NCBI RefSeq assembly: GCF_000019965.1
Contig: NC_010571.1
Coordinates: 2,985,001 to 3,049,000, forward strand
Direction: 5' to 3'
Source: Opitutus terrae PB90-1
GTDB taxonomy: Bacteria; Verrucomicrobiota; Verrucomicrobiia; Opitutales; Opitutaceae
DNA length: 64,000 nt
Under the pieces are notes generated by a model. The model did no database searches and was not told the origin of the DNA. It was given only the letters and a program-made list of their open reading frames with translations. Below are positions 1 to 64,000 of the stretch, piece by piece (position 1 is the first letter of the stretch; the number at the start of each line of letters is the position of its first letter). Both the position numbers and the translations under genes were made by a program.

Positions 1-215
1 TCGCGTGTGCGAACCAGGCGCTGCTGTGTCCCGAGGCGGAATATGAGCTCAAGGGCTTCGTGCCGGGCGTGTGCTTCCCCGTCGGACTGCTGTGCGATGC
101 GAAGACCGGCAAGCTCGCGATCTACTACGGCGCGGCGGACACGTTCTCGGCGCTGGCCTTCGGCAACGCGCAGGACATCGTTCAGTTCATCAAGGACAAC
201 CCGCTGAAACGGTAA
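1..215 (+). CDS. GH130 glycoside phosphorylase, C-terminal end (partial)
   Basis: An open frame enters from the left edge (codons in phase with base 3) and stops with TAA at 213-215, leaving about 70 C-terminal residues. They include VPGVCFPVGLL and IYYGAADT, the signature of the last blades of the GH130 five-bladed propeller. GH130 enzymes phosphorolyse beta-1,4-mannosides such as mannosyl-glucose or mannobiose to mannose-1-phosphate. The next gene is a beta-mannosidase, which fits a mannoside pathway. The exact substrate cannot be told from this fragment. The family call is fairly secure from the YYGAADT motif and the context. Confidence 0.75.
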   Translation, partial: ACANQALLCPEAEYELKGFVPGVCFPVGLLCDAKTGKLAIYYGAADTFSALAFGNAQDIVQFIKDNPLKR

Positions 216-240
216 GCGAGAGCCGCGGCACAACAGGTGG

Positions 241-262
241 GGCGCGTTATCCCTCACGCGCC
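241..262 (+). other. Intergenic hairpin between GH130 and beta-mannosidase genes
   Basis: GGCGCGT and ACGCGCC form a perfect 7-bp stem with an 8-base loop. No T-run follows, so it is not a convincing intrinsic terminator. It may be an mRNA-processing or stabilising hairpin between two cotranscribed genes. The rest of the 216-331 gap shows nothing else recognisable. Confidence 0.35.
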
Positions 263-331
263 GTTACTTCTGCGCACAACCAAAGCAGATTCCCGAATCC
301 GGCGGGTTAAGGATAACCTGCGCTACCTTCC

Positions 332-3025
332 ATGCACGTCCTTCCTTTGGCCACGGCCCCGTGGCGTTTTCGGGATGCCACCCAAGGATCCGTCTGGCGC
401 GATGCGATCGTGCCGGGCTGCGTGCATCGCGATTTGCGGCGGCACGGGCTGATCCCGGATCCGTTCTGGTCGAGCAACGAAGCCCAGCTGCAGTGGATCG
501 AGGAGCGCGACTGGGAGTATCGTGCGAGCTTCACGGTGCATTCGGATTTGCTGCGCGAAGAAGTCGTCGAGCTCGTGGCCGACGGACTGGACACCGTGGC
601 GACCGTGTGGCTGAACGGCGCGGAGATCGGCCGCACGGAAAACATGTTCCTTGGCCAGCGCTGGAACGTGCGCTCGCAGCTGCGGCGCGGGAAAAACGAA
701 CTGCGGGTGCGGTTCGAAAGCGCGATGCACTACATCCGGCGCAGTCGGCCCGAGCATCACCCGCGCGAGATCAACGACCCGGTGGGCCGGTGCGTGGTGA
801 TTCGCAAACAGCAGTGCCAGTTCGGCTGGGACTGGGGTCCGCGCTTTGTGACGGCCGGCATCTGGCGCGATATCCGGCTGGAAGCGTGGTCCGGCAATCG
901 GCTGGAGAGCGTAAAGGTGACCCAGGAGCACGAAGAGGGAGCGCGGGGACGCCGCCCGTCTTCCGATCGTGCGGGCAAGATGCCCGCGCTCCCAGAAACG
1001 ACGCGGCCGGGGGCGGCCGCGCTCCCAGGAAACCGCGTGCGGCTGACGCTCGAACCGGAATTCGCGCGGTCGGCAAAAGATGTGACGCTGCGGTGGAGAC
1101 TGACGCTAGTGAACGCCGCGAATTCGCAGGCTGCGATGGGGCCGCGGCGACCTCGCCGCGGCACGAAGGCGGGAATCCGCGCCGAGGGCGTCGCGGCTCC
1201 AGCTTCGGCGCAGGCGGGCGAGGGCAGGGAGATCGTGATCGAGAATCCCCAGCTCTGGTGGCCGAACGGACACGGCGCGCAGCCGCTCTACCGACTTGAA
1301 GTCGAGGCGCTCGCGGCGGACGGCGCGAAACTCGGGCGCTGGGCCCGCCGGATCGGACTCCGCACAATTCGGCTCGACCGGCACAAGGACGAGTGGGGCG
1401 AGTCGTTCCAGTTCGTCGTCAATGGCCGGCCGGTGTTTGCGAAAGGCGCGAACTGGATTCCGGCGCACACGTTCGTCGCCGGCTTGGGCCGCGCGGACTA
1501 CGCGCGCGATCTCACCGCCGCGGCGGCGGCGCACCTGAACATGATCCGGGTGTGGGGCGGCGGGATTTACGAGAGCGAGGAGTTTTATGATCTTTGCGAC
1601 GAGCACGGGCTGCTCGTGTGGCAGGACTTCATGTTTGCCTGCACGATGTATCCCGCCGACGACGCGCTGGTCGACAGCGTGAGACACGAGGCGGGATTTC
1701 AGGTCCGGCGGCTGCGGCATCGCGCGTCGCTCGCGCTGTGGTGCGGTAACAACGAGATTCCCGGGCTCAACCTGAAGGAACTCGCGGATCCGGCGACGCG
1801 GCGCGGCTACGAGGAGATTTTTCATCGGACCTTGCCGGAAGTGGTGCAGACAGTCGGCGCCCGGACGGATTATTGGCCGAGCTCGCCCTGGCGGGGTGAG
1901 TTCGAGAACGCGCACGCCCACGGCGAGCAGTGCGGCGACACGCACTATTGGGACGTCTGGCACGCACGGCACCCGGTGAAGGATTACGAAAAGTATGTGT
2001 TCCGGTTCGTCTCCGAGTTTGGGATGCAGAGCTTCAGCTCGCCCGAAACGAACGCCATGTTCTGTCCGCCGCACGACGACAACGTCTTCGGTCCGGAGAT
2101 GGAGAACCATCAGAAGAACCGGTTCGGCAACCAGATCATTCTAGACTACGTGTCGCGGCGCTATCGGTTTCCGCAGGGACAGGACGCGCTCATCTACCTG
2201 TCGCAGCTCAACCAGGCGTATTGCATGCAGGTGGGCGTCGAGCATTGGCGGCGCAACCAGCCGCGCTGCATGGGCGCGCTCTACTGGCAGCTCAATGATT
2301 GCTGGCCGGTGGCGTCGTGGAGTTCGATCGAGTTCACGGGCCGCTGGCGCGCGCTGCATCATGTGGCGCGACGGTTCTTCGCGCCGGCGGTTGTCAGCGC
2401 GAAGGTGCTGGGCGAGGAAACCACCATTATCGGCAACTACCGGCGGAGTTCGATTCATTCGCTCGAGCTCTGCACCGTGTATGATGCGCCGGAGCCGGCG
2501 CGCGGCGTTCTCGTCTGGGAAGTGCGACACCTCGACGGGCGCAGGCTGATGGCTGGCCGGAAACCGGTTGCGCTGCGTTATGGCGAGAGCGTGAAGCAGC
2601 ACGTGCTGGAGCTGCGGAAGGTGCTGCAGCGGCATGCGCTGGAATCGATCTATGTGCGAATCGCACTCGACGTGGCCGATGGACGGCGGGATCGGGAGAC
2701 CCCGCCCTACAACAAACAGCTTCAGCGCGTGAGCGAGGACACGGTGTTTCTGACCGAGCCGCGGTTTCTCGAACTGCCGCGCGGTCGGACGCGCGCCCGC
2801 GCGGCGCTCGAAACGCCGACACGGGCGCGCCTCAGTTTCATCTCCGACGTGTTTCAACACCGTTTCGCCTTTGACCTGCGCGGCGTGAGCCACCGCGCGA
2901 GCGACAACTATTTCGAACTCTACCCAGGCGACGAAAAGTCGGTGATCGTGGAGTTCGACAGACCGCAGACCGCGGCGGGACTGAAGCGGCGGCTGTCATT
3001 CCGGTCGTTGGTCGATAGCTATTAG
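332..3025 (+). CDS. Beta-mannosidase, glycoside hydrolase family 2
   Basis: This 897-residue enzyme should release beta-linked mannose from the non-reducing end of mannan or N-glycan oligosaccharides. It has the N-terminal GH2 sugar-binding domain (about 10-175, ending in the beta-mannosidase motif QFGWDWGPRF), an immunoglobulin-like domain (about 190-330, containing QLWWPNG) and a TIM barrel. The acid/base glutamate is E475 in WCGNNE and the nucleophile is E562 in SEFGMQ. No signal peptide is visible, so it is probably cytoplasmic and acts on imported oligosaccharides. The Ig-like domain contains two stretches (residues about 202-234 and 270-290) that are not GH2-like; they are translated palindromic repeats inserted in frame. 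No Shine-Dalgarno sequence precedes the start, as elsewhere in this window. Confidence 0.93.
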   Translation: MHVLPLATAPWRFRDATQGSVWRDAIVPGCVHRDLRRHGLIPDPFWSSNEAQLQWIEERDWEYRASFTVHSDLLREEVVELVADGLDTVATVWLNGAEIGRTENMFLGQRWNVRSQLRRGKNELRVRFESAMHYIRRSRPEHHPREINDPVGRCVVIRKQQCQFGWDWGPRFVTAGIWRDIRLEAWSGNRLESVKVTQEHEEGARGRRPSSDRAGKMPALPETTRPGAAALPGNRVRLTLEPEFARSAKDVTLRWRLTLVNAANSQAAMGPRRPRRGTKAGIRAEGVAAPASAQAGEGREIVIENPQLWWPNGHGAQPLYRLEVEALAADGAKLGRWARRIGLRTIRLDRHKDEWGESFQFVVNGRPVFAKGANWIPAHTFVAGLGRADYARDLTAAAAAHLNMIRVWGGGIYESEEFYDLCDEHGLLVWQDFMFACTMYPADDALVDSVRHEAGFQVRRLRHRASLALWCGNNEIPGLNLKELADPATRRGYEEIFHRTLPEVVQTVGARTDYWPSSPWRGEFENAHAHGEQCGDTHYWDVWHARHPVKDYEKYVFRFVSEFGMQSFSSPETNAMFCPPHDDNVFGPEMENHQKNRFGNQIILDYVSRRYRFPQGQDALIYLSQLNQAYCMQVGVEHWRRNQPRCMGALYWQLNDCWPVASWSSIEFTGRWRALHHVARRFFAPAVVSAKVLGEETTIIGNYRRSSIHSLELCTVYDAPEPARGVLVWEVRHLDGRRLMAGRKPVALRYGESVKQHVLELRKVLQRHALESIYVRIALDVADGRRDRETPPYNKQLQRVSEDTVFLTEPRFLELPRGRTRARAALETPTRARLSFISDVFQHRFAFDLRGVSHRASDNYFELYPGDEKSVIVEFDRPQTAAGLKRRLSFRSLVDSY
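937..1030. repeat. Palindromic repeat inserted in frame in the beta-mannosidase gene
   Basis: GGGAGCGCGGG at 937-947 is the perfect inverted complement of CCCGCGCTCCC at 983-993. A second, shorter copy follows and also ends in CGCGCTCCC (up to about 1028). The element is read through by the beta-mannosidase frame and yields a peptide containing AGKMPALP, with no stop or frameshift. Related GGGAGCG-type DNA lies between genes at 4699-4727. Confidence 0.8.
1137..1201. repeat. Second in-frame palindromic repeat in the beta-mannosidase gene
   Basis: GCCGCGGCGA (1141-1150) and TCGCCGCGGC (1153-1162) form a perfect 10-bp stem. The element ends in GAGGGCGTCGCGGCTCCA, an imperfect inverse of its start. 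Similar GAGGGCGTCGCG sequence occurs between genes near 28361, and a GCGGAATCCGCGCC segment is shared with the intergenic element at 23218-23290. Confidence 0.7.
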
Positions 3026-3158
3026 AAAACGAGCAGGCCGATCCTGCCGTGGTTGCTGAAATGCGACCGACGCGGGCGTCCGACGATTTTTCGGTTGCCA
3101 CGTAGATCGGTGGGGACGGTGCTCATAGGCTCTCAACACCCCCCCCCAGCGCTCGCTC

Positions 3159-4694
3159 ATGCAAGAAAACCCCTCGGTTCAGGCCTCCACCGTCACGGCT
3201 CATGCCGACAAAGTGCCGGTGCCCCAGAAACTCGCCTACGGACTCGGCACCTTCCACGACATGTGGGGCCACTGGCTTTACCCGAACATCGGATTTCAGG
3301 TTTTCAATATTTTCCTGGGCGTGGCGCCGTGGCTCATCGGGGTGGCGCTGTTTGCGAACCGCGTGTTCGATGCGATCGCGGATCCGCTCTTCGGCTGGCT
3401 GTCGGACAACACGCGCACGCGCTGGGGCCGGCGCCGGCCCTACATCCTGATCGCGGGCGTCATCGGCGGGCTGTGTTTTCCGCTGCTGGTGGCGGTCGGG
3501 CCGGGGTGGGGCACGACGACGATCTTCGGCCGCGAAATCTCGAACTACTTCTGGTTCATGATCGGCTCGTCGGCGCTGTTTCTGCCGATCATGAGCGCGT
3601 TCAAGGTGCCCTACGACTGCATGGGCGCGGAGATGACGCCCGACTACAACGAGCGCACCAGTGTGTGGTCGTTCCGCAACGGCGTGCAGAAGTTCGCCGA
3701 GCTCGGGCTGTTCTTCGGCGCACAGTTCATGACGATGGCGGTGTGGGTGGGCGCCACGAACGAGAACGTCTGGGCGCGCATCAAGCAGCTGCTGACCTCC
3801 GCCACCGCGTGGAAGGCGGCGCCCGAAGGCACCCTGCCGAACATCCTGCTCGGCGCGCAGGTTTACTGCACGGTGCTGGGCGTGCTGATGGCGATCGCAT
3901 CGGTGGTCATGTTCTTCACCATCCGCGAGCGCTACTACGGCAATCTCGCCAGCAAGCAGGACAAGGTGAAGCTGATCGATACGCTCGGAATGACGTTGAA
4001 GTGCCGGCCGTTCCGGATGCAGCTGCTGATGAAGATGCCGTATGCGATGGGCACGAGCATGGTGGGCGCGCTGGGCTACTACGACACGGTCTACTACGTC
4101 TGCCGCGGCAATCTGGGCGAAGGCGCGGTATGGAATTTTCGGATGGGCATCGCCGGCATGGTGTTCGGGTTTCTGGGCATTCCGGTGTTCTCGTACATCG
4201 CGCGCCGGCTGGGCAAACGCCATGGCGTGATGGCGGTCCTCATCGCCGCATTGTTCGTCTTCGCGGCCACCTGGTGGCTGTATAATCCGGACATCAAGTG
4301 GCTGCAGATTTTCGCGACCGGGTTGATCGCGTTCACCGGCGCCGGATTCTGGATGCTCGACGGCGCGATCGGCGGCGACGTGATCGACTACGATGAACTG
4401 GAAACCGGCAAGCGGCGTGAAGGCGCGTTCACTGCGTGCGGCTCGTGGATCATGAAAGTGGGCATGGCGCTCGGCGCCGGCGCGTCCGGCGTGATCCTGA
4501 GCGTCACCGGCTTCGACGCCGCGCTGGGTGGCGGGCAGACGGAACACACGTTGTTCATGATCCGCTTCCTGCTCGCGGTGGTGCCGATCGCCGGCATTCT
4601 CCTGGCGCTGGTGATGATTTATTTCTTCCCGCTCACGCCGGAGAAGATGGCGGAGATCCGTCAGCAGCTCGAGGTACGCCGCGGAAAGGTCTGA
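3159..4694 (+). CDS. GPH-family sugar:cation symporter (MFS)
   Basis: This 511-residue polytopic membrane protein has about 12 hydrophobic segments. The stretch DAIADPLFGWLSDNTRTRWG followed by RRRP is typical of the glycoside-pentoside-hexuronide:cation symporters. It probably imports the oligosaccharides or monosaccharides used by the GH130 and GH2 enzymes upstream. A large hydrophilic-edged insertion (about residues 190-245) separates helices in the central loop. A run of nine C residues (3139-3147) lies just before the start and no Shine-Dalgarno sequence is seen. The gap 3026-3158 holds no other gene. The substrate is inferred from context only. Confidence 0.88.
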   Translation: MQENPSVQASTVTAHADKVPVPQKLAYGLGTFHDMWGHWLYPNIGFQVFNIFLGVAPWLIGVALFANRVFDAIADPLFGWLSDNTRTRWGRRRPYILIAGVIGGLCFPLLVAVGPGWGTTTIFGREISNYFWFMIGSSALFLPIMSAFKVPYDCMGAEMTPDYNERTSVWSFRNGVQKFAELGLFFGAQFMTMAVWVGATNENVWARIKQLLTSATAWKAAPEGTLPNILLGAQVYCTVLGVLMAIASVVMFFTIRERYYGNLASKQDKVKLIDTLGMTLKCRPFRMQLLMKMPYAMGTSMVGALGYYDTVYYVCRGNLGEGAVWNFRMGIAGMVFGFLGIPVFSYIARRLGKRHGVMAVLIAALFVFAATWWLYNPDIKWLQIFATGLIAFTGAGFWMLDGAIGGDVIDYDELETGKRREGAFTACGSWIMKVGMALGAGASGVILSVTGFDAALGGGQTEHTLFMIRFLLAVVPIAGILLALVMIYFFPLTPEKMAEIRQQLEVRRGKV

Positions 4695-4698
4695 GCTG

Positions 4699-4806
4699 GG
4701 AGCGGCGGGGGCCGCTCTGGGAGCGTCTTCAGAGTCGTTCTCGTTCTCTTTCTCGTTCTCGGTTCGGAAGAGAGAACGGAGGACGATGACGAGAACGAAA
4801 ACGATG
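4699..4806. repeat. Intergenic repeat cluster: GGGAGCG palindrome plus GAGAACG-type inverted repeat
   Basis: The segment begins with GGGAGCGG...CCGCTCTGGGAGCG (4699-4727). It continues with a pyrimidine-rich array TCGTTCTCGTTCTC (from 4736) whose inverse, GAGAACGAAAACGA, lies at about 4790-4803. The two could fold into a long hairpin in the transcript between the symporter and the regulator. Confidence 0.6.
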
Positions 4807-4874
4807 GTGACCGGCTGGCGAACGTCTCCCGGCGGCGCTTGCGTCGCCCAAACCGACCCTTCACCGTCGCCGCC

Positions 4875-6044
4875 GTGAAACCTCACGTGCTGCTCGTGTT
4901 CATGACGCGTTTTGAGGAATGCGCGGCCATGCTCAAAGGCATCGCGCACTACGAGCGCTCGCACCGGCCGTGGGCGGCGTTTCTGGATGACGAGGCGAGG
5001 GCCGAGGTGGATCCGCACTGGGTTCGCAGCAAGAAGTGGCAGGGCGTCATCAGCCGGCACACGACGCCGGCGCTGGCACGCGTGTGCGCCGAGCAGAAGC
5101 TGCCGTTGGTGGACTTGAACGACTGTCCGCCCCTCGACGGCGTGGCGAAGATCCGGCCGGACAACCTCGCGCTCGGGCATCTCGGTGCGGAGCATTTTCT
5201 CGAACGCGGCTACCGGTATTTCGGTTTCTCCGGGTTTGCCGACCAGGGGTGGTCGGGAGAGCGCCGCGACGGCTTCGTCGAGGCGCTCGCGCTGGCGGGC
5301 CACAGCTGCGACGTGCAGGACGTCGCGTACCCCGGAGACCTCACGCCGTTCTGGGATGCCCGGCAGATCGCGACGCTGAGCCCGTGGTTGAAGCGAATCC
5401 CGAAGCCCTGCGCCATCATGGCCTGCAATGACATGCGGGCGCTGCAGGTGATCAGCGCGGCGCAGACGGCGGGGTTTCTCGTGCCGGAGGAGGTGGCGGT
5501 GCTCGGCACTAACAACGACACCATCCGCTGCGAGCTGGCGTATCCACCGCTCTCCAGCGTGGCGACGAACGCCTTCCAATCCGGGTATCAGGCTGCCGAG
5601 CACCTCGCGGCGTTGATGGCCGGCGAAACCGCGGAGCTCCTCGACCGCCGGATCGAACCCTTGGGCGTGGTCACGCGGCAATCGACGGACATTCTCGCCA
5701 TGGGCGACCGTAACGTGGCGGCGGCGGTGAGCTACATTCGCGAGCACGCGTGCCACGGCATCTGCGTGGAGCAGGTGCTCAAGCAGGCGTTCGCGTCGCG
5801 CAGTCAGCTGGAGAAGAAATTCCGGCGGTATATCGGGCGTTCCCCGCAGGCGGAAATCCGTCGCGTGCAGGTGGCGAAAATCCGGCAACTGCTCTTCGAA
5901 ACAAATTTTCCGCTGAAGAAAATCGCGGAGCTCGCCGGGTTCGAACACGTCGAGTACATGTGCGTCGTGTTTAAGCGGCTGACCGGTGATTCGCCGGGCA
6001 ACTACCGGAAAAAGGTGCAGAACAAGAATCTGCCGAAGCGCTAG
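4875..6044 (+). CDS. XylR-like transcriptional regulator (LacI-type sensor plus AraC HTH)
   Basis: This cytoplasmic protein of about 389 residues has an N-terminal periplasmic-binding-protein-like sensor (HVLLVFMTRFEEC to about residue 270) and a C-terminal AraC-type double helix-turn-helix (about 290-389). The latter includes IAELAGFEHVEYMCVVFKR, the second recognition unit. This order matches E. coli XylR, not LacI, which has its HTH at the N terminus. I prefer the GTG at 4875, just before the sensor's first strand; an in-frame ATG at 4839 would add 12 residues read from repeat DNA. It sits between the symporter and the TonB receptor and probably controls the mannoside genes in response to a bound sugar. 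Confidence 0.88.
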   Translation: MKPHVLLVFMTRFEECAAMLKGIAHYERSHRPWAAFLDDEARAEVDPHWVRSKKWQGVISRHTTPALARVCAEQKLPLVDLNDCPPLDGVAKIRPDNLALGHLGAEHFLERGYRYFGFSGFADQGWSGERRDGFVEALALAGHSCDVQDVAYPGDLTPFWDARQIATLSPWLKRIPKPCAIMACNDMRALQVISAAQTAGFLVPEEVAVLGTNNDTIRCELAYPPLSSVATNAFQSGYQAAEHLAALMAGETAELLDRRIEPLGVVTRQSTDILAMGDRNVAAAVSYIREHACHGICVEQVLKQAFASRSQLEKKFRRYIGRSPQAEIRRVQVAKIRQLLFETNFPLKKIAELAGFEHVEYMCVVFKRLTGDSPGNYRKKVQNKNLPKR

Positions 6045-6110
6045 CCGGAAGGTGACGGGCGGAGGTCGAGTTTGTGCGCGCGGGCAGGTTTGTTTTGCGC
6101 GCAGTTAAGG

Positions 6111-6163
6111 GGAGTGAGTTCGCTGGCAACTAGACTCAATTAACGAGTAACTAAACTCATTCC
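6111..6163 (+). promoter_or_regulatory. Candidate AraC/XylR-type operator before the TonB receptor
   Basis: AACTAGACTCAAT (6128-6140) and AACTAAACTCAT (6149-6160) are direct repeats starting 21 bp apart, two helical turns, the geometry used by AraC-type dimers. GGAGTGAGTT at 6111-6120 is a 9/10 inverse match to AACTCATTCC at 6154-6163. The stretch is AT-rich compared with its surroundings. It lies between the regulator gene and the receptor gene. Confidence 0.5.
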
Positions 6164-6272
6164 CTCGCGCAGGCCTGGTCACTATAGTGCGGCTGCTGCA
6201 TCCCGGCGGACTCGTGCCGTTGGGAGAGCGATGACTCTACCGAGTCGTCAGTCCCCACCCTAACACCCTAAA

Positions 6273-9200
6273 ATGCCCATGAAACGCCACAATGCGCGGC
6301 GTCGTGCCTGCTTGGCTACGTCCGCGCTTTGCCTGATTGTTGCGCCTCGTCTGCTCGCGCAGACTGCCGCACCCGCTCCGGAGACGGCCGACGAGACGAT
6401 CGTGCTCTCTCCGTTCGTCGTCGAAGCAGCTGAAGACTCCGGCTACTCCGCCAAGGCCACCCTCGCGGGAACCCGTATCCGCACCGAGCTGAAGGACGTC
6501 GGTTCCTCGATCTCGGTTGTGACGCAGAAATTCCTCGAGGATACCAACTCGACCAACATGGAAGACCTGCTCGTCTACACGACGGGCACGGAAGTCGCCG
6601 GCCAGGGCGGCAACTTCCTCGGCCAGGGCGACGGCATGGTGCTCGTCAGCCAGAACGTGAATCGCCCCGTGGCCAACACCCGCGTCCGCGGTCTCGCGGC
6701 GGCGGACAACACGCGCGACTTCTTCCTCACCGACATCCCGTGGGATTCCTACAACGTCGGTCGCGTTGACCTGCAGCGTGGACCGAACGCGATCCTCTTC
6801 GGCATCGGCAGCCCCGCGGGCATCGTCAACTCGAGCCTGAATCCGGCGGCCTTCAAGAACGCCTACAAGATCGAGAACCAGATCGGCAGCTTCGGCACGA
6901 TCCGCACGACCGCTGACCTGAATCACGTGCTGATCAAGAATCAGCTGGCGATCCGCATCGCGCTGCTCGACGACGAGACGAAGTTCCGCCAGGACCCGGC
7001 CTACAAGGATGACCGTCGCGTCTACGGTGCGATTCGCTTCGATCCGGCGGCGCTCAACCGCGGTTCGGCGAAGACCTCGTTCACGGCGAACTTCGAGAAG
7101 GGCAAACAGACCCGGCTCGATCCGATCAACACGCCGCCGATCGATGCGATCACCCCGTGGTTCTTCGCCTATACCCCGGCGCAGCGCGCCGTCGGTTTCA
7201 GCGCGGCGGACCCGGCCAACTACAGCCCGAGCACCGATCTGAACGATCCGCTGGTCCAGCAGTACGGCGCCTATCTGGGCAACTACAACGGCAGCCGCCC
7301 GGTCGGTCTCTCGCAGAGCGATCCGTGGCTCGGCGCTCCTGGTGGCCGCGTGTTCGATGGCGTGGTGACCGCCTACGAGGGCGGACAGCCGGGTTTCGTG
7401 TTCCCGACCAAGATTCAGAACTGGCCGACCAACGCGAGCATCCCCGGCACCGTGCTGGGCAACAATGGCATCGTCGGCATCACGCAGTATGCTGCGGGCG
7501 TCGGCGGCTTTTCGGGCAACGCCGGCTTGGTGGGGTCGTCGATCGGGGCGTACAAGGCGAAGTCGCTCACGGACCGAAGCATCTTCGATTACTACAATCA
7601 CCTGCTCGGCGGGCCAAACGCGCAGCAGTTCAATGACTTCAAGGCCTTCAACGTCACCGGCCGGCAGACGTTCTTCGACGACAAGCTCGGCTTCGAACTG
7701 GCGTTCGACAAACAGGACGCGAAGTTCGGCAACTGGAGCCTGATCGACAACGCGGCTACCGCGGTCTCGATCGACATCATGCGCACGCTGATCGACGGCA
7801 CGAAGAATCCGAACTTTCTCCGTCCGGTGGTCTACGCCGCGGGCGGCGGTTCCGGCGGCAGCTGGGATCGCAGTGAGCGCGAGGTGGTGCGGGCCACCGC
7901 CTTCGGCGAACTCGACTTCGCCACGATCTCGGGCCGTGACTCCGTGCTCGCCAAGATCTTCGGCCGAAACACGTTCACCGGCCTGTTTGCGCGGCAGAAG
8001 ACCTATGACTTCCGCGCGAATTACAATCGGTTCTACATCGCCGATTCCTTCGTTCCCGCCGCCGGCAACGGTGCCGTCGGACAGGCATCGCGCGACAATA
8101 TCTTCGCCGTCTACCTGGGTTCGCCGATCCCGGCCAACGCTGCGTCGGCGTCGGGCGTCGGCCTGCAGGGGATCAAGACCTTCATCGATGCGCCGTCCCA
8201 GCAGACGATCCGCTACTACAACAACCAGACGAACGCCTGGCAGACGCTCCCGCTCGACACGGTGAACAACGACCTCGCGGCGGACGAGCAGAAGACCTAC
8301 CGCACTTCGCGCAAGACGAAGGACATCGTCACCTCAAAGGCGGTCGTCTGGCAGGGTTACTGGCTGGAGGGCGCGCTCGTCCCGATGTTCGGCTGGCGTG
8401 AGGACGAAGACGTCTTCCGCGATGCTGGCAATCCGCCGGCCGTGCCTGCGAATCCGCAGGGCCAGGGCGGCTTGGTCAATCCGTTCTCGCCCAACTGGAC
8501 GCTGCCGGAAGCTTCGAGCGCGGAGAACACCGTGCGTTCGAAGACCTACAGCCTCGTGACGCACCTGCCCGCGAAGTGGCGCGAGAGGATGCCGGGCCGC
8601 ATGGACGTGAGCCTCATCTACAACAAGTCCGAGAATTTCAATCCCGACTCGAGTCGCCGCGACATCATGGGTGCGTCGGTGCCGAATCCCGCGGGCAAAA
8701 CCGAGGAATACGGCGTCGCCATCACCGCGCTGGATGACCGGCTGGTGTTCAAGTGGGCGCATTACGAGACGTCCGTCACGAACGCGACGCTGGATAGCGC
8801 TGGCATCTCCGCCCAATACCTGATCGGCGCCGTTGAGGCGTGGGGTCAGAAATCCGCGGTGCAGTTCCGCGACTCGCTCGCTCCCGGTGGGCCGCGCGTC
8901 GGCAACGCCAGCACGCTCTATGGCCTTTCGAGCGACGGTCATCAGGTCACCTGGCAGCCGGACGGCGTGCTCGCCTCGCAGAACCCGGATGGCAGCTACC
9001 AATACACGCAAGCCCAACTCGACGCGACCTACGCGCGGGAGAAGGCGTCGGTGGACGCGTGGTTCGCCACGCAGGTGCCGGCCGCGTTCCAGGATGCCTG
9101 GGCGCTGACGGACTACGCCACCGGTGGCGGCTCGACCAACTACGGCGCGTCCGGACTCGTCGTCACGGGCGACACGATTTCGAAGGGTGACGAGTTCGAA

Positions 9201-9881
9201 CTCATCGCCAATCCGATCAAGGGTCTCAGCGTGTCGGTCAACGCGGCCAAGACCTCCGCCTCACGCATGAATCTGGCCCAGAGCTATGTGGACTGGATCA
9301 ACCAGCGCTGGGAAGAGTTCCAGGGGCCGGCGGGCGACATGCGCCTGTGGGGTCCTGCGGATGACTCGCAGTCGCCGAACGGCCGGCAGTTCGGCCACGG
9401 CGGCGAAACCGCGCGCGGCAAATACTCCCGCGAGACGATGGCCGGCTACAACCTGTTCCTCGCGTTGGAAGGCGCGGACGTGCCCGAGCTTCGCCCGTGG
9501 CGCTTCAACGTCGTCGCCAACTACGATTTCCAGGGCGGTATCAGCTGGCTCAAGGGGGTGAACGTCGGCGGCAGCTACCGCTGGCAGCAGCGCAATACGA
9601 CCGGGTTCCCAGTGGTCGGCGCCGGCACGGCGACCGATCCGTATCGCTACGACGTGAGCAACCCGTACAAAGGCTCCGACGAGGGCATCTTCGACGGGTG
9701 GGTCGGCTACCGGCGCCACCTGGGCTGGAAGAACGTCGCGTGGCGCGTGCAACTCAACGTGCGTAATCTGCTCGCGAATGATCACCTCAGCCGGGTGACG
9801 GTCCAGCCGAACGGCGAACCGGGTGCTTACCGGATCCCGGAGCCGCGAACGATCACGTTGACGAATACGTTCGAGTTCTAG
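6273..9881 (+). CDS. TonB-dependent outer-membrane receptor
   Basis: This 1202-residue receptor starts with a signal peptide (basic start, hydrophobic core, cleavage near LLAQTA). A TonB-box-like DETIVLSPFVVEA follows, then a plug domain (about 60-260, with RVRGLAAADNTRDFFLTDIP and VDLQRGPNAILFG), then a long beta-barrel ending in the aromatic NTFEF that marks outer-membrane proteins. It should import a ligand across the outer membrane using TonB/ExbBD energy. Given the four upstream genes, a mannan or mannoside ligand is likely but not shown. ATG codons at 6273 and 6279 are both possible starts. The barrel is longer than that of classical siderophore receptors (about 700-800 residues) but normal for Opitutaceae carbohydrate receptors. 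A strong terminator follows. Confidence 0.92.
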   Translation: MPMKRHNARRRACLATSALCLIVAPRLLAQTAAPAPETADETIVLSPFVVEAAEDSGYSAKATLAGTRIRTELKDVGSSISVVTQKFLEDTNSTNMEDLLVYTTGTEVAGQGGNFLGQGDGMVLVSQNVNRPVANTRVRGLAAADNTRDFFLTDIPWDSYNVGRVDLQRGPNAILFGIGSPAGIVNSSLNPAAFKNAYKIENQIGSFGTIRTTADLNHVLIKNQLAIRIALLDDETKFRQDPAYKDDRRVYGAIRFDPAALNRGSAKTSFTANFEKGKQTRLDPINTPPIDAITPWFFAYTPAQRAVGFSAADPANYSPSTDLNDPLVQQYGAYLGNYNGSRPVGLSQSDPWLGAPGGRVFDGVVTAYEGGQPGFVFPTKIQNWPTNASIPGTVLGNNGIVGITQYAAGVGGFSGNAGLVGSSIGAYKAKSLTDRSIFDYYNHLLGGPNAQQFNDFKAFNVTGRQTFFDDKLGFELAFDKQDAKFGNWSLIDNAATAVSIDIMRTLIDGTKNPNFLRPVVYAAGGGSGGSWDRSEREVVRATAFGELDFATISGRDSVLAKIFGRNTFTGLFARQKTYDFRANYNRFYIADSFVPAAGNGAVGQASRDNIFAVYLGSPIPANAASASGVGLQGIKTFIDAPSQQTIRYYNNQTNAWQTLPLDTVNNDLAADEQKTYRTSRKTKDIVTSKAVVWQGYWLEGALVPMFGWREDEDVFRDAGNPPAVPANPQGQGGLVNPFSPNWTLPEASSAENTVRSKTYSLVTHLPAKWRERMPGRMDVSLIYNKSENFNPDSSRRDIMGASVPNPAGKTEEYGVAITALDDRLVFKWAHYETSVTNATLDSAGISAQYLIGAVEAWGQKSAVQFRDSLAPGGPRVGNASTLYGLSSDGHQVTWQPDGVLASQNPDGSYQYTQAQLDATYAREKASVDAWFATQVPAAFQDAWALTDYATGGGSTNYGASGLVVTGDTISKGDEFELIANPIKGLSVSVNAAKTSASRMNLAQSYVDWINQRWEEFQGPAGDMRLWGPADDSQSPNGRQFGHGGETARGKYSRETMAGYNLFLALEGADVPELRPWRFNVVANYDFQGGISWLKGVNVGGSYRWQQRNTTGFPVVGAGTATDPYRYDVSNPYKGSDEGIFDGWVGYRRHLGWKNVAWRVQLNVRNLLANDHLSRVTVQPNGEPGAYRIPEPRTITLTNTFEF

Positions 9882-9920
9882 GACCCAAGATCAGCGAGCG
9901 AATCGCTGAATTGAATCACG

Positions 9921-9952
9921 AAGCCCGGTGGCTCGCGCCACCGGGCTTTTTT
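9921..9952 (+). terminator. Intrinsic terminator after the TonB receptor gene
   Basis: AAGCCCGGTGGC, the loop TCGC and GCCACCGGGCTT form a 12-bp stem directly followed by TTTT, 40 bp after the receptor stop codon. Confidence 0.9.
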
Positions 9953-10052
9953 GTGATCCTTCCCGGCGACATTCGTGTGTCCACTGGTCCTTCTTGGCCG
10001 GAACGATGCAGCCGAACTCTGCTTTCGCGGCGAATCAGCCGACCAACGAGTG

Positions 10053-10077
10053 GAGCCCGATGTCCTCATCGGGCTTC
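10053..10077. repeat. Short palindrome, AGCCCGATG family
   Basis: AGCCCGATG, TCCT loop, CATCGGGCT: a perfect 9-bp stem. The same stem with another loop is found at 26847-26870. It lies in the gap 9953-10223, which has no gene. Confidence 0.7.
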
Positions 10078-10166
10078 AAGCGCTTTCCTTCCAAACCAGC
10101 CTGACGAGGATGTCGGGTTCCCCCCCCGACTGCATGGGTCCGGCTAGCGAGATCGGTGTATCCGCG

Positions 10167-10215
10167 TGTAGCCGGGGTCGGTGACCCCGGGCCGGGCTCA
10201 ACGAGCCCGGCTACA
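10167..10215. repeat. Palindromic repeat, TGTAGCCGGG family
   Basis: The 49-bp element is bounded by TGTAGCCGGG and CCCGGCTACA, with two inner hairpins (GGGGTCGGTGACCCC and GGGCTCAACGAGCCC). The same element with a longer centre sits inside folP at 55329-55407. Confidence 0.85.
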
Positions 10216-10223
10216 TTGGAGTC

Positions 10224-12668
10224 TCACCCCTTGGTTGCCAGCCGCTGCCGCAGCTCTGGTGGCAACAACGCGTGCGCCAGCTCCCGCAACTGTGGATCGC
10301 CGATCTCCACCTTGAAAAACTTGCACAGCGCGAGCAGCCGGAACAGCGCGCCGGTGCTGAGCGTGCGGAGCTCGGTCGCGTTTGCCTCGGCGAGGCAGCG
10401 GTCCAGTTGTGCTCGGGCGGGATCGAAGTGTTTCGCCTGCGCCAACACGATAGCGAGGTTGACGCGCCGCTCCCACGGAAGCCGGCGATCGCCGCCGCGC
10501 TCCAGCGCACGCGCGATCGCCTCGAGCGTGCGCTCGAAACCCGCCGTGTCGTTGCGCACGCGCTCCACCTGCGCGCGCGCCACCAGCGCCCCGAGGTTGG
10601 CGGGGTACCGTAGCAGTTTTTCCCGCACGCCGGCGGCAAGTTCGAGCTGCTCCGTTTCGACGAAATATTCCGCCAGCCGGCTGCTGGCGAGGGGCTCCTG
10701 CTGCTGCTGCACTTCGAAAACGCGCACCGCTTCACTTTCATAACCGGCGATGGGCGGTAGCGAATAAGGTACCGGCCGCAGCCACGGCGGCAGCGCCCAG
10801 CGGCGGAGCGACGCCACCAGCGATTTCTCGTGCAGCGGCGATCCCGGCGCCGCGTTCAGTCCGAGCGTGACGTAGCTGTCGAGGGAGGCATCCCACGTGG
10901 GCGCGACGAGATAGCGCACGGCCCGTCGCTCGAGGAGCAGCAGCGCTTCGTCCATCGAGGTCGCGCTCGCGATGCGCGCTGCGGCGAGAAAACCCTCGCG
11001 GTTTTCCCAACGCAGTGTGCCGATGCCGCGCAACCCGCCGTGAAAGATCAACGCGGTCGTTAGTTCCGGTGACGCGAGCGCGATCGCGCCACTACGGTCT
11101 GACCGCAGCGCCAACCAGTGCGCCAGATCGCGATGAATCACTGCGCGCACCTCGGTGGACGTGAGCTCGGCCGCTCCGCGCGCTTGTCGGTCGGGGAGCG
11201 AGTGCAGCAGACCCGGCCATAGCACGACGGCGAGCACGCCGCCGCCCAGCAGCCGGGCCGCGACGCTCCGGACCGCCACGCTGCCGGCCAGCACGGCCAG
11301 CAGCAGAATCAGAAAGCTGTCCAGCGTCATCCACGCCCGCAGCTGGATCGAGCTGACGGCGAGCGTGACGAGTGCGCCACCGACGAGAACCGCGACGCCA
11401 CGAGTCCATCCGTCGGCACGCAATCGGCGCCATGTCACTGCGAGTCCGGCCAGGATCGCGGCCGCCGGCAGCAACGTCGCCAGTGCGGCGCGGCTCAGCC
11501 CGTCCCGACGCAACCAGTCCGCCAGGCCCGGCGCCGCGATTCCGTCGCCGAGCCCGGTCAGCTGCGACGCAAGCGGGTCGGTGTTCCAGAACCCGCTTTC
11601 ACGGCTGGCGAATACCGCGCAGGCCACGACAAAGGTGATCGCGCCCGTTGCGGCCACGGTCTTGCGTGCCATGCTCCAAGTTTTGATTACTCCGAGTCGG
11701 CTGACGCCTGCCAGGGTTGCGAGCAGCTCTCCGGCGCCGAGCCAGGCCAGCCCGTAAAGCGGATGAATGACTTCCAATCGCGCCGGATCCATCTCCGACG
11801 GGAAATATTCGACGAGAAAAGCCGCCAGGATCATCGCCGCGCCGCCGGCGGACCAGGCGCGCCAGGGCGGCGGCGGCGCGGAACTGCGACGCTCGAGCAG
11901 CGCGGCGATCACTCCGCCCGCGGCCACTCCGCCCACGAACGCTACCCCGATCAAGGGTCGGATCCACACGCTGCACGCGCCCGCCACACCGGCGGCGAAC
12001 CACCAGCGGCTGGCGTGGTCCGACGAGACTCCCGGTCGCACCGCGGGCAAAAGAAGCAACAGGCTCCAGAGGCCGCACGCTTCGGCCAGACCCACCGAAT
12101 TTGGCGCGCCCGCCAAAAATCCCGTGGCGAAAGGAAACATCGCCGCGATCCCTGCGGCCGTTGCGGCGCCGGCGAAGCCACCCAGCTGTCGTCCGACAAA
12201 CAGGCTCACCGTGATCAGCAGCAGCAGTTGCAGGAGTGGATCCGCGACCAGCGCGGCCCGTTCGACCGAAACCCCGAGCGGCTTGCCGGAAAACCAGTGA
12301 TCCATCGTCGCGATCAGGGCGAGCCACCACCGATAGGGTGACGCCGCGTGCACTTCGCAGCCGAAAGGCGCGTTGTCGGTGTCCACGCGATGCAGCCGCC
12401 AGGAATGGGACGCGAGCATCTGCTGGGTTTGCGCGATCCAGTCGTAGCTCGGTTGATTCGGCCCCGGAACGATGTGCCGGCGGGTGCCTCCGGCGTAGCC
12501 GGTCGGGGACGACGCGTCCTCCGCCGGGATGTCCACCGACCAGTCGGGCTGCGCGGAAACGTGCTGGACCCGCTCGATCCTCACCGCATTGAGCCAGAGC
12601 AGAAAACCCACCGCGCACACCGGCACGATCGTCCAGAGCAAGGAGATGGGGCGGAAGCGCAGACTCAT
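10224..12668 (-). CDS. Polytopic membrane protein, GT-C-glycosyltransferase-like, with C-terminal helical repeats
   Basis: This protein of about 814 residues starts at MSLRFRP (12668). It has one N-terminal transmembrane helix, an extracytoplasmic loop of about 100 residues, and roughly ten more hydrophobic helices up to about residue 480. The loop's end, CEVHAASPYRWWLALI, resembles the first loop of GT-C glycosyltransferases such as oligosaccharyltransferase subunits, where a short acidic motif binds metal. The last 160 residues look like TPR-type helical repeats (AEYFVETEQLELAAGVREK, and others). GT-C enzymes use polyprenol-linked sugars outside the membrane. I cannot prove that activity here; it may be a divergent family with unknown function. 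It is divergently oriented to the first FG-GAP gene. Confidence 0.55.
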   Translation of the reverse strand: MSLRFRPISLLWTIVPVCAVGFLLWLNAVRIERVQHVSAQPDWSVDIPAEDASSPTGYAGGTRRHIVPGPNQPSYDWIAQTQQMLASHSWRLHRVDTDNAPFGCEVHAASPYRWWLALIATMDHWFSGKPLGVSVERAALVADPLLQLLLLITVSLFVGRQLGGFAGAATAAGIAAMFPFATGFLAGAPNSVGLAEACGLWSLLLLLPAVRPGVSSDHASRWWFAAGVAGACSVWIRPLIGVAFVGGVAAGGVIAALLERRSSAPPPPWRAWSAGGAAMILAAFLVEYFPSEMDPARLEVIHPLYGLAWLGAGELLATLAGVSRLGVIKTWSMARKTVAATGAITFVVACAVFASRESGFWNTDPLASQLTGLGDGIAAPGLADWLRRDGLSRAALATLLPAAAILAGLAVTWRRLRADGWTRGVAVLVGGALVTLAVSSIQLRAWMTLDSFLILLLAVLAGSVAVRSVAARLLGGGVLAVVLWPGLLHSLPDRQARGAAELTSTEVRAVIHRDLAHWLALRSDRSGAIALASPELTTALIFHGGLRGIGTLRWENREGFLAAARIASATSMDEALLLLERRAVRYLVAPTWDASLDSYVTLGLNAAPGSPLHEKSLVASLRRWALPPWLRPVPYSLPPIAGYESEAVRVFEVQQQQEPLASSRLAEYFVETEQLELAAGVREKLLRYPANLGALVARAQVERVRNDTAGFERTLEAIARALERGGDRRLPWERRVNLAIVLAQAKHFDPARAQLDRCLAEANATELRTLSTGALFRLLALCKFFKVEIGDPQLRELAHALLPPELRQRLATKG

Positions 12669-12769
12669 TCGAGCGGGTGGGAGCGTCTTCGGAGCAACGA
12701 TCATCCGGCCGCGCGAAACGGTGGCAAGCCTCGAGGCGGTCCGGACGCGTGGCGGGACGCTCTGGAAAC

Positions 12770-12861
12770 GTGGCACGGGCGTCCTGCCCGTGGACGGCGC
12801 TCCGCGCCGCCAACATGGGCGAGAGGGCTATGCCACTTCACGGGCAAGATGCCCGTGCCAC
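12770..12861. repeat. Palindromic repeat, GTGGCACGGGC family, in a divergent promoter gap
   Basis: The 92-bp element is bounded by perfect 11-bp inverted repeats, GTGGCACGGGC and GCCCGTGCCAC. It contains GGCGCTCCGCGCC in its centre. It fills much of the 260-bp gap between the divergent genes starting at 12668 and 12929. Close relatives are at 21393-21482 and 44336-44402. Confidence 0.88.
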
Positions 12862-12928
12862 TCCGGAACGCCATTCCGTCGCGCCCTGCTCCTTGACTCG
12901 TCCGCGGGCTCGTTTCCTCTAGAGCCTG

Positions 12929-15900
12929 ATGTTGCCGGCCGAGAACCCTTTGATACGACACGCGGGTCCGTGGGCCGCGGCGATGCTTGCGTTCATGCTG
13001 ACGGGCAACGTCGGGTGGGCCGCGGACGGTTCCGCCGCCGGTCAGGGCTGGGAGGCAAAACCTCTGGCGCCGCGTTCCGGTCCGCGCGGAGCGACGATGT
13101 TCGTCATGCTGCCGCCAGCGGAGACCGGCCTCGTCGCGGAGAATCACTACGACGATCCGCGGATGTGGGGCGAGCGGTATCACGAGTTTGGCGTCGGCGC
13201 GATCGGCACTGGCGTGGCGATCGGCGACTACGACGGGGACGGTCGCCCCGACGTGTTCGTGGTGGCGAAGACCGACAGCTGCCGGCTGTTTCGCAATCTC
13301 GGCGCCTGGAAGTTTGAAGACGTCACCGACCGCGCCGGGGTGGCCGATCGGGGCGATGCGGCGCGGGTGTGGAAGCAGGGCGCGGCCTTTGCCGACGTGA
13401 ACAACGACGGCCGGCTCGACCTGTATGTCTGCCGGTTCGCCGAGCCGAACCTCCTCTACATCAACCAGGGCGACGGCACGTTTCGCGAGGAGGCGGCGGC
13501 GCGCGGACTGGCGGTGGTCGACGCGTCGAGCGCGGCGGCGTTCTGCGACTACGACCGCGACGGCTGGCTCGATGTGTTTGTGCAGACGAACCTGCTCGAC
13601 TCCGCCGCGCATCCGAACGGCCAGCGCGACTACTTGTTTCACAACAACGGTGACGGGACATTTCGCAATGTGACGGAGCACGCGGGGATCAGCGGCGAGA
13701 CGCAGGGGCATTCGGCGACCTGGTGGGACTACGATCAGGACGGCTGGCCGGATCTCTACGTGGCGAATGATTTCTCGATTCCGGACTCACTCTACCGGAA
13801 CCGTCGCGACGGTACTTTCGTGAACGTGCTCGACGAAGTCGTGCCGCACACGCCGTTTTCTTCGATGGGCGGGGATCTCGGCGACGTGAACAACGACGGG
13901 CTGATCGATTTGCTGGTCGCTGACATGGCGGCGACGACGCACCAAAAGGACCAGCGCGGCATGGCGCCGTCGCGGGTTCACGCCCGCGAGGTCACGAGTG
14001 ATTCGACCGTCGCGCCGCAATACGAACGCAGCGCGCTGTATCTCAACACCGGCACGGGCCGCTGTCTCGAAGCGGCGTTTCTCGCGGGCGTCGCGGCGAC
14101 GGATTGGACGTGGTCGCCGCGGTTCGAGGACCTGGACAACGATGGCCGGCTCGACCTGCACGTCACCAACGGCATGAACCGCGAGCAGAACAACGAGGAT
14201 CTCTTGCGGCGTTTGATGGCGGCGGAAACACCGGCCGAGCGGATCCGGATCATGCGTGCGAGCCCGATGCTGGTGGAATCGAACCTCGCGTTCCGCAATC
14301 GGGGCGAGCTGCGGTTCGACAACGTCAGCGCTGAGTGGGGACTGGATCACAAGGGCGTGAGTTTTGGATCCGCGTTCGGCGATCTCGATGGCGACGGCGA
14401 TCTCGATCTGGTCTACGCGAACTACCAGGCCGGCGTGAGCGTGCTGCGCAACGACAGCGATCGCGGCAACCGGTTGATCGTCGAGCTGCGGGGCACGCGC
14501 TCGAACCGCTTCGGCATCGGCAGCCTGGTCCGGGTGGAGACTGCCTCCGGCGTGCAGGTGCGCTCGCTGGTGCTGTTGCGCGGCTACGACTCGACCAGCG
14601 AGCCGGTGGCGCACTTCGGGCTCGGCGACGACGACGTGGTGCGAACGCTCACGGTCGATTGGCCGAGTGGTGAACGGCAGACGTTCACGAATGTGCCGGT
14701 GAACCGGCGGATCACGCTCACCGAACCGGAAGGCTCTTCGGATATGACGCAGCTCGCATCGGCGAAGCGGGTGGTCGCAGCCCCACAGTTCTCCGACGTG
14801 AGCGACCAGGCCGGATTCACGTTCACCTCACGCCCGGGCGAGATCGACGGCACCGATCAGCAGCCGCTGCTTACGCTGCGGCAGAATGGTCGAGGTCCTG
14901 CGCTCGCCTTGGGCGATCTCAACGGTGACGGCATCGACGACGCGGTGATCGGCGGCACGGCGCGCGATCCGGCGCGGATTGTCCCAGGCACGCGTTCCGG
15001 CCGATTCGCGGCGGACCCGGCGGAGCTGCCCACCGCCGCGTCGCTCGATCACGGGCCGGTGCTCATCTTCGATGCCGACGGGGACGGCGCGAACGACTTG
15101 CTCCTCACGGCCGCCGGCGTGGCGCAGCCGGAAGGTGCGCCCGAATACCAGCCGATCCTCCTGCTCAACGGTGGTGGCGGCGCGATGCGGGCGGCGTCGG
15201 CGGATGCGCTGCCGTCGCTCCCGCTCTGCGTCGGCGCTGCCGCCGCCGCCGATTTCGATCGTGACGGCCGGCTGGACGTGTTTCTCGGCGGGCGCGTCGT
15301 GCCGGGCCTTTATCCGCTGCCGGCGCGCACCGCGCTACTCGCCCATCGCGGTCCCGCGCCCGCGGGATTCGTGGATGTGACCGACACCGTCGCACCCGGC
15401 CTGCGCGAGATCGGGCTCGTGACCTCGTGCCTGTGGACCGACGTCGACAACGACGGCTGGCTCGATCTCTTGGTCGCGCTGGAGTGGGGCGGCATCCATT
15501 ATTGGCGCAACGTCGACGGCCGCCGCTTCGAGGACCAGTCGGCAGCTGCGGGTTTCGCCGCCGCCGGCAGCGGCTGGTGGAGTTCGCTCGCGGCGGCCGA
15601 TTTCAACGGCGACGGTCGGATGGATTACGTCGCGGGAAATCTCGGACTCAACACGCCGTATCGCGCGAGCGCCGATGCGCCGGCGGCCCTTTTCCTCGGC
15701 GACTTCGCGGGCGACGGCGAGTCGCGGATCATCGAGGGCGAATATGAAGGCGGCCAGCTGTTCCCGCGACGCACGCGGCGCGAACTGGCCGCGATCATGC
15801 CGGAGATTCTGAAACGCTTCCCGCGAAACGATCTCTACGCGCGGGCAACGCTGGTGGAGATCGTGGGCGAAGAGCGGCTCGCGGCGGCGCGGCGTTTCGA

Positions 15901-16561
15901 GGCGACCGAGTTTCGCAGCGGCGTGCTTCTGAGTCGGCCGGATGGCACCTACGAATTCTCGCCGTTGCCGCGGCTCGCGCAGATCGCGCCACTGCAGGGC
16001 GTCATTGCGGGCGACTTCGACGGCGATGGCTTTGCGGATATCTATGCGGTCCAGAATTCCCACGCGCCGGTGCCATTCGTCGGCCGGTTCGACGGTGGAC
16101 TGAGTCAGCTCTTGCGCGGCGATGGGCGAGGTCATTTTACCGCGGTTCCGATTCGGGAGAGCGGGCTCGTGGTGCGGGGCGATGCCAAGGCGCTCGCGCT
16201 CACCGATCTCGATGCGGATGGCTGGCCGGATTATCTCATCACCCGCAACGGCGCCGGCACGATCGCGTTTCGGAATGCCGGCGTGGCGGGCCGGCGCTCG
16301 CTCTGCGTGAAGCTGCGCGGGCCGCGGGGCAACCCGACTCCCATCGGTGCACGCGTGACGCTCGAGCTGGCGGATGGCACGCAGCAGACGGCGGAGGTGA
16401 CGGCGGGCGGTGGTTACGCGAGCCAGTCGAGCGCCGGGTGTTTCTTTGGCTATTCCGCGGCGAACCCATCGTCTGTGCTGCGGGTGCGCTGGCCGTCGGG
16501 GCGGGTATCGGAGCATCGCGACCTCGGCTCCGGTCCGGTGGTGACGGTTGCGGCTCCATAA
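12929..16561 (+). CDS. FG-GAP/VCBS repeat protein with two ASPIC/UnbV domains (CRTAC1-like)
   Basis: This exported protein of 1210 residues has a signal peptide near residues 10-33 (hydrophobic stretch ending in VGWAADG). Two rows of FG-GAP/VCBS repeats follow, seen as many DxDxDGxxD calcium-binding loops (DYDGDGRPD, DVNNDGRLD, DLDGDGDLD), as in seven-bladed integrin-like propellers. An ASPIC/UnbV domain lies at about 512-602 (GLGDDDVVRTLTVDWPSGE) and a second one at the C terminus (about 1121-1204, VRWPSGRVSE). Function is unknown; such proteins bind calcium and probably ligands at the cell surface. The gene at 23364-26708 is a paralogue with the same N-terminal plan but no second ASPIC domain. 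It is followed by two genes on the same strand. Confidence 0.85.
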   Translation: MLPAENPLIRHAGPWAAAMLAFMLTGNVGWAADGSAAGQGWEAKPLAPRSGPRGATMFVMLPPAETGLVAENHYDDPRMWGERYHEFGVGAIGTGVAIGDYDGDGRPDVFVVAKTDSCRLFRNLGAWKFEDVTDRAGVADRGDAARVWKQGAAFADVNNDGRLDLYVCRFAEPNLLYINQGDGTFREEAAARGLAVVDASSAAAFCDYDRDGWLDVFVQTNLLDSAAHPNGQRDYLFHNNGDGTFRNVTEHAGISGETQGHSATWWDYDQDGWPDLYVANDFSIPDSLYRNRRDGTFVNVLDEVVPHTPFSSMGGDLGDVNNDGLIDLLVADMAATTHQKDQRGMAPSRVHAREVTSDSTVAPQYERSALYLNTGTGRCLEAAFLAGVAATDWTWSPRFEDLDNDGRLDLHVTNGMNREQNNEDLLRRLMAAETPAERIRIMRASPMLVESNLAFRNRGELRFDNVSAEWGLDHKGVSFGSAFGDLDGDGDLDLVYANYQAGVSVLRNDSDRGNRLIVELRGTRSNRFGIGSLVRVETASGVQVRSLVLLRGYDSTSEPVAHFGLGDDDVVRTLTVDWPSGERQTFTNVPVNRRITLTEPEGSSDMTQLASAKRVVAAPQFSDVSDQAGFTFTSRPGEIDGTDQQPLLTLRQNGRGPALALGDLNGDGIDDAVIGGTARDPARIVPGTRSGRFAADPAELPTAASLDHGPVLIFDADGDGANDLLLTAAGVAQPEGAPEYQPILLLNGGGGAMRAASADALPSLPLCVGAAAAADFDRDGRLDVFLGGRVVPGLYPLPARTALLAHRGPAPAGFVDVTDTVAPGLREIGLVTSCLWTDVDNDGWLDLLVALEWGGIHYWRNVDGRRFEDQSAAAGFAAAGSGWWSSLAAADFNGDGRMDYVAGNLGLNTPYRASADAPAALFLGDFAGDGESRIIEGEYEGGQLFPRRTRRELAAIMPEILKRFPRNDLYARATLVEIVGEERLAAARRFEATEFRSGVLLSRPDGTYEFSPLPRLAQIAPLQGVIAGDFDGDGFADIYAVQNSHAPVPFVGRFDGGLSQLLRGDGRGHFTAVPIRESGLVVRGDAKALALTDLDADGWPDYLITRNGAGTIAFRNAGVAGRRSLCVKLRGPRGNPTPIGARVTLELADGTQQTAEVTAGGGYASQSSAGCFFGYSAANPSSVLRVRWPSGRVSEHRDLGSGPVVTVAAP

Positions 16562-16666
16562 CGCCTCACGATGCCCGAATCTCTGCGCGAAACAGTAGAG
16601 TTCGCCGGCCGCGGGCGAATCACGGATTGCCATTTGCGAACCATCTGGCGAAAACGTTTTCCGCTC

Positions 16667-17980
16667 ATGAGTTCTTCCGCCCACCCCGGATCGCTCACCC
16701 GCCGACGGGTTTGTCGCGTGCTCATGTTGACCCTGCTTGCGACCGCGTTTTTCAGCGCGGGCTGCGACCGTCGGCCTGATGCACCCCGAACGCGGATCGC
16801 CCGCGCCGCCTATGTCGAGGACCTCGACCGCTACACGCCGGTGCCGATCGGGAATAGCTTCGACGGCAAGCCGTGGCTGTCCCACGTCGCGATCGTGGAC
16901 CTCGATCAGGATGGCCGGCAGGACGTGCTCGCCTGTGACGACAAGCTGCTGTCCGTCGTGTGGGTGCGGCAGACGGCGCCCGGAGTCTTCGAGGAGTCGA
17001 CCGTCGCGGCCGCGGTGCCGGGGGCGGTGCACGTCGAGGCGATCGACATGGATGGCGACAAGGATCTGGACCTGCTGATCGCGTGCATGGGCGAGGTGTT
17101 TCCCAACAACGACAAGATCGGCTCCGTGGTGCTGATGGAGAACGACGGCCACCAGCAGTTCACCAAGCACGTGCTGGTCGAGAATATCGCGCGCGTGACC
17201 GATGTGCGCGCCGGCGACTTCAACCGCGACGGCCGGCTGGATCTCGCTGTCGGGCAGTTCGGCTACGACCAGGGCGAGATCCGCTGGATGGAGAACATGG
17301 GCAACTGGCAATTCAAGAGCCGGATCCTGCTCAGCCTCTCCGGCACGATTCACGTCTGTGTCGATGACTTCAATGGCGACGGCACGCAGGATATCGCGGC
17401 GCTGGTCTCGCAGCAGTGGGAGGAAATCTACCTGTTCGAGAACGACGGCCGCGGAAATTTCACGAACAAGATCATCTTTGGTTCCACCAACGAGGATTAC
17501 GGCAGCAGCGGCATGAGCCTGTGCGACCTGAACCGCGACGGCCGACCGGATCTGCTCTACACCAACGGCGACGGATTCGCCTACGCCGACCCGGGCGAGC
17601 GGCCGTGGCATGGTGTGCAGTGGCTCGAGAATCGCGGCAGCGGTTTCTTCAAGTTTCACCGGATCGCCAACATGGCCGGCGCCTACAGCCCGGTCGGCGT
17701 CGATCTCGACCGCGATGGCGACATGGACATCGTGTGCACCAGCGGCTTCAACGATTGGACGAAACCGAAAGCCGTGTCGGTCGTGGCGTTCATCAACGAC
17801 GGTCGGATGAACTTCACGCCGCACGTGCTCGCGTACCAGCCGATCCAGCTGATCGCGTGCGATGCCAAGGATATGGACGGCTCAGGCGCGCCCTCGATCG
17901 TGACGGTCGGGTTTTACTCGTATCCTCCCTTCGACAACATGAGCCGGATCACGCTATGGCGGCCGAAGCAAAAACCGTGA
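16667..17980 (+). CDS. FG-GAP/VCBS repeat lipoprotein
   Basis: The protein of about 437 residues starts best at the ATG at 16667, giving a lipoprotein signal peptide with lipobox FSAGC and the lipidated cysteine at residue 33. The mature part is a single propeller of about seven VCBS/FG-GAP repeats with calcium loops such as DLDQDGRQD, DMDGDKDLD, DFNRDGRLD and DLNRDGRPD. No ASPIC domain is present. It should sit on the outer or inner membrane facing the periplasm or outside. An upstream ATG at 16571 would add 32 residues and spoil the signal peptide. The gene overlaps the following TPR gene by 25 bp, suggesting coupled translation. Confidence 0.82.
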   Translation: MSSSAHPGSLTRRRVCRVLMLTLLATAFFSAGCDRRPDAPRTRIARAAYVEDLDRYTPVPIGNSFDGKPWLSHVAIVDLDQDGRQDVLACDDKLLSVVWVRQTAPGVFEESTVAAAVPGAVHVEAIDMDGDKDLDLLIACMGEVFPNNDKIGSVVLMENDGHQQFTKHVLVENIARVTDVRAGDFNRDGRLDLAVGQFGYDQGEIRWMENMGNWQFKSRILLSLSGTIHVCVDDFNGDGTQDIAALVSQQWEEIYLFENDGRGNFTNKIIFGSTNEDYGSSGMSLCDLNRDGRPDLLYTNGDGFAYADPGERPWHGVQWLENRGSGFFKFHRIANMAGAYSPVGVDLDRDGDMDIVCTSGFNDWTKPKAVSVVAFINDGRMNFTPHVLAYQPIQLIACDAKDMDGSGAPSIVTVGFYSYPPFDNMSRITLWRPKQKP

Positions 17981-19404
17981 CGGGCCGGCGCAGGCTCCTC
18001 GTGACGCTGGGCGTGCTCGGGTTGCTCGGCCTCGCGCTGGCAGGCTGGCGGCTGTGGGCCGCGCACGCGGCGGTGGCCGGCGGGGTTCCGCCGGTGCCGG
18101 AGCTGGCGCAGGGGGCGGACGAATTGCAGCAACGCGTGAGGCGCGCCGACGCGGGGGCCCGCGGTTATCTGCACCCGCAACGATCGCTCGCGGAGCTGGC
18201 GCGGCTTTGTCACGCGAACGGTTTTTTTGACGAGGCGATTCTGTGCTACGAGACCCTGCAACGCCTGCAGCCGGACGAAGCGCGCTGGCCGCACCTGCAC
18301 GCCGCGATCCTGGCGACGAACGGGCAACTCGATGAGGCGGCGCCGCTGTATCGGCGTTCGGCGGAGCTGGCGCCAGATTATCTCCCCGCGCGACTGCGGC
18401 TTGGCGACGTGCTGCTGAAGGCGAATCGCCTGAGCGAGGCCGAGCAGGCCTATCGCGGGGTGTTGCAGAAGCTGGCCAGTGAACCCTACGCGATGCTCGG
18501 GCTGGCGCGTTGCGCGATCGCGCGCGACGACTGGGAATCCGCACGGCAGCAGTTGCAGGGGTGCATCGCGGCGAACCCGGAGTTCGTCGGCGGGCTATCG
18601 CTGATGGCCACCGTGCACGAACATTTCGGCGAGCCCGACGAGGCGAACCGGATCCGTGAACACGTGAACAAACGGGAGTTCGTCGATCTGCTCGATCCCT
18701 GGGTCGAGGCGCTGCTGGAAGATTGTTATGATCATTACCGGCTGAGCGTGGCGGCGGCGGTGGCCGGGTTCCGCGGAGACCACGCGAGCGCGGAGCGCTG
18801 GCTGCTTCGTGCGATCGAGCTGTCGCCAAAACCGGCGGCGTATTACCGGCAACTCGGAAAATTCTATACGCGCACCGAAAACATGTCGGCGGCGCGACGG
18901 GCGTTCGAGCACGCGACCGCGTTGGCCCCGGAAGACTCCGACGCGTGGGCGCTGCTGGTCAATCTGCTGAAGTCGGCGGGCGAGCGGCCGGCGGCGTATT
19001 CCGCGCTCGACCGCGGATTGAGGAACCGGCCCGACTCGCGCGCGCTGCATCACGCGCTGGGCCAGATGCTGGCGGAGGACGGACGTTACGCGCCGGCGAT
19101 CGCCGAATTCCAGCGCGCGAAGCAGCTGCAGCCGACCGAGGTGAGCGCCTACGTCGAGATCGCGCTGGTGCATTTCCGGCTGGGGGAAATCGAAGCGGGG
19201 ATGGACGAGATGCGTGCGGCGTTGGCCGTGCAACCGGATCACCCGGTCGCGTTGGTGATGCTGGGTCGCGACGCGATTGCGCGGGGAGAGGAAGCGCAGG
19301 CTCGTGAGTGGATTCGCCGCGCGCGGCTGCAGAGCCGCGTCCGACCGGAGGACCTCAACGCAATGCTGGCCGAGTTTCAGCAGAAGTTTGGGCGGCTGCC
19401 GTAG
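17956..19404 (+). CDS. Membrane-anchored TPR protein
   Basis: The protein has about 482 residues. One transmembrane segment near residues 12-34 (LLVTLGVLGLLGLALAGW) is followed by at least eight tetratricopeptide repeats, for example GFFDEAILCYETLQRLQPDE and RYAPAIAEFQRAKQLQP. TPR domains are protein-binding scaffolds, here facing the periplasm. The start overlaps the end of the VCBS lipoprotein gene by 25 bp, so the two products probably work together. No catalytic motif is visible. The partner is unknown; the FG-GAP proteins next door are the first guess. Confidence 0.83.
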   Translation: MAAEAKTVTGRRRLLVTLGVLGLLGLALAGWRLWAAHAAVAGGVPPVPELAQGADELQQRVRRADAGARGYLHPQRSLAELARLCHANGFFDEAILCYETLQRLQPDEARWPHLHAAILATNGQLDEAAPLYRRSAELAPDYLPARLRLGDVLLKANRLSEAEQAYRGVLQKLASEPYAMLGLARCAIARDDWESARQQLQGCIAANPEFVGGLSLMATVHEHFGEPDEANRIREHVNKREFVDLLDPWVEALLEDCYDHYRLSVAAAVAGFRGDHASAERWLLRAIELSPKPAAYYRQLGKFYTRTENMSAARRAFEHATALAPEDSDAWALLVNLLKSAGERPAAYSALDRGLRNRPDSRALHHALGQMLAEDGRYAPAIAEFQRAKQLQPTEVSAYVEIALVHFRLGEIEAGMDEMRAALAVQPDHPVALVMLGRDAIARGEEAQAREWIRRARLQSRVRPEDLNAMLAEFQQKFGRLP

Positions 19405-19419
19405 AGCGGGGTTGATGGT

Positions 19420-19474
19420 TGTAGGGTCGCCGCTTGTCGGCGCCCAGGCGGGCGTCGCAAGCGACGCCCCTACA
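19420..19474. repeat. Palindromic repeat, TGTAGGG family
   Basis: The element is bounded by TGTAGGGTCGCC and GCGACGCCCCTACA, with CGCTTG...CAAGCG inside. It occupies the 95-bp gap between the convergent TPR gene and the YyaL-like gene, where it may act as a shared terminator. Confidence 0.78.
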
Positions 19475-19499
19475 CCGATCGATCGGAGGACTGCGCGGA

Positions 19500-21335
19500 T
19501 TACTGCGTCCGCGCGAGCGCGAGCAGGAGATCGCCGCGCGGTGCTTCGGCAGAATCCTTGATGTCCTTCGCGATCGTGCCGGCGAGTTGACCGGCCAGCT
19601 CGCGGGCCGCGGCGTCGTCGAGCTTGGCGGCGGTGAGCGCGAGGAGCATCGCCGGTTCGGCCGAAGGCGGATCGCCGGCGGAAGACACGGGTGAATACAC
19701 GCGCGCCCAGGCGCCGGGCGTGTCGGCAGAAACCACGAAGTAGCGGTGGGTGGCGGCGTCCCAGAAGCGCTCGTTCGCGATCCGGAGCAGGTCGAGTGCG
19801 GTCTTTTCGGCGGCATCGTCGCTGGTGGTGTGAGCGAAGGTGCGGAGGCCTTCGATCACGAGCGCGTAGTCGGAAGGCGCGGCGGACACCGTGCGGCCGG
19901 CGAGTCGCAGCAGTGAGCCGTCCTTGGCGCGCAAGTGATCACGGATGAAAGCGGCCTCGTCCTTCGCCGCCCGGGCCAGCCCGGCATCCTTCAACTCGGC
20001 GCCGGCGCGCGCGAGCGCGGTGAGCATCAGCCCATGCGAGCCGCTGGGCGAACCATCGTCGCGTTCGGCGGCGGCGCGGCGATGGCGCCCCTGCCGCAGC
20101 TTGTCGGCGGCGGCGAGCGTCGCGGGCTCCGGTCCGCTGGCCGGCAGCGGAACCGCGCGATATAGGATGTTGCGCCCCTTCGTCGCGACGCCGGGGAACG
20201 CGTCCTCGGGAATGTTGCCCGCCGCGGTCGCGCCGTGCAGCCGCATGAACTCCTCGGCCGGCGCGTCGCCGAGCAGGTCACGCAATTCGTCCGCCGACCA
20301 CGTGTAGGCCATCGTTGCGGCTTCCGCCGTGGCATCTTCCGCGCCGGCGAAATCGCCATTGGGCAACCGCAATCGTTCGAGTGCGTAGGTGAGCGCACCC
20401 TGGGCAGCCGCAGCGTAGCGCGCGTCGCCGGTCGCAGCGCTCGCGTCGAGCAGCGCGAGCGCCATCCGCGGCTGGTCGCTGAGGAGCTTCTGGAAATACG
20501 GCTGCTTCCATTCGGCATCGACGGCATAGCGGAAGAAACCGCCGTCGAGCGGATCGCGGACGGCGCTGTTGATCAGCGCCTGCATGGTCTTCAGCGCCAT
20601 CTCGCGCGTCGCTTCGGTGCGCAGCAGCCAGCGGAGCAACTCGGGCTCGATCTGCTTCGGGGTTTCACCGAAACCGCCGTGCGCCGCATCGAACCGGTCG
20701 CGCCACAGCGTGGCGGCTTCCGTGAGCAGCCGGCTCGTCTCTTCCGCAGTCGGAGCTGCGGTAGCGGCGGCCGGCTGCGCGTCCTTCAGCGTCGCGAGCG
20801 CTTCATCGGCCTTGCGCCGCTGCGCTGCGGGATCGGCCTTCCACGCGGCGGCGACGCGCTTGTTCGCGGTGATGAATCCTTCCTTGCCCCATTCCTCGGT
20901 GGGCGGGAGGTAGTTGGCGCCTTCGAACGGCTTGAGCTCCGGCGTGAGCCAAAGGTTCATCGGCGGACCGCTCAGTTGTTTCACGTTCTGCAGGTAATGC
21001 TGGCAGAGCGCTGCGACGTCGGGGCGCTCCTTCGCATCGACGTAGACGGAAACGAAATTCTCGTTCAGCAGCGCGGCGGCGTCGGCGTTGGCGAACGATT
21101 GCCGCGCCATCGCGCGGGTGAGTTCGCTGGTGAACATGCCGACCGTGACGAAGACCGGCTTGTCTTCTTTCTTGGCGCGTTCGAACGCCGCGTCGCCCCA
21201 CGAGTGCCACTGCACGGGACTGTCGGCCTGTCTGCGCACGAGTGCGGAAGGGGCGTCAGCCAAGGCGTTCCCGGCTGCGAAGGCGGGTGGCAAGAGTGCG
21301 AGAACGAGCAGGGCGGCAGGAACAGGGGTCTTCAT
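19500..21335 (-). CDS. YyaL/DUF255-type thioredoxin-fold protein, exported, cysteines lost
   Basis: The exported protein of about 611 residues starts at MKTPVPAALL (21335), with a signal peptide cut near AFAAGN. It has an N-terminal thioredoxin-fold domain (WHSWGDAAFERAKKEDKPVF, SVYVDAKERPDV) and a C-terminal alpha/alpha toroid (about 180-600, FDAAHGGFGETPKQ, RDPLDGGFFRY), the plan of the YyaL/SSP411 family. The family normally has a CHWC redox motif; here that place reads MFTSELTRAMARQSF, so no thioredoxin chemistry is expected. The toroid resembles carbohydrate epimerases and glycosidases, but no activity is established. Most family members are cytoplasmic, so the signal peptide is also unusual. 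Confidence 0.83.
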   Translation of the reverse strand: MKTPVPAALLVLALLPPAFAAGNALADAPSALVRRQADSPVQWHSWGDAAFERAKKEDKPVFVTVGMFTSELTRAMARQSFANADAAALLNENFVSVYVDAKERPDVAALCQHYLQNVKQLSGPPMNLWLTPELKPFEGANYLPPTEEWGKEGFITANKRVAAAWKADPAAQRRKADEALATLKDAQPAAATAAPTAEETSRLLTEAATLWRDRFDAAHGGFGETPKQIEPELLRWLLRTEATREMALKTMQALINSAVRDPLDGGFFRYAVDAEWKQPYFQKLLSDQPRMALALLDASAATGDARYAAAAQGALTYALERLRLPNGDFAGAEDATAEAATMAYTWSADELRDLLGDAPAEEFMRLHGATAAGNIPEDAFPGVATKGRNILYRAVPLPASGPEPATLAAADKLRQGRHRRAAAERDDGSPSGSHGLMLTALARAGAELKDAGLARAAKDEAAFIRDHLRAKDGSLLRLAGRTVSAAPSDYALVIEGLRTFAHTTSDDAAEKTALDLLRIANERFWDAATHRYFVVSADTPGAWARVYSPVSSAGDPPSAEPAMLLALTAAKLDDAAARELAGQLAGTIAKDIKDSAEAPRGDLLLALARTQ

Positions 21336-21392
21336 GCAGCGGGGATCGATATCACCGGACGGGTGATCTGCAAGGCCAGGCCGTGGGTGAGC

Positions 21393-21482
21393 GTGGCACG
21401 GGCGTTCCGGCCCGGGACGGCACGCCGCGGGCGATGCGTGGCGCAGGATCTGCAACTGACACGGGCGAGACGCCCGTGTCAC
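21393..21482. repeat. Palindromic repeat, GTGGCACGGGC family
   Basis: Bounded by GTGGCACGGGC and GCCCGTGTCAC (10 of 11 positions inverted). It has the same termini as the elements at 12770 and 44336 but a different centre. It lies in the 341-bp gap 21336-21676, whose remainder is the next entry. Confidence 0.82.
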
Positions 21483-21489
21483 GATAGCC

Positions 21490-21621
21490 GGGAAATTTCA
21501 TGAACAGGAGTGAAGCTCAGTCCGAAATTTCCCTCCGCCTGCGGCGGAGCGGCCTTGTCGCGGCTACCCCCGACAGAGTCAGCCCGGAGGGCGGATATTT
21601 CATGAATTTCATGAAATATCC
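21490..21621. repeat. Compound palindromic element with three perfect hairpins
   Basis: Three perfect inverted repeats stand in a row: GGGAAATTTC/GAAATTTCCC (21490-21499 and 21524-21533), CTCCGCC/GGCGGAG (21533-21549), and GGATATTTCATGAA/TTCATGAAATATCC around a single central base (21593-21621). The AT-rich stems contrast with the GC-rich surroundings. No coding sequence is present. Confidence 0.75.
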
Positions 21622-21676
21622 GGGCTAGCACGCGGAGGCGGCCGAGGGCGGCCGCGCTTCCACGCAAACGTCGTCG

Positions 21677-23122
21677 TCAAAACGTGAACGTCGTGCTCGC
21701 GTACGCGAAGTCGGTGTCGGTGCTCGGGCCGCTCTGGCTGATGGCATCGCCGGTGAAGAAATGGCCGTAACCGACTTCGAGCACGAGGTGCCGGGCGACA
21801 TTCCAGGTCACCACGAGATCGGCCTCGGTACCAATGTCGGATGAGCGAAACGTGCCGCCGGCGCGAACCACGCCGCCGCCCCCATTGTAGATCGCGTCCT
21901 TGGTCGAATCGACCCAGAACCGGTGCAGCTGAAAGGCGAGGCTCAGCTTGGGCACCGGTTTCCACGTCGCCCCGCCGCTGAGGTCCATGATGTTCTGCCG
22001 GCCGATCACGTCGATGGCGCCGAAATAGGCGTGTCCGAGCGGATAGAGCTGGTTAAAGGTTTCCACGTCGCCGCCCGGTTCGTCATCGCCGCTGGCCCAG
22101 TCAAACCCGGCCCAGAGCCGCAGGGATTTGTCGGCGGTGACGTTGTAGCCGGCGATGCTCGCCAACGACCAGGCGGCCACGTCGCCGCTGCCGGTGCTGC
22201 CGAGTTGATAGCTGACTTCGATCTCGTAGTCGGCGCGCGGCGACAGCGGGGCCCAGCGACGAGCGCCCAGCGTGACGCGTTCGTCCGAACCGCGGGTGCC
22301 GTTGAACGTGCGGGGAGCGTCCCAATCGTTGTGCAGGGCATACAACTCGATGCCGTCGGCCGGGCCCTTGAACAAATGCCGGGCGTAGATGCCGCCCAAC
22401 AACTCGTCGGTGTCGGCTTCGCCGAGCCCGTTGCGGACCACCGGGACGAACGCCGATTCGAAGGCGGTGACGGTCCAGCCATGCGCGGTGATGATGGCCT
22501 GGAGTCCATCCCACGTGCGAAGCGCATTGGCCCAGGGCAAGGCGCTCACGAGCCGCTGTCCGCCGAAGGACAGCCCGAAGCGGCCCGGACGGAGGACGAT
22601 CGAGGCGTTGTTCTCGAGGTTGATCTTGAAATCGAAGAACAACTGCTGGAGCTCGAACTCATCGCGGTCGACCAGCCGGACACCGCCGGGCAGTTGGCGG
22701 CTCGAGGAGAGTGCACTTTTCACCTCGCCAAACAACCGCACGGTCGGGCTGAACCGCAGATCGGCGTGCGCGCGAAGCCGGGTGAGTTCGAACGTGTCGT
22801 CGGTCGACGCATTCCGGGGCGCGCCGAAATTGAAGCCTTGCCAATCCTCGATGCGAAAGCGCGCATCGCCGCCGAAACTCGCCCACGCGCCGGTGCCGGC
22901 ACCGAGCGGGTGATATTTGATGGGATCGAAGAAATCCTGGCCGCGATCAGGCACCTTGGTCAGCACGGACCAGTCCTCGAGCCAGCGCAGGAAGGCATAC
23001 GCGGGCCGAGCGGGCGGCGGCGGTGGTTTCGGGCCCTCGGCGGCGGGAAGAACCGCGGGCAGCAGCAGGGCGGCGAGGCCGGCGAGGAGTTTTAGGGAGT
23101 GAGGTGGGTGGGTGCGGGACAT
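21677..23122 (-). CDS. Alginate-export-type outer-membrane porin
   Basis: The protein of about 481 residues starts at MSRTHPPHSLK (23122). A signal peptide (hydrophobic core LLAGLAALLLPAVLPA) is followed by a proline-rich linker and a beta-barrel ending in an aromatic residue (STTFTF). Alternating strands such as RLRAHADLRFSPTVRLFGEV and the RPGRFGLSFGGQRLV region match the alginate-export domain family, 18-stranded barrels related to AlgE. Members pass anionic polysaccharides or other compounds; substrate here is unknown. Its stop is followed by the compound palindrome. It lies downstream of an FG-GAP gene on the same strand with a 241-bp repeat-filled gap. Confidence 0.8.
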   Translation of the reverse strand: MSRTHPPHSLKLLAGLAALLLPAVLPAAEGPKPPPPPARPAYAFLRWLEDWSVLTKVPDRGQDFFDPIKYHPLGAGTGAWASFGGDARFRIEDWQGFNFGAPRNASTDDTFELTRLRAHADLRFSPTVRLFGEVKSALSSSRQLPGGVRLVDRDEFELQQLFFDFKINLENNASIVLRPGRFGLSFGGQRLVSALPWANALRTWDGLQAIITAHGWTVTAFESAFVPVVRNGLGEADTDELLGGIYARHLFKGPADGIELYALHNDWDAPRTFNGTRGSDERVTLGARRWAPLSPRADYEIEVSYQLGSTGSGDVAAWSLASIAGYNVTADKSLRLWAGFDWASGDDEPGGDVETFNQLYPLGHAYFGAIDVIGRQNIMDLSGGATWKPVPKLSLAFQLHRFWVDSTKDAIYNGGGGVVRAGGTFRSSDIGTEADLVVTWNVARHLVLEVGYGHFFTGDAISQSGPSTDTDFAYASTTFTF

Positions 23123-23217
23123 ATGGTGTGTGGGTCGAAAGTGGAGGGGGAGCGGGTCTTGTGCCGCAGGCTGCGCGCATCGCGGCGATGACACAGCCGA
23201 TGCGCCTCGCGGCAGAT

Positions 23218-23290
23218 GGGGCGGCGAGTCCTCTCGCCGCCGCGATCGCCGGAGGAACTCCCGGCGCGGAGCGGAATCCGCGCCCTACCA
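23218..23290. repeat. Palindromic repeat before the porin gene
   Basis: GGCGGCGAG, TCCT loop, CTCGCCGCC form a perfect 9-bp stem (23220-23241). A second stem GGCGCGGA/TCCGCGCC follows. The second half shares GCGGAATCCGCGCC-type sequence with the element inside the beta-mannosidase gene. It lies between two minus-strand genes. Confidence 0.7.
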
Positions 23291-23363
23291 CGCCGAGATC
23301 AGGAGGCGTTTGCGCGAAACCGTGAGCGTGTTGAGGACAACGCGCTCCGCCGGGGGGGGCGCG

Positions 23364-26300
23364 TCAGTTGCGCGCGGTGGTGGCTGCGACGGTGGCAGCG
23401 GGCCTGGGGGAGCCGGCAGATTTCGGCGTGAAAAGCAGCACGGGACCTTCGCAGCGCGTCACGACGAGCGCGGGCGTGTGCGCCTGGCCGAGCGAAACCA
23501 CTGCGGCGCCCCGGGCATCGCCACTGACGACGAACCCTGAATCGGCGGCCGCGAGCGCGGCGAAGCTGCCTTTGCCGTCGCCCTTCAGCAGCACGCCGAG
23601 GCTGCCATCGAACCGGCCAGTGGTCGGCTCGGGCCCGAAGTTGTTGCCGACGCAGGCGAGATCGGTGACACCATCGCCGTCGAAATCGCGCGCGACGATC
23701 GCGTTGATCGGCGCGAGCTGGGCCAGGCGCGGCAGCGGGTGGAATACGAACGTGCCGTTCGGCTGTTGCCGGAACACGCCGCTCGCGAGTTCGGTCGCCT
23801 GCAGCCGTTGTACGGCAGCGAGCCGATCGGCCGGGAAAATGTCGGCAACCGACGCGGCGCCGTAGGCCTTGAACGTGGGGAATTTCTTCGCCAACCCGGG
23901 GAAGACATAGGCGAGTTTGCTGCGGCCGCGCACCGGATAAAGTTTCCCGCCCTCGTAGTGCGCCTCCACGAGCTGTTCGCGGCCGCTGCCATCAAAATCG
24001 CCGGCGAAGAGCACAGCCGGTTCGTCGGAAGAAGCGTGATACTTCGTGTTCAGTCCGGCATTGCCCGCGACGATGTCCAGCCGGCCGTCGCGGTCGACGT
24101 CGGTCACGGTAACGGCGCTCCACCAGCCGGTGTGCTTGGCGAGCCCGAGTTGGTCGGTGGCGTTCTCGAAGCCGTGTTCGGTGTTACGGAACACCGCGAT
24201 CGGGCCCCATTCGAGCGCGACGATCAGGTCCGCCCGACGATCTCCATCGAGATCGGCCCAGGTGGCCGCGGTGACGAGCCCGAGCGTGCGCAGGCCGGGC
24301 GCGAGTTGGTCGGTGACGTCGAGCAACCGGCCGTCGACATTGCGATAGAGGAAGCTGCGCGCAACCGCCGGGTAACGGCCTGGCACGGTCCGGCTGCCGG
24401 CGAAGACGTCCGCCTTGCCATCGCCATCAAAGTCGCTGACGGCGATCGCGCTGGTGCTTTCGCCGTCCTCCGGCAGCGTGCCGGCAGGCGCGAGCGTGAA
24501 GCCGCCGCGGCCGTCGTTGAGGTAGAGACGATCGTTCAGCAGTGCATCGCCTTGCGGGCGCTCCACGCCGCCGGAGCCGACGAGCAGGTCGGGATGACCG
24601 TCGCTGTTGACGTCGAGGAACACGGGCGAGACGTCGTTGGCCTCGAGCGCGTCGCCCCACGGCTGCGACGGCGCGGGCGTGAATGTGCCGTCGGCGCGGG
24701 CGAGGAAGAGCCGTGCGGCCTGTCCTGAGGACGCGGAGACGAAGACGTCCTCAAGCTGGTCGCCGTTGACGTCGGCCACGGCGACGTTGGCGCCGACGCC
24801 GTTCAAGCGGCGGGGCAGGAGTCGCTGCCGGGAAAACTCGTCGAACGGCCGCTGCGTGACGACCTGGTCCAGCCCGCGAGTCGCCGCGGATTCGGCCAAG
24901 AGCGCATGCGCGCGCCCGGGGAGATTGACGACCGCGGGAGCGAGTTTGGCGTCGGGCGCCAGCGCCGGTTCGGCGATCGTCAGCAGCTGATCGGCAGGCA
25001 GATTTTCCAGCACCTGCTCCTGTCCGCGGGGCCAGCGAATCGTGAGCCGGCGGATGGTGGTGGCGTCGCCGAGACCGAAATGCACGTCCGCTGGTTCGCT
25101 CGCGACGATGCCGCGTTCGGTGTATACCTGGCGCATCTGGACGCCCGCAGCGGTTTCGATTCGAAGCTCGGCGCCCACGCCGGTGCGGTTGGGCGCGCGA
25201 CCGGCGAGCCGGATGACCGCGCGATGGCTGCTGGTGCTGTTGTTGCGAACAACCGTCGGAGGCGCGTCGTAGTTGGAAAGCACGATGTCCAGATCGCCGT
25301 CGCCATCCAGATCGGCGATGGCCGTGCCGAAGCTGACGCCGTGGTGATCGAGGCCCCATTGTGCGGAGACGTCGGAGAAGGCGAGGTCGCCGAGGTTGCG
25401 GAACGCGAGCGTGGTCTCGCGACGCGGCTCGGCGTTCTTCCATACCGCGGCGCGTGCGGCGAGGGTGCGGGCGACGTTTTGTTTGTCGACCAGATCCGCG
25501 TCGATGAAGTTGCGGATCATGCCCGTGCCGTAGAACGCGTCGACGCGGCCATCGTTGTCCAAATCAGCGAAGCGCGGGCTGAAGGTCCAGCCGGTGGCTT
25601 CCATGCCGGTGAGGTGCGCCACCTCGGCGAAGCGATCGGTGCCGGAGTTCAGGTAGACGGCGTTCCACATATACTGAGGAATCAGCTCGGTGACGCGCTC
25701 CATCTCCCACAACCCACGGCCGATCTCCTCCATCCCGGCGACGAACTCGCCGTGCGTACGGTCGCGCATGTCGGCGACCATGAAGTCGACGAGGCCGTCG
25801 TTGTTGATGTCGTTCGCATCGGCGCCCATCGAGAAATACGTGACGTGCGGCAGCCGCTCATCGACGACGTCGACGAACGTGCCGTCGCCCTTGTTCAGAT
25901 AAAACCGGTCGGGCGTCTCGAAATCGTTCGCGACGTAGAGGTCGGGCCAGCCATCCTGATTCGCGTCGAACCAGATCGCGGCGTGCCCCTGCGTCAGTCC
26001 CCAGATGCCGGCCTTTTGGGAGACGTCGGTGAACTTGCCGGCGCCGTTGTTGTTGAAGAGATAGTCGCGGCGGCCCTGGGGACTCTTGGAGAAATCGAGG
26101 ATGTTCGTGATCAGGTAGCAATCGAGGTCGCCATCGCGATCGTAGTCGGCGAACGCGGCGTGGACCGAGGCGTCCTTCACGTCGAGGCCGTAGTCATGCG
26201 CGCGCTCGGTGAACGTGCCGTCGCCGTTGTTGATGAAAAGCGCGTTCGGCGCGTCGAAGCGGCAGATATACAGATCCATCCAGCCGTCCTGGTTGATGTC

Positions 26301-26708
26301 GACGGCGGTGGCGCCGGTCTTGTTGGCCGGTTCCGCGCACGCAACGCCGGCTTGCGCCGCGATGTCGATGAACTTCAGCGGCTCGGTCTGGCGGTAAAGC
26401 GCGCACGGGCCGTTTTTGGAAGTCGCGAAGATATCGAGCCGGCCATCGTGATCGAAATCAGCGATGACCACGCCGGTCTCCACGGCGCCGAGCGTGAGTT
26501 CACGGAAGCGGTCGCCCCACATGCGGGGGTCGTTAAAGACGTTCGGGACGGTGAGATTCGTGTCGGCGGCCTCGAGCGCATCGAAGCGTTTGCCGCTGGT
26601 GGGTGCGGGCGCCGGGGGTTGCAGCGGGGTGGCGGTGAAGGCCGGCTCGGCATTTGCGAGCATGACGAGCCCGGAAAGAGCCGCGGCGGTGAGGAAAGGC
26701 TTCAACAT
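23364..26708 (-). CDS. FG-GAP/VCBS repeat protein with ASPIC/UnbV domain (CRTAC1-like)
   Basis: The exported protein of about 1114 residues starts at MLKPFLTAAAL (26708), with a signal peptide ending near ANAEPAF. It has many calcium-binding propeller loops (DFDHDGRLD, DINQDGWMD, DYDRDGDLD, DLDGDGDLD), an ASPIC/UnbV domain at about 491-581 (GLGDATTIRRLTIRWPRGQE), then a second propeller. It is a paralogue of the protein at 12929-16561: both contain a FNDPRMWGDRF / YDDPRMWGERY segment and the same domain order. It ends in a low-complexity PAATVAATTARN tail in place of the second ASPIC domain. The gene lies directly downstream of the haloperoxidase gene in the same orientation. Function is unknown. 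Confidence 0.85.
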   Translation of the reverse strand: MLKPFLTAAALSGLVMLANAEPAFTATPLQPPAPAPTSGKRFDALEAADTNLTVPNVFNDPRMWGDRFRELTLGAVETGVVIADFDHDGRLDIFATSKNGPCALYRQTEPLKFIDIAAQAGVACAEPANKTGATAVDINQDGWMDLYICRFDAPNALFINNGDGTFTERAHDYGLDVKDASVHAAFADYDRDGDLDCYLITNILDFSKSPQGRRDYLFNNNGAGKFTDVSQKAGIWGLTQGHAAIWFDANQDGWPDLYVANDFETPDRFYLNKGDGTFVDVVDERLPHVTYFSMGADANDINNDGLVDFMVADMRDRTHGEFVAGMEEIGRGLWEMERVTELIPQYMWNAVYLNSGTDRFAEVAHLTGMEATGWTFSPRFADLDNDGRVDAFYGTGMIRNFIDADLVDKQNVARTLAARAAVWKNAEPRRETTLAFRNLGDLAFSDVSAQWGLDHHGVSFGTAIADLDGDGDLDIVLSNYDAPPTVVRNNSTSSHRAVIRLAGRAPNRTGVGAELRIETAAGVQMRQVYTERGIVASEPADVHFGLGDATTIRRLTIRWPRGQEQVLENLPADQLLTIAEPALAPDAKLAPAVVNLPGRAHALLAESAATRGLDQVVTQRPFDEFSRQRLLPRRLNGVGANVAVADVNGDQLEDVFVSASSGQAARLFLARADGTFTPAPSQPWGDALEANDVSPVFLDVNSDGHPDLLVGSGGVERPQGDALLNDRLYLNDGRGGFTLAPAGTLPEDGESTSAIAVSDFDGDGKADVFAGSRTVPGRYPAVARSFLYRNVDGRLLDVTDQLAPGLRTLGLVTAATWADLDGDRRADLIVALEWGPIAVFRNTEHGFENATDQLGLAKHTGWWSAVTVTDVDRDGRLDIVAGNAGLNTKYHASSDEPAVLFAGDFDGSGREQLVEAHYEGGKLYPVRGRSKLAYVFPGLAKKFPTFKAYGAASVADIFPADRLAAVQRLQATELASGVFRQQPNGTFVFHPLPRLAQLAPINAIVARDFDGDGVTDLACVGNNFGPEPTTGRFDGSLGVLLKGDGKGSFAALAAADSGFVVSGDARGAAVVSLGQAHTPALVVTRCEGPVLLFTPKSAGSPRPAATVAATTARN

Positions 26709-26846
26709 GACGGTGAGGGGAAGGGGACGGTAGGGTGGTGTGCTCGCGGGGGCGAGAGGGGATTGCGAACGGACCAAGCGGGGGCTTCGGTCGGAGATCA
26801 TGCCGACGATGGGGGGGCGTCGGATGGCGGGGGCGTGAAGAAGCGA

Positions 26847-26870
26847 GAGCCCGATGAGAACATCGGGCTC
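26847..26870. repeat. Short palindrome, AGCCCGATG family
   Basis: GAGCCCGATG, AGAA loop, CATCGGGCTC: a perfect 10-bp stem just after the haloperoxidase stop codon (minus strand). No T-run follows. Same stem as at 10053-10077. Confidence 0.75.
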
Positions 26871-26881
26871 CACTTTTCAGT

Positions 26882-28162
26882 TCAGTTGCTGGCGTGCATG
26901 GCGCCGGAGCGCGGCTGCAGCGAATTTTCCATGACCCAATCGGCGACCTTGATGCCGCATTTCTGGCCTTCGACGTTGTCGGCCATGACATGGAAGCCAC
27001 CGTAGAGCCGGCTCATGCCGATCTCGTCGCGGCACTCGGAGAGTCGCTTGAACGTGCGCACCGCGCCCGGCAGCCCGTCCGAAGTGGTGGTGAACTCGAT
27101 TTCGTCGGTGCCGAAGAACCGCTCGAGCACGCGGGCGGCCGCGGCGGAGAACGTGCTGTGACCGGAGACGTAGGACGGGAACGACGGTGACATCATCAGC
27201 GGAATGAACTCAGGCTGCGGCTTCCAGTGTGCGTTGCGCGCGGTCTCGAGTTCGCGAATGGCGGTCTCGGGCCGCCAAGTGGAGTAAAAGAATTTCGTAT
27301 CCCACGAGGAGATGCAGGCGTCCGCTTCAGCGATGTTGAGCAACGCGAACAGCCGCGCGGTTTCGGGCACCGAGAGTTTGTAGCGACGCGCGAGATCGGC
27401 GGCGATGATGTTCCAGTGGCCGGGCGGCGTGCAGGTGCCGAGGTCATCGGACCAGAAAGCGACGCTGAGCGTCTGATACTCGGTGCGCTCGGCGTTGTCG
27501 CGGGCGCCGATCTTGACGATTTCGGCCAGCTCCTTCGCGCACTGCTCGGAGTCGAGGGCCGGTGGCGGTGGAGCGCGGAATTGCGACGGCGAAGTCATGG
27601 CGAACGGCGTGACCTTGGCCCAATGCGGCAGCGTGGCGGGGCGGAAGCCGGGCGGCGTCTCGCGCCACTTGCCGGCGTCCTGGCTGCTGTAAGGGCCGGG
27701 GATTGGCTTGTCGAAGCCGCACGAGGCGCGCTTCGCGAGCACGGCTTCCGCGACGTGCTTGCCCCACGCGATGCCGGCGGTTTTGCCGGGACCGTCGGGA
27801 ATCTTGGCCACGGTCTCCTCGTAGACGCGGTGGTGATTGCGCGGATTCGTCGACTGGCCCCAGCAAGCCAGCAGCACGGTGTGAGCGGCGCTGGCGATCG
27901 CGGCGTCCATGTCGGCGCCGGCGGGGGCGACCTCGTCGACCAGCCACGGCTGGTGCGTGCGGGTGATGCCGTTCACCGCATCGAAGATCGCGATATGATA
28001 CGTCGCGATGAACAGCGAGATCGGCGGCGGCGGGAGCCGGCTGAGCCGGGTGGTGTTAAGCACGTGCTCGTTCCAATCGAGCACGGCGTTGTTGGCGGAG
28101 GCGGACGACTGGAGGAGCAGACCAGCCGCAGCGACAACTGCAGCGAAGCGGAGAGATCGCAT
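26882..28162 (-). CDS. Vanadium-dependent haloperoxidase-like protein (PAP2 fold)
   Basis: This 426-residue protein has a signal peptide (RFAAVVAAAGLLLQSSASA), so it works outside the cytoplasm. The three vanadate/phosphate-binding motifs are intact: K290-x6-RP (KFFYSTWRP), SGH at 333-335 (FPSYVSGHSTFS) and SR-x5-H with H391 followed by D395 (SRLYGGFHVMAD). The N-terminal LDWNEHVL and FDAVNGI motifs match the bacterial haloperoxidase branch. Such enzymes use hydrogen peroxide and vanadate to oxidise halides, but some members are acid phosphatases, so the reaction needs testing. Neighbours are two FG-GAP/ASPIC genes and an FKBP gene on the same strand. Ten consecutive C residues lie immediately before the ATG on the coding strand (28163-28172). 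Confidence 0.87.
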   Translation of the reverse strand: MRSLRFAAVVAAAGLLLQSSASANNAVLDWNEHVLNTTRLSRLPPPPISLFIATYHIAIFDAVNGITRTHQPWLVDEVAPAGADMDAAIASAAHTVLLACWGQSTNPRNHHRVYEETVAKIPDGPGKTAGIAWGKHVAEAVLAKRASCGFDKPIPGPYSSQDAGKWRETPPGFRPATLPHWAKVTPFAMTSPSQFRAPPPPALDSEQCAKELAEIVKIGARDNAERTEYQTLSVAFWSDDLGTCTPPGHWNIIAADLARRYKLSVPETARLFALLNIAEADACISSWDTKFFYSTWRPETAIRELETARNAHWKPQPEFIPLMMSPSFPSYVSGHSTFSAAAARVLERFFGTDEIEFTTTSDGLPGAVRTFKRLSECRDEIGMSRLYGGFHVMADNVEGQKCGIKVADWVMENSLQPRSGAMHASN

Positions 28163-28360
28163 GGGGGGGGGGTGGTGTGTGGTTTGCCGGCGGGAAGCCG
28201 GCAGCTAAATCGCCGCGGAGGATGCGGCTCAGTATCGAGGTGGAAATCTTATTGGGGTGAGTAGCTGAGTTTCTGGGGTGAAATGCGCCGGCACCGCGGC
28301 AACGGATGAGCGGGAGCGGCGGGCCGGGGCAGGAGTCGGAACGGGATGAGCTGACGCGAC

Positions 28361-28411
28361 GAGGGCGTCGCGCCCCCAGCCGATCCGCAGTTCGCAGGGC
28401 GAGGCCCTGCA
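28361..28411. repeat. Palindromic repeat remnant between the FKBP and haloperoxidase genes
   Basis: GAGGGCGTCGCG resembles the end of the second element in the beta-mannosidase gene, and CAGGGC-GAG-GCCCTG is a perfect small hairpin. The 261-bp gap 28163-28423 holds this, the C10/G10 tract at its left end, and no gene. Confidence 0.5.
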
Positions 28412-28423
28412 GGAAGGCGTCAG

Positions 28424-29176
28424 TCAGGGGCTGGCCGCCGCGATAATGTCCAACAGCTCGATCTCGAAGATGAGCGGGGCGCCGGCCGGCACCCCGGCGG
28501 GCCACTCGGCGGTGCCGAACGAAAGCGCGGGCGGAAGCACGACGAAGATTTTCCCGCCGAGCGCCAGCATTTGAACCGCCTCAGCAAGTCCCGGCAGCAA
28601 CGCGGCGACCTCCACGCGCGTGCCCTGGCCCGAGAGGGCCGGCAAGGCAGTGGTGCCATCCGGACCTTTGGCCGCGATGTTGATCACAACGGTGTCCACG
28701 GCGCGCGGTCGTGGCCCGGCGCCAGCCTGATCCATTCGGTAGAGAACACCGCTCGCACTTTCCTGCAGGGTGAGCTCGTGTTTGAGCGAGCGCAGATAGC
28801 TCGCCAGCGGATCCGCGGCGGGTGCTGGACGCGGTGCACCGGAAGCTGCGACGTGGTGACCGATTTCGTCGAGCAACTCGCGGGCGCGTTCGTCCAGCGG
28901 CAACGCGCGACCGGCGTAGGCGGCGCGGAAACCGTCAAGGAAGGCCTCGAACTGAGCCTCGCTCCAGTGCAGCGCGGGAATGTTCAGGTTCGTGGCGACG
29001 GCGGACCCGACGGCGCCATAGGCACGCAGTGCGGGATCGGCGGTTGCGGTGGAGGGCTCGACTGGCTCGGTGGCCAGGGCCGAAGCGGCGCAACCGACGA
29101 GCAGGAGCAGCGCACGATGACGCCGGCGACAACCGGCGCACGTCGGAGCAGAGACGGCAATAGCTTCTGGTGACAT
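28424..29176 (-). CDS. FKBP-type peptidyl-prolyl isomerase-like protein, degenerate active site
   Basis: The 250-residue protein has a hydrophobic N-terminal segment (ALLLLVGCAASALA) with a possible lipobox cysteine (LVGC). A helical FKBP-N-like region (about 45-135) follows, and then an FKBP domain to the end (GVLYRMDQAGAGPRPRAVD ... LIFEIELLDII). Typical FKBPs have aromatic pocket residues in Y-x-G, F-D-S and PGW. Here these positions read NIAAKG, ALPAL and LLPGLAEAV, so prolyl isomerase activity is doubtful. It may be a chaperone or binding domain. It starts 8 bp after the FG-GAP/ASPIC gene at 29185-31596 and is almost surely cotranscribed with it. Confidence 0.75.
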   Translation of the reverse strand: MSPEAIAVSAPTCAGCRRRHRALLLLVGCAASALATEPVEPSTATADPALRAYGAVGSAVATNLNIPALHWSEAQFEAFLDGFRAAYAGRALPLDERARELLDEIGHHVAASGAPRPAPAADPLASYLRSLKHELTLQESASGVLYRMDQAGAGPRPRAVDTVVINIAAKGPDGTTALPALSGQGTRVEVAALLPGLAEAVQMLALGGKIFVVLPPALSFGTAEWPAGVPAGAPLIFEIELLDIIAAASP

Positions 29177-29184
29177 CGGGCGGT

Positions 29185-31596
29185 TCAGCGGCTGGTCGCG
29201 AAATGCGGTGTGGGCACCGGCGGTGCCGACGCATGCTGGTGCGACGGATGATCCGGGCTCGGATCCGTGGGGAGGCGGAACGAGCGGACCTCGACCGCAA
29301 TCGCGGCAGCGGCGTCTTCGCGAACGAGGTAGGATCGGTCGAGCGCGAGATTTTCCAGCCGCTGGATTTGGCCAGTCGCAGGCCAGAAGATCTCGACGCG
29401 CAGAATACGGGACGCGTCGCCGAGCCCGATGTGCTGCTGCAGCGGCGACGCGCCGAAGCTGCCGCCACTGCCGACCGCGCGGTGGATCTCGCGTTCGCCG
29501 GCCGGAGTCGCGACGACGACCTTGATCCGCGTGCCGAGGGCGAGCCGGTTCGAGCGCACGCCCTCGAGCGTGAGCGTGAGCCAGTGTCCTCCGAGTCCCG
29601 GGTTGGCGAAGAGCTGATTGCGGTAGTTGTCGGCGTTCACCGCGCCGCCGACGACGGAATAGATGTCCTCGTCGCCGTCATTGTCGATGTCGCCAAAGGC
29701 GATGCCGTGCCCCTTCTGCAGCTGACCGAAACCGCCGCTGGCCGTCACATCCTGAAAACCGCGGCCACCGTCGTTGCGAAACATCCGGTTGGGCAGCAGC
29801 GTGGCGAAATCCGGATCGCCGGTGCCGACGTAGAAATCGAGCCAGCCGTCGTTGTCGAGATCACCGAAGTTGCAGCCCATCGTGTGGAGCACCTGATGGA
29901 GTCCCTGTTCGCGCGTGACGTCGGCGAACGTGCCGTCGCGGCGGTTGCGATAGAGGCGCGCGTATTCGCCGGGGTGAGGCAGTCCTAGATAATCCGCTGC
30001 GATGTCGCCGACGTCCTGAATCGCGTAGCCGGTGACCATGAGGTCGAGCCAGCCGTCGTTGTCGTAGTCCCAGAACCAGCAGGAGAAGCTCCCGTACGGC
30101 TCGGTCACGCCGGCTTCGCGCGCCATGTCGGTGAACCGCCAGGTGCCGCGCGGGCAGGCGGCATCGGCGGGACCGTCGTTGCGCAGGAGCAGATTCGCGC
30201 CATCGCGGCGCGAAAGATAAAGGTCCGGCCGGCCGTCGTTGTTGTAGTCGCCGGTAACGACGCCTTTCACGTAACCGACCGCAGCGACGCCGTTGGCGGC
30301 GGCGCACTCCGTGAACGTGCCGTCGCCGTTGCTGCGAAAGAGTTCGCACGGATGCACGTCGTCCGGCGCGGACTCGTTGCCGATGAATAGGTCGAGGTGG
30401 CCGTCGCCGTCGAAGTCGAACCAGGCGGCGGTTTGGGTGGGGTGAAAGCTCAGCAGCCCGGCCTCTGCGGTGACGTCGGTGAACGTGCCGTTGCCGTTGT
30501 TCCGCAGGAGCGAGTTGGGGTAGTGGCCGAGCTGCCGGAGCCAGGCTCCGCGCAGAACAAGCACGTCGACGAAACCGTCGTTGTTGTAGTCGGCCTGGAT
30601 GAGATTGAGCCCACCTGTCTCTCCCGTGAGGCCGGCGGCGGCCGTGCGCTCGGTGAACGTGCCGTTGCCGTTGTTCCGAAACGTGCGGAGCTGGCTGTAC
30701 GGACCCCAGGCCGAAACCATCAAATCGAGAAAGCCGTCGCGGTCGAAGTCGTCCATGATCACGCCACCGGCGAGATCGTCGACGTCGATTCCGAGCCGAC
30801 CGGCGACGTCGGGAAACCGCGGCAGGTCGCGCGCAGAGGCGAAGTGCTGCGGGTCGATCCGCCATTGGGCGGGGACGCCGTCGGGATATTCGCCGAGCGT
30901 CATGTGGGCGATATTGAGCAGCCAGCGGGCGCGCAGGTCGCCGGGGTAACGCGTCAGCAGCGTGGTCAGCGCGTCCACCGCGCCGCGCGAGCCGCGGGTC
31001 AGCGGATGCACGCCGCCGCCGCGAATCGGAAAGAGGCACGAGTCGGCGTTGTGGTTCAAGAGGCAGTTCTCCTGTTCACCGAGGCGAAGATAAGCGAGCG
31101 CGCGGATCGTGTGCAGCGTGGTGAACTGCACGGGCGTCATGGTGTGGCCCTCGGCGGTCAGCAGTTGTTCGAGCGTCGCGAGCGCGGCCAGCGCGGGCTC
31201 GGGTTCCCCGGCGCGCAGGAGATCGTGCGCGTAGGTCGGCAGGAACTTGATGCGCTCAGCGGAATCCGAGGTGCGCTCGATGATCTGCCGGAGCGCTTCG
31301 GCGCGACGGGGATATTCGTATGGGCTCTCGGGTGAAATCGACGCTTCCGCGATTTCGCGCAGGCGAGCCGCCATGCGTTGGGTGCTGGCCGGCTGCTCAG
31401 TCAGATCCGCCGGCGCGGAAGTCAGCGTGGACGACGGTGCGCAGAACTCCGGGTTCGCCGGTGGCGCGGCCAGCGCGGTCGTGAGGCTGGAGCACAAGAG
31501 CGCGCAGACGAGCGCAGGCGCCGACGCGTGCGCGCGCCAGCGGCGGCCGGACGAATCGGCCGCGCGGGGGTGGGGGAAAGGGAACACTGCGCGCAA
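29185..31596 (-). CDS. FG-GAP/ASPIC protein with N-terminal helical region (CRTAC1-like)
   Basis: The 803-residue exported protein has a signal peptide around residues 22-44 (ALVCALLCSSLTTALA). A helical TPR-like region (about 70-240, YAHDLLRAGEPEPALAALAT) precedes an FG-GAP propeller with calcium loops DFDRDGFLD, DYNNDGFVD, DFDGDGHLD, DYDNDGWLD and DLDNDGWLD. An ASPIC/UnbV domain follows at about 668-762 (HIGLGDASRILRVEIFWPA). The C-terminal tail is proline/histidine-rich (DPSPDHPSHQHASAPP) and could bind metal, which is inference. The domain order differs from the two larger paralogues. It is the first gene of a minus-strand run with the FKBP gene and perhaps the haloperoxidase gene. Confidence 0.84.
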   Translation of the reverse strand: MRAVFPFPHPRAADSSGRRWRAHASAPALVCALLCSSLTTALAAPPANPEFCAPSSTLTSAPADLTEQPASTQRMAARLREIAEASISPESPYEYPRRAEALRQIIERTSDSAERIKFLPTYAHDLLRAGEPEPALAALATLEQLLTAEGHTMTPVQFTTLHTIRALAYLRLGEQENCLLNHNADSCLFPIRGGGVHPLTRGSRGAVDALTTLLTRYPGDLRARWLLNIAHMTLGEYPDGVPAQWRIDPQHFASARDLPRFPDVAGRLGIDVDDLAGGVIMDDFDRDGFLDLMVSAWGPYSQLRTFRNNGNGTFTERTAAAGLTGETGGLNLIQADYNNDGFVDVLVLRGAWLRQLGHYPNSLLRNNGNGTFTDVTAEAGLLSFHPTQTAAWFDFDGDGHLDLFIGNESAPDDVHPCELFRSNGDGTFTECAAANGVAAVGYVKGVVTGDYNNDGRPDLYLSRRDGANLLLRNDGPADAACPRGTWRFTDMAREAGVTEPYGSFSCWFWDYDNDGWLDLMVTGYAIQDVGDIAADYLGLPHPGEYARLYRNRRDGTFADVTREQGLHQVLHTMGCNFGDLDNDGWLDFYVGTGDPDFATLLPNRMFRNDGGRGFQDVTASGGFGQLQKGHGIAFGDIDNDGDEDIYSVVGGAVNADNYRNQLFANPGLGGHWLTLTLEGVRSNRLALGTRIKVVVATPAGEREIHRAVGSGGSFGASPLQQHIGLGDASRILRVEIFWPATGQIQRLENLALDRSYLVREDAAAAIAVEVRSFRLPTDPSPDHPSHQHASAPPVPTPHFATSR

Positions 31597-31693
31597 ACCG
31601 CTAGCGCCGGGCGTCGCGCCGGAAACGCTTTTGGGCTGAGGCGCTGAAAAACGAGGGCCGCGCGCGATAAACTCAGGGCAACGGCGATGGGCG

Positions 31694-32461
31694 TCACCGC
31701 GCTTCGGTCAGAGCTCTTTCGAGCTCGTTGCGACGGTATCGGCTGAGGGGGAGTCGGGTGCCGTTCAGCAAGACCACCACGTATTCGCCGTAGTTCGCCG
31801 ACTCGAGTTCCTTGATTTGATCGGAGCGGACCACCGCCGAGCGACTGATCCGGGCGAAGTTCGCAGCGCCCAGCCGTTGTTCGACTGAGCCGAGGGATTC
31901 GCGCAGCATGAGCCGCGGCGCATCCGTGAGGTGGAGCACGCAGTAGTTGTTGGCGGCCTCGATCCAGACGACCTCCCGGGGCTTGACGAAAACAATCCGG
32001 CCGTCGACGCGCACCGCGATCCGTTCGGGCACCCGCGGCTGGACCTGGGCCAGGATGCTCTCCAGCCGCGTTTCCACCTCGCGCGCTTGGCGCGATTGGA
32101 GCAGCTCGAGCGCGCGCTCGACCGCTTGGTGCAGTCGTTCCTCGTCGAAGGGTTTGAGCAGATAGTCGACCGCGCGGGCGGCGAACGCTTCGACGGCGAA
32201 GCGCTCATGCGCGGTCACGAAGATGATCGCCGGGCGCGCGGTGGCCGGCAGCTGATTTGCCACGTCGAGTCCGCTGCAGCCCGGCATCTGCACATCGAGA
32301 AAAACGATATCCGGCCGTTCGCGTTCAATGGTGGCCAGCGCGTCCGGTCCGTCGCCACATTCGCCGGCCAGTTCCACAGTGTTCTGACGCTGGAGCAGCC
32401 GCTGCAGGCGCTCGCGCGCGAGCGGCTCGTCATCGACGATCAATGCACGTGGCTTGGTCAT
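31694..32461 (-). CDS. LytTR-family response regulator (copy 1)
   Basis: The 255-residue cytoplasmic regulator starts at MTKPRALIVDDEP (32461). It has a receiver domain (phospho-acceptor D56 in DIVFLDVQMPG, conserved K in YLLKPFD) and a C-terminal LytTR DNA-binding domain (about 145-255, VVWIEAANNYCVLHL, FARISRSAVV). LytTR proteins bind DNA through beta-strands, usually at spaced direct repeats. It is a close paralogue of the next gene: both have MTK-RALIVDDEPLARER-type starts and equal length. It is the last gene of a kinase-regulator-regulator group and probably responds to the LytS-type kinase at 33558-34646. A GGAAG sequence about 12 bases upstream is one of the few Shine-Dalgarno-like motifs in the window. 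Confidence 0.92.
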   Translation of the reverse strand: MTKPRALIVDDEPLARERLQRLLQRQNTVELAGECGDGPDALATIERERPDIVFLDVQMPGCSGLDVANQLPATARPAIIFVTAHERFAVEAFAARAVDYLLKPFDEERLHQAVERALELLQSRQAREVETRLESILAQVQPRVPERIAVRVDGRIVFVKPREVVWIEAANNYCVLHLTDAPRLMLRESLGSVEQRLGAANFARISRSAVVRSDQIKELESANYGEYVVVLLNGTRLPLSRYRRNELERALTEAR

Positions 32462-32638
32462 GGAATTTCTTCCGCGGGGGCGGGAAATGTGCCGCCACGC
32501 TGCCGCGCCGCGCGCACAAGGAAACGATTCTGGGGCGAAGCGCCGATGCGGGATGGTCAGCGGCCAATCGCCGCCGGGGAGATCACGCAAACTGGCGGGG
32601 AGGCCGGTCGCACCGCCGCGCGTGTCGGCCGGCGCGCG

Positions 32639-33406
32639 CTACTCGGCCGTGAACCGCTCGAGCTGACCGCGATAGCTGCGGCTCAGCGGCAGCCGGGTGC
32701 CATCGCGGAGCACGACGGTGTAGTCGCCGTGGAACGTGGGCTGCAGTTCCTTCACCTGCTCGACGCGGACGATGGCGGAGCGGTTCACGCGCACGAAATC
32801 CGTCGAGCCGAGCCGCTCTTCCAGCGAAGACAACGTGTCGCGCAGCATCAAGCGCGGCGCGTCCGCGAGGTGCAGCAGCACGTAATTGTCGGCGGCCTCG
32901 ACCCAGACGATGTCCTCGGGCTTGAGGAAGACGACGCGGCCATCGGATTTGAACGCGAGCCGGCCGGGCTTCTTCGGCGCGGGCGAGGCGTCGGCGAGCA
33001 GCGACTCGAGCTTCGTATTCAGATCACCAGCGCGGCGGGCGCGGATCTGGTCGGCGGCGCGCTTGTAGGCGAGCAGCAGCCGCTCCTGATCGAAAGGTTT
33101 GAGCAGGTAATCGGTCGCGTGGACGCTAAATGCCTCGACCGCAAAACGGTCGTGCGCCGTGACGAACACGATCGCGGGCCGGTCGTCGGCGGGTAACTCG
33201 CCGACCACTTTCAGCCCATCGCAACCGGGCATCTGCATGTCGAGGAACACCACATCCGGCCGCTGCTGCTTGATGGCCGCGACGGCGTCGGGGCCGTTGC
33301 CACATTCCGCGATGATCTCCGCAGTCGGCTCGCCGGCGAGGAGCGCGCGCACGCGTTCCCGCGCGAGAGGTTCGTCGTCGACGATCAGAACACGGAGTTT
33401 GGTCAT
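32639..33406 (-). CDS. LytTR-family response regulator (copy 2)
   Basis: The 255-residue paralogue of the previous regulator has a receiver domain with D56 (DVVFLDMQMPG) and a LytTR domain (about 145-255, DIVWVEAADNYVLLHL, FVRVNRSAIV). The two copies have the same length and the same phospho-acceptor position, and differ mostly in the linker (about 120-145). It lies directly downstream of the kinase gene, so it is the more likely primary partner. Two regulators served by one kinase suggests either branched output or a recent duplication on the way to divergence. No target site could be identified by eye. Confidence 0.92.
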   Translation of the reverse strand: MTKLRVLIVDDEPLARERVRALLAGEPTAEIIAECGNGPDAVAAIKQQRPDVVFLDMQMPGCDGLKVVGELPADDRPAIVFVTAHDRFAVEAFSVHATDYLLKPFDQERLLLAYKRAADQIRARRAGDLNTKLESLLADASPAPKKPGRLAFKSDGRVVFLKPEDIVWVEAADNYVLLHLADAPRLMLRDTLSSLEERLGSTDFVRVNRSAIVRVEQVKELQPTFHGDYTVVLRDGTRLPLSRSYRGQLERFTAE

Positions 33407-33427
33407 GAGGCGGGGTGGAAAAGGCTA

Positions 33428-33544
33428 GAGCTGAGAGTCCAGGGCTGGGAGCTGGCGATGGCTGAGCGACGCCGAAACGCTGGTGGATCGTCCGAGCGTC
33501 AGGTTCGGTGGCTGGGCTCTAGACTCTGGACTCTGGGCTCTGGA
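33428..33544. repeat. Short CAGAGTC-type repeats after the LytS kinase gene
   Basis: GAGCTGAGAGTCCAGGGCTGGGAGC (as two pieces, from about 33430) and the inverse-oriented GCTCTAGACTCTGGACTCTGGGCTCTGGA-type array at 33516-33544 flank a 60-bp centre. Similar AGAGTCTAGAG units occur on the other side of the kinase gene at 34655-34687. Confidence 0.6.
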
Positions 33545-33557
33545 CACCATGGCGGGG

Positions 33558-34646
33558 CTACGTCGCGAATGGAAACGAGAGCCGGACGCAAAGTCCACCC
33601 TCCGGTTGGTTAGTCAGCTCGAACTGTTGATCATCGCCGTACAGCTCGGCCAGCCGGGCGCGGCTGTTGGCCAGACCGATGCCTTCGCGCTTGAAGCCGC
33701 CTGCGGGCATTCCGCCGCCGTTGTCGGAGACGCTGAGCACGAGGTTGTCGCCGACGACGGCTGAGCGGAGCACGATCCGGCCGGTGCGCATCTGCGGTTC
33801 GATGCCGTGGCGGATCGCGTTCTCGACCAGCGGCTGGAGGATCAGGCTGGGCACCTGGGCATCCAGCGTGGCCGGATCGATCTCGAACTGCACCGTGAGT
33901 CGGTCGCGAAAACGAATCCGCTCGATTTCGAGGTAGCGTTCGAGAAACGCGATCTCCTGCCGCAGCGGTGTGAGCGGCGCGCCCGTCTGCGACATGGTTT
34001 GCCGCAGCAACTCGGAAAGCCGGACCAGCATGCGTTCGGCGGCAGCGACATCCGAATACATCAACGACGCGATGCCATTGAGCGCGTTGAACAGGAAGTG
34101 GGGCTTGAGCTGGCGGAGCAGCGACTGCAGCCGGGCCTCCGTGAGATGTTTCTCCAACTCCAGGGCCTGGACCGTGCGCTCGTGATATTTGCGATAATAG
34201 TCGAGCGCGTGCGTGACGGACACGATCACGCCGTAGATCAGAAGATTGAACGGATAGGTTTTCGCGAGGAGCGGAACGAAGATCTCGGCGAAGGTCGCTT
34301 CCTCATCGATCAACCAGCTGTGGGCTTGGCCGACGAGCGCGCGCAGCACGACGTAGATCAGCGCGAAGCCGAGGGCGGCGGCGAGATGAATACCGGCGGT
34401 CCGCCATGGTCGGTGCGGCTCGGCGGAGACGCGACGCGTGAGCCGGGCGATCGGCAGCGACAGCACCGCCCAAACGTACCAATCGGCGAGCGAATAACTG
34501 ATCGCCTGCGTCCACGTGATCGATCGTCCGATCAGGCTGCTGGAGAGATAAAATTGTCCGGCGAAGGCGAAGCCGATCAGCGACCACAACACCAGGAAGC
34601 CGAGCGCGCCGAGCAGGCGCCGAAGCGGGGAGGGCGAGCGAAGCAT
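33558..34646 (-). CDS. LytS-type sensor histidine kinase
   Basis: The 362-residue membrane kinase has about four transmembrane helices in the first 150 residues (LGALGFLVLWSLIGFAFAG, LAAALGFALIYVVLRALVG, LLIYGVIVSVTHALDY). A coiled linker follows, then the His_kinase domain with H183 in LKPHFLFNALNG, then a HATPase domain with the N-box PLVENAIRHG and G-box SDNGGGMP. This matches the LytS/YehU class that pairs with LytTR regulators, two of which lie immediately downstream. The short helices with little extracytoplasmic sequence suggest it senses a membrane signal or a transporter partner, not a soluble ligand. Both sides of the gene carry CAGAGTC-type short repeats. Confidence 0.92.
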   Translation of the reverse strand: MLRSPSPLRRLLGALGFLVLWSLIGFAFAGQFYLSSSLIGRSITWTQAISYSLADWYVWAVLSLPIARLTRRVSAEPHRPWRTAGIHLAAALGFALIYVVLRALVGQAHSWLIDEEATFAEIFVPLLAKTYPFNLLIYGVIVSVTHALDYYRKYHERTVQALELEKHLTEARLQSLLRQLKPHFLFNALNGIASLMYSDVAAAERMLVRLSELLRQTMSQTGAPLTPLRQEIAFLERYLEIERIRFRDRLTVQFEIDPATLDAQVPSLILQPLVENAIRHGIEPQMRTGRIVLRSAVVGDNLVLSVSDNGGGMPAGGFKREGIGLANSRARLAELYGDDQQFELTNQPEGGLCVRLSFPFAT

Positions 34647-34654
34647 GGGGCGAA

Positions 34655-34687
34655 GAGCTGAGAGTCTAGAGCGGAGAGTCTAGAGTG
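34655..34687. repeat. Short AGAGTCTAGAG repeats before the LytS kinase gene
   Basis: GAGCTGAGAGTCTAGAG and GGAGAGTCTAGAG are near-identical tandem units just upstream of the kinase start (minus strand). They match the units at 33428-33544. They could be regulatory or part of a mobile repeat. Confidence 0.55.
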
Positions 34688-34781
34688 GTCTGACAGTCGA
34701 CTGCACGGTTGCGGATTTACATCAGGGCGGTTGCGCTGGTTCAATCCTGTCGCACTGGATTCGGCAACGACTTCCTTCCCC

Positions 34782-36539
34782 ATGCCTGGCGTCCAACCTG
34801 CCCCAACTTCGCCCCGCCCGAGCGCCGTGGCGGCAGGATCGTTGCCGCCGACCGGCGATGTGGTGCCGCCGCTCGTGCCTGTACTGGTGCCGATCGTGCT
34901 CGCGGCGATCGTCACGGGTATTTTGTTCGCGTGGTGGTTTCCGCCGGCGCCGCCGGGCGAGCTGGCGCCCGCGCCGCGGTTCACGGACGTTTCGGTCGAG
35001 GCGGGGTTGGCGTCGTTGCCGGTCGCGGCGGCGAGTGAGGATGCGCCGACAACGCTGGGCGGCGGGGTGGTGTGCTTCGACTACGATGGCGACGGGCACG
35101 AGGATCTGTTTCTGGTGCACGGGACGACGTGGCCATGGGAGGAGTCGTTCGCGCGGCAGATCACGCGCGGCAGTTGCGTGCTGCTGCGCAACGACGGCAA
35201 GGGCCGGTTCACCGACACGACCGCGCTCGCCGGACTGAATGTCGAACTGCAGGGCATGAGCGCCGCGGCGGGCGATTTCGACAACGACGGCCGGCCGGAT
35301 CTCTACGTGACGTGCGTGGGCGCCAATCACCTTTTCCGCAATCGCGGTCATGGCCGGTTCGAGGACATCACCGAACTCGCGGGGGTGGGCGGGGAGGAGA
35401 ACACGTGGAGCACCGGCGCGGCGTGGATCGATTTCGATGCGGATGGCCGGCTCGACCTCGTGGTGTGTCATTACGCGCGCTGGCCGCGTGAGCTGGATCT
35501 GCACACGGCGTTCATGGTGTCACAGGTGGGGCATTCCTACGGCGCACCGACGGGTTTTCTGGGCGCGTTTCCAACGGTGTATCGGAATCTCGGCGAGGGC
35601 AGGTTCGCGGTGGTGCCGGGCGGCGCGGGGTTGCGTGATGTGGACCCGGACACGGGCTTCCCGGTGGCGAAGGCGCTCGCGGTTGTGCCAGTCGACGCCA
35701 ACAGCGACGGCCGGCTGGACCTGCTGTTCACGTATCACACCAGCCAGAGTGCACTGTTCGTGAATCAGGAGGGCGGCACGTTTCGACGCTGGACGGCGGC
35801 GGATGAAGGGCGGCAGGAAGGCGTCGCTGCGGGGCTGGTCGCCGCGGGCTCGCTGGCATTGGCGAACGTGTCCAGCCGGGACGAGCGGTTTCGCGTGCTG
35901 CAGGCGGCGCTCGCCGGCAGCGGGGCGGCGGCGGACGACAAAGTCGATCTGGGCACGAAACTGGGCGTGGCGGTGCTGGATTACGATCTCGATGGCCGGC
36001 TGGAGTTTTTCTCCGGCAACGGCCGCGCGGAGCCCGATACGAATCGCTTCGAGGCGACGCGCGATTTCAGTGCGGTGCCGCAGATCTGGTGGAATCGCGG
36101 CGACCGCTGGATTCCTGCGGCGCCGGACGCCACCGGTGAAACCGCCCTGGCGCCCGCAGTCGCGCGGGGCGTAGCCGCGGCGGATTTCGACGGCGATGGC
36201 GATCTCGATGTGGTGGTGGCACAATACGGCGCGGCGCCGCGGCTGTTGCGCAACGACCAGCGCTTCAGTTTGCCGTCGTTGCGGGTCGACCTCGTCGCGA
36301 CCAAAACCGCGCGCGAGGCAGGCGGTGCGCGGGTGGAGGTGCATACGCCACGCCGCGTGATGGTGCAGACGGTGGCTCCGGCCATGAGTTATATGGCACA
36401 GTCGAGCCAGACGCTGACTTTCGGGTTGGGCGACGACGCCCGGGTGCGGAAAATCGTGGTGCACTGGCCCAGCGGCTTGCGTCAGGAAGTGCGGATGAAC
36501 GGCACGGATCGGCGATTGACGATCAAGGAGCCGGAATGA
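34782..36539 (+). CDS. Membrane-anchored FG-GAP/ASPIC protein (CRTAC1-like)
   Basis: The 585-residue protein (ATG at 34782, alternative ATG at 34731) begins with a short proline-rich cytoplasmic tail and one transmembrane helix (PIVLAAIVTGILFAWWF). An FG-GAP propeller with calcium loops DYDGDGHED, DFDNDGRPD, DFDADGRLD and DFDGDGDLD follows. An ASPIC/UnbV domain ends the protein (FGLGDDARVRKIVVHWPSG). It is the shortest of the ASPIC proteins here and is anchored by an uncleaved helix. It is divergent from the LytS/LytTR group (135 bp between starts), so it is a candidate target of those regulators. Function is unknown. Confidence 0.84.
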   Translation: MPGVQPAPTSPRPSAVAAGSLPPTGDVVPPLVPVLVPIVLAAIVTGILFAWWFPPAPPGELAPAPRFTDVSVEAGLASLPVAAASEDAPTTLGGGVVCFDYDGDGHEDLFLVHGTTWPWEESFARQITRGSCVLLRNDGKGRFTDTTALAGLNVELQGMSAAAGDFDNDGRPDLYVTCVGANHLFRNRGHGRFEDITELAGVGGEENTWSTGAAWIDFDADGRLDLVVCHYARWPRELDLHTAFMVSQVGHSYGAPTGFLGAFPTVYRNLGEGRFAVVPGGAGLRDVDPDTGFPVAKALAVVPVDANSDGRLDLLFTYHTSQSALFVNQEGGTFRRWTAADEGRQEGVAAGLVAAGSLALANVSSRDERFRVLQAALAGSGAAADDKVDLGTKLGVAVLDYDLDGRLEFFSGNGRAEPDTNRFEATRDFSAVPQIWWNRGDRWIPAAPDATGETALAPAVARGVAAADFDGDGDLDVVVAQYGAAPRLLRNDQRFSLPSLRVDLVATKTAREAGGARVEVHTPRRVMVQTVAPAMSYMAQSSQTLTFGLGDDARVRKIVVHWPSGLRQEVRMNGTDRRLTIKEPE

Positions 36540-36630
36540 GGAGCGGCCAAACAGCGGTGAGCTGGAAGCACCGTCCGGCGGGCTGCACTGCAGGCGGCGT
36601 ATGTCCGCAGCGGCCGCTACGATTGAGGTG

Positions 36631-36687
36631 TTGACACCCGTTGAATTCTCGGGCGAGTAGTGCCCTCTTTCCCTCGATCAAGAGGGC
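36631..36687 (+). promoter_or_regulatory. Candidate promoter and leader hairpin of rplI
   Basis: TTGACA at 36631-36636 is a perfect -35 box, with no good -10 at the usual spacing. Downstream, GCCCTCTT (36662-36669) and AAGAGGGC (36680-36687) form a perfect 8-bp stem followed by GGTTTCC. A similar GCCCT/AGGGC stem followed by GGCTTC precedes rpmI. Such leaders often mediate feedback by ribosomal proteins; that is inference here. Confidence 0.45.
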
Positions 36688-36730
36688 GGTTTCCGCCGTC
36701 CGATCGCATCCTTTTCAATCAATCCGTCCC

Positions 36731-37243
36731 ATGGCTCAGAGCGAAATCCTCCTCCTCAAACCCGTCGAGAACCTCGGCGGCGAAGGTGATCAAGTCAAAG
36801 TGCGTGCTGGCTACGCCCGCAACTACCTCCTCCCGAATGGATTCGCGGTGCCGTTGACCACGGCGAATCGCAAGCAGGTCGAGTCGCTGAAGAAGCGCCG
36901 GGCCGAGCGCGAAGCCAAGGAACTCGGTGGCGCGCAGGAGCTGGCGAAGAAGCTCGAGAAGAAGAGCCTGGCGTTCGCGGTGAAGACCGGCGAAGGCGGC
37001 AAGATGTTCGGCGCGATCACGGTGAACGACATCTTTGACAAGCTCGCCGCCGACGGCTTGGAGATCGAGAAGAAGCGGATCCACCTGCACACGCCGGTGA
37101 AGACGCTCGGTCAGCACACGGTGAAGATCAAGCTGCACGCCGACGTGACGGTCGACCTGAACTTCGACGTCGTGTCGGAGAACCCGATCGAGGCCGCGCC
37201 CGCGCCGGAAGCCAAGGAGCCCGCGAAGGAAGGGAAGAAGTAA
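36731..37243 (+). CDS. rplI: 50S ribosomal protein L9
   Basis: The 170-residue protein begins MAQSEILLLKPVENLGGEGD and continues with VKVRAGYARNYLLPNGFAV, the bL9 signature that binds 23S rRNA. A long connecting helix (about 45-80) and a C-terminal domain follow. It is slightly longer than the usual 148-150 residues because of an alanine/lysine-rich tail (PAPEAKEPAKEGKK). The ATG at 36731 gives the conserved start; upstream in-frame codons are leader. It precedes dnaB, the common bacterial order, and is followed by its own terminator. Confidence 0.97.
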   Translation: MAQSEILLLKPVENLGGEGDQVKVRAGYARNYLLPNGFAVPLTTANRKQVESLKKRRAEREAKELGGAQELAKKLEKKSLAFAVKTGEGGKMFGAITVNDIFDKLAADGLEIEKKRIHLHTPVKTLGQHTVKIKLHADVTVDLNFDVVSENPIEAAPAPEAKEPAKEGKK

Positions 37244-37267
37244 CCTTTGCCGACCTGATTTGCCGAG

Positions 37268-37300
37268 GGCCGCGTCCGGGTGACGCGGCCTTCGTGTTTT
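37268..37300 (+). terminator. Intrinsic terminator after rplI
   Basis: GGCCGCGTC, CGGGT loop, GACGCGGCC form a 9-bp stem (37268-37290) followed by TTCGTGTTTT. It separates rplI from dnaB. Confidence 0.75.
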
Positions 37301-37416
37301 CAGCCGCAACCCTGAGTCCCCGCGTCGCATTCGGGCCTGCGAGCAACTCGGCGAGCAACTTGTTCAAAACCCTTTGTTGCCGCTTCGTCGGCGCGCGTGC
37401 TGACTGAGCGATCCCC

Positions 37417-38811
37417 ATGGCCCAAGAAGCGCCCATTCCTTTTCGTCGTCCGGAGGCCACCGCTGCAGTCGCGGTGGGCGGCCGCTCCATGCCGCACAGC
37501 ATTGAGGCTGAAGAATACCTGCTGTCGTGTTGCCTGCTCGACGGGGCCGACGTGCTCTCGCGCTGTCTCGAGGCGCGCATCCGGCCAGAATCGTTCTACG
37601 TCGGCGCGCACGGGATCATCTACGAGCGGTTGCTCGAGCTCTACAATCGGCAGTCGCCGATCGACGTGGCGGTGCTGGCGGAGGAACTGAAGACCAGCAA
37701 GCAGCTCGAGCAGATCGGCGGCTATCCCTTCCTCACCCAGGTGAGCAGCCGGATTCCGACGACGGCGCAGGCGGGCTACTTCATCGAAAAGGTCCGCGAG
37801 CTGCACCTGTTGCGCGAGATCATCCGCGCGGGCACGGGCGCGGTGGAAGAGTGTTACAATTTCTCCGGCGGCATCGACGAGTTTGTCGATCAGGTCGAGG
37901 CGCGGTTGTTCGCCGTGACGCAGAATCGCGTCAGCGAGAGCGCGAAGCCGATGCGCGAGCCGACGCGCGAGGCGATGAACGTCATCACGAAAATGATGAT
38001 GAAGAAGGGCGAGATGACGGGGGTCTCGTCCGGGTTCAAGGATCTCGACGCGCTGACCTGGGGTTTCCAGCGACAGGAAATGATCATTCTCGCAGCGCGG
38101 CCCTCGATGGGCAAAACGTCGCTCGCGCTGAACTTCGCGGAAGCCGCCGCGATGCCGAAGCGTGGCGAGGCGCACGCGGTGCTGGTGTTTTCGCTCGAAA
38201 TGAGCGCGGCGCAGCTCGCGTTGCGCATGCTCTGTTCGCGGGCGCGGGTGAACATGAAGCTGCTGCGCGACGGCCTGCTCTCGAAGAACGGCGAGGAGCA
38301 GAATCGGCTGGTATCCGTGGCGGACGAGTTCTCCAAGGCGCCGATTTACATCGATGACTCGAGCGCGCTCTCGATCATGCAGCTACGCGCGAAAGCGCGG
38401 CGCATCCACGCGCGCACTCCACTGGGCTTCATCGTCGTCGATTACCTGCAACTCCTGAGCCCGACCGACGCGAAGGTCCCGCGCGAACAGCAAGTTGCCG
38501 AGGCGTCACGCGGATTAAAGTCGCTCGCGAAGGAACTGAATGTTCCGGTGCTTGTATTAAGCCAACTCAACCGCTCATCTGAAAAGGAGAACCGCACCCC
38601 GAAACTGGCCGACTTGCGCGAATCCGGCTCGATCGAGCAAGATGCTGACGTAGTACTCATGCTGGCCCGCCCAAAAGACGCCGACGAAAAGTTCCAGGTC
38701 GCCGCCGATTCCGCCGAGTTAATCGTTGCCAAGCAACGAAACGGCCCGGTAGGAGAATTGAAGCTTACGTTCCTCCGAGACATCACCCGCTTTGAAAACT
38801 TCACTCAGTAA
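37417..38811 (+). CDS. dnaB: Replicative DNA helicase DnaB
   Basis: The 464-residue hexameric helicase has the N-terminal primase-interacting domain (SIEAEEYLLSCCLLDG, about 28-130) and a RecA-like ATPase (about 195-460). K233 is in the Walker A loop PSMGKTS; VVDYLQLL is Walker B and RESGSIEQDADVVLML is the DnaB arginine-finger region. It unwinds DNA ahead of the replication fork. The last 300 bases use noticeably more A/T-ending codons than the rest of the gene. It overlaps the proposed TTG start of bamA by 20 bp. Confidence 0.97.
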   Translation: MAQEAPIPFRRPEATAAVAVGGRSMPHSIEAEEYLLSCCLLDGADVLSRCLEARIRPESFYVGAHGIIYERLLELYNRQSPIDVAVLAEELKTSKQLEQIGGYPFLTQVSSRIPTTAQAGYFIEKVRELHLLREIIRAGTGAVEECYNFSGGIDEFVDQVEARLFAVTQNRVSESAKPMREPTREAMNVITKMMMKKGEMTGVSSGFKDLDALTWGFQRQEMIILAARPSMGKTSLALNFAEAAAMPKRGEAHAVLVFSLEMSAAQLALRMLCSRARVNMKLLRDGLLSKNGEEQNRLVSVADEFSKAPIYIDDSSALSIMQLRAKARRIHARTPLGFIVVDYLQLLSPTDAKVPREQQVAEASRGLKSLAKELNVPVLVLSQLNRSSEKENRTPKLADLRESGSIEQDADVVLMLARPKDADEKFQVAADSAELIVAKQRNGPVGELKLTFLRDITRFENFTQ

Positions 38812-41146
38812 CCCGCTGCGCCGGGTCACCCGTCTGGTCCTTGCTGTTGGTTGGTTGCTGGCCCTTAGCGGGGCATCGGTCTGGGGACAGGCCCGCCAGG
38901 AGGAACCGGTTTACAAGGTCGGCACGGTGACGGTGAAGTTCATCGGCACGGCCATCGTGAGCGAGCAGGTCGTGCGCGCGAACATGCAGATTCGCGAAGG
39001 CGGCGACCTCGACGACGCGATGCTCGATCGCGACATCCGCTCGCTGTATCGCACCGGCCTGTTCGAATTCATCGAGATCAAGCGCGAGGCGGTGAACGAC
39101 CGCGTCTTCAATCTCGTGGTGGAGGTCACGCCAAAGTATCGCGTGCTGGCGATCCGCTACGAAGGCAACAAGCGCGTGAAGGACCGACGGCTCGAGCGCG
39201 AGATCAAGACCCGTCCGAACACCGCGCTCGACGAGCGCCAGGTGAAGGAGGACGCCGAGAAAATCCGCGAGTATTATCAGAAGACCGGCTACAACCAGGT
39301 GGCGGTCAACTACGCGATCGAGCGCGACCGTGCGACGAGCTTCGGCACGGTGATCTTCCGGATTCGCGAAGGCGAACGCGTGAAGATCGCGGACGTGCGC
39401 TTCGTCGGCAACCAGAGCATCAAGGCGCGGCGGCTGAAGAAGGAGATGGAGACGAAGAAATACTGGGCGTTCTCCTGGCTTCTCGGCACCGGCCGCTTGA
39501 AGGACGACGAGTTCGAGGACGACTTGGACAAGCTGCGCACCTACTACCGCGAGCAAGGCTTCCTCGACGTGGAGATCGCACCGGACCGGATCATTTTCGA
39601 TTACCCAAAACCGAACCGGCTGGTCATCACGATCAACATCGACGAAGGCCGCCGCTACAAGGTCGGCGACATCACTTTCAAGGGAAACAAGCTGCACCCG
39701 ACCGCGATCCTGCGCCGCGTCATCCGCCAGCGCACGGGCTCGATCTTCACGCCGTCAAAACTCGACAAGGACATCGAGCGGCTCGAGGACTTTTACGGGC
39801 ACGATGGTTATCTCGACACGCGCGTGCGGCTGAACCGGAAGCCGAACATCGCCACCGGCAATATCGACATCGAATACGAGGTGGCCGAGAGCGAGAAGTT
39901 CAACGTCGAGTCGCTCGTCATCGAGGGCAACACGAAGACCAAGAGCACGGTGATCGTGCGGGAATTGGTGCTTGGGCCGGGTGACGTGTTCGACACGGTC
40001 CGGATGAAGATCAGCAAGCTGCGCCTCGAGAACACGCGGTTCTTCGAGGACGTGAGCGTGACGCCGCAGGAGACGAACATCCCGGGTCGGCGTAACCTGC
40101 GCATCGCCGTGAAGGAAGGCCGCACCGGCAATCTCTCGTTCGGCGCCGGCTTCAGCTCGCTGGAGCGCGCGACCGTGTTCGCGGAGATTTCCCAAGGCAA
40201 CTTCGACTTGTTCAACCGCCGTTCGCTGTTCCAGGGCGACGGCCAGAAATTCCGGTTGAAGATGTCGCTCGGTTCACTGTCCAGCGAGGTGTCGTTCGCC
40301 TTCGAGGAACCCTATCTCTTCGAGCGCCGGCTCGGCTTGGGCTTCACGCTCTTCCGCACGAGCTCGGAATACAACAGCACCTTCTACACGGAAATCGACA
40401 CCGGCGGCGAAGTGTACCTGCGCAAGAGTCTCTTTGGCATGTTCGAAGGCCGGCTGTCGTATTCCTATCAGGTCATCTCGATCGAGGACGTCTCGCCCTC
40501 CGCCTCGCAGGTGCTGCGCGACATCGCGGGCGACAACCCCGTGTCGATGGTCGGGTTCCAGCTGCTCCGCGACACGCGCGACAAGATCATCAACACGACG
40601 ATGGGCAACCGCATCGAGCTGAACACCGGCATCGCCGGCGGCGTGCTCGGCGGCGACGAAGACTTTTACCGGCTCGAGCTGCGCGGCGCGCAGTATTTCC
40701 CGGTCTTCGAAACCCAGACCCAGGTGCTCCACCTGCTCGGCCGCGCCGGCGTGATTCAAAATTACGGCAACAGCAACGACGTCCGGATCTACAACCGGTA
40801 CTACCTGGGTGGGCCGACGACGCTGCGCGGCTACGAATTCCGCGAGGTGGCGCCGCGCGACGAGTTTGGCGAGGTCATTGGCGGCAAGAGTTATGCGTTT
40901 TTCAGCGCGGAGTATTCGCTGGATATCGTCAGCCCGATCCGGTTCGCCGTGTTCTACGACGCCGGCTTCGTGAACTCCGGCGCCTATGACTTCAATCCGC
41001 GCGATTTCACCGACAACTTCGGCTTCGGCCTCCGGCTCTTCGTGGCGGGATCGCCGCTGAGCCTCGATTTCGGCATTCCGCTGACCTCGGACAAACGCGC
41101 GCGAAGCGGCAATCAGTTCAACTTTTCCTTTGGCACGCGCTACTGA
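38792..41146 (+). CDS. bamA: Outer-membrane protein assembly factor BamA
   Basis: The 784-residue protein has a signal peptide (VLAVGWLLALSGASVWGQ), five POTRA domains (about 40-430, e.g. VEVTPKYRVLAIRYEGNKRV) and a C-terminal 16-strand barrel with the lid-loop motif LRGYEF. The final residues NFSFGTRY end in an aromatic. BamA folds and inserts beta-barrel proteins such as the TonB receptor in this window. No ATG exists before the signal peptide in this frame, so the start is probably TTG at 38792, within the end of dnaB. OmpH and lpxD follow, the usual bamA-skp-lpxD order. Confidence 0.95.
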   Translation: MKTSLSNPLRRVTRLVLAVGWLLALSGASVWGQARQEEPVYKVGTVTVKFIGTAIVSEQVVRANMQIREGGDLDDAMLDRDIRSLYRTGLFEFIEIKREAVNDRVFNLVVEVTPKYRVLAIRYEGNKRVKDRRLEREIKTRPNTALDERQVKEDAEKIREYYQKTGYNQVAVNYAIERDRATSFGTVIFRIREGERVKIADVRFVGNQSIKARRLKKEMETKKYWAFSWLLGTGRLKDDEFEDDLDKLRTYYREQGFLDVEIAPDRIIFDYPKPNRLVITINIDEGRRYKVGDITFKGNKLHPTAILRRVIRQRTGSIFTPSKLDKDIERLEDFYGHDGYLDTRVRLNRKPNIATGNIDIEYEVAESEKFNVESLVIEGNTKTKSTVIVRELVLGPGDVFDTVRMKISKLRLENTRFFEDVSVTPQETNIPGRRNLRIAVKEGRTGNLSFGAGFSSLERATVFAEISQGNFDLFNRRSLFQGDGQKFRLKMSLGSLSSEVSFAFEEPYLFERRLGLGFTLFRTSSEYNSTFYTEIDTGGEVYLRKSLFGMFEGRLSYSYQVISIEDVSPSASQVLRDIAGDNPVSMVGFQLLRDTRDKIINTTMGNRIELNTGIAGGVLGGDEDFYRLELRGAQYFPVFETQTQVLHLLGRAGVIQNYGNSNDVRIYNRYYLGGPTTLRGYEFREVAPRDEFGEVIGGKSYAFFSAEYSLDIVSPIRFAVFYDAGFVNSGAYDFNPRDFTDNFGFGLRLFVAGSPLSLDFGIPLTSDKRARSGNQFNFSFGTRY

Positions 41147-41190
41147 TTCCGTTTTCCTGACCGCTTGCTTTTGCCTATCAATTCTCATCC

Positions 41191-41883
41191 ATGAAAAAAA
41201 CCATTCGTACCCTGCTCGGACTGGCCGCGTTGAGCGCCACCGCGGCATTTGTGCAGGCCCAGCCTGCGCTGAAGATCCTCGTCGTCGATATGGCCAAGCT
41301 CTATGACGGCCACTACAAGACCGAGGAGCAGAATGCCAAGCTGCGCGGCGATGAACAGAAGGCGCAGGAAGAACTCGACAAGTTGAACAAGGAAGGCAAC
41401 GGCCTCGTCGAGAAATACAAGGAGATGGTCGACCAGTCGAACAACCCGGCGGCCACCGCGGAGGCGAAGTCCAAGGCCCAGGGCGAAGCGCAGAAGCTGC
41501 TCGAGCAGATCCAGCGCAAGCAGCAGGAAGTGCAGAGCTTCCAGCAGAACACCCGCAATTCGCTGCAGCAGCGGATCCAGACCTTCCGCAGCCTGATGGT
41601 GGAGGAGATCAGCAAGACGGCGGTCGAAATCGCCAAGCGCAAGGGCGCTACGCTTCTCCTCGACAAGTCCGGCCCGACGCTGATCGGCGTTTCCAACATC
41701 CTCTACTCGGATTCTGGCTACGACATCACCGACGAAGTGTCGCGTGAGGTGAACAAAGACCGCCCGGCCACGTCGGCTGCGCCGGCGACGGCTCCGGCGG
41801 CAACCCCGGCTGCTCCGGCCGCCGCGCCGAAGACCGACGACTCGCCGCGGATCACGGTCCCCGGTGTCTCGCCGAAGAAATAA
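41191..41883 (+). CDS. OmpH/Skp-family periplasmic chaperone
   Basis: The 230-residue protein has a signal peptide cut near VQAQPAL, then the Skp core: a small beta region (LKILVVDMAKLYDGH), two long coiled-coil helices rich in K/E/Q (about 45-140), and VEEISKTAVEIAKRKGATLLLD. The family forms trimeric jellyfish-like chaperones that carry unfolded outer-membrane proteins to BamA, encoded just upstream. A C-terminal alanine/proline-rich tail (about 185-230) goes beyond the usual 160-residue family length. A strong terminator follows. Confidence 0.92.
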   Translation: MKKTIRTLLGLAALSATAAFVQAQPALKILVVDMAKLYDGHYKTEEQNAKLRGDEQKAQEELDKLNKEGNGLVEKYKEMVDQSNNPAATAEAKSKAQGEAQKLLEQIQRKQQEVQSFQQNTRNSLQQRIQTFRSLMVEEISKTAVEIAKRKGATLLLDKSGPTLIGVSNILYSDSGYDITDEVSREVNKDRPATSAAPATAPAATPAAPAAAPKTDDSPRITVPGVSPKK

Positions 41884-41908
41884 ATTTCGAACCCACGTTC
41901 GCAACCGA

Positions 41909-41938
41909 AGCCCCGCTCATTCGAGCGGGGCTTTTTTT
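41909..41938 (+). terminator. Intrinsic terminator after the OmpH/Skp gene
   Basis: AGCCCCGCTC, ATTC loop, GAGCGGGGCT form a perfect 10-bp stem followed by seven T residues. Confidence 0.95.
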
Positions 41939-42111
41939 CGGCGCGGACCAGCAAGGGCGCGTCTCCGGTAGCCCGCAATTCTACCTGCAGGGCGCCCGTG
42001 CCACTGGCATGGGCGGTCGCCGCCGCTGTGAGGAGGCGGAAGCCGTGGGGCGAACCGCCCGATTGTGTTTGCCGCATTGCACCGCCGCATCGATCCGCCC
42101 ACGCTGACGGC

Positions 42112-43173
42112 ATGCAGCTCTCGCTTTCGCCCGCTGAAATCAGCGCGCTCGTTCAACCCCAAAGCGTTCGTGGCGCCACGACTGAAACCATCCGCGGCAT
42201 CGCCCCGCTGCAGGAGGCGGCTGCGGGCGACCTGAGCTTCCTCGGCAACGCCAAATACAAGGCCGATGTCGCGGGCACCCGTGCTTCCCTCGTGCTGCTA
42301 CCGCCGGACTACCCGGGGCAGCCGCAACCGAACCAGCTGTTCCTGATCGTCGCGAATCCGTCGGTCGCGCTGGCTCGGCTCTGCGGGCATATCGAACAGC
42401 AGACCTGGCCCACGCCCGTGCCAGGCGTTCACCCGCTGGCGTCGGTGGCGGCGGATGCTCACGTCGCGCCCTCCGCGACCGTCGGCCCCTTCTGCGTGAT
42501 CGAATCCGGTGCCGTGATCGGCGAGGGCACTCATCTTCAGGCGCAGGTGTTCGTCGGTCGCAATGCGCAGATCGGGGCGAAGTGCTGGATCGCGCCAGGC
42601 GTCGTGATTCAATCTGAATGCGTCGTCGGTGAACGCGTCCGACTGCACGCCGGCGTTGTGATCGGCTCGGACGGTTTCGGCTACGAGTTCGTCGCGGGCC
42701 GGCACGAAAAGGTTCCGCAAGTGGGCACCGTCGTGATCGAGAACGACGTCGAGATCGGTGCGAACTGCACGATCGATCGCGCCCGCTTCAGCCGCACGGT
42801 GATCGGCGAGGGCACGAAACTGGATAATCTCGTGCAGATCGGTCACAATGTGATCGTCGGCAAGCATTGCCTGCTCTGCGCGCAGGTCGGCATTTCCGGC
42901 AGCACGACCGTGGGGGACTATGTCGTGCTGGGCGGGCAGGCCGGCGTCGGCGGGCATATTACCATCGGCAAGGGGGTCAAAGCGGGCGGGCAGTCGGGTA
43001 TCAGCACCAGTGTGGAGCCGGGGAGTTTCGTCAACGGCACGCCGTCGCTGCCGTATGTGCTCGAGCGCCGGCTCGCCATCCTGCATCAGCGGTTGCCCGG
43101 TCTGTTCAAGCGGGTCGACCAGCTCGAGGCGCAGCTGCGCGACCGTGCGCCGGCTCCGGAAAACGCGGGGTAG
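42112..43173 (+). CDS. lpxD: UDP-3-O-(3-hydroxyacyl)glucosamine N-acyltransferase
   Basis: The 353-residue enzyme adds the N-linked acyl chain in lipid A synthesis. It has an N-terminal uridine-binding domain (about 1-100, [20 protein letters not shown]), then a left-handed beta-helix of hexapeptide repeats (about 105-310, [31 protein letters not shown]) with the catalytic histidine in IGHNV, and a C-terminal helix. The ATG at 42112 gives the family start; an earlier in-frame ATG at 41998 lies in repeat DNA. Its presence shows the organism makes LPS. The gap before it ends with a GCGCCCGTGCCAC half-element of the GTGGCAC repeat family. Confidence 0.96.
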
Positions 43174-43257
43174 ACCATTTGCGGCCCGGCCGCGCGGGTT
43201 CGTCACGCTGATCCAGAAAAGTCTTTCGCCCGACCGTCCCGCCGGCAAGATCACGCC

Positions 43258-44208
43258 ATGGGCGAATCGCGGCTGAAAATATTCTCGGGCAACTCGAACC
43301 GAGCCTTGGCGGAGGAAATCTGTCGTTCCATCGGCGTGCCGTTGGGCGAAGCCACTGTCACGAGCTTTCCGGACGGCGAGTCGTTCGTGAAGATCAACGA
43401 GAACGTACGCGGACAGGATGTGTTCATCATCCAGTCCACGTGTCCGCCGACGAACCATCATTTGATGGAGCTCCTGATCATGATCGACGCGGCGCGGCGC
43501 GCATCGGCGGCCCGCATTACGGCGGTGCTGCCGTTCTACGGTTACGCGCGCCAGGATCGCAAGGACCAGCCGCGCGTGCCCATCACCGCCAAGCTGGTGG
43601 CCAACCTGCTCGTGGCGGCGGGCGCGACGCGCATCCTGACGATGGATCTGCACAGCCAGCAGATCCAGGGGTTCTTCGATATTCCGGTCGATCATCTCTA
43701 CGCGTCGCCGGTGTTTTTCGAGTACTTCGCGAAGCGCAAGCTGGACCGCACGCTGGTCGTTTGCTCGCCGGACGTGGGCGGCATGAAGATGGCCGCGGCG
43801 TATGCGGACGTATTGGGCGCCACGCTGGGACTCGTCGCGAAAAAGCGGAAGAGCGCGACGGCGGTCGAGGCGATGAGCGTCGTGGGTGAAGTATCCGGCT
43901 GCGACGTGCTGCTCGTCGACGACATCACCGAAACCGCGGGCACGCTCACGGCGGCGGCGAAGATCCTGCGCGAAGCCGGAGCGGCGAAGATCACCGCGGC
44001 GGTCAGCCACTGCATCCTCAACGACGTAGCGGTGGAACGGCTCAAGTCCGGACTGATCGACGAGCTGATCACCACCAACTCGACGCCGGTCGAGCCGCGC
44101 GGGCTGCCGATCACGGTGTTGAGCATCGCGAAGCTGCTCGGGCAGGCGATCATTCGAATCAACAGCAACGAGAGCGTGACCGGCCTGTTCCGGATCAAAG
44201 GATTTTAG
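43258..44208 (+). CDS. prs: Ribose-phosphate pyrophosphokinase
   Basis: The 316-residue cytoplasmic enzyme makes PRPP from ribose-5-phosphate and ATP for nucleotide, histidine and tryptophan synthesis. FSGNSNRALAEEIC begins the family; YGYARQDRKDQPRVPITAKL is the ATP-flexible-loop region, TMDLHSQQIQGFFDIPVDHL the active site, and VLLVDDITETAGTL the PRPP-binding loop (usually DDMIDTGGT). Length is normal. pyrE, a PRPP user, lies 1.9 kb downstream on the other strand. Confidence 0.97.
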   Translation: MGESRLKIFSGNSNRALAEEICRSIGVPLGEATVTSFPDGESFVKINENVRGQDVFIIQSTCPPTNHHLMELLIMIDAARRASAARITAVLPFYGYARQDRKDQPRVPITAKLVANLLVAAGATRILTMDLHSQQIQGFFDIPVDHLYASPVFFEYFAKRKLDRTLVVCSPDVGGMKMAAAYADVLGATLGLVAKKRKSATAVEAMSVVGEVSGCDVLLVDDITETAGTLTAAAKILREAGAAKITAAVSHCILNDVAVERLKSGLIDELITTNSTPVEPRGLPITVLSIAKLLGQAIIRINSNESVTGLFRIKGF

Positions 44209-44539
44209 CCGGAGATCGGAGAACCCTCCTGCAAACCCACGGGCGAGACGCCCGTGCCACGTGCCATGGGCGTGCCGTCCGTGTCAGAAAAGTGAAACGA
44301 GCGCCCCAGCGGGGGCGCAAATTAGCTTGGAGAACGTGGCACGGGCATGCTGCCCGTGGACGGCGCTCCGCGCCGCAGACATGGGCGAGACGCCCGTGCC
44401 ACATACGGGCAGGAGAACCCGTGCCACCAGCACCAACTCGCGCCCGCTCAAAAGCTGATTTGCGGCCCCCCGCGGACCGCCTGCGTTCACCGATTGCGGA
44501 CGGAACCTTTCCTCGTAACACTCTGTCCGCCGTCCCTTC
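44209..44539. repeat. Intergenic repeat region with GTGGCACGGGC-family elements
   Basis: A complete 67-bp element (44336-44402) is bounded by GTGGCACGGGC and GCCCGTGCCAC, with GTGGACGGCGCTCCGCGCC in its centre, nearly identical to the element at 12770. Partial copies lie on both sides (CACGGGCGAGACGCCCGTG at 44238-44256, ACCCGTGCCAC near 44426). No gene is seen in the 331-bp gap; the end must hold the degQ promoter. Confidence 0.85.
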
Positions 44540-45955
44540 ATGAAATTCCGCTCTCTCGCCAGCTTGCTCTCGATCGCGATCGCGTCAGCCGTGCCTTTCG
44601 TCGCGCACGGCAAGGAAGCCAAACCCGATCGGAAGCCGCCTACGCTGGCGATCGATCCGAGCCCCGTCACCGCCGGCAAGTCAGCCCTGGTGACGAGCTA
44701 TGCGGATATTCTCGAGCCGGCGCAGAAAGCGGTGGTCTCGGTTTACTCGATGAAGATCGTGCGCGAACGCATGGCGCTGAATCCGTTCCTGCGGCAGTTT
44801 TTCGGTAACGAGATTCCGGATCAGGAACGCGAGCGCAAGGAAGAGGGGCTCGGCTCGGGGGTGATCGTTTCGCCCGACGGCTACATTCTCACAAACAACC
44901 ACGTCGTTGAAGGAGCGGATGAGTTGAAGGTGCTGCTCGCCGACGATCGCGAGTTCATTGCCAAAGTCATCGGCGCGGATCCGAAGACCGACATCGCGGT
45001 AATCAAGATCGAAGGCGAACGACTGCCGGTCGTGACGCTGGCCGACAGTGACAACATCCGCGTTGGCGACGTCGTGTTCGCGGTCGGGAATCCGCTCGCG
45101 GTCGGGCAGACGGTCACGATGGGCATCGTCTCGGCCAAGGGCCGCAGCGTGGGGATCCTCGACGAGGTCGCCGGCTATGAATCGTTCATCCAAACCGACG
45201 CGGCCATCAATATGGGGAACTCCGGGGGCGCCTTGGTGGATGCCAAAGGCCGGCTGGTGGGAATCAACAGCGCGATCCTGTCGCCCTCGCGCGGCAACAT
45301 CGGCATCGGGTTCGCCGTTCCGGTGAATCTAGCCGCGACGGTCATGCACAGCCTCATCGAGACCGGAACGGTTTCGCGCGGCTATCTCGGCGTGCAATCG
45401 CAGACGCTCGCCGCCGACGAGGCGGAGGCGTTTGGATTGCCGCGGGACACGAAGGGTGTGACCATTACCGACGTCACGCCGGACAGCGCGGCGGACAAGG
45501 GCGGGCTGAAGGTGGGTGACGTCGTCCTCAGCGTGAACGACAAACCCGTCGCGGCGTTGCGCGACCTGCGCATCTACATCGCCCAGACCGCTCCCGGCTC
45601 CAAGGTGAAGCTGAAGATTTCTCGCGACGGCAAACCGCAGGTGCTCGACATCGTATTGGGCAAACTGGACGAGAAACCCAACGAGTTGCTGACCGGTGTG
45701 GAGGTGTCTGCGTTGACGCCGGAGGCTCGACGCCGGCTGCGAATTCCGCCGCGGTTCGACGGGCTGTTGGTGACATCGGTCGATCCTGAATCGCCGTATG
45801 CGGACCGACTGGCGCCTGACGTCCTGATTTTGCAGGTCGACCGCGAGGACGTGAGCGACATTGAAGCTGCGCGGCGTGCGCTGACGCCTGGCCGGCACAT
45901 CCTGATTGTTTACTATCGCGGCTCGGCGCGCGTGATCGGGCTGACAGTGGAATAG
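44540..45955 (+). CDS. DegP/DegQ-family periplasmic serine protease
   Basis: The 471-residue exported protease has a signal peptide (cut near VAHGKEAK), a trypsin-like domain with catalytic H121 (NNHVVEG), D151 (TDIAVIK) and S228 (GNSGGAL), and two PDZ domains. PDZ1 spans about 290-375 (GYLGVQSQTL, GLKVGDVVLSVND) and PDZ2 about 385-471 (VTSVDPESPYADRLAPDVL). It degrades or refolds misfolded envelope proteins. The LA loop is present (MALNPFLRQFFGNEIPDQER). Its gene follows a repeat-filled gap and ends facing pyrE across another repeat. Confidence 0.94.
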   Translation: MKFRSLASLLSIAIASAVPFVAHGKEAKPDRKPPTLAIDPSPVTAGKSALVTSYADILEPAQKAVVSVYSMKIVRERMALNPFLRQFFGNEIPDQERERKEEGLGSGVIVSPDGYILTNNHVVEGADELKVLLADDREFIAKVIGADPKTDIAVIKIEGERLPVVTLADSDNIRVGDVVFAVGNPLAVGQTVTMGIVSAKGRSVGILDEVAGYESFIQTDAAINMGNSGGALVDAKGRLVGINSAILSPSRGNIGIGFAVPVNLAATVMHSLIETGTVSRGYLGVQSQTLAADEAEAFGLPRDTKGVTITDVTPDSAADKGGLKVGDVVLSVNDKPVAALRDLRIYIAQTAPGSKVKLKISRDGKPQVLDIVLGKLDEKPNELLTGVEVSALTPEARRRLRIPPRFDGLLVTSVDPESPYADRLAPDVLILQVDREDVSDIEAARRALTPGRHILIVYYRGSARVIGLTVE

Positions 45956-45972
45956 CGCGTACGCTGGGGAGC

Positions 45973-46045
45973 GGAGGTTAACCCGCCGTCCCCGGCGGGT
46001 TGAACCGACAAAAGAAAGCCCGCCGGGTACGGCGGGCTCCACCTC
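45973..46045. repeat. Palindromic repeat between convergent degQ-like and pyrE genes
   Basis: AACCCGCCG/CGGCGGGTT (45980-46001) and AGCCCGCCG/CGGCGGGCT (46017-46038) are two perfect 9-bp hairpins enclosed by GGAGGT and ACCTCC. It may double as a bidirectional terminator. Confidence 0.8.
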
Positions 46046-46064
46046 CAAACGCAGCGACCCAGAC

Positions 46065-46634
46065 TCAGCTGCCGGGCTTTTGCACGGGGATCTTCGCGAG
46101 CCACTCCGGAACGGCGTCGGCCGGATACGTCGGGAAGCTCAGCTCGAGCAGGGAAATCGCAGGCACGTCGAAGCGCGCCGCGCCGGCGCTGCGGTCAACC
46201 AGCATCGCCACGGCGACTGGCGTGCCGCCGGCCTTGCGCACGATATCAAGGCATTCCAGAACGCGGCCGCCGCGAGTGACGACATCCTCCGCCACCAGCA
46301 CGCGTTCACCGGGCGAGAACGCAAAGCCTCGGCGCAACACCAGCGCGTTGTCCTCCTTCTCGGCGAAGAGGTAGCGCGCCTTCGCCTGCCGGGCGAGTTC
46401 CTGGCCGATCACCAGGCCGCCCATCGCGGGCGCGAGCACGGTGGTGAACGACAGTCGCTGCAATTTCACCAAGAGCAGCTGAGCGAGCCGCTCCACCGCA
46501 TCGAGGTGCTGGCAGACCTGCGCGCACTGAAAGTAGTGCCCGCTGTGGAGTCCGGAGCGCAGAACGAAATGTCCCTCCTGCAGGGCGCGCGTGCGGATGA
46601 AAATGTCGAGGATCTCTTTCTGGGTCGAGTCCAT
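46065..46634 (-). CDS. pyrE: Orotate phosphoribosyltransferase
   Basis: The 189-residue enzyme joins orotate to PRPP to make OMP in pyrimidine synthesis. GHFVLRSGLHSGHYFQCAQV is the N-terminal orotate-side motif; AEKEDNALVLRRGF is the flexible loop and VLVAEDVVTRGGRV the PRPP-binding motif (usually VEDVVTTGGS). Length matches the short bacterial family. It is divergent from the metallo-beta-lactamase-fold gene with a 38-bp gap. Confidence 0.94.
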   Translation of the reverse strand: MDSTQKEILDIFIRTRALQEGHFVLRSGLHSGHYFQCAQVCQHLDAVERLAQLLLVKLQRLSFTTVLAPAMGGLVIGQELARQAKARYLFAEKEDNALVLRRGFAFSPGERVLVAEDVVTRGGRVLECLDIVRKAGGTPVAVAMLVDRSAGAARFDVPAISLLELSFPTYPADAVPEWLAKIPVQKPGS

Positions 46635-46672
46635 GCGCCCCGACGCTGCGCGGAAGCCGTCGAAAAAACAAA

Positions 46673-47560
46673 ATGATTTTGCACCCCGTCGCGTCCCGCG
46701 GTAGCTTCGGCCTCGCCGTGTTGAACCCAGTGCCGTTGGAGGACGAACTCGGCGATGTGCTGGAAAAAGCCATGCGCCAGATGGGCCTCACCGAGGAGGC
46801 GTTGGGGGACCGTGCGCACGTGGATTCGAGCCGGATTCGCGATGCGATCGACTACCGCTCGGACCTCTCCGGAGCCGAGTTGCGACGGCTTGCGGCCGTG
46901 CTGCGGCTCAACGAAGTCGGATTGTGTGCGCTCGGCTGCAACCAGTATCCGCTGCCCGTGCTGGGCGCGTTGCCGTTCTGCGTGCATCCGCTGCGGATTC
47001 CCTATGGCATCGGCGTCACCAACGCCTACATCGTGACGCCGTGCGGCGGCTCCCGTGGCATTCTGTTCGATACGGGGCCGGGAATCGCGGCGATGGAGGA
47101 GGTCTGGCCGGACGCGGTGCGTCAGATCGAGGCCGTTTTCCTCACTCACGTGGAGGCCGAGCACACCGGCGGGCTGTGCGATCTGGTCGAACGGTTTCAG
47201 GTGTCCGCCGCCTATCATCCGGTCGGTGCGGTGGTGCCCTGCGGCCAGCCCCTCGGAGAAGGGGAACGGAAGGTATTCGGCCGGGTGCAGGTCACCGCGT
47301 TCAGCACGCCGGGGCACGCACTGGCGCACAACTGTTACCTCGTGGAAAGTCTGGTCGCCGCTCGTGGGCGGGCGCTCCTGATCTCCGGCGATCTGTTTTT
47401 TGCGGGCTCCGTCGGATGCGCGCATCACTGCCAGCGGCAGCTGGCGACGAACCTGGGGCGGATGTTGCAGGCGATTCCGGCTGATACGGTGATTGCGCCG
47501 GGGCACGGCCCGATGACGACGGCCGAGAACGAGCTGCGCTACAATCCCTTCGTGAGCTGA
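46673..47560 (+). CDS. HTH plus metallo-beta-lactamase-fold fusion with altered metal site
   Basis: The 295-residue protein begins with an XRE-like helix-turn-helix segment (about 25-88, LEKAMRQMGLTEEALGDRAH, VLRLNEVGLCAL). A metallo-beta-lactamase-fold domain fills about 95-290, with TPGHALAHN, ISGDLFFAG and IAPGHGP. The usual HxHxDH metal motif reads H159-x-E161-x-E163-H164, so two ligands are replaced by glutamates; metal binding could be changed or lost. Fusion with a DNA-binding-like domain is unusual and suggests a ligand-sensing regulator or a repurposed hydrolase. Its neighbour pyrE is divergent. Function is not recognised. Confidence 0.75.
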   Translation: MILHPVASRGSFGLAVLNPVPLEDELGDVLEKAMRQMGLTEEALGDRAHVDSSRIRDAIDYRSDLSGAELRRLAAVLRLNEVGLCALGCNQYPLPVLGALPFCVHPLRIPYGIGVTNAYIVTPCGGSRGILFDTGPGIAAMEEVWPDAVRQIEAVFLTHVEAEHTGGLCDLVERFQVSAAYHPVGAVVPCGQPLGEGERKVFGRVQVTAFSTPGHALAHNCYLVESLVAARGRALLISGDLFFAGSVGCAHHCQRQLATNLGRMLQAIPADTVIAPGHGPMTTAENELRYNPFVS

Positions 47561-47590
47561 GGCGGGTGCATCGCACGGGCTTCAGACTGG

Positions 47591-47664
<74 letters not shown>

Positions 47665-47974
47665 ATTCCGTCTGCTCGAAGGATCTGCTCCGAGGAAGGC
47701 GGAGGAAAAGCCACGGGCGATGTCACCGCAAACAAATTCGCGCGAAGTTTTTGGCGTGGCGATCAGCGTCCGCGCGCGCACGACGAGCGCGAATCCTGGA
47801 ACCGGGGTATCAGGTAGCGGCAGGCCTTCCTTCAACCTTGCTCGGGGCTCGGGCTTCTCGAACGGCGTCCCTGCGGGCCTGAGGGCGAACCGGCGCGTAG
47901 CCACGCCTGCCGCTGCCGGCAATGAGCACGAGATTCTCCCACTACCCACTCGCCCCGGCGTGGCAGGAGCGGAA
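47665..47974. other. Gene-free gap with GC-rich, repeat-like sequence
   Basis: About 310 bp between tRNA-Pro and the terminator of the coiled-coil gene. It contains several inexact inverted segments (GGTAGCGGCAGG near 47815, CCTGCCGCTGCC near 47908) that look like a degraded palindromic element. A 168-codon open frame across it has no recognisable protein features and overlaps a real gene in its second half, so I do not call it. Confidence 0.5.
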
Positions 47975-48010
47975 ACAACAAAAAGGCCCAAGGCACGGGG
48001 CCTTGGGCCT
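47975..48010 (-). terminator. Intrinsic terminator at the end of the TonB operon
   Basis: On the minus strand AGGCCCAAGG, a 7-base loop and CCTTGGGCCT form a 10-bp stem followed by TTTTGTTGTTT. It lies 26 bp after the stop codon of the last operon gene. Confidence 0.9.
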
Positions 48011-48035
48011 GAGAGAGTGAGCGTAAGCGTCCGGA

Positions 48036-48569
48036 TCAGGACTTCTTCGCCGGTGGCGGCGGAGGAGTGGCAATGGCGCTGTCCGCCGCGCGTTTCGCGA
48101 TCATGTCGGTCATGCGCTGGATCTCGAGTTCCGCGTTGCGCTTGGCGACGCGGGCGAGCTCCACCTGCTTGGCGAGCTCGAACTCCTCGCGATTCAGCTT
48201 TTCCTTCTGCGTGCGCAGGGCGCTGAGCTGGACTTCGAGTTCGCCGGCCTGCTTGGCGTAGCCGTCGGCTTTTGCGTTCGCGGCATCGGTGGCGTCCTTG
48301 ACCTTCTTGTCTTCGGCGGCCTGCTTCGCAGCGCGATCGGCTTCCTTCTTGGCTTCCTCGGCGGCACGATCGGCGGCGCGCTTGGCGGCGTCGTCGCGAG
48401 CTTTCTGCTCGATTTCCGCTTTGCGATCGGCTTCGACTTTCGCCTTCGCGGCGGCTTCTTCCGTGCGCTTTTTGTCGAGGATGCGGGCCTCTTCGACGTG
48501 CGCGAAATAGAAGAAAAGGAAGATCGCCAGCAAACTGCCGACGGAAACGAGATACATCCACTTTTTCAT
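48036..48569 (-). CDS. Membrane-anchored coiled-coil protein of the TonB operon (1)
   Basis: The 177-residue protein has an N-terminal transmembrane helix (MYLVSVGSLLAIFLFFYFA), then about 130 residues of A/K/E/R-rich coiled coil (ADRKAEIEQKARDDAAKRAA), a short second helix and a proline tail (ATPPPPPAKKS). It is likely periplasmic except for the N terminus. No enzyme motif is visible. It is the last gene of the exbB-exbD-exbD-tonB-TPR operon and is similar in plan to the gene just upstream, so the pair may be spacers or tethers in a TonB/Tol-like machine, perhaps with a role like TolA's long helical domain. That role is inference. Confidence 0.8.
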   Translation of the reverse strand: MKKWMYLVSVGSLLAIFLFFYFAHVEEARILDKKRTEEAAAKAKVEADRKAEIEQKARDDAAKRAADRAAEEAKKEADRAAKQAAEDKKVKDATDAANAKADGYAKQAGELEVQLSALRTQKEKLNREEFELAKQVELARVAKRNAELEIQRMTDMIAKRAADSAIATPPPPPAKKS

Positions 48570-48590
48570 GGGGAGGGGAGAGGTCGGTGA

Positions 48591-49133
48591 TCAGGAGTTG
48601 CGGGCACGGGCGGCGAGCGCTTCAGCCTGGGCCCGGGCGTTGTCCGCCGCGGCGATCTTGTCCAACACCTCGGAGAGGCTCTTCACGTTGGACTCAGCCT
48701 GCCGCACATAGGTTTTGAGGAACTCCTGTTCTTCGATGGTGCGCTTCTTGGTGGCTTCGATTTCAGCGATGGCGTCCTTCTCCAACTTGATGTCTTTCTC
48801 GAGGCGTTCGACCTGCTGGGCGAGCTTCTGCTGGTCGCGCTGCGCCTTCTCCAAGGCCTCGCGAGCGAGTTGGCGGGCTTCCGCGTCCGCCTTGTCCTTG
48901 AGCTCCTTGGCGGCGCGCTCGGCCTTGCGGCGCTCCTGCGCGGCGAGGGCGTCCTGAATGGCCTTCTCGCGGTTCTTGGCCTCTTCGCGCAGCTTTTCTT
49001 CCTTCTTCGCGCGAATATCCGCCTGCTCCTTGGCGAGCTGCGCCTCGTAGCCCTCACTGAAATTCCAGTAGACGGCGCCAAAGGCGATGAGACCTATGAG
49101 CGGAACGAGAAAGTAGACGTGGGTTTTCTTCAT
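48591..49133 (-). CDS. Membrane-anchored coiled-coil protein of the TonB operon (2)
   Basis: The 180-residue protein begins MKKTHVYFLVPLIGLIAFGA, one transmembrane helix, followed by an extended K/E/A/Q-rich coiled coil (AKEQADIRAKKEEKLREEAK, LAQQVERLEKDIKLEKDAI) to the end. Its layout matches the neighbour at 48036-48569, though sequence similarity is mainly compositional. The two genes are 21 bp apart and follow the TPR gene by 18 bp, so all three are surely cotranscribed. No known family was recognised. Confidence 0.8.
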   Translation of the reverse strand: MKKTHVYFLVPLIGLIAFGAVYWNFSEGYEAQLAKEQADIRAKKEEKLREEAKNREKAIQDALAAQERRKAERAAKELKDKADAEARQLAREALEKAQRDQQKLAQQVERLEKDIKLEKDAIAEIEATKKRTIEEQEFLKTYVRQAESNVKSLSEVLDKIAAADNARAQAEALAARARNS

Positions 49134-49151
49134 GAGGATTGAAAGCCGGAT

Positions 49152-50570
49152 TTACCGCGCGGCGACGTTCTTGGTGGCCGCCTCGCGCTCACGCAGCGCG
49201 TCTTGGATCGCGTTCTTCAGCCGCGGGAGCTGGGTGTCCTTTTGGGCGTCGGGGAAGGTCAGCGCCTTGTCCGCGGCCGCGAGTGCCTCTTCGAGTTTGC
49301 CGAGTTCCCACGCCACGTAGGCGAGGAAACCATAGGCGCCACCCGGCTTGTCGAGGTTGCCCTTCACCAAGGCGTCCTTGATGTGCTTGTAGGCCTCGTT
49401 GGGCTTGTTGAGTGAATAGTAGATCGTGGCGGCCGAGTAGTCGAGCTGGCCGGATTTCGGGAATTTCTTGGTGCCTTCCATCAACGCCTCGATGGCGGCG
49501 AAGGGCTTGTCGACCTGCTGATAGGAGGAGGCGAGCAACTCCCAATTTTTGAGGTCCTGCTCGATCGAACCGTCGCGCAGGCCGGCGTGCAGAATCTCCG
49601 TGGCCCGGCCAAATTGACCGACGTTGAAATACATGCCGAAGAGGGAGTAGTAGTCCTTCGGCGTCTTCATGAAGCCGAGGGCTTGGGCGCGTTCCATCGC
49701 GGTGATCGCGCGGGTGTTGTATTCGCGGGCCTTGTCCGGATCCTTCTCCTGGGCGGCCAATGTGCCGTACACACCGACGAGCTGGGACCAGTAGTCCTTC
49801 TTGCCGGGGTATTGCTTGACCAGCAGCTCGAGGATCTCGCCGAGCTTGACCCAGTCATTGTTTTGCTGGGCCACGGCGAGGAGGATGAGGAAGCTGCCTT
49901 CCTTCGGGCGGACCGCGGTGCGGAGGGCGCGCTCGATCTGCTCGCCGGCGCGCTTGACCAACTCCATGTCCGGCTTGTCCGGATTCAGCACGCCCTGCTG
50001 ATAGAGCACATTGGCGAAGAACATCTGCGCCTCAGCCCGAGCGGGGTCGAACGGCGGCTTCTTGGACTGCGCCAACCAGCGCTCGAGATACTTGATGGCC
50101 TTGGCAAAATTCTGCTTCTGCTGCGCCGGAGATTTGCTCTCGGTGGCTTCCTGATAGCAAAGCTGGGCGAGGTAGTAGACGCGTTCCTGCTGGCTGTTTT
50201 GGTCGAAAAACTTGTAGGCATCGCCCAACTGGAGGGCCTGTTCCCACGGGGCAATCGCCTTGGACAGCTCGCCCTTCTGCAGGTAGAGCTTGGCTTCGAC
50301 ATCGCTCGCGATCGCCATGTCGTAGCTCTTTGCTTCGACCCGGCTGCGGATGCCTTGGATCAGCGCCAGCGCGGCGTCCCAGTTCTTCGCGTCGAGCAGC
50401 GGCTGGAGCTTGTCGAGATCCTGCGAGGTGCGTTCCTCGAGCTCGCGGGGCGGAGCGTTGTCATCCTGAGCGCGCACGAAACCCGGCGTGACCAGCGCAC
50501 AGCCCAGCACAAGCGCGGCTAGGCGCGCGTAGCGGCGTCGGGAGGAGAGAGGGGAGGAAGAAACAGTCAC
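49152..50570 (-). CDS. Periplasmic TPR protein of the TonB operon
   Basis: The 472-residue exported protein has a signal peptide (LAALVLGCALVTPGFVRAQ) followed by TPR and TPR-like repeats along its length (SYDMAIASDVEAKLYLQKGE, FGRATEILHAGLRDG, KLEEALAAADKALTFPDA). Similar TPR proteins accompany some TonB2/TtpC systems of gammaproteobacteria, where they help energy transfer to receptors. The gene starts 9 bp after tonB stops. It probably links TonB to partner proteins in the periplasm; direct evidence is lacking. Confidence 0.85.
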   Translation of the reverse strand: MTVSSSPLSSRRRYARLAALVLGCALVTPGFVRAQDDNAPPRELEERTSQDLDKLQPLLDAKNWDAALALIQGIRSRVEAKSYDMAIASDVEAKLYLQKGELSKAIAPWEQALQLGDAYKFFDQNSQQERVYYLAQLCYQEATESKSPAQQKQNFAKAIKYLERWLAQSKKPPFDPARAEAQMFFANVLYQQGVLNPDKPDMELVKRAGEQIERALRTAVRPKEGSFLILLAVAQQNNDWVKLGEILELLVKQYPGKKDYWSQLVGVYGTLAAQEKDPDKAREYNTRAITAMERAQALGFMKTPKDYYSLFGMYFNVGQFGRATEILHAGLRDGSIEQDLKNWELLASSYQQVDKPFAAIEALMEGTKKFPKSGQLDYSAATIYYSLNKPNEAYKHIKDALVKGNLDKPGGAYGFLAYVAWELGKLEEALAAADKALTFPDAQKDTQLPRLKNAIQDALREREAATKNVAAR

Positions 50571-50579
50571 GTTGGTAAA

Positions 50580-51242
50580 TTAGTCCTCATTCAAACTGAA
50601 TGAGATGGGCTGCTGCATGCGGGTGTTGACGACCCGACCGCCCTTCTTGCCGGGGCGGAATTTCCATTTAGCGACGGCCTGCACCGCGGCGGTTTCGAAT
50701 TCGCGCTGGGTGGAGCGGACCGCGAAGGGATTGCGGACATCGCCGTTGGTATCGACGATGAACTCGACCAGGACTTCGCCCGTGATACCAGCGCGGCGCA
50801 TTTCGAACGGATACTGCGGCGGAACGGTGGCGCGGATCTGCGGGATCTGATCGAGCTGATTGATGTTGAAGACCTGGATGCCTTTGCCGAGGCCAGTGGG
50901 CCGGTTCTGCGGGATGCTGATTACGCCGACCGCGGGCTTGAGATTCTCGGGCGGAGGCGGCTGCACCTGCTGCACGAAGGAGTCGAGCTGCACGATCTGC
51001 GGCACGTCGGTCTGCATCGGCGGGGCGAACTCGACGGGCGCCGCCTCGGCATCGCTGGTGTCAGCGGTTTCCGGCGGCTCGTCGGGCTCGAGCTTCGGCA
51101 TCTCCATCAGCTGGATCGTCGGAGCTTCCTCCTGGACCATGTGTTTCTTGGTGGGGCGCTTGCTGAGCTCCTCGCTGATCCAAGCCGCACCCCCGTGGAA
51201 AGCGATGGAGAGAAGGATGCCAATGATTAAGTCACGACGCAT
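50580..51242 (-). CDS. tonB: TonB energy transducer
   Basis: The 220-residue protein has an N-terminal transmembrane helix (LIIGILLSIAFHGGAAW) with the conserved S-x3-H (SIAFH) that couples to ExbB/ExbD. A proline/glutamate-rich periplasmic spacer follows (about 40-110), then the C-terminal TonB domain (about 140-218, YPFEMRRAGITGEVLVEFIV, AVAKWKFRPGKKGG). It transmits proton-motive energy to TonB-dependent receptors such as the one at 6273-9881. The spacer is short compared with E. coli TonB. It sits immediately after two exbD genes. Confidence 0.94.
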   Translation of the reverse strand: MRRDLIIGILLSIAFHGGAAWISEELSKRPTKKHMVQEEAPTIQLMEMPKLEPDEPPETADTSDAEAAPVEFAPPMQTDVPQIVQLDSFVQQVQPPPPENLKPAVGVISIPQNRPTGLGKGIQVFNINQLDQIPQIRATVPPQYPFEMRRAGITGEVLVEFIVDTNGDVRNPFAVRSTQREFETAAVQAVAKWKFRPGKKGGRVVNTRMQQPISFSLNED

Positions 51243-51260
51243 GGAAAGATCCTCGTGGGA

Positions 51261-51701
51261 TTAGCGGCCCGTGGGGCGCACGCGGGTCTCGACGGAGACC
51301 TGTTGAATGTCCGCTTTGCGCACCTCGTCCAGTGCCTGGACCGTGATGCCGAACTTGGCCTTGTCGTCGCCGGCGATGAGCACGCGCGGCACCGCGACCT
51401 GGGTCTTGTAGTGGGCGAGCCGCGGGCGGATCTCGCTTAGGTTGATCAGCTCCTTGTTCCAGTAGCAGGTGCCTTGGTCGGAGATCTGCAGCGTGACTGT
51501 GTCGTCGTCCGATTTGGACGAAGAGGCAGTCGACGCCACGGGCAGGTTCACGGGGACGGACTGAATTTTGTTCAGCGAGAGCGTGAAGAGAACGAAGGTG
51601 GCGAGCAGGAAGAAGATGACGTCGATCAGCGGAATGATCTCGATACGTGCCTTCTTCTTTCCTTCTTCAGGTACAACCGATTTGGTAGCAGGTCCGGCCA
51701 T
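51261..51701 (-). CDS. exbD: ExbD/TolR-family biopolymer transport protein (copy 2)
   Basis: The 146-residue protein has a short cytoplasmic tail, one transmembrane helix with the proton-path aspartate in IPLIDVIFFLLATFVLFTLS, and a periplasmic domain ending in RVRPTGR. It forms the ExbB-ExbD proton channel that drives TonB. The membrane segment is almost identical to that of the upstream copy, while the periplasmic parts differ, which suggests a heteromeric ExbD pair rather than simple redundancy. The gap to tonB is 18 bp. Confidence 0.93.
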   Translation of the reverse strand: MAGPATKSVVPEEGKKKARIEIIPLIDVIFFLLATFVLFTLSLNKIQSVPVNLPVASTASSSKSDDDTVTLQISDQGTCYWNKELINLSEIRPRLAHYKTQVAVPRVLIAGDDKAKFGITVQALDEVRKADIQQVSVETRVRPTGR

Positions 51702-51745
51702 GGAAGTGAGGATTGGCTGTCAGGTAAGGGCGGGAGGCAACGGGC

Positions 51746-52183
51746 TCAGCTCGCGCCGGGCGGACGTACGCGCGTCTCGATGAGAACCTTCTGGAAACCG
51801 GCCTTGCGCACTTCGTCGAAGACGTAGATCGCCTGGCTGAAGAATGCGTTCTCATCGCCGTTGATCAGAATACGCGCTTCCGGATTCGAGACGTGGAAGG
51901 CGCGGAGCCGTTCAAGGAATTCGTCCAGCGTGACGGGGTCCTTGTCCCAGCCCAGCGTGCCCTCCTGGGTCACGGTGATCGTGACGGACTCGCTCGGGTC
52001 GCGCGGTTCGCCCGTGCCCGACTGCGGCAGCACGACGCCGCTCAATCCATTCGACTTGTTGAGCGACAGCGTGAAGAGGACGAACGTGGCGAGCAGGAAG
52101 AAGATGACGTCGATCAGCGGGATGATCTCGATACGCGCCTTCTTCTTGCCGCCGCTGGTTTTACCGCCTGAGGAACCGGCCAT
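51746..52183 (-). CDS. exbD: ExbD/TolR-family biopolymer transport protein (copy 1)
   Basis: The 145-residue protein has a glycine/lysine-rich N terminus (GGKTSGGKKKARIEI), the transmembrane helix with the conserved Asp (IPLIDVIFFLLATFVLFTLS) and a periplasmic domain ending in ETRVRPPGAS. Like its neighbour it should line the ExbB proton channel. Tandem exbD genes are common in Bacteroidetes- and Verrucomicrobia-type TonB operons. It follows exbB by 47 bp. The start is preceded by a pyrimidine-rich stretch with no Shine-Dalgarno sequence. Confidence 0.93.
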   Translation of the reverse strand: MAGSSGGKTSGGKKKARIEIIPLIDVIFFLLATFVLFTLSLNKSNGLSGVVLPQSGTGEPRDPSESVTITVTQEGTLGWDKDPVTLDEFLERLRAFHVSNPEARILINGDENAFFSQAIYVFDEVRKAGFQKVLIETRVRPPGAS

Positions 52184-52230
52184 ATTGGGAAGAGAGTAGA
52201 CTGACGAAACGTGCCACCGGACGGGTGGCG

Positions 52231-52896
52231 TTAGCTGGCGACGGCGTTGCTCTCGGACTTCTTGATCAGGATCTCGAGGGCGTTGGACGCGTCGGCGACT
52301 TCGTGCTTCGCCTCTTCGGCGCGGGCGTTGAGATAATTGTAGGGCATCAGCGCGGTGACGGCGATCGCGAGACCGCAGGCCGTCGCGATTAGCGCCTCGG
52401 CGACGCCACCGGTGATGTTGGCGGCGGCGCTGCTGATATCACCGGTCATGCTGCCGAACGTACGCATCATGCCCGTAACCGTACCGAGCAGGCCGAGCAG
52501 CGGGGCGGCGGTGATGACGGTGTCGAGCGTGGCCATGCCCTGGCCGAAGCGTGCGAGCTCCTGGCCGGAGGCGCGAATGAACGCGTTCGACAGGGAGTAT
52601 TCGCGATTCGACAGCGTGTAGACGAGGATCTTCGCGACGAAGTCCTTGCTTTGGCGGCCGATCGCGAGCGCGCTTTCGATGTCGCGCTTCTCGACTTGCT
52701 CGAGCATCTTCTCGACGACTTCGGGTTCACGATGGCTGTTCTCGCGGAAGATGAACAGCAGTCGCTCCACCACGACCGTGAAGCCGATGAAGGAGACGAG
52801 CAAGATGGGCCACATGATCGGACCACCTTTGATGAACAGCTCCATCAGTGTGGCATCACCGAGGAGGAACGCGAGGGGGAGGCTGTGCATAATCAT
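52231..52896 (-). CDS. exbB: ExbB/TolQ-family proton channel protein
   Basis: The 221-residue protein has three transmembrane helices (MWPILLVSFIGFTVVVERLL; LDTVITAAPLLGLLGTVTGM; GGVAEALIATACGLAIAVTA), with the conserved pore threonines and glycines of the MotA/TolQ/ExbB family in helices 2 and 3. It forms the pentameric channel around ExbD that powers TonB. It is the first gene of the minus-strand operon. The start could be the ATG at 52896 or the one at 52890. A TTGACA-containing region 240 bp upstream may hold the promoter. Confidence 0.94.
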   Translation of the reverse strand: MIMHSLPLAFLLGDATLMELFIKGGPIMWPILLVSFIGFTVVVERLLFIFRENSHREPEVVEKMLEQVEKRDIESALAIGRQSKDFVAKILVYTLSNREYSLSNAFIRASGQELARFGQGMATLDTVITAAPLLGLLGTVTGMMRTFGSMTGDISSAAANITGGVAEALIATACGLAIAVTALMPYNYLNARAEEAKHEVADASNALEILIKKSESNAVAS

Positions 52897-53263
52897 AGGA
52901 ATAAGAGTCGTGGGCAGTGACTAAGGAAAGCGCGTGACAGGTAGGACAGGGGAGGTAACAGGAGGTTGCCGGACCAAGCGAGATTCGGCCGTCAAAGGGG
53001 CATGCAGGACCGGAAGGCGAGCCTAAGCACCGGCGCCTTTTCTGCAAGGGGGGACTGAAATGTCAGCATGAGGCCGCTTAAGAAAGAGGGGGTCTGAACG
53101 CGTGAAATTCGAACTAGGGGTCATCGAATCTGGGGTGTCAACTTACTTTCCGGGGTAATCATTTAATGCATAAGAAACACCAAAAAATGATGTCTTACTA
53201 TCTTGGTGACGCCGGGGTTTCCCTGAAGCGAATTTGCGGGGGTGGGGGGAGTGTGGAAGCTGG
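52897..53263. other. Gene-free gap upstream of exbB
   Basis: 367 bp between exbB and tRNA-Gln. The part 53090-53215 is richer in A/T than the surroundings and on the minus strand holds TTGACA (53137-53142) with CTAGTTC about 18 bp downstream, a candidate exbB promoter. No other feature is visible. Confidence 0.5.
53111..53142 (-). promoter_or_regulatory. Candidate promoter of the exbB-tonB operon
   Basis: A perfect -35 box TTGACA lies on the minus strand at 53142-53137, with a weak TAGTTC at 19 bp or CCTAGT at 17 bp spacing as -10. It lies about 215 bp upstream of exbB, so a long leader is implied. Confidence 0.35.
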
Positions 53264-53334
53264 CTGCCCGACTAGGACTCGAACCTAGACAAAACGAGTC
53301 AGAGTCGTTTGTGCTACCATTACACCATCGGGCA
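53264..53334 (-). tRNA. tRNA-Gln (anticodon CTG)
   Basis: The 71-nt cloverleaf has the acceptor TGCCCGA/TCGGGCA plus discriminator G, anticodon stem AACGA/TCGTT with loop CTCTGAC (anticodon CTG), and T-loop GTTCGAGTC. Last of three tRNA genes in a row on the minus strand. Confidence 0.94.
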
Positions 53335-53390
53335 GAAAACTTCGGCAGCGTGCGGTCGGTCCGGCAGGGGGCGTCCACGGACGGAGCTGG

Positions 53391-53462
53391 AGCCGGCGAT
53401 GGGATTCGAACCCGCAACCGCCTGTTTACAAAACAGGTGCTCTACCGTTGAGCTACGCCGGC
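53391..53462 (-). tRNA. tRNA-Thr (anticodon TGT)
   Basis: The 72-nt cloverleaf has the acceptor GCCGGCG/CGCCGGC plus discriminator T, anticodon stem CCTGT/ACAGG with loop TTTGTAA (anticodon TGT), and T-loop GTTCGAATC. Confidence 0.95.
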
Positions 53463-53655
53463 GGGACTGACTCGCAGCGCTCGCTGGGATAAACTGAGAA
53501 ACAACAAAAGGGACGTTCGCGAATGACTGGGCCGCTCCTTCGTCAAACCTACGGGAGGGCATCCTTCGCATGCATTTCGAGAATGGGCTGGGATCAAACA
53601 ACCGGAAACCATCAGCTGGCTCTGCCATCCGGAGCTGCGCTGCAGCGAAGGATGG

Positions 53656-53727
53656 TGGCTCCCCGGGGACTCGAACCCCGAACCAACTGATTAAGAGTCA
53701 GCTGCTCTACCATTGAGCTAGGAAGCC
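53656..53727 (-). tRNA. tRNA-Lys (anticodon CTT)
   Basis: The 72-nt cloverleaf has the acceptor GGCTTCC/GGGAGCC plus discriminator A, anticodon loop CTCTTAA (anticodon CTT) and T-loop GTTCGAGTC. It is the first tRNA of the group; the 193-bp gap to tRNA-Thr shows no other feature. Confidence 0.95.
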
Positions 53728-53740
53728 AAACAAGGGGCGA

Positions 53741-53770
53741 AAAACCTCATGAACGGCCCGGGGTTGTCAA
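53741..53770 (-). promoter_or_regulatory. Candidate tRNA-Lys promoter
   Basis: TTGACA on the minus strand (53770-53765) lies 38 bp before the tRNA-Lys 5' end, a typical promoter distance. The -10 region is poor (AGGTTT at 17 bp spacing). Same pattern as the rplI and exbB candidates: strong -35, weak -10. Confidence 0.45.
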
Positions 53771-53938
53771 CAGAGATTTGGCGCCGCCTTGCGCGGGATT
53801 ACGTTGATTATTTTGGGGGTTGAGGTTGCAGCGCGGCGCGCACCGACACACGCCCGGAGCGAAAGAGAAACCCCGGCGGGCAGGCCGGAGTCTGATCGGT
53901 GTATCGCTCATTACAACACTGCATAGGGAGCCTTCCCT

Positions 53939-54463
53939 TCACTCGTTGCTGGGGAGCGTTGCGCCTCGGAGCGTCACGCCGCCGACCGGCTGGGCCGCGG
54001 CGATGCTCTGTCGCAGCTCGGCCCACGCGGGGCGCTCGAAGCGCGAGCGCGCCAGCAGTTCCTGCAGTGGCACGAGCACGAAGGCGCGCTCGAACATCCG
54101 CGGGTGGGGGAGCGTGAGCGCGGTGGTGGTCCGCGTTTCGCCTTCGTAGGCGAGCAGATCCAGGTCGAGCGTGCGTGGGCCCCAGCGTACGGTTCGCACG
54201 CGGCCGAACTGCTGTTCGAGGGCGAGCAGCTGCTGCAGCAGCTGTTCGGGCGCGAGCGTCGTTTCGACACCGAGTACGAGATTTAGAAACGGCGGCTGAT
54301 CGACGCCGCCGATCGGTTCCGTCTCGTACAACGCCGAACTCTCCACGTGCGTGATGCCGGGCAGCCCGCGCAGCCGTTCGGTCGCCGCGCGCAAGGTCGC
54401 GGCGCGGTCGCCGAGATTGGCGCCCGCACCGACCAACGCCTGCCGTGCTGCGACGCGATGCAT
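53939..54463 (-). CDS. folK: 2-amino-4-hydroxy-6-hydroxymethyldihydropteridine pyrophosphokinase
   Basis: The 174-residue enzyme activates the pterin alcohol with pyrophosphate for dihydropteroate synthesis. GAGANLGDRAATL is the N-terminal G-x-NLGDR motif; SALYETEPIGG, PPFLNLVLGVET and VRWGPRTLDLDLLAY (the metal-binding DLD-type motif) and PHPRMFERAFVLVPL follow in family order. It is the last gene of folP-folB-folK and starts 3 bp after the folB stop codon. Confidence 0.95.
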   Translation of the reverse strand: MHRVAARQALVGAGANLGDRAATLRAATERLRGLPGITHVESSALYETEPIGGVDQPPFLNLVLGVETTLAPEQLLQQLLALEQQFGRVRTVRWGPRTLDLDLLAYEGETRTTTALTLPHPRMFERAFVLVPLQELLARSRFERPAWAELRQSIAAAQPVGGVTLRGATLPSNE

Positions 54464-54466
54464 GGT

Positions 54467-54844
54467 TCAACGCGGCGCGAGTTGCGAGCGCTCGCGACGA
54501 ATTCGCACCGACACGCCGGCGAACTGGAAATCGACCGGCGGCCGTGGCTTCGTGATCTCGACCGTCACCGCGACCAGCAGCGGAAACGCCAGCAGCAATT
54601 CGCGGGCGACGCTTTCCGCCAGCGTTTCGATCAGCTTCTTGTGCGTGCCTTCGATGATCTTTCGGACCACGGCCTGCACCGCGCAGTAATCGAGCGTGCG
54701 ATCGAGCCGGTCGGTTTCGCCCGCGGGCGCGAGCGGCAACTCGAGCTCCAACGTCGCGGAGAAGTGCTGGCTCGTTTCGGTCTCGATTGGCAACACGCCG
54801 TGGCGGGCCACGAAATGCAGTTCGCGCAGGATGAGTTTATCCAT
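54467..54844 (-). CDS. folB: Dihydroneopterin aldolase
   Basis: The 125-residue enzyme cleaves dihydroneopterin to the hydroxymethyl pterin used by FolK. It begins MDKLILRELHFVARHGVLP, the standard start with the GVLPIETETSQHF active-site region, and ends with VEITKPRPPVDFQFAGVSV. Catalytic K of the TKP motif and the conserved E in GVLPIE-type segment are present. Its ATG lies inside the last codons of folP (8-bp overlap), so translation is probably coupled. Confidence 0.94.
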   Translation of the reverse strand: MDKLILRELHFVARHGVLPIETETSQHFSATLELELPLAPAGETDRLDRTLDYCAVQAVVRKIIEGTHKKLIETLAESVARELLLAFPLLVAVTVEITKPRPPVDFQFAGVSVRIRRERSQLAPR

Positions 54845-55886
54845 GATCTGGCGGGGAGAAGTTGAGTCCGGCCTTGATCGCATCCGCCGTTCGGGCGAAT
54901 CGCACACTTTCGCGCACATCGTGTACGCGGACCATCGCACAGCCCTGTTGAATCGCCCACACGATCGTGGCGCCGCCGGCCTCGCAGCGGTCGTCCACGC
55001 CGGTGCCGAGCACGAGCCCGAGCGTGGATTTGCGCGAGGTTCCGACGAGCACCGGAAAACCGAGCGCGACAATCCGGCGCAGCTCGCGCAGCACCTCGAG
55101 ATTGTGCGCGGGCGTTTTCGCGAACCCGAATCCGGGGTCGAGCCAGAGCTGGTGTGGCGGAATGCCCGCGGCGCAAGCGAGCGCGAGGCTCATTTGTAGA
55201 TCCAGCAGCATGTCCCCCCAGAAATCGCGATAGTTCCGGTCGAGCCGATTGTGCATCAGAATCACTGGCGCTTTCGTCCGCGCGGCGGCCAGAGCCATCG
55301 GCGAGACACGCAATGGGCTGGCGGCGTTTGTAGCCGGGCTCGGCGAGCCCGGTCGGTGCGCTGGCAACCGTTCCCACAACCTTCCGGGGTCAACGACCCC
55401 GGCTACATCTCGAGCCGGCTCGCGCCAGCGGGCGCGTTCCTCCGCGGAGAGTCCGAAGGCCAGCCCCCACACATCATTAATAATATCCGCGCCCGCCGCC
55501 ACGGCCGCTTCGGCGACCTCGGCCTTGTAGGTGTCGATCGAGAGCGGCACGTCGGGCAATGCCTGCCGGACCGCGGTGATCGCCGGCAACACGCGCGCGA
55601 GTTCGTCGTCGGCTGAGACCCACGCAGCTCCCGGCCGGGTCGATTCTCCGCCGATGTCGAGCACGTCGGCGCCGCTCGCCATCATCTCCCGGGCGCGCGC
55701 CACGACCGCCTCGCGGGTGGGCAGTTGACCGCCGTCGGAAAACGAGTCCGGCGTCACGTTCAACACGCCCATGACGAGCGTCCGCTGGCCGACAGGCGGC
55801 AGCGGCCGGCCGTGTGGACTGGCCCAGGACTGCATGGACGCAATGGAGCGTCTGCTCGCAGGGGATTCCAATCCAAAACTCCACAT
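54837..55886 (-). CDS. folP: Dihydropteroate synthase with in-frame repeat insertion
   Basis: The enzyme joins p-aminobenzoate to the activated pterin, the step blocked by sulfonamides. Family motifs are MGVLNVTPDSFSDGG (39-53), DVLDIGGESTRPGA, LSIDTYKAEVAEAAV, ADIINDVWGL, APVILMHN, LDPGFGFAKT and LVGTSRKS. Between NDVWGL and APVILMHN are about 28 residues (about 160-187) encoded by a palindromic repeat, in a loop after strand 5. The start is uncertain: ATG at 55886 or 55835 both precede the first motif, and there is no Shine-Dalgarno sequence to choose by. It is divergent from the pabB-like gene. Confidence 0.94.
   Translation of the reverse strand: MWSFGLESPASRRSIASMQSWASPHGRPLPPVGQRTLVMGVLNVTPDSFSDGGQLPTREAVVARAREMMASGADVLDIGGESTRPGAAWVSADDELARVLPAITAVRQALPDVPLSIDTYKAEVAEAAVAAGADIINDVWGLAFGLSAEERARWREPARDVAGVVDPGRLWERLPAHRPGSPSPATNAASPLRVSPMALAAARTKAPVILMHNRLDRNYRDFWGDMLLDLQMSLALACAAGIPPHQLWLDPGFGFAKTPAHNLEVLRELRRIVALGFPVLVGTSRKSTLGLVLGTGVDDRCEAGGATIVWAIQQGCAMVRVHDVRESVRFARTADAIKAGLNFSPPDHG
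55329..55407. repeat. Palindromic repeat (TGTAGCCGGG family) inserted in frame in folP
   Basis: The 79-bp element begins TGTAGCCGGGCTCGGCGAGC and ends GGGGTCAACGACCCCGGCTACA (as two halves of a terminal inverted repeat, TGTAGCCGGG/CCCGGCTACA). It matches the intergenic element at 10167-10215 in both termini and inner hairpins, in opposite arm order. FolP reads through it without a stop. Confidence 0.88.
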
Positions 55887-56003
55887 GTCGCGGAATGGAC
55901 GTGACGTCCGGGCATGCGGCCCGAAGGTTCCGACCGATGAGACCAGCTTCCTCGCTTCCGATTGCCGTGACTCGTTTAGCGGAGGTGCTGCGCTGAGCGG
56001 CGA

Positions 56004-57506
56004 ATGTGGGAAAGCAACATGGAGCAGCGGATCACAGCCGAACACTGGCGCGCTTGGGCGAAGGAGGGGTGCACGTTGCTGCCGGTGATGCTGAAAGCGG
56101 GCGCGGAGCGATTGCCTGAGACTTGGACGGCGCTGACCCACTCGCCGGCATCCGTCCTGCTCGAGAGCGCGCAGGGCGGCCGATATACCTACGTCTGCGA
56201 TCAGCCGGCCCGCGTGATCGTGGGCGATGCGACAGCGGCGGAGGTGCGTTCGGGCGATGGGCGCTCCGTCCTGACGCGATATCAGGGCGATCCGCTGCAA
56301 GTGCTGACGCAACTCGTGGCCGAGATTCGGACGCCGAGAATTCCGGCGATGCTGCCGATGATCGGGGGACTCATCGGCGTGTTCGGCTACGACTTGATCC
56401 ACACGTGGGAAAAGCTGCCGTGGATCGCGCGTCGCGATCTCGATCTTCCGCTGTATGCTTTTCTGGAAGCGCGGGAATTGTTCATCTTTGACCACCTCGA
56501 ACACGTGCTACACGTCGTGGTTTGGACCGACGCGCCGGCGCGAGCGGAGGAATTTCCCGCTGCGTTCGCCTTGGCCGAAGCGCGGGCGGGCGACGCGTTG
56601 AGCCGCTGGCGCGATGCGGTCGCTCGGCCACCAATCACCACGAAGCGCAGTCGGGCTGACCGCGCACCGAGCCCGCCGCCCTCGTTCTCCGCGGAAGCGT
56701 TTCAAGCGGCGGTGCGGCGGATCAAGGACTACATCGCCGCGGGCGACACGTACCAGGTGAACCTTTCGCTGCGCACCAGCCGCGCGGCGACCGCGCCGGC
56801 CGAATGGATCTACGACGCGCTGCGGCGAATCAATCCCTCGCCCTACATGGGGCTGCTCCGACTCCCGGAGTTCGCGCTCGTCTGCGGATCGCCGGAGCTG
56901 TTGGTGCGAGCGGTGGACGGCGTCGTCAGCTCACGGCCGATCGCCGGCACGCGACCGCGCGGCGACGTGCCGCCGCAGGACTCGCACTTCTCGGCGGAGT
57001 TGTTCGCGAGCGACAAAGAGCGCGCGGAGCATCTCATGCTCGTCGATCTGATCCGCAACGACCTCGGTCGCGTGGCGGACTACGGCAGCGTGCGCGTCGC
57101 GGAGTTCATGGCGCTTGAGCGCTACTCGCACGTGATGCATATCGTCTCACAGGTGGAAGCGCGACTGGCGCGCGGCCGATCCTGGGCGGAGGTCCTGCGC
57201 GCGATGTTCCCCGGCGGTACGATCACCGGCTGCCCGAAGATCCGGACGATGGAAATCATCGAGGAACTGGAGCCAGTGGGCCGCGGATTCTACACCGGTG
57301 CGCTCGGCTGGATCGGCTACAACGGAGCGATGGAAATGAACATCGTGATCCGGTCGATGCTGGTGAAGGACGGCGTGGCGCACGTGCAGGCCGGCGCGGG
57401 AATCGTGGCCGATTCGCAGCCCGAGCGCGAACTCGACGAGTCGCTCCGAAAAGCGCAGGCTCTGTGGGTCGCGCTCGAGCAAGCGGGCGCCGAATCCAAT
57501 GCCTGA
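56004..57506 (+). CDS. Aminodeoxychorismate synthase component I-like (PabB/TrpE family)
   Basis: The 500-residue chorismate-binding enzyme has an N-terminal domain (SVLLESAQGGRYTYV, about 50) and a catalytic domain (about 225-495, GDTYQVNLS, GSPELLV, DKERAEHLMLVDLIRNDLGR, FPGGTITGCPK, GIVADSQPERE). Context says PabB: it overlaps pabC and folC and is divergent from folP. Yet the residue that is lysine in classical PabB (PIKGT) is alanine here (A314, PIAGTRPRG), as in anthranilate synthase TrpE, and the LLES motif is also TrpE-like. It may be a PabB with changed mechanism, a TrpE, or both. Its glutamine amidotransferase partner is not in the window. Start at 56004 or 56019; the latter follows GGGAAAG. 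Confidence 0.85.
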   Translation: MWESNMEQRITAEHWRAWAKEGCTLLPVMLKAGAERLPETWTALTHSPASVLLESAQGGRYTYVCDQPARVIVGDATAAEVRSGDGRSVLTRYQGDPLQVLTQLVAEIRTPRIPAMLPMIGGLIGVFGYDLIHTWEKLPWIARRDLDLPLYAFLEARELFIFDHLEHVLHVVVWTDAPARAEEFPAAFALAEARAGDALSRWRDAVARPPITTKRSRADRAPSPPPSFSAEAFQAAVRRIKDYIAAGDTYQVNLSLRTSRAATAPAEWIYDALRRINPSPYMGLLRLPEFALVCGSPELLVRAVDGVVSSRPIAGTRPRGDVPPQDSHFSAELFASDKERAEHLMLVDLIRNDLGRVADYGSVRVAEFMALERYSHVMHIVSQVEARLARGRSWAEVLRAMFPGGTITGCPKIRTMEIIEELEPVGRGFYTGALGWIGYNGAMEMNIVIRSMLVKDGVAHVQAGAGIVADSQPERELDESLRKAQALWVALEQAGAESNA

Positions 57507-58428
57507 AGTTGCCACCCCGCCTCCGCCCGCTCCCGTCTACCTCGACGGCCGGTTAGTTCCCGCTGCGGCCGCTGTGCTGCCCGCGGATGACCACGGCGTG
57601 CTGTTCGGGCTTGGGTTCTACGAAACGTTTCGGACGAGTGGGGGCCGGCCGCATCTCTGGAGTTATCACCGGCAACGACTCGGGCTGGCGTGTGCCCGGG
57701 CGGGAATTTCCCTGCCGTCCCACGCGCTGGCCAACGATGAGGAGAGATTGCGCGCGGTGGCCGGCGAGATGTTGAAGAGCTTTGGCGTACATGATGCGGT
57801 CTTTCGCTACACGATCACAGCGGGCACCAGCAATTCGTCGGCGAGCGGGCTGTCCGGCGACCCGCTCTACGCGGAGCCGCACGAATTGATGACGGTGCGG
57901 GCGGCGCCAGCGCCGCCGAACGCCGAAGGGGTCCGGCTGCACGTCCTGAACCTTCGCCGGGACAGTGGGGAATGGCTGCCTCGGCCGAAGAGCATCGCGT
58001 GCGCCAACGTGTTGCTCGGCGCTGCCGAATTGCGGCAGCGCGCCGCGGAGCCAGCCGACGAAGGCCTTTTGCTGAACCGCGAGGATCGGTGGGTCATCGA
58101 AACGTTGCGGCAAAACGTCGCGTGGATTTCCGACGGTCGACTCTGTTATCCGGACCTGGCGCTGGGTGCGATCGCGGGGACGTGCCTGGCGTGGGTCCTC
58201 GAGCTTGGTTGCCCTTCCGCTCCGCGCCGCGCGCACGTCGATGAACTGTTGCAGGCGGACGCCGTGCTCGTGATGAATTCGGTCCGCGGGATCACGCCGG
58301 TGCGAGAGATTCGCGGACAGGCGGGAGAGGTGCTGCGCGCGGAGATCGCGTCGCACGAGGATCCATTTGTTACGTCACTATCCCGACAGTGGAGCGAAGC
58401 ACTGGACGCCACGGCGCGCGGCGCATGA
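57499..58428 (+). CDS. Class IV aminotransferase, probable 4-amino-4-deoxychorismate lyase
   Basis: The 309-residue PLP enzyme of fold type IV probably splits aminodeoxychorismate to p-aminobenzoate and pyruvate. Its start overlaps the pabB-like gene by 8 bp. VYLDGRLVPAAAAVLPADDH and GVLFGLGFYETFRT are the N-terminal motifs; RPKSIACANVLLGAAEL holds the likely PLP lysine, and VIETLRQNVAWISDG the conserved glutamate and asparagine. D-amino acid or branched-chain aminotransferases share this fold; the folate operon context favours PabC. Confidence 0.82.
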   Translation: MPEVATPPPPAPVYLDGRLVPAAAAVLPADDHGVLFGLGFYETFRTSGGRPHLWSYHRQRLGLACARAGISLPSHALANDEERLRAVAGEMLKSFGVHDAVFRYTITAGTSNSSASGLSGDPLYAEPHELMTVRAAPAPPNAEGVRLHVLNLRRDSGEWLPRPKSIACANVLLGAAELRQRAAEPADEGLLLNREDRWVIETLRQNVAWISDGRLCYPDLALGAIAGTCLAWVLELGCPSAPRRAHVDELLQADAVLVMNSVRGITPVREIRGQAGEVLRAEIASHEDPFVTSLSRQWSEALDATARGA

Positions 58429-59717
58429 GCGACTACACTGCCGCGACTCGTTACTTGCTCGAGTTGAAGACCCGCGGCGTGGCGCTGGGTCTCGAGCGGA
58501 TGCGACGCTTCGTCGCATTGCTCGGCGATCCTCACCTCGCCGTGCCTTGCATCCACGTCGCCGGCACGAACGGAAAGGGCTCGGTCGCGGCGATGCTCGA
58601 GGCGATCCTGCGCAGCGCGGGCTGGCGCACGGGGCTGTATACGTCGCCGCATCTCGTCCGGCTCGGCGAACGCGTGCAGGTGAATCGCCGGAGTCTCGCC
58701 GAGCATGAGATCGCCGGCTACGTCGAGGAACTGCGGCGCGTGGCCGAGGGGATGGAGGCGGAGCAGGGCGCGGAGCGGCGCCCGAGCTATTTCGAGTTCA
58801 TGACCGCGCTCGCGTTCCTGCATTTTCAACGGAGTGGTTGCGACGTCGCGGTGATCGAGGTGGGCCTCGGCGGCCGGCTGGATGCGACCAATGTGGTCGA
58901 ACCCGAGGTGAGTGTGATCACGTCGATCGGGCTCGACCACGTCGAGCAGCTGGGGCCGACGCTCCTCGCGATCGCGGGCGAGAAGGCGGGGATCATCAAA
59001 CGCGGACGTCCGGTGGTGATCGGCCGGTTGTCAGCGGAGGCGGAGCAGGTGATTCGTTCCGTCGCGGCCGAGCAGCACGCGCCGCTCGTGTCGGTGCGTG
59101 CGGATTTTGGCGAGGCGATCGAACATTACCCGCGAACCAATTTGCCGGGTCACTATCAGCGTTGGAACGCCGCCACGGCCACACTCGCCGCGTGCGCGTT
59201 GCCGGCGCGGTGGCGGATCGACGGCGGCGTGATCGAACGCGCGCTGCAGCAGGTGGACTGGCCGGGCCGATGGCAGCGTTTCGCAGTCGATAGGCGAACT
59301 GTCATCCTGGACACGTCGCACAATCCGGAGGGGATGGAGGTGCTCGACAGCAGCCTGGCTCGGCTCGTGGCGGAAACCGGGCGGCAGCCGATCATCGTGG
59401 CCGGCGCGCTGGGGCCGGCGCGGGCGCGAGCGTTGTTGCCCGTGGTCTGCCTGCACGCCGCGGAATTGCGGCTGGTCGTTCCGCGACAGTCACGGGCATG
59501 CAGCTTTGAGCAACTGGAGAGCTTGGTGCCGGCGGACTTCCGCGGCCGGGTCGAGCGATCCAGCGTGGACGCGCTGTTCCCCGGGCCCGACCAATGCACG
59601 GCAGGCGAGCCGGGCGGGGTGGTGGTCGTGACCGGCTCTATCTATCTAGTAGGCGAAGTGCTGGCGCGGCTTGAGCCCGAACGCGGGCCGGACGACGGCC
59701 AGCTGCAGGATTTCTGA
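58425..59717 (+). CDS. folC: Folylpolyglutamate synthase / dihydrofolate synthase
   Basis: The 430-residue Mur-ligase-like enzyme adds glutamate to dihydropteroate or folate. HVAGTNGKGSVAAML is the ATP P-loop, YTSPHL and VIEVGLGGRLDATNVVEPEV the omega-loop region, TSIGLDHVEQLG and IAGEKAGIIKRG the central motifs, and LDTSHNPEGM the start of the C-terminal domain. The ATG at 58425 overlaps the stop codon of the preceding gene (ATGA), a mark of coupled translation. With the two genes before it, it forms a para-aminobenzoate/folate operon. Confidence 0.95.
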   Translation: MSDYTAATRYLLELKTRGVALGLERMRRFVALLGDPHLAVPCIHVAGTNGKGSVAAMLEAILRSAGWRTGLYTSPHLVRLGERVQVNRRSLAEHEIAGYVEELRRVAEGMEAEQGAERRPSYFEFMTALAFLHFQRSGCDVAVIEVGLGGRLDATNVVEPEVSVITSIGLDHVEQLGPTLLAIAGEKAGIIKRGRPVVIGRLSAEAEQVIRSVAAEQHAPLVSVRADFGEAIEHYPRTNLPGHYQRWNAATATLAACALPARWRIDGGVIERALQQVDWPGRWQRFAVDRRTVILDTSHNPEGMEVLDSSLARLVAETGRQPIIVAGALGPARARALLPVVCLHAAELRLVVPRQSRACSFEQLESLVPADFRGRVERSSVDALFPGPDQCTAGEPGGVVVVTGSIYLVGEVLARLEPERGPDDGQLQDF

Positions 59718-59718
59718 A

Positions 59719-59761
59719 AAGAGGGCGGTCGGGTGAAACTTTGCCCTTTACAGTCGAGGGC
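59719..59761 (+). promoter_or_regulatory. rpmI-rplT leader with alternative hairpins
   Basis: AAGAGGGC (59719-59726) can pair with GCCCTTT (59743-59749), or GCCCT (59743-59747) can pair with AGGGC (59757-59761). These two stems exclude one another. The second stem is followed by GGCTTC, like the rplI leader stem. L20 is known to repress its own operon through leader RNA in other bacteria; the use of these stems is inference. Confidence 0.4.
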
Positions 59762-59789
59762 GGCTTCTCTGTTTTCGACCGCTCTCTCC

Positions 59790-59984
59790 ATGCAAAAGAC
59801 CAAAAAGTCCATTGCCAAGCGCTTCAAGCTGACCGCTCGCGGTAAGCTCGTGCGCCGCACGCCTGGCTTTCGTCACCTGCTGGCCACCAAGAGCTCGAAG
59901 CAAAAGCGTCGGGCCTCGCGGGACAAGCTGGTGGCCGAGGGTCACGCTGCGCCGCTGAAGCGCGCGCTGCCGTTCGGCCTGTAA
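59790..59984 (+). CDS. rpmI: 50S ribosomal protein L35
   Basis: The 64-residue basic protein MQKTKKSIAKRFKLTARGKL... has the bL35 pattern TKKSIAKRFK, GFRHLLATKSSKQKR and C-terminal LPFGL. The ATG at 59790 follows a pyrimidine-rich CTCTCTCC. rplT follows 83 bp downstream and the two are surely one transcript. Confidence 0.96.
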   Translation: MQKTKKSIAKRFKLTARGKLVRRTPGFRHLLATKSSKQKRRASRDKLVAEGHAAPLKRALPFGL

Positions 59985-60067
59985 GCCGTCGCCACGCGTT
60001 CACCATAACTTCGCCAGGCGGGTGAATCCCTAAGCCGACCCGCCGGCGACCAACCTACCAAACCAAC

Positions 60068-60451
60068 ATGGCTCGTGTCACAAACTCCCCCGCGTCGCGC
60101 AAGCGCCGCAAGAAAGTGCTGAAATACGCCAAGGGCTATTTCGGCAGCAAATCGAAGCTCTACCGCTACGCCAAGGAAGCGGTTCAGCACGCCTGGCAGT
60201 ACGCCTACGACCACCGCCGGAAGAAGAAGTCCGACTTCCGCGCGCTCTGGATCGTCCGGGTGAACGCCGCCTGCCGCAACGCCGGCATCAGCTACAGCCG
60301 CTTCATGGAAGGCCTCAAGGCCGCGAATATCGCCCTCGATCGCAAGGTCCTCGCGGATCTCGCGGTGCGCGATGAGGCCGGCTTTAACGTCCTGGTCAAG
60401 CAAGCCCAGGACGCGTTGAAGACCAAGGCCGCTTCCGCGAAGAAGGCCTAA
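60068..60451 (+). CDS. rplT: 50S ribosomal protein L20
   Basis: The 127-residue protein has the bL20 motifs RKRRKKVLKYAKGYFGSKSK, YRYAKEAVQHAWQYAYDHRR, and the C-terminal NAACRNAGISYSRFMEGLKA. It is an early assembly protein of the large subunit and, in other bacteria, the repressor of its own operon. Starts MARVTNSP after a purine-poor leader. A terminator and then pheS follow, a conserved rpmI-rplT-pheS-pheT order. Confidence 0.97.
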   Translation: MARVTNSPASRKRRKKVLKYAKGYFGSKSKLYRYAKEAVQHAWQYAYDHRRKKKSDFRALWIVRVNAACRNAGISYSRFMEGLKAANIALDRKVLADLAVRDEAGFNVLVKQAQDALKTKAASAKKA

Positions 60452-60499
60452 CTCTCCCAAACGCGAGCCCGGCAAAGGCTCGCCTCCTTGCTGTTTCCC

Positions 60500-60539
60500 G
60501 GAGGACGGGCCTCGACCGAGGCGCCGTCCTTCTTTTTTT
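60500..60539 (+). terminator. Terminator-like hairpin after rplT
   Basis: GGAGGACGGGCCTCG, ACC, GAGGCGCCGTCCTTC form an imperfect stem of about 13 pairs, followed by TTTTTTT. It separates rplT from pheS, so pheS may need its own promoter or rely on read-through. Confidence 0.85.
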
Positions 60540-60545
60540 GGCTTC

Positions 60546-60673
60546 GAACAGAAGGAAACCAAGGAAACGAAGCGTGTTTCCCTTGCTTTCCTCTGGGTTT
60601 CACCTGCTTCGCCGCGATTCGATCTGATCGTTCCCGCGAAAAAAGCCTTCGTTACCTTCGTTATCTTCTGTTC
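60546..60673. repeat. Inverted-repeat element without a gene before pheS
   Basis: GAACAGAAGGAAACCAAGG followed by AAACGAAG (60546-60572) is inverted at the right end, where the plus strand reads CTTCGTTACCTTCGTTATC then TTCTGTTC (60647-60673), about 23 of 27 positions matching. The repeats are built from 9-base units like AAGGAAACG. The 70-bp centre carries a third, degenerate inverted copy (near 60576-60612). The right repeat ends 16 bp before the pheS start. Same repeat pair as at 61746-62216. Confidence 0.75.
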
Positions 60674-60689
60674 AGATCCGACCTTCCTC

Positions 60690-61733
60690 ATGCAAGAACA
60701 ACTTTCCGCCCTGCTCGCCAAAGCGCAGAATGAACTGCCAGCGCTGAAAACACGGCCGGAGTTCGAAGCTGCGAAGGCCCGATTCGTCGGTCCGCACGGT
60801 GAACTCACCGCGCTGATGAAGCAGATGGGCACCGTGCCGAAAGAGCAACGGCCCGCCCTCGGCAAGCTCATCAACGAAACCAAGGGGCAGCTGCAGCAAC
60901 AGCTCGACGCCGCGCTGCGCACGATCGAGGCGGGAGAACTGCAGGCCCAGCTCGGGCCCGCGGTCGATCCCACGCTGCCGTCGCCCGATGCCGGCCCCGG
61001 CACGTATCACCCGCTCACGCTTGTGCGCGAGGAGATGTGCCGGATCCTGCGCAAGGTCGGTTTCACCGTGGCTGACGGGCCGGAGGTGGAGACGGAGTTC
61101 TACTGCTTCGATGCGTTGAACACGCCGCCGGATCACCCGGCGCGCGACGCCCAGGACACGTTCTATTTTCCCGACAACGCGCGGTTCGGCAACGTGAGCA
61201 AGAAGCACGCGCACGAGAAATACCTGCTGCGCACGCACACCTCGTCGGTCCAGATCCGCACGATGCTGAAAGGTGAGCCGCCGATCCGGATCGTCTCGCC
61301 GGGCCGCGTCTACCGGCGAGACACGACGGACGCCACGCACTCGGCCAACTTCCACCAGCTCGAGTGCCTCTACGTCGACAAGCACGTCACCGTCCGCGAT
61401 CTGAAGGCGCTGCTCGACTACATCTTCGCTTCGCTGCTCGGGCCGGACACGAAGACGCGATTCCGGCCGCACTACTTCGGCTACACCGAGCCGAGCTTCG
61501 AGGTCGACCTGACCGCGAAGCACCTGCCGAAAGTGAACAAGGAATGGATCGAGATCGGCGGCTGCGGCATGGTCGATCCGGCGGTGTTTGCGGCAGTCGG
61601 CTACGATCCGGAGACGTGGACCGGCTACGCGTTCGGCATGGGCCTCGAGCGGCTGGCGATGCTGCTCTACGGCATCGATGACATCCGCTACTTCTACCAG
61701 AACGACCTCCGCTTCCTGAAACAGTTCGCGTGA
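60690..61733 (+). CDS. pheS: Phenylalanyl-tRNA synthetase alpha subunit
   Basis: The 347-residue subunit has an N-terminal coiled-coil arm for tRNA (about 1-90) and the class II catalytic core: HPLTLVREEMCRILRKVGF, FDALNTPPDHPARDAQDTF (motif 1 region), LLRTHTSSVQIR, RIVSPGRVYRRDTTDATH (motif 2), FHQLECLYVDK, and GMGLERLAMLLYGIDDIR (motif 3). It charges tRNA-Phe together with PheT, whose gene follows after an interposed GxxExxY gene. In most bacteria pheS and pheT are directly adjacent. Confidence 0.97.
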   Translation: MQEQLSALLAKAQNELPALKTRPEFEAAKARFVGPHGELTALMKQMGTVPKEQRPALGKLINETKGQLQQQLDAALRTIEAGELQAQLGPAVDPTLPSPDAGPGTYHPLTLVREEMCRILRKVGFTVADGPEVETEFYCFDALNTPPDHPARDAQDTFYFPDNARFGNVSKKHAHEKYLLRTHTSSVQIRTMLKGEPPIRIVSPGRVYRRDTTDATHSANFHQLECLYVDKHVTVRDLKALLDYIFASLLGPDTKTRFRPHYFGYTEPSFEVDLTAKHLPKVNKEWIEIGGCGMVDPAVFAAVGYDPETWTGYAFGMGLERLAMLLYGIDDIRYFYQNDLRFLKQFA

Positions 61734-61745
61734 AAAATTGCGGTT

Positions 61746-61774
61746 GAACAGAAGGCCACGAAGGGAACGAAGCG
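61746..61774. repeat. Left inverted repeat of the GxxExxY element
   Basis: GAACAGAAGGCCACGAAGG followed by GAACGAAGCG, 9-base AAGGNAACG-type units, 12 bp after the pheS stop. It matches the left repeat at 60546 at 25 or more of 29 positions. Confidence 0.78.
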
Positions 61775-61782
61775 ACCAACGA

Positions 61783-62187
61783 ATGCATCCGCTGTTTCAC
61801 AAAGCCGACGCGTTAAGTGGCGACGTGATCGGAGCAGCCATCGAGGTCCACCGCGACAAAGGTCCCGGCCTTCTGGAGTCGATCTACGAGCGTTGCTTGA
61901 TCCACGAGTTGTCGTTACGCGGACATTCCTCCGTAAACCAGAAGCTTGTTCGGATCACCTACAAGGATCTCACCTTTGACGAACCTCTTCGTTTCGACGT
62001 GCTGGTGAACGATTGTCTTTTGATCGAAGCGAAGTCGGTTGAAAAAATTCTCCCGATTCACAAGGCGCAACTTCTGAGCTACATGAAGCTGCTCAACGTC
62101 CCTGTCGGTCTGCTTATCAATTTCCACGAAGCGGTTCTGAGAAACGGAATCAGCCGCCTCATCCTGCCGGGCTCCAATCTATCATAG
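61783..62187 (+). CDS. GxxExxY-family protein (PD-(D/E)XK-like) between pheS and pheT
   Basis: The 134-residue protein carries the naming motif G-x-x-E-x-x-Y (GPGLLESIYERCL, about 27-35). VLVNDCLLIEAKSVEKI follows, where D, E and K resemble the D-ExK core of PD-(D/E)XK nuclease folds, then LSYMKLLNVPVGLLINFHE. The family is widespread and sporadic in Bacteroidetes, Planctomycetes and Verrucomicrobia, and its function is not established. The gene interrupts the usual pheS-pheT junction, is flanked by inverted repeats, and uses more A/T-ending codons than its neighbours, all consistent with insertion by transfer. The start lies 9 bp after the left repeat; the stop is 2 bp before the right one. 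Confidence 0.88.
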   Translation: MHPLFHKADALSGDVIGAAIEVHRDKGPGLLESIYERCLIHELSLRGHSSVNQKLVRITYKDLTFDEPLRFDVLVNDCLLIEAKSVEKILPIHKAQLLSYMKLLNVPVGLLINFHEAVLRNGISRLILPGSNLS

Positions 62188-62189
62188 CT

Positions 62190-62216
62190 CTTCGTTTCCT
62201 TCGTTCCCTTTTGTTC
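62190..62216. repeat. Right inverted repeat of the GxxExxY element
   Basis: CTTCGTTTCCTTCGTTCCC followed by TTTTGTTC is the inverse of the left repeat (about 22 of 27 positions). It ends 10 bp before the pheT start, just as the right repeat at 60673 ends 16 bp before pheS. Confidence 0.78.
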
Positions 62217-62226
62217 AAGCTTCCCC

Positions 62227-64000
62227 GTGAAAATCTCCCTCAACTGGCTTAAGGATTACGTTCAGCTCGACGCGTCCGTCGACGAGATCTGCCGGGCGAT
62301 CACGTTTCTCGGCTTCGAGGTCGAGCAGGTGCTCCATACCGGTGCGCCGCAGCTGAGCAACGTCGTCGTCGGCGAAATTCTCACGCGCGCGAAGCACCCG
62401 AACGCGGACAAGCTTTCCGTGTGCACGGTCGACGTCGGGCCAGCGGGTGGGGTGAAGACCATCGTCTGCGGCGCCCCGAATTGCGACGCCGGCCGACGTG
62501 TGCCGGTCGCGCTGCCGGGTGCCGTGCTGCCGGGCAATTTCACGATCAAGCAATCAAAGATTCGTGGACAGTCGTCCGACGGCATGATGTGCGCGCCCGA
62601 CGAACTCGGGCTCGGCAGCGAGCACGCGGGTTTGCTGATTCTCGACGGTCAGCCGGCGCTCGGCACGCCGATCAACGACGTGCTGCCGCCCGGCGACGTG
62701 GTGTTCGATGTCGAGATCACGCCGAACCGGCCCGACTGCCAGTCGCACCTCGGCATCGCGCGCGAGCTGTCCGCCTGGTTCAAGCTGCCGCTGATCTACC
62801 CGCAGGAAAAATTCCGCGGCGATCTCACCGACGCCGGTTCGCGTCCCGAACTGCTGCGCAACGTCTCGGTGACTGCGCCGCAGGCGTGCCCGCTTTACAC
62901 CGCGCACGTCATCACCGGGATCAAGATCGGCCCAAGCCCCGAATGGATGCAGCGCCGGCTCACCGCGGTCGGACTGCGGCCGATCAACAACGTGGTTGAT
63001 GTGGGCAATTACGTGATGCTCGAGACGGGCCAGCCGCTGCACGCTTTCGATGCGCGCAAGCTCGGTGGCAACGAGATCATCGTGCGACCGGCGGCGGATG
63101 GCGAAAAGATCGTCACGCTCGACGGCAAGGAGCGCACCCTCAACCACCGGATGCTCGTGATCGCGGACGCACACAAACCGGTCGTCATTGCCGGCATCAT
63201 GGGCGGCGAAAATTCGGGCGTGAGCGACGACACGACGGATCTCGTGCTCGAATGCGCGATCTTCAATCGTCAGTCGATCCGCTGGACCTCGCGGCAGCTC
63301 GGGCTGTCGTCGGATTCCTCCTACCGCTACGAGCGCGGGGTGGACCCGCACTCGTCGCTCGAAGCCGCGTGGCGCGCGATCGACCTGATCATCGAGACCG
63401 CCGGCGGCAAAGTGGTCGGACCGGCCTTCAAGGTCGGCGGCGAAGCGCCGTGGCAGCGCGAGATTGTGGTGACGCACGATTTCATCTGCGAGCAGGTGGG
63501 CTTTGACATTCCGGCGGCGGAGATGCGCGCCTCGTTCGAGGCGCTGGAGCTGACGGTCGTCCGCGAGGAGCCGACCGAGCGGCGCGGGCCGGCGTGGACC
63601 GTGAACATTCCGAGCTGGCGCGACGATCTCGACCGGCCGATCGATCTGGTGGAGGAAGTCCTGCGCCTCTACGGCACGGAGAAGATTCCCGCGAGCCGGG
63701 TCGTAGCGCCCTCGCTCGTCGGCGACGACGCGCCGGTGGTGCGGTTCAATCGCCGCGTGACCGACTACCTCGTCGGACACGACTTCCACGAATGCGTGAA
63801 CTACACGCTCCGGCCGGCGAAGGAGTTGAAGACGTGGGTTTCGGAGACCGCCGCCGCCGAGCTGGCGCTGGCGAATCCGTTCGTCGAAGACCAGTCGCAC
63901 CTGCGCCCCACACTGATCATGGGCCTGCTCGACACGCTGAAGCTCAACCAGGCGCGCGGCGTGCCGGTCTCGCGGCTGTGCGAGACAGGCCGGGTATTCA
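62227..64000 (+). CDS. pheT: Phenylalanyl-tRNA synthetase beta subunit (3' end beyond window)
   Basis: A GTG start at 62227 opens a frame that runs off the right edge after 591 codons (a full PheT has about 800). It begins VKISLNWLKDYVQLDASVDE, the family start. It has the tRNA-binding EMAP-like domain (about 40-150, VVVGEILTRAKHPNADKLSV, IRGQSSDGMMCAPDELGLG), then VEITPNRPDCQSHLGIAREL, the B3/B4 editing domain (NVVDVGNYVMLETGQPLHAF, IAGIMGGENSGV), and the B5 domain with the start of the catalytic-like module (DLDRPIDLVEEVLRLYGTEK). The editing domain hydrolyses Tyr-tRNA-Phe. Confidence 0.97.
   Translation, partial: MKISLNWLKDYVQLDASVDEICRAITFLGFEVEQVLHTGAPQLSNVVVGEILTRAKHPNADKLSVCTVDVGPAGGVKTIVCGAPNCDAGRRVPVALPGAVLPGNFTIKQSKIRGQSSDGMMCAPDELGLGSEHAGLLILDGQPALGTPINDVLPPGDVVFDVEITPNRPDCQSHLGIARELSAWFKLPLIYPQEKFRGDLTDAGSRPELLRNVSVTAPQACPLYTAHVITGIKIGPSPEWMQRRLTAVGLRPINNVVDVGNYVMLETGQPLHAFDARKLGGNEIIVRPAADGEKIVTLDGKERTLNHRMLVIADAHKPVVIAGIMGGENSGVSDDTTDLVLECAIFNRQSIRWTSRQLGLSSDSSYRYERGVDPHSSLEAAWRAIDLIIETAGGKVVGPAFKVGGEAPWQREIVVTHDFICEQVGFDIPAAEMRASFEALELTVVREEPTERRGPAWTVNIPSWRDDLDRPIDLVEEVLRLYGTEKIPASRVVAPSLVGDDAPVVRFNRRVTDYLVGHDFHECVNYTLRPAKELKTWVSETAAAELALANPFVEDQSHLRPTLIMGLLDTLKLNQARGVPVSRLCETGRVF

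Follow-up and report, generated by a model that had tools for sequence, protein, structure and literature searches.

A putative exported vanadium-haloperoxidase cassette paired with FG-GAP/ASPIC propeller proteins, beside a second ASPIC module, in Opitutus terrae

The window analysed here, a 64,000-nucleotide stretch of the Opitutus terrae PB90-1 genome, contains a region that splits into two modules, module 2 at 6.3-19.4 kb and module 1 at 19.5-36.5 kb; export, lipobox and membrane-anchor features were read by eye throughout, with no predictor. Module 2 comprises a TonB-dependent receptor (6273..9881, + strand; PF07715 Plug, E 2e-8), which lies beyond the 10224-36539 range of the initial annotation, a membrane protein with a predicted STT3/AglB-like fold and a C-terminal TPR-like part (GTC; 10224..12776, -; from a structure model), an FG-GAP protein with two ASPIC domains (ASP_A; 12929..16561, +; PF13517 E 5e-81, PF07593 E 3e-37 in two stretches), an FG-GAP propeller without ASPIC that has a lipobox-like start (FG_B; 16667..17980, +, in an ORF running from 16571; PF13517 E 7e-42), and a TPR protein with an N-terminal hydrophobic anchor (17917..19404, +; many TPR families).

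Module 1 contains a YyaL/DsbH-like protein lacking CxxC (19500..21482, -; Thioredox_DsbH PF03190, E 3e-42), an AlgE-type outer-membrane porin (21677..23194, -; PF13372, E 6e-67), and the FG-GAP/ASPIC protein ASP_C (23364..26873, -; PF13517 E 9e-82, PF07593 E 1e-20), whose true start may be an ATG near 26711 and which adjoins an exported vanadium-haloperoxidase-type enzyme (VHPO; 26882..28162, -). These are followed by an FKBP-like protein with apparently altered pocket residues (28424..29176, -; PF00254, E 1e-7), the FG-GAP/ASPIC protein ASP_D (29185..31596, -; PF13517 E 2e-50, PF07593 E 2e-12), two LytTR response regulators, both with PF00072 and PF04397 (31694..32590, -, and LytTR2 at 32639..33406, -), a LytS-type sensor kinase (33558..34646, -; PF06580, E 2e-23) and, divergent from it, the FG-GAP/ASPIC protein ASP_E with an N-terminal hydrophobic anchor (34731..36539, +, with a likely start at 34782; PF13517 E 3e-36, PF07593 E 2e-16). 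Pfam FG-GAP repeats score above cut-off in all five proteins to which the initial annotation had assigned them, and its four ASPIC/UnbV proteins carry PF07593, with two domains in the protein at 12929 and one each in those at 23364, 29185 and 34731/34782. Profiles likewise confirm its TPR protein, LytS-type kinase, two LytTR regulators, AlgE-type porin and FKBP domain (FKBP_C).

By its site residues and its similarity to proven members, the window enzyme is of the vanadium-haloperoxidase type. Pfam assigns it to PAP2 alone, where it barely passes the cut-off (27.2 bits), but each of the 18 PDB sequences matching it at E up to 1 carries the name vanadium halo-, chloro- or bromoperoxidase, haloperoxidase or NapH, and no phosphatase is found among them. 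The best match is 4cit (E 4e-34, residues 158-411), and a fungal chloroperoxidase also matches (E 5e-13). The K, R, S-x-H, R and H positions, which we take to form the vanadate site, are well conserved: K, R, H, R and H are kept in all 25 aligned relatives and the G of SGH in 20 of the 25, the window enzyme included. The initial call of a vanadium-haloperoxidase-type enzyme that keeps its site residues is upheld.

VHPO and ASPIC genes are recurrent neighbours. Of the 25 VHPO ORFs examined in the window's order, 18 have a same-strand ASPIC ORF within 5 kb; in Bacteroidia 29 of 67 do, these 67 occurring in 63 loci and being drawn from the 87 VHPO matches listed. This count and the VHPO tree omit matches spanning fewer than 280 residues and L034 (the same record as L092); L075-L084 are further omitted from the tree, and L033 is uncounted beside G016:C87, which has the same sequence of hits. 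When counted by eye on the tree, 18 of the 20 loci in the window enzyme's own clade have such a neighbour, as do 28 of 35 in a separate Bacteroidia clade, where the gene order is mostly opposite and some loci also carry SusC/SusD. FG-GAP, ASPIC and VHPO share a single ORF at seven loci, on four of which Pfam was run; the predicted structure of one fusion (mean pLDDT 51.4, pTM 0.41) is too poor for an interface and supports no claim. At the genome level, co-occurrence of VHPO and ASPIC stands at 23/27 versus 11/88, and at 43/45 versus 53/152, in statistics that ignore shared ancestry. The enzyme does not depend on an ASPIC partner, as none lies within 5 kb of 7 of the 25 and 38 of the 67 ORFs. 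The pair is nevertheless conserved in two phyla and exists fused as a third form, so that a VHPO-ASPIC partnership is well supported by comparative sequence data, and recurrent adjacency together with fusion suggests that both proteins cooperate outside the cell membrane.

The remaining genes of the cassette are less constant. Among the 20 clade loci, ASP_E is found in seven and the AlgE-type porin in six, while ASP_D and the FKBP-like gene each occur in two, the window included, and were both rejected as core parts. The initial annotation had proposed a candidate undescribed surface system in which haloperoxidase, ASPIC and FKBP genes might co-occur; its VHPO-ASPIC core holds in both genome and neighbourhood counts, and so withstands the refutation that the annotation itself had named, the lack of a conserved neighbourhood in related genomes, but the FKBP component does not hold. 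In an alignment of three FKBP-like sequences only, the FDSS and GW positions, presumably pocket residues, are lost in the window and G029 and kept in L087.

A candidate control element precedes the VHPO gene. The usual layout of LytTR sites is an upstream pair of direct repeats spaced by about 21 bp, and two 13-bp direct repeats with starts 21 bp apart lie at 28253..28286 (-), 124 bp before the VHPO start (leave-one-out score 27.6). A pair with this spacing and layout precedes the VHPO gene in 13 of the 20 clade loci, against none of five VHPO genes outside the clade (the G360 start being estimated), and is missing at score 16 in the other seven. Eight of the 19 pairs at spacing 21 are training sites, because the 13-base units were chosen by eye at that spacing. 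Matches away from VHPO genes occur at 9309 in the window (score 16.0) and in G059, G013, G029 and others. Within the same genome, two of 11 regions with ASPIC or STT3-like genes have the pair (L180, 22.0; L183, 18.1), compared with none of nine control regions. The 300-bp control windows used in scanning the clade loci were cut out of those loci themselves, with true sites among them. LytTR2 orthologues accompany LytS in eight of the 20 clade loci, the window among them, and neither was seen in the sequence stretch fetched around each of the other 12. Control of the VHPO operon by the LytTR pair through this conserved candidate site is plausible.

Module 2 has a distribution of its own. Versions of it (TonB receptor, ASP_A, STT3-like protein, FG_B and TPR protein) recur elsewhere in the O. 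terrae genome at L175-L179, L184 and L185, with similar TonB receptors adjoining ASP_A or GTC copies in L176-L179, L184 and L185, and none of these regions contains a VHPO match at E 1e-10. Because module 2 recurs without VHPO, we recognise two modules and rule out the single 26-kb assembly that the initial annotation had envisaged. Its assignment of a GT-C-like fold to the protein at 10224 agrees with the structure model (pLDDT 89.3, pTM 0.90), which combines a GT-C fold with an STT3-like C-terminal domain. The model superimposes on 3wak with Z 23.8 over 584 residues (rmsd 4.2), and Foldseek returned E values of about 1e-12 (3wak, 3e-12). GTC is thus expected to adopt the fold of the STT3/AglB oligosaccharyltransferases, and an acidic D/E-x-D/E-N-A motif is present in 13 of 19 sequences. 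It differs from the known AglB/STT3 enzymes in that it finds no sequence match in Pfam, NCBIfam or PDB sequences, in that the WWDxG acceptor motif is found in none of the 19, in its extra TPR-like C-terminal part and in its usual ASPIC neighbour, at least 29 of 37 STT3-like genes adjoining an ASPIC gene. The STT3-like enzyme may modify the ASPIC protein of module 2, and if such enzymes are active, their pairing with ASPIC genes would amount to a dedicated modification of these surface proteins. Available excerpts of the literature on Verrucomicrobia and Planctomycetes yielded no oligosaccharyltransferase beside ASPIC genes.

Taken as a whole, the reading that we favour is that module 1 is an exported VHPO cassette and module 2 a second ASPIC module. 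The LytTR-switched cassette would then provide, with a probability that we place slightly above even, an exported peroxide-dependent oxidase or halogenase paired with a propeller and perhaps tied to outer-membrane uptake. VHPO would work together with the large FG-GAP/ASPIC propeller on the outer side of the inner membrane. The propeller would dock the enzyme or hold a macromolecular substrate, and VHPO would use H2O2 to oxidise halide, leading to halogenation or oxidation of the bound material. An outer-membrane channel, of AlgE type here and SusC/SusD in some Bacteroidia, would move substrate or product, and the LytS/LytTR pair, flanked by a membrane-anchored ASPIC protein, would switch the operon via the two-repeat site. 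The computation itself shows the gene families, the conserved pair, its reversed order, the fusions and the conserved repeat site, and we infer export, a physical complex and regulation by this particular LytTR; haloperoxidase activity in vivo, the substrate and a role in uptake are the most speculative elements.

Vanadium haloperoxidases and PAP2 phosphatases have site residues in common, and in the living cell VHPO could instead be a phosphatase or phosphotransferase whose site is filled by phosphate and whose substrate is phosphorylated material bound to the propellers. We consider this unlikely, if not negligibly so: PAP2 is the sole Pfam family matched, whereas the PDB sequence matches are to haloperoxidases only. 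An H2O2-using enzyme does fit poorly with an organism listed, in an excerpt of PMC12193912, as an obligate anaerobe negative for catalase and oxidase, in which little H2O2 would be expected, and the fact that no peroxide-forming gene was identified counts against our preferred reading. On the other side, six COX1-family matches in the O. terrae genome suggest contact with oxygen. The exported enzyme could also make hypohalous acid from H2O2 as a defence against peroxide and competitors, the propellers being merely surface anchors. That would be chemistry known for the family, a role in defence against oxidative stress has been proposed for soil haloperoxidases (in the part of PMC4926216 available), and FG_B and ASP_E have lipobox- or anchor-like starts by eye; the SusC/SusD and porin neighbours, however, point to substrate uptake or export beyond mere anchoring, and we judge this explanation rather improbable.

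Tight pairing and fusion are also compatible with a propeller that is the enzyme's target: VHPO might halogenate or cross-link it and harden a surface layer, a reading close to an alternative in the initial annotation. A fused target would be unusual for an enzyme that acts on a layer, and we give this little credence. Least credible of all is a chance neighbourhood without functional link. ASPIC genes are numerous (28 domain matches in the genome) and the region holds two separable modules, but the expected share of genes with an ASPIC neighbour, in estimates that ignore shared ancestry, is about 0.7% across 23 VHPO-positive Bacteroidia genomes and about 3.5% in the window's own genome, against the observed 29/67 and 18/25, and two clades with opposite usual orders, plus the fusions, also argue against coincidence.

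Among solved structures, the nearest to the window enzyme is the vanadium iodoperoxidase of Zobellia galactanivorans (4cit, 4usz), likewise an exported-type bacterial VHPO. That enzyme has been studied as a free halide-oxidising enzyme, and the excerpts seen of the literature on it make no mention of an ASPIC partner. Little is known of what bacterial vanadium haloperoxidases do when they are not part of natural-product clusters, and the ASPIC domain, which human CRTAC1 also has, is not known to have a function. ASP_C matches cartilage acidic protein 1 (9etn, E 6e-16), with which it shares FG-GAP repeats and an ASPIC domain; in contrast to CRTAC1, the large ASPIC proteins considered here have about 1100-1200 residues, often with a second FG-GAP half and some with two ASPIC domains, and adjoin or are fused to an enzyme. 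The recurrent enzyme-propeller pair, its natural fusions and the candidate control site turn both questions into tests of one complex.

There is also a resemblance to the SusC/SusD loci of Bacteroidota. With a purpose-built profile, SusD was found at 10 of 28 ASPIC-linked Bacteroidia VHPO loci, a minority, against none of 35 unlinked ones. In the window, module 2 has a TonB receptor, but no SusD match was found among the proteins scanned, module 1 has an AlgE-type porin, and ASPIC proteins occupy the place of the binding proteins. Among the matches listed from the open-licence literature, no title describes a pairing of haloperoxidase with ASPIC, FG-GAP, SusD or TonB, nor one involving VHPO in Verrucomicrobia or Opitutus. 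A broader and doubtful idea is that exported modifying enzymes in general dock on ASPIC propellers. In one branch, controlled by LytTR, a haloperoxidase would oxidise or halogenate polymers caught at the surface so that they can be taken up through a TonB-linked or porin-linked route, and another branch would be served by an STT3-like enzyme of its own; the two would make up an undescribed class of oxidative surface acquisition in Verrucomicrobiota and Bacteroidota. Should the enzyme halogenate soil or plant polymers, this would bear on halogen cycling.

The cysteine-less YyaL-like protein of module 1, also recognised from the outset, shares the thioredoxin-like domain (PF03190) of YyaL/DsbH (DUF255) proteins but differs from them in its lost motif. 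CxxC is missing in eight of nine YyaL-like ORFs, being replaced in all eight cassette copies and kept in the G075a copy.

The Opitutus terrae genome consists of one contig of 5,957,605 bases, and the window covers its positions 2985001-3049000. Between 6.3 and 36.5 kb of the window, the genes encode, in order, a TonB receptor (+), the STT3-like membrane protein GTC (-), the FG-GAP/ASPIC protein ASP_A (+), the FG-GAP propeller FG_B (+), a TPR protein (+), a YyaL-like protein (-), an AlgE-type protein (-), the FG-GAP/ASPIC protein ASP_C (23364-26873, -), the vanadium-haloperoxidase-type enzyme VHPO (26882-28162, -), an FKBP-like protein (-), ASP_D (-), two LytTR regulators (-), LytS (-) and ASP_E (+), beyond which lie the ribosomal L9 and DnaB genes. 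Signal peptides, lipoboxes and anchors of these proteins were read by eye. Each of the five FG-GAP proteins carries 6-14 D-x-D/N/S-x-D/N/S-G motifs, which would suit calcium binding. VHPO, ASPIC and the other parts belong to already known families; we found no published report of their combination in the open-licence literature searched.

The window VHPO reaches Pfam PAP2 just at the cut-off, and its PDB sequence matches are haloperoxidases, with the Zobellia enzyme 4cit as the best (E 4e-34) and a fungal chloroperoxidase also among them (E 5e-13). The residues K, R, H, R and H, which bind vanadate in known enzymes, are kept in 25/25 aligned VHPO sequences. The G of SGH is found in 20 of these; four others have SAH, and STH replaces it in the second O. 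terrae copy (contig positions 5816885-5818081), which is 37% identical to the window enzyme; no ASPIC ORF occurs in the 38 kb examined around this copy.

Within the family and order to which the window belongs, 27/115 genomes carry VHPO relatives (E <= 1e-3). Such relatives were also detected in 17/288 genomes drawn across the phylum (E <= 1e-10), and in 45/197 genomes (E <= 1e-30) of the Bacteroidia, the class of G115, which is the genome with the Mucilaginibacter record L034. The initial annotation had proposed testing whether haloperoxidase, ASPIC, FKBP and YyaL-like genes co-occur across genomes more often than chance. For haloperoxidase and ASPIC our counts show that they do, shared ancestry being ignored throughout: ASPIC is present in 23/27 VHPO-positive vs 11/88 VHPO-negative relatives (Fisher p 3e-12), and in 43/45 vs 53/152 Bacteroidia genomes (p 4e-14), leaving 4/27 and 2/45 VHPO-positive genomes without an ASPIC match, a point against the pairing. 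Again ignoring shared ancestry, the expected share of random genes with an ASPIC neighbour on their own strand within 5 kb is about 0.7% in 23 hand-picked VHPO-positive Bacteroidia genomes, and about 3.5% in O. terrae itself when each of its 28 ASPIC domain matches is counted.

The window's family and order contribute 25 VHPO ORFs. An ASPIC ORF on the same strand lies within 300 bp of 14 of them and within 5 kb of four more, and seven have none; of 67 examined in Bacteroidia, 21 adjoin such an ORF, eight more lie within 5 kb of one (all of these termed linked), and 38 do not. Many VHPOs thus lack an ASPIC neighbour, which counts against the pairing. In Bacteroidia, the linked ORFs are 29/44 of those with up to 475 aa and 0/23 of the longer ones, and ASPIC lies upstream of VHPO in 24 of the 29 linked cases; in the window's group VHPO comes first, followed by ASP_C. 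In a 96-row VHPO tree, linked enzymes fall mainly into two clades, whose rows were counted by eye: one has 18/20 linked rows (support 99) and the other 28/35 (support 98). A single additional linked row stands elsewhere, and unlinked VHPOs are placed between the two clades. The linkage label requires nine changes on this tree, gain and loss being indistinguishable. A membrane protein of 277 aa that matches no Pfam family (L043:17621-18454), which may be a further cassette part, occurs in 7/20 loci of the window's own clade, and lies between VHPO and ASP_C in G070a and G360. At one Bacteroidia locus (L123:10568-11905), the gene directly behind VHPO encodes HTTM and vitamin K-dependent gamma-carboxylase lumenal domains.

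The two parts also occur in one polypeptide. Ten long VHPO-domain loci were fetched, and seven (L075-L081) hold a single ORF, 1219-1551 aa long, that combines FG-GAP, ASPIC and VHPO parts and keeps the site residues invariant; no ASPIC match was found in the other three (L082-L084). In the four fusions scanned, Pfam identifies FG-GAP, ASPIC, an Ig domain, DUF6851 and VCPO_2nd. Their VHPO part therefore belongs to another subfamily, and the two domains were probably coupled separately. VHPO and ASPIC matches with the same frame length point to additional fused ORFs in G008, G036, G099 and G101. The predicted model of a fusion was too poor to show an interface, a point against the partnership. 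A 1402-aa ORF (L084:6637-10845), with VHPO-profile matches over residues 3-1308 and no ASPIC, is possibly a doubled enzyme.

O. terrae is listed as obligately anaerobic and as negative for catalase and oxidase (PMC12193912), a poor fit with an H2O2-needing enzyme, and we identified no peroxide source. Despite that listing, the genome has six COX1-family matches.

Seven other stretches of the O. terrae genome (L175-L179, L184, L185) carry varying sets of ASP_A-type, STT3-like, FG_B, TPR and TonB-receptor genes without VHPO. GTC has no match in Pfam, NCBIfam or PDB sequences; its predicted model (mean pLDDT 89.3) matches AglB (3wak, Z 23.8) and eukaryotic STT3, and lower down DPY19, PMT, ArnT and PglB, with a TPR-like part after the STT3-like region. 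An acidic D/E-x-D/E-N-A motif is found in 13/19 STT3-like sequences and WWDxG in 0/19. At least 29 of the best 37 STT3-like copies (E <= 1.2e-75) have an ASPIC domain no more than 3 kb away, and it is at most a fair guess that the protein modifies its ASPIC neighbour.

A possible link to uptake is seen in Bacteroidia, where Pfam places SusD (L113, L107, L128) and a SusC-like receptor (L113) before ASPIC and VHPO; by profiles built for this analysis, SusD occurs in 10/28 linked vs 0/35 unlinked loci and SusC in 11/28 vs 0/35. An AlgE-type porin is present in 6/20 loci of the window's clade. Of nine YyaL-like ORFs in cassette loci, the eight located behind ASP_C, or behind the porin after ASP_C, all lack CxxC. 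Such a conserved loss points to a role in structure or as a chaperone. CHWCH is present in the ninth, which lies across the G075a locus from the position of the others. Upstream of the window's YyaL-like gene lies a near-perfect inverted repeat, GGATATTTCATGAAATTCATGAAATATCC (21593-21621), present once in the window.

LytS and LytTR2 accompany 8/20 clade loci, seven of them with ASP_E. Two 13-bp repeats close to GCRNYTSRCCCCA, with starts 21 bp apart, precede the VHPO gene in the layout of LytTR sites; by this layout the element is a candidate LytTR site. An 824-kb scan gave 19 pairs scoring at least 16 at spacing 21 (eight of them used to build the matrix). The remaining spacings between 16 and 29 gave 0-4 pairs each, and five Markov controls gave 0-2 each. 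With leave-one-out scoring, 13/20 clade loci have a pair scoring at least 16 within 300 bp, at 84-143 bp before the start; five of these loci had no part in building the matrix. The same score is reached by 0/5 VHPO genes outside the clade and by 16/4000 300-bp windows drawn at random from the same loci, true sites among them. Another pair, scoring 22.0, lies at L180:14309 (contig position 2936308), where the region's ASPIC gene is some 3 kb away.
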